NCBI GenBank assembly: GCA_025399215.1 | Contig: MU621275.1 | Span: 1-34,813, forward strand | Direction: 5' to 3' | Source of the DNA: Globomyces pollinis-pini | Lineage: Eukaryota > Chytridiomycota > Chytridiomycetes > Rhizophydiales > Globomycetaceae | Length of the DNA stretch: 34,813 nt | Shown: one piece after another, positions 1-34,813 of the stretch | Position numbering within the stretch: position 1 is the stretch's first letter | Layout of the letters: the number at the start of each line of letters is the position of its first letter | Notes under the pieces: generated by a model | Databases searched by the model: none | What the model saw: the letters and a program-made list of their open reading frames with translations, nothing else | What the model was told of the DNA's origin: nothing | Position numbers and translations under genes: made by a program

Positions 1-563
1 TCAAACGCGTCGTGAAACTGTAACAGCAGTTTACAAACAATATTGGTCTAATCGATGCCAAATTTTACACAGTTATAGCAATAAAGATTGCATATGGGTG
101 TTTTTTTAAATAGTGTGATCGAATGATGTGACAGCTTTTAAAGTTACTTTGAAGTTTTGAAGTATATCAAGGAATAGTCTTATTTTTATTTTAAAAAATG
201 CATTAGATTCCTGTGAGATTGAGGATACTATTCAACTATCTATATTTCTCAAAAGATCAGTATTGCCTTAGAATGATGTTCTAGTTGTCTAGGGTGTTTC
301 ATGTCAAAAGTGCCACCGTGGAAAATCCCTTATGGACCTGACTGTAAAAGGGGGAGATACGGTTTCAATCCATCTCTAGTGCACGGTTGTACAATGAATA
401 TCTTATCAGTCCTCCTGATTTCGAAACACAAACACTTTGTGGAAAAGAAGTCCTAAACCAACTTGATGAGTGTTTTCAAAGTTGATGGTAGTAATATAGC
501 ATCTAAACAAGTTACTTACATCCACCCCCACTTACTTTCTTAATTTTTATTAAAGACCCACTA
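1..563. other. Upstream non-coding stretch, nothing recognised
   Basis: This is AT-rich sequence with no open frame of useful length on either strand and no recognisable RNA gene. It presumably holds the promoter and 5' untranslated region of the gene starting at 564. It could also include the end of a gene outside the window, but I see no exon that can be tied to a family. Confidence 0.4.
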
Positions 564-3139
564 ATGAAAGATTTAATGCAACCCACTGAATTATTTCATA
601 ATGTTTCCCAAAGGTTTAAAAGTTCGAAGCGAAAGTATAAAGCAAAGAAATCATCGTCGAAACACGACATCACAGAAAAACGAGCAATATCAAAAGCAGA
701 TAACGGAACCCTAAACGAATTACAAAGTATCTTATCTGATGATTTAAGAAAGGGAATAATGAAAACCAAGATGATGGTAGAGCGTGATGATACCTTTGCC
801 CAACCAGAAACTATTCGTCAGAAAGATTTATCCAAATTATTAGGATCTACATTCGATATGAATCTATTGATGAAGAGTCAAATCAAAGAAGGTAAATTAG
901 TCTGTTACTTACCAAAGCTACTCAACATTCAATTGTCTCTCAAGTAACACAATATATTGTAGTAGAAGATACTACCGAATCACATGCAGTCAATTCAAGA
1001 TTGGAACCTTCACGTGCTGAAGTAGAAACGACTAACCCTCTTGCCTTATCTGAAGAAACTACAATTAGTGGGCAAGATCCTCTGATGGAAGCAAATTCTT
1101 CACATAGGTCAAATAGTTCGCCAGCGAAAACTTGTATCATTAAAACTAAGCTTGATAGCCCTGTTACCCGATCAACAGGATACAAAGACCTGTCAAAAAT
1201 ATTGGGAACTGATCTTAAAGATATTGATTTGATAGTAAATCCCACGACAAAATCGAATAAAATGCGAACAAAATTAGAAAATGCATCCAACTCCAGTTTA
1301 GACCGATTCGTAAAAGGATTCAAATCAGACAGTGGTAAAAGATTTATGAACTCAAGTGGATACAATAGCTCGTGTGATTCTATTTCTGGGGTTTCGGTGG
1401 AAGAAAAATCTTCAAAATCTAAAGTTAATAAATGGAAACCATTCAAACGGATTTCCAGAAAAGATTCCACTAAATCTGACTATTCGGAATCCGAGTCAAT
1501 GTTCAGGTTTGGTACAAAAAAACCAACGCAAATGGTGTCTTGCACTTCATCGGCATTGGGAAGCATTGCTGAGTCGGATATTTCACCCGCTGATATTTCG
1601 GATTGGGAAGTAAACACAACTTTCAAAAACAAGGATTTGCTGAACCTTTTGGGACGTCCAGTTTTAAGTGAAGAGCCTCTTGAAGTTGTTCGCGCAATTG
1701 GTATCATCAAAAAACATAAAGATTCTATAAAAAAAGTAAACAAAGAAAACCAGATCAATCCAATCAAAAAAATTGTTGATAAGGCCAGAAAACATTTCAA
1801 AAAGTCAATAATACGAACCACGGAGCTGTTAGAATCACAGGCTATAGAAGAAGAACACGAAAGAGAAGCGCACGAAGAAGATATTCTGATACAATCTGTT
1901 GATGAGCGATGGAAACATTATTTGAATAGTTTAAATTACAATCCACAAAAGCTAACTCTGGGAGATCTAAAGCCATGGAGTTCATTCTTTGAGAAAAGTT
2001 CCGGAGTTAAAATTATTGATATAATTCGTAATCAAAATATCAGCTATGACTTGAATCTCCACTTTAGCCTGGAGGATTCGTTAATATTACCACAAGAAGA
2101 CTACACATTAGGAGTATCAATCCCTTTCGACGATGTATGTCAGTTATATCAACCACATATTAAGACTTCCGGTTATGCAGGAGTTGATATTGACGGAATT
2201 TTGATTTATATGGTTGGAGAGATTGCGTTCAAAAATAGACAGTTTCATTCAATCCCAAACCATAAACTTTATCCACATTTGTTTGGCGATTCAATACTAG
2301 AAACAAATTCATTCAATATAATGGATCAAGAAAGTAGTAGTAGTTCTAATTCATCATGTGAAGATGTATATACAGTAGCAAACCATCCACATCTATCTCA
2401 TTTTACTTTGAATGAAGTTGAAAATGACAAACAAAATGGGATACATCCGCTAGAGAGTTGTATGATGGAGACTTGCGACTTGTTGGAAATAGATTTGCTT
2501 ATCGAGCAATTCCAGAAGAATCGAAAAAACAATCGTGTGAAGTTGCTCTCGCAATTCTCTTCTAATCATCATGGTGAAGATAGTTTTAGATTATCTAAGG
2601 CTAGATTTTTAGATTCAGTACAAAGAAATTCGTTTGATCAACGATCAAAAGTTCGATTGATCCCGAAAGAAGAGCAAATTGGCCCAAAACAATTGCAAAA
2701 ATTGAACAGTGTATTAAACGACGCTCATATTTATTCGGCAAAAAGGCAAGATAGCTCAATGAGCGGAAAAACAATGAAATGGATGAAATCTTTTGTTTCT
2801 GTATCACATAAAAAGCCGGCCAGCTCGAATGAAGGTCGAAGGGCTGTTCATTTGCCACCACAACCAACTGAAGGTGAAAGACAACTAGCTCTGTTGAACT
2901 CAATCATAACAGATGAAACATACAAAGAAATAGCTCATTCAAAAAAAGACTCAAAAATATCTCGTTCTCGTCCTTCATTTACCTCCCAAGGCACTTTATC
3001 GACAGCAACATTTCAAACACAGACAATTCTACCAAGTGTTATTGACTACATATTCCCAGGAAGGACATCATACCGACGAGATATTTGTGTCACTGGATTC
3101 AATGCGAAAGAAATGACGGTATTTGATAACAGTGACTGA
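564..3139 (+). CDS. Large low-complexity protein with repeated KDLxxLLG motifs, unknown function
   Basis: I do not recognise this gene. Two exons (564-891, 918-3139) join across a 26-nt GT-AG intron. The join keeps the frame (850 codons, 849 aa) and links to upstream-open frame that the second exon otherwise lacks a start for. The protein is rich in Ser, Lys and Asn. It carries three copies of a short motif: KDLSKLLG near residue 87, KDLSKILG near 199 and KDLLNLLG near 348. A second motif type, L-x-x-L-x-S-[IV]-[LI]-x-D, occurs near residue 50 and twice in the C-terminal quarter. No membrane segment or signal peptide is visible. Copies of short hydrophobic motifs in a disordered chain suggest a scaffold or a repeated docking peptide; that is inference. 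The next gene starts 71 bp downstream on the same strand and also has basic, Ser-rich composition. Confidence 0.75.
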
Positions 3140-3210
3140 ACATAAAATAAAAGCTAAATTGTACGTGTTTTATTTCCCACACAACGTCATTAAGTTACTC
3201 ATTTAAAATC

Positions 3211-4836
3211 ATGCCAAATAGTAAATACACTCCAAAAATTAGTGAGAAAATCAAATCTATGAACAGAGAGAGAAAGGAAGCTAGGATAGCTAAGCAGATG
3301 GAAAAGAAATCCCTTGAAGAAAATGACATAGATGGCGAAATCACTATATTTTCAGCAGATGGATTAGATAGCACTATAGCTACTGCATCTTCTTCGTGCA
3401 GCACCGAAACAGCAAATCTGATAAGTCCTATTAAAGAAATTAATGAGAAAAACAGAAAACATTGGTCTCGACTAGCTGGCATTACAGAACTTCATGTATT
3501 AAATGAATCAAAAATGGGAACTGATCTGAAGCGTATCTTTCAGAAAAATGTTCCGAATGCTAATCTTGACAGCGGTAAAGATTTCCTAGATTCTTCGAAT
3601 ATCAAAGAGAGTAGAGCAATTAGCAGTAATAATAGTGAGGAAAACTTGGAATATGAAGCTGCTCAAAAGAAAATCAACAACTACAAGATCTCTACAATTG
3701 GAAGCGGAAGAATCAACCAAATGCCGTCCAAAACCATCAAGAATTTTGTGGATTCAGCCCTTAACAAAATCAAAGGCCATCCATCTAAAGTTAAAGCTAC
3801 GAATAACAAGGCAGAATATGTTAAACTCGAGAATCAACGTTTACCAGACACGTCTGATAAACCTTCAATAATATATACAAATACCATACCGAAGAAGAAA
3901 TGTGATACAGCTCGAGTTATTGATCTTGTTCGTTCTAGAGATGTCGTTAATATAGATAAATCAATTTTTGCGGCAAATGTGAAAGATATTGTAACAAAGA
4001 AATCAGAATTCGAGTCTGCCTTACCCATTTCATGTACGGATACTTCAAATACGGGTTGCACAATTGGGATTGATTTTGATCAAATCATGCAGAACATACT
4101 AGGGGATGAAGAATTCAAAAGAGCTATATTGGAATGTGATCCTTATGTAGAGCAAATACACAAAGAGAGTTCAATTGTACACGAACTGAGCGATCCAATA
4201 TCATATCAGTGTGAGGAAATGGCAGATATAATGTCCGAACCAGATTCATTTGGAATTCCTGAATTTGGCCCTGGAGATCGAGATGCAGAAAATTTAGAAT
4301 CTTTGCGATTTATAGAGCTAGATTATTTATTCAGTAGACATGAGAGTATTACAATGATTAAACAGAAATTATGTGCAAATCAGATTCAATCACGATTAAA
4401 GAAATCACAATCAGCTCCACAACTTACTTCCCTTTCTTTTTCATTTCACTCCGCCATACAGCAGGAATGTGATATTGACAGTTTAATTGAAAATGAAACA
4501 CAGTTTGATATTGATAAGACAAGAGAATGTTTTTATAATGATCTAGCTAAACCAAAACTCAAAAAATCCGAAGAAACAGAAGAAAATTTATCAGAATTTA
4601 TCAAGTGCTTATTTTATAGACCAAAACTTAATCGAAGAGCACACGCTGAATATTTTTCAACTGAGGATTTGCTGGTAGCTCCTCCTAGTTTTACATCTAA
4701 CTCACATTGTTTTGATGGTAAAGTTTATGAATTCGAAAGCATTTGGGATTTGGATCCTAAAATAGCCAACGAAGTCGAATTAAATCGTCACTTAATTAAA
4801 GAAATAAACTTTAGGACACGAAGTTGTACCAAATAA
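3211..4836 (+). CDS. Unrecognised 541-aa Lys/Ser/Glu-rich protein
   Basis: Intronless frame beginning at an ATG 71 bp after the previous stop; 541 aa. The N-terminus (residues about 1-40) is highly charged and helix-prone. The rest is Ser/Asn-rich with scattered acidic blocks, and the C-terminal 80 residues are more ordered in composition (aromatic and Pro/Cys positions). A weak echo of the neighbour's motif appears near residue 103 (GTDLKRIF). No membrane segments, signal peptide or known domain is visible. The stop lies only 49 bp from the stop of the convergent gene on the other strand, so the 3' ends must be very close or overlap. Its tandem placement and similar composition suggest it may be related to the previous gene, but I cannot show homology by eye. 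Confidence 0.7.
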   Translation: MPNSKYTPKISEKIKSMNRERKEARIAKQMEKKSLEENDIDGEITIFSADGLDSTIATASSSCSTETANLISPIKEINEKNRKHWSRLAGITELHVLNESKMGTDLKRIFQKNVPNANLDSGKDFLDSSNIKESRAISSNNSEENLEYEAAQKKINNYKISTIGSGRINQMPSKTIKNFVDSALNKIKGHPSKVKATNNKAEYVKLENQRLPDTSDKPSIIYTNTIPKKKCDTARVIDLVRSRDVVNIDKSIFAANVKDIVTKKSEFESALPISCTDTSNTGCTIGIDFDQIMQNILGDEEFKRAILECDPYVEQIHKESSIVHELSDPISYQCEEMADIMSEPDSFGIPEFGPGDRDAENLESLRFIELDYLFSRHESITMIKQKLCANQIQSRLKKSQSAPQLTSLSFSFHSAIQQECDIDSLIENETQFDIDKTRECFYNDLAKPKLKKSEETEENLSEFIKCLFYRPKLNRRAHAEYFSTEDLLVAPPSFTSNSHCFDGKVYEFESIWDLDPKIANEVELNRHLIKEINFRTRSCTK

Positions 4837-4885
4837 AATAAAACTGCAAAAATTCTGTTAATGTAGTATATTCTATGCTAAAATA

Positions 4886-7435
4886 CTAATAATACGCCCT
4901 TGTGTCTTTAAACTTAACTACATCCTTTCTACTTCCAAATCGTAAAGTACCTAAAGGCTCATCCATAGTATTTCGGTCTTCTCCAAAACGAACCTGTACT
5001 TTATCCCAATCTTCGTCTGCTGGATCAAATACTTCCAAAACATATTGAGACATTTGTGCCACATTTTTACTTCCAGGTTGGATGCTTTTAGACAGATATC
5101 TCAAATATGAATCTGTTGCTTTCCTTAACTTTGCCAAATCACGTACGATTAAGAATGTTGAGAGTAGAATACAAAAGGCAGAGCACGTAAGAATAAGAAT
5201 GGATAAAGAAAAGCCAATACTTAATTTCAATTGAATAGAGTCCGTTGAAAGCTCTGCCTGAAACGGTTTTGGGTTGAGGTGGTCTGAAACTGCCAATATT
5301 AACATAGAACCAACAGTTTTTCTAATTCTATTTGAATAATCATAATCAGACAAGCTTGAAGAAGGAAAGGGAAAGTACTTTCCGTTAGATAGGAATTTTC
5401 CATCCAAGTTGAAAGTACTCTTGGAAAATATTCTGGAAAGCAGAGAGTATGACAAGTCGTTACTTTCGGCTTCATTTAAACAACTATCGCCAATATCTGA
5501 ACAAGTGAATTCATCTACGGGAGTGATTTCATCTATTTTTTTACGTTTTGGAACATTTGCTACCAAAGAGTATTCTGTTTTTGCAATACCACGAAAACTT
5601 CTAGCCGAAATAACGCATCTTCTGTTAGTTGTTCCTTCCTTTTTTGTTCCAGCAAATATAACATCTGCCATTGCTGATTGATTTCCTTGTACTAAATTTT
5701 GCAAGATCATTTCTATCGAGTTATCTTCTACATTATAATCATTTAATGTAGACATGCAGTTGACTGTAACTCCAATTAAGTCTTGTGGGTGAGTTGAAAT
5801 AACAGATGTTGATTTCGTCACTTGTGATATGGAAAGAAGATGAAGGGAAATAGGGATTATTAAATAGTCTCCAGATTCTAAACCAAGGCACTCGCTACAG
5901 GTTATTGCACTTCCAGACGCAACATAAAATATATCTGTGGCATGTGTAGAATTGGAGAAGTTAATTGATGTATCCAATCCCACAAACATCCCAGGTTCCA
6001 ATGGTGATACCACATGCACTTTTTTAAATGCCAATTCCGCAGCAACAAGGCAACAGTAAAAAATAAATGCTAAAAATTAAATCTTGAAAAGCGCTATACC
6101 TCCATAATGAAGAAGTTTAGACTTACCACCACCGTCAGCGGTGTGATGCAAAGTTTTAATCGTAGCGGTACCAGAAATGAGCTTATACATGCATCCCATA
6201 AATGCATGGCGTTGATTGATAGCTTCAGTGGCAGCCATAGCAGCCATTCCCAGAGTAACCAAAACAAACTTATATAGTAATGCCATTGAGGTGTTTGAGA
6301 AAACAAAATAGTCAAATAAGAATAAGAATGAAACCAATAAGACAAACGGAAATAGGCACATCAAAAAAAGAGTACTTTCCTTCTTGTATGACACATGTTC
6401 GTAATAGTATTCCGAAAATTGTTCGTGTTTCTTTGATAAATATTTGATTAATGGATTTGTAGAAGCTTTTGGGGCGTTGATTTCTACTTCTTCCACTTGT
6501 ACATTTCTTGTTACTTCCTTTTCGATATTCGCTTTCATTGGTTTCTCCTCATCCACAACAGCCTTTGCTACTTGTTTGCTTGTTGAACTATCATCTACTG
6601 CAGATTTATCAAACGTCAGTACAGGTCTCTTGGCACTTGAATCTGACCTAGGACGACTCGTAGATAATGCTCTAAGTCGTGGATTAGTAATGGAGCCTTT
6701 TAAAGAGCTCCTTCGAGCAGCTTCTGGCCTAAGGCTGTCTGTCATACCAGAAACACCGTCCGATCTAATAGACGTGTTTGTAGAAGTGTGGGGATTGGAT
6801 AGTAGACTGGAACTAACAAATGTGCCAGGATTGGTAAAAGGGTTTGAAGTTGGAAATGGTTCATGTTTAACAGTTTCCGGTTCAATGATGTTTATGTCTA
6901 TGTTATTAACCTGACTAGTCTGTCCTGTAACTGACCCATGCATGCTAACTGAATTTTGATCCATTGCTAATCCTCTTAAAAACGATGTTGAGCCACGAAT
7001 AGGTCTTGGAAGGCTACTAGAATCATCACGTAAACTTGACCGTCTACTTGCAGTACCCGGTGGAATGATCATAACACTTTCCCTACGTCCTTGAAATCTA
7101 TTAACGGGTGGTGGAGGCATTTCTTCATCTGAAGAGGAAGATTCACTTTCATTATCAGGTTCAACTGGGCTGAGAATTGTTGATAACCTTCTACTGGAGG
7201 CAGACATATTGTCTCTATTAATAGTGAGAGAAGCGAGTCCCGTTTGAGGTTGATTTGGGTCATTTCCACCCCATCTATAACTGTTTCTACGGGGTATAAT
7301 GATTGGAGGAGTATAGTCTATAACATCATCGTCTTCTTCATCCTCATCACTCTCCGGTTCCCTGATGGATATGGTAATTTCAGGAGGTGCAAAGGGATTG
7401 GGTGGATTCTGAGGAGAGTCTTCATTTTCGCTCAT
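4886..7435 (-). CDS. Multi-pass membrane protein with Cys-containing ectodomain, paralog of the 11228-13072 gene
   Basis: Two exons (7435-6100, 6069-4886) join across a 30-nt intron to give 839 aa. The first 330 residues are acidic then Ser/Pro-rich and probably disordered and cytosolic. Two membrane helices follow (near residues 355-375 and 385-405), then a short Gly/Thr loop and a third helix created at the splice junction. Next come about 240 residues with Cys pairs (CSEC, and C-x5-C after a Pro/Asp stretch), a fourth helix and a 90-residue tail. The tail has the signature RFGEDRNTMDEPLGTLRFG, which recurs as KFGEDKKTLTKAIGRLKYD in the paralog. The loop between helices 3 and 4 is likely extracellular or lumenal, with N-glycosylation-type Asn sites. 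I do not recognise the family. Function could be sensing or transport; neither is shown. Confidence 0.75.
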
Positions 7436-7631
7436 TTATAAATTGTTAAAAAATGTTACTTTTTACGCGACGCGGTAAATCAACAAATTTAAAAACACTT
7501 TGCACATGAAAGTAGCAAATGCTATTCTTCACCATAAATCTCTTGCCATTAATAATAAACTTGAGAACTAATATGTATAGTATAATTTAAAAAAAAATTA
7601 TTCGAAAAAAAAGGAATTTATTGCATTTGCT

Positions 7632-10600
7632 TTAACTCCAAGCTTCTCTCAATAATTTTTTGGTGGCCTAGTGGTTAGTTATTGGTAATATAAAATTTAC
7701 ATAGTATTTGGCAGTTTGCACACCAATTGATAATACCACGATGGAAGTGATTAATTGACAGTAAGAAAAGTCTTCAGACAACATATCAAACGGTTTACTT
7801 GGTGTTCGTCTCACTTGATAAATGTCTAAACCGTAGCCTAGTAAAATTGAAGTGGATTCTAGATTCGTTGGTTGCGAATCTATGGTTGTTATTCCTAAAA
7901 CAGGTAGAAAGTATGAAGCCATATCTCTTGGGTTTGACACTATAACAGGACGATATTGCTCCAATAATTCCTCTTTCTCTAATGCTGTTGGCGGATGAAT
8001 AGGTCGTCTTGGGTTAAGCTGGTGACGGTTCACACCCAACATTTGACCATGTTTTAAACCAAGTACAATTTCACGAGAAGTAATACCCGACTGAGTGGTG
8101 GTTACTCCTAATGCAGATACGCCGTGCTGTAAAACGTATGATTGTGCAAGATATGAAGGTTTTTCAGCTTCATAGGACGAAAAATTAGTACTTGCAAATC
8201 GAACATCCGGAATAACACTTTCATACATTTCCAAAATAGAAATCTCATAGTGTTTGGAGTCAACAAATTTAACAATTTCAGTATCCACAGAAGGATCCAC
8301 TTTGGCTTTTCCATGATTCCAAAACGTATAGACAACAAAGTTTTCACATGCTTTAATATGAATATCTTTGATCCCACCAACAGCAGAACCAGCTCCATGA
8401 TGGATAGTTCTCGAATGAATAGTGCCACTAAGGGAATCAAATAGATAAACATAAACAGTCGAGGATGACTCGGTTTCTTTTAAAGTCGCTATTGCAAGCA
8501 AGTTTGGATTTAAATACTTGTATAGAACCGAACGAGTGCCCAATACACGACCAATTGAAGCAATGTTAGTAGTGTCGGTTTGTGAAATAGAGGCAATCAC
8601 CTCACCAGGTGGCAAGATAAAACTCCATGTGGAAGTAATTTCGTATAACTATTTTATAAGACATTAAATATTACCCCAACATCGATTTCATCATTCACGT
8701 GGAAACCATCAATTCTATTTGCTCCAGAACCATTAGTGATATAAAAATTTATGGAATCCTTAACCAATGCAAATGCAGAAGACGATTCAGATGATTTTGG
8801 GTACAACTCAAGCTTTTTAGAATCTGTAAAAACAAGCGCGATCACAAGTTCATGTGATACGTGATTGACAGCATTTGTCAAGAATACAGTATCTACCCTC
8901 TTTTGTAATATATGTGTTGATGTATCAGGTCCATTCTTTGGACCAATCAAGCCATTGAAGCGAATAATATGTGTTTTCTACTACATTAAAAAGACATGAA
9001 CTAACTGCTTGATCCAAACCAATTGCTACGACAAGAGGAGGTGATACCACTCGTACATCCCTTGTTAATAACAGCTGAGTAATTGAAACATTTGGCATAA
9101 ATTCTTGCCACAAAATTTTACCACTTAAAGTATCCATAGCAATCAATTTTCCAGTTGAGGTTGCAAATATAATCAATTTCTTAAAGCCATATTTATCAAC
9201 AACCGCATTTAAATTTGAGTTCTTCTTGGGACTGTTGGTAAAGTAATCTCCCAAATTCTATCTTTCTTAGTAGGACAAAATATTACCAGTAATAAACCAA
9301 TGTGCTTTTGCACTCTTGTCACATAACGGCTCAAAATGCCATTTTTGCCATCCTTTTCCAATCCAATTTCATCAACTTCCGAAGAGCTTCCTTGCGACGA
9401 TGGCAGTTCAAGAATTAAATGCTTTGAAATATGTGATAAGCTTTCTTCTCGTGTCCAAACCCTCTTGGTTCCTTTCAAAAGGTGGAATGACCCATCTCGT
9501 GTAACAACTATAACTTTCACATCTTTTTTCGGAACATTAACATGTCCAAAGACCTAAATCTCCAATTAACAAGTATTGATACAATAATAATGCAAATTCA
9601 AACCCATGAAAAAAAAGAAAGATGGAATTTACCTTATTTACATCTCCACTATTACCAAAATTAAATGGAAAGTTATGCGATTGCAAAAAGAATTTAGGCT
9701 CTAAATGCAGCACTTCGGAAACTATTGAAGCCTATTTGATAAGACAGAATATACTACCTTTGCTCGAGTTGCATAGGTCAAAACTTTTCTTCCATCATTT
9801 AATTCAGTCAAGTGAAAAGATTGGTTCGAATTAGCTTCTGTTGAAGCCTATGTGTCAGCGAAAAAGAACTCACAAATTTATGTATCAAATCAACTGATCC
9901 TGTCGCTGAAAATTGCAGCAATGAATAATCATTAGATGCGCTAATAGCAAGGAAGTGAGACCCGATAGTTTCCGTTGATATAGCCTTAATACTTCTGGAC
10001 GCCTATACTTCAGTACATTGAAAGGCTTACGAAACTAGGCTTTAATTCTGATGATAGCTTTTAAGTTAGATCATGAACACAAATACCAAATTTGACAAGG
10101 ACAAAACGGGGTTCGATACATCACCCAACTTGATGTAATGCCACTCTTTGGAATCACTCCACACGATATAGTTCTCCTCGTTTATCGCCAATGGTACCAG
10201 TTCAATATCATTAATGATATCATTATAAGAATAGCTTTTTACAATGTTGCCTACATATTGAGCAAAAGCATCTATACCGATTTTGCTATCAATCACCATT
10301 ACCGTAAGTTGATTCGTAGGATTTCCAACAAGATAAACTTTTTCATTTCCAAAGGTTATCAACGAGGGTTCAAAGCTGTGCGTAAAATTTGAATTTAATT
10401 ACGTTAACGGGACTTTGTATAAAATTTCCCCACTAGTAACATCAATGACGGTGAGTATTTTTGATTCCATCAAATACAGTCGATTGTTAACAATATTTAT
10501 ATTTATGCTATCAGAAGATTTTGTGTAGTGTTTGTCCATCGCATTTAGCCCGGTATCAACAGTCCAGGACCGTAATCTATATTGTGATGACTGGTCTATA

Positions 10601-10936
10601 GATATGGTAAAACATTCTTTTTCATTAGCCTAATGAGATGATTACTAGAACCTTGAGCTTTCAAATACAAAATTTCTTCATCCAACTGATGCCTCCAAAC
10701 TAAAATGTTATTCAATCAGGTATACTAATATCTGAAGTGGTTTGATCAACCAAAGCTAATACATTTCTATCAGTTGAGATCAATAAATTGGATTGTTCTA
10801 ATGCAAATACTGATACAACTGTCACTGGTGTTCCAATATATTTCTGATGCCAATCCAGCTTTCCTACTTCTTCTGCATAGATGGAGAATACAGTAGCGAA
10901 CTGCAAGAAAGGTAATAAACACCGAAACACTTTCAT
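7632..10936 (-). CDS. EMC1: ER membrane protein complex subunit 1
   Basis: EMC1 is the large subunit of the EMC insertase, which inserts multi-pass and tail-anchored membrane proteins at the ER. Thirteen exons join in frame to 964 aa, close to the usual length of about 990. The N-terminus has a signal peptide followed by EEVGKLDWHQKYIG, the typical start of the mature protein. The first beta-propeller, a middle region and the DUF1620-type end follow. The end contains GRVLGTRSVLYKYLNPNL, PRRPIHPPT, a YGLDIYQVR segment, the single C-terminal membrane helix and a KKLLREAWS end. Introns (plus coordinates): 10700-10725, 10617-10651, 10376-10402, 10058-10086, 10003-10030, 9848-9873, 9732-9757, 9554-9632, 9258-9286, 8936-8981, 8649-8674 and 7668-7700. 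The 8936 intron could use a donor 3 nt earlier (49 rather than 46 nt). Confidence 0.93.
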
Positions 10937-11227
10937 GATAAAGCGAGGGGTTGAAAAAAAACGGACTCAAAAGTTGAATTGAATTGAATCTATTAGGTTC
11001 ATGAAACGAAAAGGAAATGGATGGATTCAAATAGTTGATAACCCGTAACGGGTATGGGATTTAGTTGAATCATTGATGTCGATACACAGTGTTTTTGTGT
11101 ATTGAAATGAACTACATACTAACTGTACAACTATATGACTATAGAAAAATAAATAGAATTCCATTCTATTAGTATAAAGTACACCGTTTTGTACTGAGTC
11201 AGACTGACGCGAAATTTTTAATTGTCA
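10937..11227. promoter_or_regulatory. Shared 291-bp divergent promoter region
   Basis: This stretch separates the start codon of EMC1 (minus) from that of the membrane-protein gene (plus), so both promoters must lie here or overlap the 5' untranslated regions. It has AT-rich tracts but no element I can name. The short open frame across 10770-11030 is antisense-free filler overlapping the EMC1 start and is not supported. Confidence 0.45.
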
Positions 11228-13072
11228 ATGACAGAACTACTGAATGTTTTAAATGTCAAGAAGTCAAACAGAATACATGCCGAGGATATGAATGGTCTTG
11301 AGACCTACGACACTAAATTGGGTTCAACAAAGTTACAAACTAGGCGGAATACATATCAAAACTCACTTAATTCTCAAAGACCTACAATCAACGCGATTAA
11401 TTCCAAACTAATAGCATCCGCTGACAGATTAACTTCAGTTTATCATTTATCGTTCAGTCAGAGATGTAGGAATTTTATATCAAGTTCAATTGATACAGTA
11501 ACCAATCAATATCAAAAGCGCGTGAATTATAGCCAAGAAACATGTATATTCCTGATACTCTTACTGCCTATGATTTGGATAATCATAAGATTACTTTTAT
11601 TAGACGATAACATTTTTGATAGCAAAGATAGTCACTCTACATTAAGGCTTATAGCCATAATATCCGCTATAATTGCAGTTTGGTTTTGCAATCTTGTGAA
11701 TTATCGACTTTCTGAGCTATTACATATAGTGCGCGTTTTTAAAGGTTTCAGCACAGATTTACTAATTGATTAGGTACATTGGATAAAGTTAATATTAGGA
11801 AGAGCATCCGTTCAGACTATTGCGCTTGGAGCAATGGGGAATAACCGAAATCAAATGGCACGACTAAGTTGTAAAAATCTTATCTATTTAATAGTAGCAA
11901 TTTGTTTTTTTATATTTTTTCTGATCAATATGCTTTGGTTACAGATTATACCTGTTTCAACAGAGCAAGGTCAAGGCGATATTGAATCCATTGTTTTAGG
12001 GGTTAATTCTACGGCGTTGGATGACTATGAAGTGTTCTATCATGCCATTGGGGTAGAACACAGCTGTACCAATTGCAGTGGACTTACTATCTCAGAATCT
12101 TCTATCCTCTTACCAATAGTTTTAGACTTGGTATCTACAGATACATTATCAGAGGAAATTACTATAACGGTGGAGGATGATATGATTCACATTAATTCGC
12201 AATGCTTAGAAACCCTTCCATCCAATCCTGCTTCTTCAAATCAGATAAATATGACAATTGTAGATATTGTAATGTCAAATGCCTCAACTTTGGTTGTATT
12301 GGATGTGTACTCAACAACATCAACTAGATGCTTTGTGACACTCAGTGATTATTCTGGAACAGTAACACTAAGATATAATAGATCTGTAGAGGGCAATAAA
12401 ATGAAAAGGATAAATATTGACTCTATCAAATCCGTCAATTCTACCAGTGAAAATGATTGTGCTCCAGTTGGTCAGTATTGCCTGGGTCGTTCAGCGCGAG
12501 AGAACCTGTCTCACACATTGATAAGCTTTGCACTAGGCAATAGAAAAGAGTATATCATTTCAAATATTTATATTGATCAACAAATGTTTCCCAATCAATT
12601 AGATGCGCTATTTGAACTGGAAATCAGTAATTTTTTCAGCCTGCTATTACAATCAGCATCATTTCACTTCAAGGATAAATCAAAGTCAAAAACGGTTTCA
12701 ATTTATACTGATCAGGTGGCAATTAAAATTTCACAGCTTGTATGGTCCAAATATCTTACAGTTGGCCTAGGATTGATCACTGTTCTAACATTAACGATAT
12801 CAATATTACTCAATCTGATTAGATTGAATAGATACCCAGCCTTTGTTATAGGCAAAGTAGCATGCACCCTTAAACCTGGTCGCGCCATGTTTCTATCCTT
12901 ATCAGACTATATTGCAAAAATGGATACTGCTGATCATTTAGAAACTTCATGGCATTTACAGCCTTTAAAGTTCGGGGAAGACAAAAAAACCTTGACAAAA
13001 GCAATAGGAAGATTAAAGTACGATAACGCTACTGAAGTGACATATCCAAAACCTCGAAGGCAGTATATTTAA
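11228..13072 (+). CDS. Multi-pass membrane protein with Cys-containing ectodomain, paralog of the 4886-7435 gene
   Basis: Two exons (11228-11744, 11799-13072) join to 596 aa across a 54-nt tandem intron. The ATG at 11228 is chosen; the frame upstream has only a TTG. Layout matches the minus-strand paralog but with a much shorter N-terminal cytosolic region: two helices near residues 108-128 and 140-160, a third near 200-220, and a loop of about 260 residues with Cys pairs (CTNC, and C-x5-C before a conserved LSHTLIS/LSYSLLS element). A fourth helix follows, then a tail with KFGEDKKTLTKAIGRLKYD. Several N-x-S/T sites in the loop support a lumenal or outside position. The intron position differs from the paralog's. 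The two paralogs face away from each other across EMC1, as expected from an inverted duplication. Family not recognised. Confidence 0.75.
11745..11798 (+). other. Tandem double intron (29 + 25 nt, AG|GT junction)
   Basis: The 54-nt intron consists of two complete GT...AG units, 11745-11773 and 11774-11798. Each has a branch-like motif (ACTAAT and GTTAAT) before its AG. Removing only one unit shifts the frame and meets a stop; removing both restores the membrane-protein frame. Confidence 0.7.
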
Positions 13073-13135
13073 TATTCAATGTATTCAAAATAAACTGATT
13101 CATTTGCACTTTATTGAATTGTGAAAAATGAAAGG

Positions 13136-14048
13136 CTACAAAGCTTTCTGTTTCTCATCTTTTAATCCCATAAGCACAACAGAACCAAAAGCGATTTTGG
13201 CTACCATCTGTAGAATTTGACACCTTTTGTTAATACGAAACCCTTACCAAAGTTCACCAGTTTCATAACTGATAGTGTGAAATCGTTGTAATCCCCATAC
13301 AATTGCCACTACTATTTAACAATTGTGATAAATACCTCCATGGTTTCCCATGTAGCAAAGAATCTTTGACCACCAGATAGCTGATCTAGACATTGTAGCA
13401 CCAGTTTCTCCACTAGCACCAACTAAATGCATTTTTTCAACCAAAGGTACCCAAACTCCATAAGCAGAAACAGAAATCCATGCAAATCCAGCCGAAAAAG
13501 GGTTCTTAGTGATAGTGGATAGGAAACCAAAAATATAAACCATAGAGTTATATAATTGAGATTCAGTGCCAACACGTCTTGTTTTGGTGTATTCAGCAAT
13601 GATTTCAATCAAGATTGGAGTCATTAATAATTGTTCTAACCAATTTGCAACATCAACTGGCTAAAAATGATCAGATATCAAACAAATTCATTACTTGTCC
13701 ATTGAATCCTTTCAAAACGATAGACATACGTCCAGGTAAAATAAACGTATCGGTAATTCCCAACACAGTGCAGATAGATGCTAAAGCAAATGCAATACTC
13801 TTTTTTTCCTTTGATTCACTTGCTTGATAAGTCATGAAAAACATAGCTGCAGCACAAAAGAATGCGATTCCCGCAAAGATATATGACATATCTGCACTAC
13901 CACGATTGTAATGATAGTGTCCAAAATCAGGATTATTTTTCAAAAATACTATTGATCCAGCAGTAGCACAAATCCATATGGTTAATTGCTGTTTGACCAT
14001 TCTGTCTAATTGACTGCCCGTATCTTTTGTTACCGTCGCAACATCCAT
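13136..14048 (-). CDS. Orphan 8-TM microbial-type opsin, cyclase-less relative of the adjacent rhodopsin-guanylyl cyclase
   Basis: Four exons with introns 13661-13694, 13309-13335 and 13224-13247 (34, 27 and 24 nt) give 275 aa. The protein has an extra N-terminal helix (near 21-36) plus seven opsin helices, the enzymerhodopsin layout, and ends about 19 residues after the Schiff-base lysine with no enzyme domain. It aligns without gaps to the rhodopsin-cyclase over helix 3 and over helices 6-7. Visible residues: Glu127 at the Asp85 position of bacteriorhodopsin; Gln128 at Trp86; Asn124 at Arg82; Asn224 at Trp182; Gln252 at Asp212; Lys256 retained. The second intron sits at the same column and phase as one in the cyclase gene, showing common origin. 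Likely membrane photoreceptor or a non-canonical partner subunit of the cyclase; function is inferred. It is not a typical NeoR: the acidic residues expected at the Thr89 and Asp212 positions are Met and Gln. Confidence 0.87.
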
Positions 14049-14722
14049 CTCTTCGACAACTAAAGATTTAGTAGTAGTATTGGAATACCAGCGGGGTTGA
14101 TCATTTCTTTTGGGAAAACTTGAGAAGCATAGCTTATTTATGTGATGTTCGCCCCATTCTCCATGGTCGTAAACAAAGACACAGACGATAGTCGCAAGAT
14201 TTCCTTTCAGAACGCGGTAAATATAGCGCTCAGTAAGTAATTGAGAATTATTCTGGTAGGTCGGTCGGCAAACAGTAGGTAATTCACTAGATATTTCAAT
14301 AACAGAGGTCGTTGATGAGTAATTATGAGCTAGTTATCTCCATGTAAACATTTATTTCCTCACGTGTGACAAACAACCCACTGGCTACAATAGATACTTG
14401 AGGACAAGCAGTTCAATGCACACGATAGGGACTAATGATCTGAATATTATACTAATAACTTCCTAAATCTGAAAGAATACGATGTGAAGGATCAATATAT
14501 AAATTAGAAGAATGAGTGAACCATTTCTTTTATCCTTGATTTTATCCATCAACAGTACCTAGTCATGGTCGTTTGCCCACTCCCACTCACTCTGTAGGTG
14601 GATTGATTCTCAAGTTTTTTCCATGATGAGTAATGGATATCCACCCCAACAATACAAACAAATAGCAGGCGGACAATTGATATAAATTGATCATTTTAAA
14701 ATAACTTATACAAACCATTAAA
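14049..14722. promoter_or_regulatory. 674-bp divergent region between the two opsin genes
   Basis: Both opsin genes start here and are transcribed outward, so this region must hold both promoters. It is less AT-rich in its first half than most intergenic DNA in the window. I see no open frame that continues either gene and no named regulatory element. Head-to-head placement fits co-expression in the same cell stage, which is inference. Confidence 0.5.
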
Positions 14723-16360
14723 ATGTCAACGAAACGTAATTAAAATAATCTGATTAGTAGCAACATGGAAACAAAAAGTTGATGATATTACCAACAAAGA
14801 CGTAGTTAACACTGCATCATTAAACACTATCCAAAGAAATATTTATGCTTGGTAAGATTGGTCTTTCAGTTCTAATTCATTTAGGTTTATGATTATTGGG
14901 GTTTTAGCTTTCTATGCTGTTACCAAACGTCAACCAAAGTATGACAGAGAGGAATCGAATATGTGGTACTTTTACACAGCATCTGTATTTGCAATTGGTG
15001 TCTTCTTTGCATGTATTGCCTATTTTAGTGCCCGAACCAAAGAGAAGAAATCATTGGCTATGGTCTTATTCTGGTGTGATTTTATTGCCATGTCCACTTA
15101 CTTATTATCTGCTACTCGTATGACCCACGCTTTACGAGATATCAATGGTTATCCTGTGGAAGTTGCTCGTTATGTAGAATGGTTATCTACATGTCCTGTT
15201 TTAATCTTGTTAATCGGAGAAATTACCAAATGTCCTGAAATTGCTGCTGAAACTATGGAATATGATTATATCATGCTCATCTTGGGATTCATTGGTGCCG
15301 TTACTCGTGAACCAATCTCTTTCTTTTTCCAAATGGTATGTATGGCCTACTTTGCTTTAGTCATTTTTGGCCTAAACAAAATGTTTACCAAGGCTATTAA
15401 TGGCGAGACTGGATGCACCTTGGATCCCAACTCTCTCAAATCTGCCAAAATATTCACCTTACTTTCTTGGAATGCATGTAAGCTAGATCTCCATAACCAT
15501 TATAGTTGCTTTAAATTGGTTCTGCGTTCGATATGAGATCTACAGCTTTGCAACTGGTGAAATGCTTTTCGGTTTATCAGATATATGTGCTAAAGTATTA
15601 CTTACTTTAATTTTGGTCAATGCTACTGTCGAATCTGCACAAAATGAAAGAGTAAATGCATTATCTACCATTGCAAGTGATATGGAAACCGAATTGAATA
15701 ACTCGGATGCTTTACTTTCCAAGATGATGCCACAAGAAATTTTGGATCAAATCAAAGCTGGTAAAGCTACTGAAGCACAAGAGTATGATTGTGTCACCAT
15801 TTTCTTCTCGGATATTACCAACTTTACAGTTATTTCCAGTCAAACATCCACAAAAGAAATGCTTGCTACTCTAAATGCTTTATGGGTTGAATATGACAAG
15901 ATTGCCAAAAAATGGGGTATGTACAAGGTTGAAACTATTGGTGATGCGTACCTTGGGGTAACAGGTTGTCCTGAACGAGTACCAGACCATGCTATTCGAG
16001 CCACTCAATTTTCTGTTGATATTATGGCCATGATCAGTCAATTTAAAACTGCTATGGGATCATCTATTGCAATCCGTATTGGATTAAACTCTGGTCCTAT
16101 TACAGCTGGTATCTTGGGAACCGAAAACCCACATTGGTGTGTTGTTGGTGATACTGTCAATACAGCATCTCGAATGGAATCTACTTCCAAACCTATGATG
16201 ATTCATATTTCAGAATCAGTAAACAAAATATTTTTATTAACTTTAATAGACTCAAAAATTGATTGCAAAATCTGGAATATTTAACATTTCTGAACCAGAT
16301 GTTTTGAACATTAAAGGAAAGGGTTCCATGGTTACATACTGGGTACATGGTAGACTTTAG
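14723..16360 (+). CDS. RhGC: Rhodopsin-guanylyl cyclase fusion (light-activated cGMP synthesis)
   Basis: Five exons (introns 14736-14760, 14852-14884, 15478-15505, 16219-16249) give 506 aa. Helix 0 (residues about 32-48) and seven opsin helices are followed by a short coiled linker and a class III cyclase domain. Opsin residues: Arg130, Glu133 and Trp134 in helix 3, Trp230 in helix 6, Asp258 and Lys262 (retinal Schiff base) in helix 7. The cyclase has metal-binding Asp335 and Asp379. Glu375 (VETIGDAY) and Cys444 (HWCVVGDTVN) are the pair that select guanine, so the product should be cGMP. In Blastocladiella the homolog drives zoospore phototaxis through a cGMP-gated channel. The cytosolic N-terminus is only about 30 residues, much shorter than in that homolog. 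The first intron could end 3 nt earlier (22 nt). An AATAAA lies just after the stop. Confidence 0.93.
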
Positions 16361-16661
16361 AAAGAAAATAAAAAGTTGATTTTTATTTGGCATCTGATCT
16401 AGAGCACATGAATCTTTTCTAACTCATCAAATGGTGATAACAGATCACGTTGAGAGATAACATCTTTGATGATTAACTATGGATATATCATTGATGAAAT
16501 TTTGAAACGATTTTATACTATTTGAAATCTGAGATAAGTATGGACATTGTATAATTGATATTGATCGGTACATTTATAATGACTTTCAAATACAAATTTT
16601 AGAAAAGAATTAAAGTTTAATGAAAATTGAATTTATTGAAATAAGTAGTTTAAATTGTTTT
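16361..16661. other. Convergent 3' region between cyclase-opsin and PWP1
   Basis: This is an AT-rich interval of 301 bp between two stop codons that face each other. It contains an AATAAA just after the cyclase stop. Otherwise it looks like untranslated sequence; I see no gene. Confidence 0.5.
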
Positions 16662-18336
16662 TTAAACATGTTCCATGTTTTCTTCCTCAGAATAATCACC
16701 TTCCATGATTTCATCTTCAAACTCTTCATCTTCATCTGAATTAGGATCATTGTCAGAGTCCACTTGAAGGATTTCTTTGGCAGGTTTCGATCTAACCTTG
16801 GTGGTATGATCCAATTGATTTGGAGGGAATTGTTTACGAACGGCATTATTATCTTCAAGATTCCATAATACTACCTTGCCTTTACTTCCACCAATAGCGA
16901 GAATATAAGGTGAATCTGGTGAAAAGGTTGTGGAAAATACTTTTCCCTATTTTTGATTAGTGTAAAGTTTTCCCTTACTGCATCTAAATCTCGAGATACT
17001 AAGCATTTTGGTTTTGTATCCTGTAATGACCACACTTTAACTTGCTTATCAGCAGAACCTGTGACTAAACATCCAGGAATGTGTGGGTTAACGTCTAATG
17101 CAGAAACAGCAGAGTCATGTGCATGTAAAGTGAATAGTGCTTTAGATTTTGGATTCCTGACATCAAAACATTTAACAATCCCATCTTCTGTACTGACCTT
17201 TAATCGTGTTATTTCAAACTTTCACACTTACATAGAATCGTTCTTGATGGAAAGTATCCCACTTTATACACTCAACATCAGCAGTTAACTTCCATTCGGC
17301 TACTGTGTTGGAAGCTCTAGAATCAAATGCGCAAACCCTTTTATCATATCCTCCTGATACCAAAACACTTGGTTCGAATTTATTCCATACAACAGCTTGA
17401 ACTTTATCTTTATGATGATTAAATGAGGTCACTGCTGAATTAGGTCTAGTTAAATCCCATAATTTAACGGTAGTGTCTGCGGATCCAGTTAAAATTAAAT
17501 TTCGTTGAACTGTATTCCAAGAAATGGACATGACAGCATCGACGTGACGTTCAGCTTGAGGACGTTTTGCAACACGAGCAGGTCCAAATTTGCTTTTCTT
17601 GGACGTTGTACCCAAACTAGCATCAGGGATTTGACCCAAGATACAATCCGGAAACATGGAATCAACAGTGTCCAAGTCCCAAATCTCTACCTGTGGATCG
17701 AAAGTACCAATGGCAACATAATTTCCTGAAATATGAGTAATAGAAATGTATACCTTTGGTGTGAGTATCTGATTTTCTACCAACAGGGAAATCCAACCAC
17801 TCAATTGCCAATGGAAATGAAGGAAGTAAGATATCATGATGAACATAGAGGTTATCTTCTTCTGGTTCGTATAAATAGACTTCTAAATGTGATATATCAT
17901 CTTCAGTTTTGCAGGCAAGAATAAGATTGTCTGTTGGTTCAATATGCATTTCATCTAATTCTTCTTGGTCATCCAGCGCATCATCTAATTCAATATATGG
18001 ATCTTCTTTGTTGTTTGAATAATATGATAATCCTTTGATATTTGAGAACATTGGAGCACCAAATTGATTTGATGGTTCCTCCTCATCATAAGTATCCAAA
18101 TTATAAATTGCAAGTTCATCATCATCTTCCATTGGTTTATCATTTGAATCTTGTTCTTCTACACTATTACCATTTGCTTTGTCTTCATTTTCAGCATCTT
18201 CCAAATCATCTTTAGCCAACTGTAAATGCTGACCCATTTTCTCCTGCATTTTAATGAATTCTTCTTCAGTTAATTGTAATTTTTCTGGAGTTGCAGCAGC
18301 AGCTCCTTGTCGAACCCAAGACAATGCAGATATCAT
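16662..18336 (-). CDS. PWP1: Periodic tryptophan protein 1, WD40 nucleolar protein
   Basis: PWP1 proteins are nucleolar WD40 proteins needed for ribosomal RNA production and ribosome assembly. Four exons (introns 17726-17753, 17198-17231, 16947-16978) join to 526 aa, near the family's usual 500-575. The N-terminus MISALSWVRQGAA is characteristic, followed by an acidic stretch near residues 50-100. WD repeats come next: VAIGTFDPQVEIWDLD, then repeats around LTGSADTTVKLWDL, LVSGGYDKRVCAFDSR, and a CLVTGSADKQVKVWSL repeat encoded after the second intron. The C-terminus ends in a long Asp/Glu tail, common in nucleolar proteins. It converges with the cyclase-opsin and diverges from the SOG2-like gene. 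Identification is firm. Confidence 0.95.
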
Positions 18337-19031
18337 AGAGTGTTAAAGACAAAAAAAAAAAAAAAATATAACTTCAACACCGTGTAATGAGTATTGTTAC
18401 TACAACTCAAAATGTAACAACCACCATAATGTAACAACCAGCATAATGTAACAACTACCATATATTTGTAGTCATTGAAATAGAACAGTTTATTATACAT
18501 AGAATGTATACTTTATTAGTTTCAAAACACTAGTATCCATATTGTATCTTATATAACATCTCATTATCATTCCATTCCATTCACATATTGGTCTATGAAG
18601 AATTCATTAGGGTTCATTGGTTAGGGTTACTTTAATGGATTTTTTCTTTTTTTTTTCTTTACATTTTTAATGAACATTCAATTGAATGATGATTATATGT
18701 AATGAATTATTTTTCAGTTAAATGTTCATTACTATCGTGTTACTATTATCTACTATTTATTATACTAGATGTTAGTTTTAATACTTTTGACAGGGTTAAT
18801 ATGCTTAATGATGAACAACAATTATCAAGCTCAACAATCTTAGAAGCTTTGCTTTGTTGATGTCAACCACTACTTCTTCTTAATTCTGAAAGCATTCTTA
18901 TTACCCTGTCAAAGATTGAGTTATTTTTCTTTAGTTGCAAATTACTTGTTTGAGTATAGAAGCAACTTGAGTTACTTTTGTTGTTGAGTTTTATATTTTT
19001 TTTTCTTTGTTTGTTGCTTTTTCCAAATTCA
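18337..19031. promoter_or_regulatory. 695-bp divergent region between PWP1 and SOG2-like gene
   Basis: Very AT-rich. Near 18410-18463 there are three imperfect copies of a unit containing ATAATGTAACAAC. Near 18606-18630 there are two TTAGGG words, each inside GGTTAGGGTT-like context. An 11-bp inverted repeat (TAATGAACATT / AATGTTCATTA, about 50 bp apart) lies near 18668-18732. No gene is seen. The reading frame before 19032 that adds hydrophobic residues to SOG2 starts only from TTG and is not used. Confidence 0.5.
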
Positions 19032-20832
19032 ATGCACCATCAAAAATCAAAATCTGTATCTTTTCCAACGTCATCACAAATTATAGAAACACACGATGAT
19101 ATTCTAGATTATATAAAATCTGAAGCTGAAAAATTCGTAACTACATTCAATCTCGCAAATAGAAATTTAGTTCGTATACCAGTAATTCATTCAAATTAAT
19201 TTTAAAGGTCGAAATTCATCTATTAACTCAATTGGAAAGGTTAACATTTGATATCCCTCATTATTTTAGGTATAGTAATCAATTATCTAACATGAAAGGT
19301 ATTTACTAAATTACGCGTTTATAATTAGATTGGGTTTAAACAACAATCGTCTAACTTCATTACCTATACAACTAAATTCTTTATTACAACTGCGATACTT
19401 GAATTTACGATCGAATAGCTTGAAAGAATTTCCAATAATTGTATTGACTCAAAATTCACTAAACACTAGCTGGGTCAAATGAATGTCCTAGAAGTCCTTG
19501 ACGTTAGTAAGAATAAAATCAAGCGCTTTCCATCAGAAACTGACTTTGGGAATTTGATACAACTAAGGGTTATTTGCTTATTATTAACCATTTTCAGGTA
19601 ATCATAAATAATTAACTTGGAATTATAGGTAATATTTTATGATTGATAACAATATTAGGTACTCTCGATTTCAAACAACAAAATTCAACAACTACCAAAA
19701 TACCTTCACCAAATGTCACTATTGAAAGGTATATTATATTAATCGTTGACGCAACATCTAGTGTTCAAATTGGGTAATTGTTTGTGATATTGATTAAGTA
19801 GGCCACAATCCGTTGGTTTGGCCCCCGAATGATCTTTTACAGCCAGAGGTATGATATTGAACAACTAAACATCATCTAGCAAGAATCGGATCAAGAAGTT
19901 TGGCTCACTGCTTTGAGAGATTATATCAGAATCAATGGTATAAATCATAGATTAACATGATAGATCCACCACAGTTACAGCAAAGACAAACACTGTTAGT
20001 ATCGGATTCCACACCAAGTTCCAGAAGTTCATCTCCGATATCAAATTTACTATATCGAACCAGTATAATTGAATCACATTCTTGTCAACAGAACGTGAAT
20101 TTATTCCTTAGTACATTTCAAATACCATCTTTTACAAAAAAAGATCGAGATTTATTAGAAAATTTTGTTTCAATACTCTATGGTGTCACTGAAATTCATT
20201 CGATATCATCCAGTTTGTCGAAATTAATTTTCTTTCAGAAACCTAGATTATCAAAATCACAATTAGAACTGGAATCACAAATATTAGAACAAAAAGTATC
20301 CAGCTTAATAATCACATTTCAAGATATTATACAATCAACACTGACTTTACATGTCTTGAATGATTTGAAAACAAAGGTTATTGGAATGATAAAATCAACT
20401 AAAAAATTGATTATTACCGTTTCTGAAATATTTGATCAACAAATACAAAGTTTGGTTATTCATCCAATGACTTTGAATTCTATGATGGCATCTTGGTCAA
20501 AATCAAATCAAACATTGAATGATACATTGATGAATACAAAACTATCATTAACTATTTTACCAATTGCAAAAAATCTCAAAGTATTTGAAAAACTATATAC
20601 ATTACTATTAACATTAAAATCAAGATTTGGACCGATATTAACAGATAAAGTTAACATGATTCTAACAAAAACTATCGAATACTGTTTCTTGGGTGATATC
20701 AAACTACTTGATAGTGTCATTACTTTACTCACCAGTTGTCGTAAAGTAGGAAAAGGAAAAGAATTCATGACCGTTTGTGGTGATATTGCCAATGAAAGTC
20801 AAATTGTTGCCAAATATTTCAATTCAAATTGA
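19032..20832 (+). CDS. SOG2: SOG2-like leucine-rich-repeat protein of the RAM pathway
   Basis: SOG2 proteins act with the NDR kinase Cbk1 and Mob2 in fungal polarity and cell separation. Nine exons (19032-19181, 19208-19239, 19329-19440, 19470-19568, 19659-19728, 19762-19773, 19802-19848, 19880-19937, 19964-20832) join to 482 aa with no stop. The first half is a run of leucine-rich repeats with motifs such as LGLNNNRLTSLP, LNLRSNSLKEFP, LDVSRNKIKRFP and LSISNNKIQQLP, closed by GHNPLVWPP. The second half is the SOG2 domain (residues about 195-480), Ser-rich at its start and then helical. Two introns are triple units (89 and 90 nt), and exon 6 is only 12 nt. The protein is shorter than yeast SOG2. 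Exon choice rests on the repeat pattern and is consistent throughout. Confidence 0.87.
19240..19328 (+). other. Tandem triple intron in SOG2 (30 + 29 + 30 nt)
   Basis: The 89-nt intron is made entirely of three GT...AG units: 19240-19269, 19270-19298 and 19299-19328, joined AG|GT twice. The middle unit has a clear CTAAC branch motif. Leucine-rich-repeat continuity (LERLGLNNN) requires removal of all 89 nt; keeping the middle unit as an exon breaks the frame. Confidence 0.75.
19569..19658 (+). other. Tandem triple intron in SOG2 (29 + 31 + 30 nt)
   Basis: The 90-nt intron splits exactly into 19569-19597, 19598-19628 and 19629-19658, each starting GT, ending AG and holding a TTAAC or ATAAC branch motif 8-12 nt before the AG. 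The flanking exons read IQLR|VLSISNN only when all three are removed. Confidence 0.78.
19762..19773 (+). other. 12-nt microexon of SOG2
   Basis: Four codons' worth of sequence lie between a 33-nt intron (19729-19761) and a 28-nt intron (19774-19801). Including it gives the repeat LLKVFKLGHNPLVWPP, exactly the leucine-rich-repeat pattern. Skipping it removes four residues of the repeat core without changing the frame. Confidence 0.75.
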
Positions 20833-20998
20833 AATTTGTCATGTATCTCTTTACGTTGTTGATCATCAAGTTATTGGATTGGAATTGTAAATATAATAAA
20901 TGAATCAGTAATTATAACATCAATTGGGAAGAATTTTATTGATTATCAAATCAGTTTGTATCAACAACAACAATAGTTTTCATTTGGATATATATTTT

Positions 20999-21735
20999 TC
21001 AATTAAGGTTTCGTTGTGTGGAACGGGGTATCATGAATTCACTTGGTTTGAATAGTGGAAACATATGAACAGTATCATTGAACTTGACACTTTGAGTATG
21101 TTTTGAATTTGGTTCATGTTTTTTAAGTATTGGTTGAGGATTGGTATCAATTGTTGGCTGTAAATCTATACAGGATGGTTCAGGTGCAATTGTTTGATAT
21201 ACTATAGTCTCATCAGATGAGTAAATAGTAGAATCATCATTCTTTGATTTCAAACCTCGGTTTTGCATGGTCAAGTCCGAGTAATCTAAATCAGTATCAC
21301 TGTCTTCTCTCATCAAATTATTTTGATCAACACCACCAGACTAACAGTAAATTAAAAGATTGAAATAATTACCTTTAGTTTTTCAAAGAACCCACAATTT
21401 CTAAAATACAAGAAATTTTTTGGTTGAGAGATTTTGGATTGTGATGATAGATCAACCAATGCCTTTCTTCCATCCAATAACTGATCAATAATAACTCTTT
21501 TCGATCCTAACATGACGCTATCTAGAGCAACATTGGATTCATCAAATATAGTTGAACAAGAATCAACTTCAACTGTGGAATTGGTATGTGGTTTATCGGG
21601 CGAGACCCGAGGTAATTTCTTTGATGAATCCAATTCGGATGATATATTACGAGTGTTCATTACAACTGTTGAAATGACTTCTGTAGATTGACAAAGTAAT
21701 GAATGATTCAATTTGGACCTGTAAGAATGATTCAT
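20999..21735 (-). CDS. Small paralog family, copy A (tandem array member 1)
   Basis: Two exons (21735-21373, 21340-20999) join across a 32-nt phase-0 intron to 234 aa. The exon 1 end carries the family hallmark: IIDQLLDGRK, a short spacer, then LYFRNCGFFEKLK right at the splice site. Exon 2 begins SGGVDQN and contains VYQTIAPEPS, QPILKK and SVKFNDTVHMFPLFKP. The ILK element followed by VKF resembles the paired SILK and RVxF docking motifs of protein phosphatase 1 partners, but the residues before both are not ideal here. The start is uncertain: ATG at 21735 or at 21660 (MNTRN, matched by MKTRN in copy C). Frame with similarity to DNA upstream of copy B also lies at about 21860-22110, so a 5' exon is possible. 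Function unknown. Confidence 0.7.
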
Positions 21736-22367
21736 TGGGTTCACTACAACGTTCTCCACAGTTTTATATACTTGAATTATACCATAGATGGTTGATATTG
21801 ACTCATGATTTTTCAAAAATCGGTCATATTCTCTTTTAGGTGTAAGATTCGTTTGTGGTGTTTGCAACTTGAATCACATTCCCTTTCCCACTATTTTTAT
21901 CTTTTAAAGTACGATAGAGGCGAGATTTGAAACCATCTGGTTTTGGACACCTCTGTGAAGACAAATGGACACTATTCCCGGACTTGTGTCTCATTTGGAC
22001 TTCAAAAATTAGGACTTTTTTTTTTAAATCAAGCACTTTGATTGACCAACATACTGGAGATATATAAGCTGACAAACATGGTTGAATTCTACGTTTTGTC
22101 TTCACGTTGTGCAACTAGTTTAAGTAAGTTGAGGATTCCGGATTCACTTGAGAAAAGTCGATTCTACTTTTTTACTTTATTAATCCAAATTCATCATAAT
22201 ACATTATTTACTCAATGTTTTTATGAAATGCAGATATTTGTGTATTTTAGGATCCTAAAAATTGTACATCTATATTCATTCATTTACCATTCAAAGGTAC
22301 CGTTAACTTACACGTAATTTTAGCATAATCGCTTTCCCAATTAGATTATATATTTATTATTAGGTAT
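21736..22367. other. Spacer between paralog copies A and B
   Basis: It holds the 5' region of copy A and the 3' region of copy B. The part at about 21865-21985 resembles 23500-23600 upstream of copy B (shared blocks CTTGAATCAC, CATCTTTTGA/TATCTTTTAA and GGACACC), so the duplicated unit is longer than the coding exons. A minus-strand frame of 92 codons at 21836-22114 may be a further exon of copy A; unproven. Confidence 0.45.
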
Positions 22368-23229
22368 TCAGGCAAAAGTCTTACAGTTGCTCTGTTGTGA
22401 GGACCGATGTGGATTAGGAATAACAAAATCATTTGGTTTGAATAGTGGAAACATATGAACTGTATCATTGAATTTGACACTTTGGGGAAGTTTTGTATTT
22501 GATTCGTGTTTTTTAAGTATAGGTTGAGGATTGGTATCAATTGCTGGTTGTAAATCTATACANNNNNNNNNNNNNNNNNNNNNNNNNNNNNNNNNNNNNN
22601 NNNNNNNNNNNNNNNNNNNNNNNNNNNNNNNNNNNNNNNNNNNNNNNNNNNNNNNNNNNNNNNNNNNNNNNNNNNNNNNNNNNNNNNNNNNNNNNNNNNN
22701 NNNNNNNNNNNNNNNNNNNNNNNNNNNNNNNNNNNNNNNNNNNNNNNNNNNNNNNNNGGTTCAGGGGCAATTGTTTGAAATACTATGGATTCAGCGGATG
22801 AGCTGACAGTGGAAGTCTCATCATTCAACGATATCAAATCCAATGTTTTCATGTTAAAATCGGTGTAATCCAAACCACTGATGTTACTTTCTCTCTTTAA
22901 GGTATTTTGATCAACTCCACCAGACTAACAGAAAGTCAAAAGATTCAAGTATTTACCTTTAGTTTACCAAAGAATCCATCATTTCTAAAGCATAAGTAGT
23001 TCTTTGGTTGTTTGGATTGTGAGGATTTGTCAACCAATACTTTTCTTCCATCCAACAGTTGATCAATGATTGCATTTTTGGAACCCAGCATATTGGAATC
23101 CGTCACACTTTCCGTTGGTAATTCAGATATGTCAACGGCAGTTGCACACGAGTCCAATTCATTGGAAGTGATTCGTTCCAATTTGTCGGTTGTTAACCAA
23201 AACGGTAATTTCTTTGCGGTAAAAGCCAT
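22368..23229 (-). CDS. Small paralog family, copy B, interrupted by an assembly gap
   Basis: Exon 1 (23229-22957) starts MAFTAKKLPFW, without the longer N-terminus of A and C, and ends NDGFFGKLK at a 32-nt intron (22925-22956). Exon 2 (22924-22368) begins SGGVDQNTLKRE, contains VFQTIAPE, then runs into the N run. Beyond the gap it continues with the IDLQPAIDTNPQPILKK-type segment and SVKFNDTVHMFPLFKPNDF, ending at 22368. Compared with copy A only 4 nt are missing at the gap, and 362 sequenced bases plus 4 is a multiple of three, so the gene is probably intact. Family hallmarks are as in copy A: IIDQLLDGRK, the intron after KLK, and ILKK plus VKF elements. Confidence 0.65.
22563..22757. other. 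Assembly gap (195 N) inside copy B
   Basis: A run of N splits exon 2 of copy B. The flanks end and restart at positions that are only 4 nt apart in copy A, so the stated size is unlikely to be real. Either the two contig ends nearly touch, or they come from different copies of the tandem array and one or more whole copies are missing. Confidence 0.8.
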
Positions 23230-23771
23230 CTTAAAAGTAAAGTTTTGCAATGGCTTAAAATAAGGGATGATTCATTCTTATTATTGGTTAGAATGATTCA
23301 TTTCGGAATGGTAACAATTATTCATTGGGTCCAAAGGTATCCACATTTGTAAATCTATTACTGATTCCAAAGATGAATATGAGTCAATATCAGTAACTGA
23401 TAGTAAAAGTTGCTCCTGTTTAAAGCATTGACTGTTATGTTAAAATCATTTACTGGTATGATATTGCTTTGTTTTGGTGCCCTGATCAAAACTATTCAGC
23501 TTGAATCACTTTCCTCAACCTTCCTTCATCTTTTGAGGCACATATGCGAATTTGGATACAGTTTGAAAATTTTGGGATGGACACCTTTTCTGGACTTGAA
23601 CGTTTTTAAACATGAAACCTGGACTAATTTTCAATTAGGTATTGACGGTAGAGGAATAAATTAAATCTTGCTTATTTCTCTGTTTTAATTTAAATTCTAC
23701 AACCGAGTTTGATCAAAGTATTCCGGATTCCCCGAATTTTTTTATTAAGAGACTATTACATTACCGTCTAA
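23230..23771. other. Spacer between paralog copies B and C
   Basis: Contains the upstream region of copy B, with the palindrome-like word GAATGATTCATT present twice at about 23262-23300, and the block related to the region upstream of copy A (about 23500-23600). The plus-strand open frame at 23410-23664 has no support and lies across that duplicated block. Confidence 0.45.
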
Positions 23772-24571
23772 TTAGATGTTTTTATTGTTACCCAGCTCAA
23801 AGCCATGTAAGTTGCCCTGCTTTGTGGACCGAGGTGGGTTAGGAATGACAAAATCATTTGGTTTGAATAGTGGAAACAAATGAACAGTATCATTAAACTT
23901 GACTGTTTGATTCTGTTTGGAAATCGGATCGTGTTTTTTAAGGATAGGTTGAGGATTGTCATCAATTGTTGGTTGTAAACTTAAGTAAGACGATTCAGGG
24001 GCAATTGTTTGATATACTACGGATGCAGCACATGAGTCTACAACATAAGAATCATCATTTAACGACATGGAGTCTAAGTTTGGTATTTTGAAGTCTGTGT
24101 AATCCAAATCGGTTATGTTGGCTTCTCGCTGAAGGGTATTTTGATCAACAGTACTGGACTACCAGAAAATGAATATATTGAAATATCAATATTTACCTTT
24201 AGTTTTCCAAAGCATCCATAATTTCTAAAATACAAGTAGTTTTTCGGTTGAGAGATTTTAGATTTTGCCGATTTATCTACCAACGCTTTTCTTCCATCCA
24301 ACAGTTGATCAATGATAACTCTTTTCGAGCCTAATACACTGGAATCCATCCCACTTTCCGTTGGTAATTCAGATATTTCAAATGCTGTTGCAGAAGAATC
24401 TATATCTGCACAGGAATCGGTGTCCAAACAATCGGGCGAAGCCCAGAATGGTAGTTTCTTTGTTGATATCACTAAGTCTGGTGGGGAATTGCGAGTTTTC
24501 ATAACAACTGTCTCAATAATTTCTGTAGATCGACAACCTAACGAATATTTCATTATGAATAAGAATGACAT
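23772..24571 (-). CDS. Small paralog family, copy C
   Basis: Two exons (24571-24197, 24158-23772) join across a 38-nt phase-0 intron to 253 aa. The N-terminal part shares RSTEIIETVVMKTRN with copy A. The centre shares TKKLPFW and ISELPTES with copy B. Exon 1 ends with IIDQLLDGRKALVDKS and NYGCFGKLK at the splice. Exon 2 opens SSTVDQNTLQRE and carries VYQTIAPESS, NPQPILKKH, TVKFNDTVHLFPLFKP and a C-terminus richer in Asn and Gly. It is the most complete of the three and is read divergently from copy D. The start may be the internal ATG at 24553 or the one matching MKTRN. Confidence 0.7.
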
Positions 24572-25333
24572 CAAAACAATGGGTCCTTATAAATTGACTC
24601 CACAATTTTTCCACTTGCCTAACCTTCACCTTGTTTTATGTTTAAATATCTGAGTATAGGACTAGCAAGTATTGTAAAGTTGAGAAAATAAATTATTCGG
24701 TTCGTTCTCCATCCAAGTCAATATGTTCTCCGAATAATACTTACCAACAGTTTATAAGACCAAAAAAAAAATATTTCCTGATCTAGTGCCAATTAAAATC
24801 TTGAGTTATTCTATTGGGTAAAAAAAACTTGGGATATTACCAGATTACCAACTGCTGGGTGAAGAGCGCACAAGTCCTAACTGGGTCTTCAAACTGATAA
24901 TGATACCAAGATTTGGAGGAGTAATGGAAGAGAATTGAAATGTCTATTAATGATCATAGTGAATCAATGCAAATTACTTCAGAGTACCATGTGTAATTAT
25001 CTCAATTTTTGTTGTACCAAGTCGTCTTATTATGTCTAGATGAACACTGCATGATTAGATTATACCACTATATCATGTTCTTTCTTATTCTGACAATTCA
25101 AAAATTAAGAATAGATTTCCAACGTTTCTTGGTGATATTTTATTTTACGAGAGCACTAATCTGTGGAGATAGTATTTCAGCTAAATACTATACAGCAATA
25201 AAGAAAGCACTTGATCATTCTTAGCATCGGCGACTTTTTCCGTATTCATGGAAATGATTGTGTACGTATAAATATTTACACAATAAACTAAACGAAGACT
25301 ATACCAGATCTTTTCGCTAACATAATAATTCGA
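24572..25333. other. Divergent spacer between copies C and D
   Basis: This 762-bp AT-rich interval must hold the promoters of copy C (minus) and copy D (plus). The open frame at 25009-25224 is unsupported. The stretch just upstream of copy C shares only short words with the other copies. No RNA gene or element is recognised. Confidence 0.45.
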
Positions 25334-26144
25334 ATGGATCAATTACCCAGTGCAATAGAATCTAGAAGATCTTCCATTCCCAGTTTGAAAACCAGAACAT
25401 CAGATTATTTGGGGAGTCATGAAACCGTTGCCATCGACGAAGGCAAAAATGATATTATTATACAGAAGCTATTGCAAAATCGACCACAAATGACCGATGT
25501 AAATGAAGATGATGAAAGAGAACGACAACGTCGAATGTATAATATGCTGAGGCATTCTAATCACTACAAAAAATTACAAGTAAAATAAGACTGATATTTA
25601 TACTTAGGTGGAAATGGCTAATGATTCTTGGAATGTATATATCAGTAACTTATCCAACTCATCTTGTGATGTACACGATAATAGATTTCTAAATGTGGAA
25701 GATTTAGATGCTGCTTTACAATGTGATTCTGATAATGAATCAAATAGAAATGGAAGCAAAACAGATAAACCCACTATTCTTAAACATGTGAAGAGCAAAG
25801 GAGCATCGTTTGGTTTACTGGATGAGTCTGATTTAGACGAAGCATTAGAATTATCATTAGATACGATAGGGGAAGATACAGCGCTTAAGACAAATATTAC
25901 TTTTAATCATCCTAAAAATCCTACTACAAAACGAACGCGAAAAGTATCATTCAGTATCACAAATGACGATACTTTTGATCATAAATCGACCAATAGTGAT
26001 GAACCAGGGGATCCAACCAATCAACAAGGATTTTTAAAATTACCCAAAGATGGAACATCTGTTAAATCGAATGAACGAAGGTTTACACCCAGTGCACTTA
26101 CACAAGCTTTCAAAAAGTTACTGATGAAAGAAAAGGATATATAA
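25334..26144 (+). CDS. Small paralog family, copy D, with RVxF-like phosphatase-1 docking motif
   Basis: Two exons (25334-25579, 25608-26144) join across a 28-nt phase-0 intron to 260 aa. Exon 1 ends with IIIQKLLQNR, an acidic spacer, ERQRRMYNMLRHSNHYKKLQ and the splice, the same place where copies A-C splice after KLK. Exon 2 has TILKHVK, two L-D-E-A-L acidic repeats (DLDAAL, DLDEALEL), then RKVSF, a good match to the RVxF motif, followed by LKLPKDG and a basic C-terminal helix. TILK upstream of KVSF fits the SILK plus RVxF pair of protein phosphatase 1 partners. The role as a phosphatase regulator is inference from motifs only. Confidence 0.75.
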
Positions 26145-26269
26145 TCCTACTTTATACCAGCGTACTGCTTCAAAGTACCAACGTAGTTTTATTATAAATC
26201 TATTGCCAAGTCCAATAAACATTTAAATTTTACAAAGAATTCTGGTACTTGAAAAGTTTGATAAAATTA

Positions 26270-27344
26270 ATGGAACAACAAAAACGACAACGAGTAGATG
26301 AAATCAATAAAGCAATTCCTCCTTCGTTATTTCTATATAAACCTCCTGCTGATATCACCCTACAGTTACAAAAATATCTATTGTATTCCATTAATAAGGT
26401 AGTCAAGAAAGCCTTAATCTTAGGTAATTTCATCAAAACTCAATAGAAAAAGGCATTAACTCAAATGAAATCAATACAACAAATGAAAAACGTATCTAAA
26501 GTAGAAATAGAAGTATTTGGAACTATAATTAAAGGTAGATTGAAGGAAAGTTGGGAATTATTACTGATAAACATACTCAAAGAAGAATTCAATTACCAGT
26601 TCAATCAGAAACAAGTAATAATGTATTATTTAATATCAAAGTATTTAAGAATGATCGAAATCAATGTTTCTTTAAATCTGATATGACCATGGCACAACAT
26701 GCCTGTTTCAATCAACTACTAAACTCTCTGGTGAATCCAAATTCAAAAGTTAAATATGTACATTTAAAAGAAATCGATCAGTTTTATAACATTCGTGGAA
26801 TTGGAAAAGTTCGTCAAACAATTGACCAAAAATCAAAAAAAGTAAAGTCAATACTATCTCAATTATTATGGATCATTTAATCTACTTGTTAGAAAATTAT
26901 TAATGCTTTATAGATTAAAAATTGTATTTTAAAAACTAAAGTAGAAAATTTGGAAATATATATGCCAAATTCACAATTAGATTGTAGAATATCAGTGAAT
27001 ATTGAAACCCAATGTAAGACCTTTAAATCTAAAAAGTCTTCATAGTGACGTTACCCGAAGAATTAAAATCGCCGGATTTTGAACGACAAAAAGATCGAGT
27101 TTCATATTCATTATCACCTTTTCAAATTGATCTTACTCAAGTCAAGTCAAATGCAGTAAGAATGAACTAGATTCATGTTTAGAATGGTACCGATGATGTA
27201 ATGCACGAATTGGAAATCGAATTAACAGATATAAATGAATTTACAAACGATATTCAATTGGAAGGACCACCATCCAAACGCGTATTAGACACTATTGATG
27301 CGTTCATGAACAATATCCGTATATTGAGTAGAAAAGCCAAATAA
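26270..27344 (+). CDS. CET1: Fungal-type mRNA 5'-triphosphatase (capping enzyme beta subunit)
   Basis: Removes the gamma phosphate from nascent mRNA 5' ends, the first step of capping, using the tunnel fold found in fungi and protists. Six exons (introns 26399-26446, 26513-26538, 26842-26913, 27014-27045, 27156-27182) give 289 aa. Hallmarks in order: EIEIEGKLGIITD (first metal-binding Glu pair), RRIQLPVQSET, SDMTMAQHACFNQLLN, KYVHLKEIDQFY, KVRQTIDQ, KTKVENLEIYMPNS followed by DCRISVNIE, KDRVSY, FQIDLTQV and HELEIELTD (second Glu pair). A further 27-nt stretch, 26623-26649, has GT...AG ends and no stop, and may also be an intron. The protein lacks the long N-terminal extension of yeast Cet1, so it is close to a minimal catalytic domain. 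It sits between paralogs D and E. Confidence 0.88.
26399..26446 (+). other. Tandem double intron in CET1 (25 + 23 nt)
   Basis: The frame requires removal of 48 nt, from a phase-0 donor at 26399 to a phase-0 exon at 26447. It splits into 26399-26423 and 26424-26446, both GT...AG, joined AG|GT. The second unit has only a weak branch motif, so this is the least certain tandem intron. Confidence 0.55.
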
Positions 27345-27477
27345 TGATTCCCCACCATCACAATAAATCTTAATTTTTTTTTATAATTTTTATTTTTTAA
27401 ATAGAAGAAATTCGAGAATGAAAAATGGGGTATGAATGTAAAAAGGGTATCATGCATGGAATGCAGTTAAAAGTAAT

Positions 27478-28000
27478 TCAAGATTTGAAGATTTTGCCAA
27501 TAAGTTTCTTCAATTCCGACCTCAAAGGTATCGACGATTTCTTTTCAATATCTTTGGGTAACTTTTGAATGGATTTATCATCGCATATTGTACGATCAAA
27601 GGAAACACGTTTACTAACGCGTGTGGTGATGGTATCAGTATCAGTGGTTTGAATATCTAGATAGATATCGTTGGATTCTTCCCAAGTAGGTGAAGGTGTT
27701 AGAGAGATGTCCTCCTGCCATGTACTGTTGGCTAAATCAGCCTAATGGTATTAGATTATCAGATAGCCAAACCTGTAGTCGTTTATAATGTACTGAATGT
27801 CGTAGCATGTTGTACATCCTACGCTGTCTCTCTTGTTCATTTTCATCCAGAGTTACTTTACGATTTTTCAATAATTCTTTAATAATGATATCTTGTGGGT
27901 ATAAACGTTGGTTATCATCCAACAGATGATTTGTTGGGTTTGTTTCTAAGATTAACTTTAGATCATTAGTACCAGTTGGTGGAAGACAAAACACAGACAT
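27478..28000 (-). CDS. Small paralog family, copy E, with RVSF motif
   Basis: Two exons (28000-27773, 27741-27478) join across a 31-nt phase-0 intron to 163 aa. Exon 1 ends IIIKELLKNRK, ERQRRMYNMLRHSVHYKRLQ and the splice, nearly the same as copy D. Exon 2 has a Trp-containing acidic opening, then SKRVSFD, a textbook RVxF match, IQKLPKD as in copy D, and a basic C-terminal helix. There is no clear SILK-like element. It lies opposite the triphosphatase gene in convergent orientation, 133 bp apart. Shared intron position and motifs tie it to copies A-D. Function unknown; a protein phosphatase 1 partner is a guess from the motif. Confidence 0.75.
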
Positions 28001-28380
28001 TTTATGGTATCCTTGAAATAGTTGGTTTTATCAAAAAATCCGAGTTATTTTTATCTTTCAACTTTCGTGGATGGGGCTGATATTGGGGTCCATCAAAGGA
28101 ATGGACATACAAAATGTGTCATACTTAATAATATGACACGACTATCTTGTTTAAATCGTTCAAGGAATTGTTTGTCTTACTTACAGTATCATTTCTTTGT
28201 ATATAATTATCACGTTGATAAAACCAATCAAGATATGATATGTGCATTATGTTGAGTATACGAATGGATTGGGTTATCCACGTTTTGGACACATGTCTTA
28301 CATAACGTTAAACTAGGTCTAACAGTTTACGTTTGAGATATACATCAATAAAATGTGATAAGGTATAAATAATGTATTAT
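28001..28380. other. Upstream region of copy E, 3' region of hydrolase
   Basis: Between the start of copy E and the stop of the hydrolase, both on the minus strand. A plus-strand open frame of 77 codons (28022-28255) has no recognisable product and I leave it out. Nothing else is seen. Confidence 0.45.
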
Positions 28381-29573
28381 CTAGTTATAGGTTGACCAAG
28401 CAACTACATCTTCGAATACATCAAAATAGAGGCAATGGCCATATCCTATTTGTTAATACATAATCCGTACCAGGTTTAATAACTAATGGACATTTAACTT
28501 GCTCAGCAATGTATTTGGCCATGGCTGGAGTAGTACTACCGTCACATTCACCATGCCAGACACAAACATCCGAGACGATATCTATTCTTGTTAAATTGGT
28601 TAAATAATTACTAGATAATTCGAAACCCCAAGGTAGTCCTACTATTTAATTGAAAGTATCACATACCTATAGCAATTAGTATATCTTAATCATACCCCAT
28701 AATGAATATTCATATAGTTCTGCATCTCCTTGATCACGGGCATATATTTCCATCATACTGTTACAGAACATATACTCTATATCAGGTCTAAAGATAAAAT
28801 TTGTTGATACTATTACTGTATTAACAGTTTTTGGTCGCTTAGCGGTTGCTGATTTAATTCTAATCTATGATATCCAATAGGATTCGATAAAACATCCTTA
28901 GGATCTTTTTTTGCCAGATATCTTAAGAAACCAGGGGCATATGCGGTACAAAACCATGCTAATTTGAATGCCCATGGCATTTCTATAACCAATAAGCAAC
29001 TCAAACAAAACCTAATGTTCAGTTTTCAATTAAATATACCTCTATATACATTCGGTGCATCATGGGGAGCAACTGAGCTAATAACAGCAACGCGATTCAA
29101 TCTTTGAGGTAATGCATGTGCAACAGCCTTACATATTTAATTTATATCTCTTACTAGTGCATAAGGACCACCGGCTGAATATCCAATTATTGAAACTTTT
29201 TTGAGATTTAAATAGTTTAAGAATTGTAAGACATCAATTGGCCAGTCCATTATTTTTCTATTTGGCTGAGGAGACGATAATCCAAATCCAGGTCTTTCCA
29301 ATACAAAAAGTCGAATTTTCTATTTGTTAATTAACCTCGAATCATACATGTTTGGTAGTTTTCTTGACAATTGAAGGATGAGAGAATAATCGAGAACCAG
29401 GAATACCAGGGAATCTACAAATGAAATCATTCATCAAGATACAATAAAATAACTGGTAATGATTCTGGATTATCATGCCAGCAATATTCCATATAACCCA
29501 GTAACCTTCCGTCATGTAATTCCATTGTATTTCCTTTTGGTTTTGGGTAATTGCATGACTTTAGTTTCTTCAT
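28381..29573 (-). CDS. Alpha/beta-hydrolase fold protein
   Basis: Eight exons (introns 29415-29442, 29320-29347, 29128-29154, 28983-29039, 28788-28825, 28639-28695, 28446-28470) join to 310 aa. Order of motifs: LHDGRLLGYMEY (typical strand 1), a LLFPGIPGSRLF oxyanion turn, LERPGFGLS, the nucleophile elbow GYSAGG (Ser114), WHGECDG (acid Asp) and GYGH (catalytic His293). The usual His of the HG oxyanion motif is Phe-Pro here. All three catalytic residues are present, so an active hydrolase is likely; the substrate is not predictable. Two introns are double units of 57 nt. The start at 29573 is the first ATG in frame; an overlapping frame at 29512-29697 is a different frame and was not used. Confidence 0.85.
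28639..28695 (-). other. Tandem double intron in hydrolase (29 + 28 nt)
   Basis: On the minus strand the first unit is 28695-28667 and the second 28666-28639, joined AG|GT. The first has a TACTAAT branch motif. Removing both gives SLWGLPWGFEL, the expected hydrolase sequence. An acceptor 3 nt earlier would also stay in frame. Confidence 0.7.
28983..29039 (-). other. Tandem double intron in hydrolase (28 + 29 nt)
   Basis: Units 29039-29012 and 29011-28983 on the minus strand, joined AG|GT. Removing either unit alone meets a stop; removing both gives VYREMPWAFKLAW, as expected for the cap region of this hydrolase family. Confidence 0.72.
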
Positions 29574-30053
29574 TGATGCATTCAAAGCAAACAGTTTCGA
29601 ATCCAGGTGAAGCCTTTGAAACAAACAATGTGCAATAACCACTCAAAGAATTCATAGCGTGTTTTTTTAAATATAACGTACTATTAATGGTATACATATT
29701 AACATTGATGATGTTATCTTTGAGACCAGGTTTCTTTTGTGTTGACCTGAAGCACTTTACAGTAATTCTATCGCGCTTATTGTATACATCATTGAATCTA
29801 ACTGTTGATAATAAATTGGCATGAATGCTTTTAAAACTCTTTGATATTAATTCTAATGGTCAAATCACCGCAATCCATGTACTTTTATCGATCGTGTTTA
29901 AAAACAATGCGACATATAATCCACTTCAAATCAATAACAATTGACTCTATCAAAAGGACGGTCAAGTCCTTTTCATTTCATCTCCAAATCAAGGATCATT
30001 TGCCATAAAACGGGTATCACCAAATCAACGTTCCGCCGACTTTTTTTACAAAA
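29574..30053. promoter_or_regulatory. 480-bp divergent region between hydrolase and glutamine-synthetase-like gene
   Basis: Both genes start at its edges and read outward. The minus-strand open frame at 29512-29697 overlaps the hydrolase start in another frame and could be untranslated leader. No named element is visible. Confidence 0.45.
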
Positions 30054-31416
30054 ATGAACTCAAAGATTCCAGCTACTGTTGAGCATGTTCAAGTTACTTG
30101 GACCGATCTTTGCAACTTGACTCGTGCGAGAATGGTATTGAAATCAAGATTTGATGATATTAAAACAAATGGTCTATCTGTCACTTCTGCCATTCTCAGT
30201 TTTCCAATGATGTATGATGGAATGCTACCAAATGAGAGCAGTGCTGGGGAAGTCCGATTGGTTCCAAGCGCAACGGTGAAGGCATTACCTTGGGCACCTG
30301 AAGTTGGAATCACTTTTGGTAGTTTTAGTGATGGTGATAAACCATGGAATCGTTGTCCAAGATCGTTCTTGGCTAATCAAGCTCAAAAATTGCAGTTGGA
30401 ATCATTAAAGTTGACTGTTGGTTTCGAATTGGAATTTGTGGTGAATAACTTGGATGGGACACCTTTGGATCAAACCAGCAAGTTCAAATAATAGCTAACT
30501 GTGTAGTTTATTGCGAGACAAAATCCTTTAGAGGTAAAGGTTGGAAAGTGTTATCAAAGATTGTTGAATCCTTAAAGCAATTGGATATTCCAGTTTGGCA
30601 ATACCATAGTGAATCTGCCCACGGACAAGTATTATTTCATAATCTAATAGTTGAATAGTTTGAGATTTCCATTGGTCCATTTGTAGATTCCCCACTATTG
30701 GCTGCTGATTCATTGGTTTTGGCCAGACAAACAATCTATTCTGTTGCAGATACTTTGGGCTGTCAAGCTACTTTCTTACCAAAACCATACCCAATGCAAG
30801 CAGGTTCTGCAGCTCATACCCATGTTTCCCTCACACATGGAAATGAAAACGTCATGTCTAAACCTATCGGACATTCATTCTTGGCTGGTGTTCATCATCA
30901 TCTTCCAGATTTGCTACCAATTTTGAATCCAACTTTAAATTCTTATGATCGTTTACAAGCTCATTGTTGGGCAGGTGTTTATCAATGTATTGGAACAGAA
31001 AACAAAGAAGCACCCATTCGTTTGATTAAAGGTCCAAAGGGTGGTTTAGAACGATTTGAAATTAAAACTGCGGATGGGACTTCAAATCCATACTTGATGC
31101 TTGGAATCTACATTGCAGCTGGATTAGATGGTAATTTTTTTTATAGATCTTAAAATGTACAGGTGTTAAAAGTAAATTCAATTTACCAAGTGAAATCAAT
31201 GTGGATCCTGCTACTTTACCTGAATCAGAACGTCCACTTTTATTCTCAACCACTCTTACTGCTGCATTAGAAAAATTCAAAAAGTCTGAATTTGTATTAA
31301 ATACTTTTGGATCAGATCTGTTGGAATTGATTGCCAAGGGTCGACAAGCTGAAATTGATATTTTTGAACAATCGACTCCAGAACAAATTAAAGAATTTTT
31401 ATTGAAACGTTATTAG
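30054..31416 (+). CDS. Glutamine-synthetase-like protein (FluG C-terminal / type I-like)
   Basis: Four exons (introns 30478-30506, 30629-30658, 31131-31162) join to 423 aa. The fold belongs to the glutamine synthetase superfamily, which joins ammonia or an amine to glutamate using ATP. The N-terminal beta-Grasp part starts with VTWTDLCNLTRARM. The catalytic part has GFELEF (metal Glu), SAHGQFEIS, AGSAAHTHVSL (the H-x-H ATP and metal site) and NKEAPIRL (the Arg loop that binds glutamate phosphate). The variant of the Arg loop and the length resemble FluG-type and gamma-glutamyl-amine synthetases more than housekeeping glutamine synthetase. True substrate is unknown. The first intron has a GC donor (GCAAGT), needed for the frame. 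Convergent with GPN1. Confidence 0.88.
30478..30506 (+). other. 29-nt GC-AG intron
   Basis: The frame between PLDQT and YCETKSFRG requires a phase-1 donor. The only fitting site is GCAAGT, a GC donor that otherwise matches the consensus perfectly, and a GCTAAC branch motif lies before the GTAG acceptor. All other resolved introns in the window use GT. Confidence 0.7.
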
Positions 31417-31558
31417 GTTCATAAAATAAATGTATTTGGCCATACAATTCGAGATCTATTCGGTATTTATTTACAAATGAGAAAATATAATATTTGAATA
31501 CAGCATATTTAGTTTATTACCAAAAGTCAAGAAGTGAAATTAGAAATTCATAAAGTTC

Positions 31559-32749
31559 CTATTTGTTTAAAAATCGTTCAAAAGATGAATCCTCCATCGT
31601 AGATGTTTGATTAGAATTCAAAGTTGAAGTATTTTCTATAAAATTCATTATTGATCATGATTTCATACCAGTTTGATCCAATTTAATATCATGAATCAAT
31701 TTTTCTAAATTTTCTTGTCGTTTTAATTTTTCCTTGTTTTGCTTATTTAAAATAATTTGTTGTAATTGTGGTTGATATTCAGTTTCATATTCTTTGGTAG
31801 CATTTTGAATGGCTTCAAATAATTCTTCCATTCCTTCTCCAGTAACAGCTGAGACTCCAACTACCTATAAAAGTAAATCGAATTTGAGAATCATGATACT
31901 CGTAAATGTTGATAAAATTCTTCCAACACTAAAGACATTGAACTAATTAATGATCCCATATATGTTGAATCTTCTTCCATTGCAAATTGAAATGCCTATA
32001 ATGAATTCAAGATCAATATTACTTCATAATCTTTCATCCATTCCAAACAAAATTCATGTGAGACCACTTTGATTAAAAGAAAATGAATACCATCAGTTTT
32101 GTTGAATACCAATACAAAAGGTAATTTAGTTTTATAAAGAATGGATACGGCATACAACATATTGGACATGAATGTAGTTGGGGAAGCTGATCGAGGAGTA
32201 TCAATGATATAAAGTACCACTGTTGGATATGAAGCAGATACCGTATCAGTTATAATAGCACCCTAAAAAATTAATCAATATTCATTCTAGTTATTAACTG
32301 ATGCTGACCAAGTAAATATTTCAATTTGACCTGGTGTATCAATCAAAACATGATTAATCTTGTCACTCTTTTTCTCAATTAAATCCAATACTTGATCAAA
32401 TTTTGTTGTAAATAGATTCAATGCTGTTAAAATCCCACCCTATTGAATGGATTAAAGAAATGAATTACATTAGGACCAAGTTGATACTGTTTCATGACTT
32501 GTTTGAAATTGACTGTATCTCGAATATCAACATTTGCAGAGTATGGTAATTTAGCAACAGCTATCGAATGAATGATTGAAAAAATGTACCTGGATCAAGA
32601 TTGATGATATATCGTGATGATTTTAATGAACTCAGGTATGCATTTATTCGTTGCAATAGTGTCGTCTTCCCTGTTCCTGCCATGCCGATGAATAACAAAC
32701 ATGTTGGTTTCTTGGTTTCTTTTTTACTGGTTTCTTCTGTTGAACTCAT
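31559..32749 (-). CDS. GPN1: GPN-loop GTPase 1 (Npa3)
   Basis: GPN1 is an essential GTPase needed for assembly and nuclear import of RNA polymerase II. Eight exons (introns 32561-32589, 32440-32468, 32263-32298, 32067-32090, 31996-32022, 31865-31899, 31636-31668) join to 325 aa. Motifs: P-loop GMAGTGKTT (residues 22-30), [14 protein letters not shown], the family-defining LGPNGG loop split by an intron, [37 protein letters not shown] for guanine recognition, and [11 protein letters not shown]. The C-terminal tail is short compared with human GPN1. The first in-frame ATG giving MSSTEE is used; the frame upstream is only TTG-started. Identification is firm. Confidence 0.95.
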
Positions 32750-32911
32750 TGGTGCAAGTCTTAAAAAAAACAAAAAAAAATATGAAGAAATTAAACTGGA
32801 AAGAGGAAGATAGAAAACCTATTAAAAGAGCTAATGAAGGATATTAAAGACAGATACTGGTACGTGGACTTTCATTAAACAATTACTAAAAACTGATTTA
32901 GTTATTTGTAT

Positions 32912-34625
32912 TTATTGAACTTTTTTAATCTGTTGTACAAATATCGATCGATAGAATCCAATAATACCAGTCAATATATCCAATTGGAATTTCAAATATA
33001 CCAGCCCAATATTAGCAAGTAATTGCATCACGGTCCCCCGTTTAGGTTGAGATGCAGTAAGATCATTTGATAGGTATCGCTCCACCAATCCCCGTTTATC
33101 TTCCGATTCGGCTGTCCATGGGAGACACTCTCGACCTTCCGGTTCCCAACCCCTAGGGATTCCGATTCGTTCGGCAACTCGAATGGCAGATGCTACACAA
33201 CCTTCCAGCAGTGGCATACCTGGCCAGACCCAGCTTCCTACAAAGTAGATGTTCTGTTGGCCTTGATAATGTTCAATAATATTTAGGGCTTCACAACTTT
33301 GTTCTGTAACATACGAACGTGGGAAGGTATACTGATTTAAAATCTTTTCTTTTGGGATAACTGGTTTGGGATTTACAAACAAACAAGAAGTTTCAAAGAA
33401 ATCAGGGGAGCCTACAAGTTAGCAATCGTTTTTTTTTTACCTTCAGGTAGTCGATGAGTGTAATTCACCCAAATGGTTGCCATGGATTCTTTTCCATCGG
33501 TGGTACAGTTAATTCCACGCCATTGTGTCTTATCAAAAGGCATCAAAGATTTCTCGGTATGAACAACCACAGGAACACTTTCATACTTGAATGTATTCAA
33601 ACAGTCCATCAAGGGCGATAATGGAGGTTTGACTGAATCTTGCAATTCTGTTGGTGGTTTTCTTGCTAATATTTTTTTGGCAATTGAACCTTGAACTGCA
33701 AAAACGATTTTGTCGAATGTATGTAATTTTAAATCTTTGGTTTGAATAACAACTTGATCATTTTTTAAAGTCCATGCACCAATAATTTCTTGATTGTAAT
33801 GGACTTCTTTAACATTTGATAGTAATTTTTGACACAATAATCGCATACCACCTTTTGCTTGAGCAAATGTAGAACCAAATGGTGCAATTACATGTAAAAT
33901 AATTCGTGCAGGGTAATCTAATAGTGCTTGATGAGTAGATGTGGCCATGGTTGCCAAAGCTGGTAATAATACCAACTTTACAAATTCATCACTAAAATGG
34001 TGTTCCTTTACAAAATCACCAAAAGTTCCTTTGATTGAATTGAATGATTTTGTTTGAGTTAAATAAAAAGTGTGTAATAGTATTCTTAGAAATTCGAATA
34101 AAAACTGCAACGTTAACAACATTGACGTTCCTACTATTAAGAAACTCTTTGACTATTTACCAGCAAACGTAACTAGAGCCCAAGGGAATTCAAACCCGAA
34201 AAAGAAATGTCGATGAAAACTAAAGTATGACTTGTTTTGGTTTTCTAATGATTAGAGAGAGTTTATACGTTGAGAGGCAGGTCCATCCCAATGGTATTCA
34301 GCAACTTCATATTTCCCTACTGTAGTTTCCATGCCAACATATTTAAATAATTTGAAAAGCGAAGGATAGTAAGCTTCATTAATAGAACGCATGGGAACAT
34401 CAATTCGAACTTCATCATTGTTTATATCTTTAACAGATACACTAGCAACATCCTAATAATAAAAAAGTAGATGAAATATACCTAATAACAATTAAGTATT
34501 ATAATGGATATTACCATTCCAGTTTTATCAGCGAATTCGAATATGGTAACATTCAATTGTTTGGACAGTAGATGAGCAGCAGTTAGACCAGCTAATCCAG
34601 ATCCAATTACAGCAACTTTTTCCAT
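32912..34625 (-). CDS. FAD-dependent amine-oxidase-like protein (COG2907 type)
   Basis: Five exons (introns 34453-34514, 34245-34268, 34131-34160, 33412-33440) join to 522 aa. The N-terminus is a Rossmann dinucleotide site, VAVIGSGLAGLTAAHLL. The middle contains HFFFGFEFPWAL and an LDYPARIILH segment. The C-terminal FAD-contact region reads IYFVGSWVWPGMPLLEGC, then SAIRVAERIG. An unusual extra C-terminal part of about 90 residues holds a hydrophobic segment near the end that may anchor it to a membrane. Bacterial members often sit beside cyclopropane-fatty-acid synthases, hinting at lipid oxidation or reduction, but no such partner is in the window. It is related more distantly to phytoene desaturases, so a retinoid or carotenoid link cannot be excluded, nor is it shown. 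The first intron is a 62-nt tandem pair. Confidence 0.85.
34453..34514 (-). other. Tandem double intron in the FAD enzyme (33 + 29 nt)
   Basis: Units 34514-34482 and 34481-34453 on the minus strand, joined AG|GT. Each alone leaves a stop in frame; together they join ADKTGM to DVASVS, keeping the Rossmann fold reading frame. Confidence 0.72.
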
Positions 34626-34813
34626 TGAATTTAAAAAAGAAACAAATTAGCGGTTTCAACGGAGCGCCGTTTTTTCCGATATTGAGGATTTGAATCGGCC
34701 GAATGAATGAGTACACTATGGAGGTTGTTTACTGTTGAAGTTGTTTGTTGTTGGTATGTGTTGATAGGTTGCTTGGAATTCTGAATATACAGAAAGTGGT
34801 TGCAATATTACCA

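Follow-up and report, generated by a model that had tools for sequence, protein, structure and literature searches.

Some of the longer introns of Globomyces pollinis-pini, as read from the DNA sequence, consist of two to ten complete tiny introns lying end to end with zero coding letters between them. The window, i.e., the whole stretch of DNA analyzed here, comprises 34,813 nt of contig MU621275.1 of this rhizophydialean chytrid (assembly GCA_025399215.1) and contains seven such arrays with lengths of 48–90 nt. The arrays are probably head-to-tail rows of complete U2-type introns, separated by zero-length exons, that are cut out unit by unit and have grown by duplication of the unit.

Seven arrays and their reading frames

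The typical predicted intron of this fungus has a length of 23–38 nt with a mode at 28–29 nt; 40 introns of 23–38 nt were counted by hand in the window in a gene model that missed some genes. The gene finder was self-trained and yields a clean short-intron peak. Many of its calls of 40–150 nt appear to be spurious, and the proportion of arrays among long introns is therefore not measurable with it; because of these unreliable long calls, annotation-free spacing tests were used instead. Avoidance of intron lengths divisible by three looked absent in the length distributions as judged by eye, and Rfam at curated thresholds gave no match in the window.

All seven window introns (7/7) split exactly into GT...AG units of 23–33 nt joined AG|GT, as the original prediction had stated (Table 1). 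Such a division could be mimicked by AG|GT words that occur by chance in a long intron, by errors in the gene models, or by repeats in the assembly, and a lone two-unit array indeed remains divisible in 4–14% of interior dinucleotide shuffles. Given these rates, a lone double array is weak evidence, while the seven jointly are not. This explanation is already contradicted by the annotation-free tests and by the homology across junctions—both described below—and is hardly credible.

Table 1. Intron arrays of the window, their units in order of transcription, and the number of interior dinucleotide shuffles (per 1000) that are still divisible
Feature	Array	Units (length)	Strand	Support	Shuffles
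Two-unit array	11745-11798	11745..11773 (29 nt) + 11774..11798 (25 nt)	+	Exact division; branch-like motif in unit 1; open frame only with both units removed	82
Three-unit array, leucine-rich-repeat gene	19240-19328	19240..19269 (30 nt) + 19270..19298 (29 nt) + 19299..19328 (30 nt)	+	Exact division; leucine-rich-repeat frame	1
Junction within the preceding array		after 19270..19298	+	Also recovered by annotation-free scan	
Second three-unit array, same leucine-rich-repeat gene	19569-19658	19569..19597 (29 nt) + 19598..19628 (31 nt) + 19629..19658 (30 nt)	+	Exact division; leucine-rich-repeat frame; annotation-free scan	0
Two-unit array, presumed RNA-triphosphatase-like gene	26399-26446	26399..26423 (25 nt) + 26424..26446 (23 nt)	+	Exact division; gene model only for continuity; annotation-free scan	58
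Two-unit array, alpha/beta hydrolase gene	28983-29039	29012..29039 (28 nt) + 28983..29011 (29 nt)	-	Exact division; gapless to Boothiomyces	46
Second two-unit array, same hydrolase gene	28639-28695	28667..28695 (29 nt) + 28639..28666 (28 nt)	-	Exact division; gapless to Boothiomyces; annotation-free scan	43
Two-unit array, amine-oxidase-family gene	34453-34514	34482..34514 (33 nt) + 34453..34481 (29 nt)	-	Exact division; JEL0801 and Boothiomyces proteins; annotation-free scan	139

Removal of whole arrays leaves continuous reading frames. For the amine-oxidase-family gene, the predicted protein then equals that of Globomyces sp. JEL0801 (100% identity, rounded, at 100% coverage), and the JEL0801 protein aligns to Boothiomyces with no gap where the array joins. 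Both junctions of the hydrolase are gapless in its alignment to Boothiomyces; the matches of a solved-structure search with this protein stopped short of the array junctions. In the leucine-rich-repeat gene, the repeat frame runs on across the first junction (LTQLER|LGLNNNRL) and the second (LIQLR|VLSISNNKI). Removal of the two-unit array at the start of Table 1 gives an open frame of approximately 600 codons, and removal of only one unit—either one—leads to a stop. For the gene that we take to be RNA-triphosphatase-like, continuity comes from the gene model alone, with a small margin over the next alternative (1.9).

Arrays across the genome

An AG|GT scan beyond the window, one of the checks proposed with the original prediction, finds the arrays to be a genome-wide, nonrandom architecture. 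Genome-wide, an acceptor-side half and a donor-side half, with branch motifs, directly adjoin (k=0) in 361 matches, compared with 76 at k=1 and 92 at k=3. A control with displaced branch motif gives 223 matches, and much of the 361 is thus made up of ordinary introns after YAG-ending exons. AGGTA triples occur 304 times at unit spacing versus 14 times at shifted spacing, with 110 for the reversed pattern. The distances between successive TAG|GTA junctions, for which 14–44 was allowed, reproduce the intron-length peak: among the first 100 of 414 matches, 98 fall at 23–41 and two at 14–22. The flanking context of these junction pairs is found in none of 368 single introns. In a spacing test with scored units over 265 kb, k=0 occurs 16 times compared with a mean of 2.2 over k=1–60; outside the window, it occurs nine times compared with a mean of 1.9 and a maximum of 6. 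Arrays are denser in the window than in the other 230 kb of the sample (seven versus nine junctions at equal threshold). Reversed patterns yield 351 matches versus 361 for the abutting halves and 531 versus 414 for TAG|GTA, and also exceed the pattern for spacings 1 and 3 and for the displaced-branch and AGT-overlap searches. The reversed pattern is probably a poor control since the reversed words ATGGA and ATGA are presumably common in coding sequence.

Eight further arrays were examined, comprising 44 units and spanning 103–285 nt; the largest consists of ten units (285 nt) and is located in a PHYHD1-like gene at C12:42085-42369. All 16 terminal units have a length of 24–32 nt. Exon borders of the arrays in L035 and L040 were set by eye, and a solved-structure search with L036 returned nothing useful. 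Compared with solved homologues, removal of the whole array gives a continuous protein for a UBE2G1-like (five units), the PHYHD1-like (ten units), and an MCM8-like gene (six units), the latter with a one-residue gap in the alignment immediately before the array junction. In the ten-unit array, units 4 and 8 translate exactly into 19 extra residues of the deposited protein BC833DRAFT_47563, as would be expected if some units were retained in a regulated manner as coding microexons and arrays served to diversify proteins. However, this insertion sits in a conserved stretch and is absent from PHYHD1 and Boothiomyces; a gene-prediction error explains it better, and regulated retention is very unlikely. 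In this one case, an automatic gene model has apparently kept array units as false exons, which such models can do.

The units resemble complete introns in having a donor, a branch-site motif, and an acceptor, also in arrays whose units are dissimilar. As in U2-type introns, each unit has a GT donor and an AG acceptor, both part of the unit search, and the branch-site motif—which did not enter the selection—is present when the units are taken together: it occurs in 89 of 165, compared with 27 in shuffles (SD 4.6, maximum 41) and with 219 of 376 single introns, which is about the same rate. In arrays with dissimilar units, it is found in 54 of 111 units (shuffles: 17.5, SD 3.8, maximum 31). The base at acceptor position −3 is G in two of the 165 units. 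Among the eight larger arrays, 21 of 44 units have YTRAY at the expected position, though none of the four in L040 does. A branch-like motif had originally been attributed to most window units; YTRAY is located 5–13 nt from the end in nine of the 16, which falls short of this claim.

Removal and origin of the arrays

The spliceosome of this fungus would act by intron definition, pairing donors and acceptors that are closest to each other, approximately 28 nt apart, and arrays would therefore be removed unit by unit. Each unit would be autonomous and each removal would leave a functional neighbor, so any order of removal—or pairing of an early donor with a late acceptor—would yield the same mRNA. 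Alternatively, an array could be removed in one step from first donor to last acceptor like an ordinary intron, with the internal units as relics of duplication. The mRNA product would be identical, and a single intron of 79 nt in L037, supported by homology and featuring AG only inside the donor (positions 4–5) and at its end, is evidently removed in one step. Relics, however, are expected to lose their signals, whereas the units of dissimilar arrays keep branch motifs at about the rate of single introns and almost never end in a GAG acceptor (1/111), which makes one-step removal of arrays distinctly unlikely. Decayed arrays cannot be counted because arrays without AG|GT words escape the search.

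The 79-nt intron also contradicts the originally proposed limit of the intron machinery to approximately 28 nt, and given this intron, it is not a rule that a long intron is an array. Of the long introns in gene models, 12 of 140 are divisible into units without a margin filter and four of 13 at a margin >3; the remaining 128 and nine, respectively, are not. Many of these nondivisible calls are probably false and some of them are real.

The arrays would have grown by tandem duplication of the intron unit, probably aided by the short AGGT repeats at the unit ends. Such a duplication would leave almost no trace in the mRNA; afterwards, the copies would diverge while selection keeps the splice signals of each unit. 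The only direct trace of array origin is similarity between neighbors: 19 of 100 adjacent unit pairs are similar at p<0.01, spread over 13 of 70 bins, and two of these bins represent a single, possibly coding repeat on C2. By this measure, which is also that of a minisatellite, the other 57 bins have no listed similar pair, and duplication is hence not established for most arrays.

The original prediction suggested another origin, namely repeated insertion of new introns at existing splice junctions, which would here be mobile or introner-like units placed at AG|GT. This alternative concerns origin and is compatible with unit-by-unit removal. In its favor, there is no apparent relationship between most neighbors (median p 0.28 for all 100 pairs and 0.40 when four obvious duplicate arrays are left out), and the exon following an array begins with GT in five of 15 cases, compared with 13.6% after single introns (p 0.04 in a binomial test, a weak signal with some borders set by eye). 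Introners should leave similar introns at unrelated loci. In a small sample of 533 introns and units, which covers approximately 2% of the estimated total of introns, there is more weak similarity between loci than in one shuffle (23 versus five pairs at score ≥10), but no pair is near-identical. The best score between loci is 14, whereas exact copies within arrays reach 21, and clear tandem copies are present instead. Repeated insertion is the less favored origin and rather unlikely.

Duplication in combination with intron definition leads to a broader reading, for and against which the balance is about even: a ruler of approximately 28 nt would quantize intron length, and introns would behave as polymers to which tandem duplication adds, and from which deletion removes, entire units. 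If true, the zero-exon arrays of Globomyces, with up to ten or more units, would be order free, and the fungus would offer a natural setting in which ultrashort introns undergo recursive splicing.

Comparison with known systems

Recursive splicing is mainly known as a means to cope with very long introns. The arrays show the same AG|GT geometry at the opposite extreme, with junctions numbering in the hundreds in a single small genome. Globomyces strains are kept in culture, and both the serial removal of 28-nt units by a spliceosome and the way in which introns grow become testable. A search of the open-licence literature found no published report of such arrays; as far as this literature shows, order-free zero-exon arrays would, if intron length is indeed quantized, be an unreported route of intron growth.

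Mikrocytids feature uniform minimal introns of 16–17 nt and thus share the narrow intron-length distribution; the available excerpts of that report make no mention of head-to-tail arrays (PMC10245619). In Cryptococcus, a repeat that contains an intron changes its copy number and thereby adds introns, which resembles the proposed growth of arrays. Its repeat of approximately 107 nt carries exon ends and its new introns are separated by exons, whereas the repeated unit in Globomyces is the intron alone (PMC2395259).

The stwintrons of ascomycetes are likewise complex intervening sequences in fungi that combine several U2 introns, but they are nested and order dependent, with the [D1,2] type overlapping at AGT (PMC7138796, PMC9024468, PMC8469720). 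The Globomyces units follow one another in a chain, with up to ten in the arrays examined, and are presumably order free. Nesting, with a splice element of an external intron interrupted by an internal one, is an extremely improbable description of these arrays: their units, each with an intact GT and AG, lie directly side by side and have no base in common, which bears out the distinction from nested stwintrons made in the original prediction. In addition, an AG directly upstream together with a GT directly downstream is reported for none of the 117 stwintrons of one survey (PMC9024468). The AGT-overlap pattern has 647 matches compared with approximately 490 expected by rough arithmetic from spacings 1 and 3 for one base fewer, and a modest number of overlap cases elsewhere in the genome is possible; in the scored scan, the overlap of −1 is found seven times, below our own estimate for one base fewer.

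Comparable in geometry are the ratchet points of Drosophila with their apparent zero-nucleotide exons; these points are located within long introns and depend on a cryptic exon at the junction (PMC8605326). Common to both systems are the juxtaposed AG|GT, the division of the intron into consecutive pieces, and the lack of coding letters between these. The setting differs: the Globomyces arrays are 48–90 nt long in the window and 103–285 nt in the eight larger examples, and in place of a cryptic exon, each junction is directly followed—partly by construction of the search—by a complete intron-like unit of 23–36 nt.

Abutting introns in the window and across the genome

The assembly of G. pollinis-pini comprises 18.5 Mb in 459 contigs, and the window—taken as a complete contig—appears to be all of C186. 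Its proteins match those of Globomyces sp. JEL0801 by 99–100% across the aligned part, in keeping with a host from this genus of rhizophydialean chytrids. A gene model trained on this genome alone with a flat length prior, applied to 265 kb (the window and stretches of contigs C1, C2, C3, and C4), features a sharp intron-length peak at 23–38 nt with a mode of 28–29 nt. The branch motif YTRAY occurs in 236 of 376 introns of 23–38 nt, its A mostly 6–12 nt from the intron end; short introns are estimated at roughly 26,000 genome-wide. Seven longer window introns had been predicted to divide exactly into complete GT...AG units, and all seven do. Removal of the whole array is backed by homology, repeat consensus, or frame at each of them, most weakly at 26399–26446; at 11745–11798, a stop arises when either unit alone is taken out.

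The window also carries two rhodopsin-like genes, head to head: 13136–14104 (−) and 14723–16350 (+), the latter resembling, in translation, a rhodopsin–guanylyl cyclase fusion. A protein gene whose family is not assigned is present in three to four tandem copies at 20999–24553 (−), with an incomplete copy near an N run at about 22563–22757.

Two types of test work without annotation: the spacing k between units (k = 0 when abutting) and how far apart consecutive TAG|GTA junctions lie. In the 265 kb, two patterns for branch-bearing units give 4 or 5 matches at k = 0 (3 and 4 minus the window) and averages of 0.2 and 0.4 at k = 1–30. A looser pattern without the branch motif rises slightly at k = 0, from about 73 to 92, and scored units number 16 at k = 0 versus a background of 2.2 (outside the window, 9 versus 1.9). 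Genome-wide, units give 361 matches at k = 0 versus 76 at k = 1 and 92 at k = 3. Moving the upstream branch motif out of place in the pattern still yields 223 matches, so ordinary introns after YAG-ending exons supply much of the 361. AGGTA triples number 304 at unit spacing versus 14 at shifted spacing. Six of the 14 shifted triples look like arrays read past one junction; the reversed pattern yields 110 triples at unit and 85 at shifted spacing. Among the 100 of 414 TAG|GTA matches listed, with distances of 14–44 permitted, 78 lie at 23–33, 20 at 34–41, and 2 at 14–22. None of 368 single introns has both TAG before and GTA after it. Roughly extrapolated from the scored-unit excess outside the window, with adjustment for the score threshold, the genome would hold some thousand AG|GT junctions, with a large error.

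Anatomy of individual arrays

Eight arrays were fetched from the TAG|GTA matches, selected for having several junctions. They comprise 44 units, with terminal units of 24–32 nt.

Fetched array loci and the basis of their borders
Locus	Position	Similarity	Units	Borders
L033	C12	PHYHD1	ten (285 nt)	solved homologue
L034		MCM8	six	solved homologue
L035				placed by eye; open frame runs across
L036				gene model with free length picked identical ones
L037	C43:23500-24300	UBE2G1	five	solved homologue
L038				gene model with free length picked identical ones
L039				WD40 similarity
L040				placed by eye

The G. pollinis-pini protein deposited for L033 (BC833DRAFT_47563; P0121) retains units 4 and 8 as 19 coding residues, which are absent in PHYHD1 and Boothiomyces; this insert probably reflects a gene model misled by the array.

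A strict limit of the splicing machinery at about 28 nt is countered by a 79-nt single intron, which adjoins the array of L037 in one UBE2G1-like gene. This intron (locus 667–745) carries AG only within the donor and at its end, leaving no internal acceptor, and its removal joins NIEAA|KQWRED with no gap relative to solved homologues.

Branch motifs and origin of the units

A search blind to the branch motif gave 165 distinct units among the matches listed (100 of 304 AGGTA triples). The motif is present in 89 of them versus 27 in shuffles, and in 23 or 21 with the interiors reversed or reverse-complemented; of single introns, 219 of 376 carry it. Where all neighbours listed for a bin are dissimilar (p > 0.1), as in 50 of 70 bins, 54 of 111 units have the motif versus 17.5 in shuffles. 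A unit unlike its neighbours that keeps its signals would most simply be one still needing splicing.

Among the matches listed, similarity between neighbours reaches p < 0.01 for 19 of the 100 adjacent pairs and, counted by 400-base bins, in 13 of 70, with runs of alike units at C12, C68, C60, and C37. Two of the 13 bins, C2:114782 and C2:114805, are one repeat that may be coding. In the 83 pairs remaining once five sets of obvious repeats are dropped, similarity is 0.38 versus 0.32 expected in the 3′ half and somewhat weaker in the 5′ half, at 0.34 versus 0.30. Between loci, none of 533 introns and units compared are near-identical, and weak similarity connects 23 pairs versus 5 in one shuffle. 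Tandem duplication is thus a well-backed origin for some arrays. The remaining arrays may stem from either old duplication or repeated insertion.

Near-identical or similar units at C68:15902-16041, C60:58940-59059, and C264:19743-19881 are candidates for recent unit duplication. The 23-nt perfect tandem repeat at C2:114782-114855 fits the AGGTA ladder, but this repeat may be coding rather than intronic.

Predicted removal and relation to stwintrons

Under intron definition, each unit would be a legal intron whose excision leaves its neighbours intact. Any order of excision, and any donor–acceptor skip, would yield an identical mRNA, and growth by exact units would therefore be nearly neutral.

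Head-to-tail arrays of complete introns were not reported in the open-licence literature searched, nor are they described in the available portions of PMC8605326, PMC9024468, PMC8469720, PMC2395259, PMC10245619, PMC7789003, PMC5880011, and PMC7138796. The overlap YAGTA, in which units have one common G as in [D1,2] stwintrons, occurs 647 times genome-wide versus a rough expectation of 490. Compared with stwintrons, the arrays of this genome are predicted to differ by a removal that is free of order and tolerant of skips.
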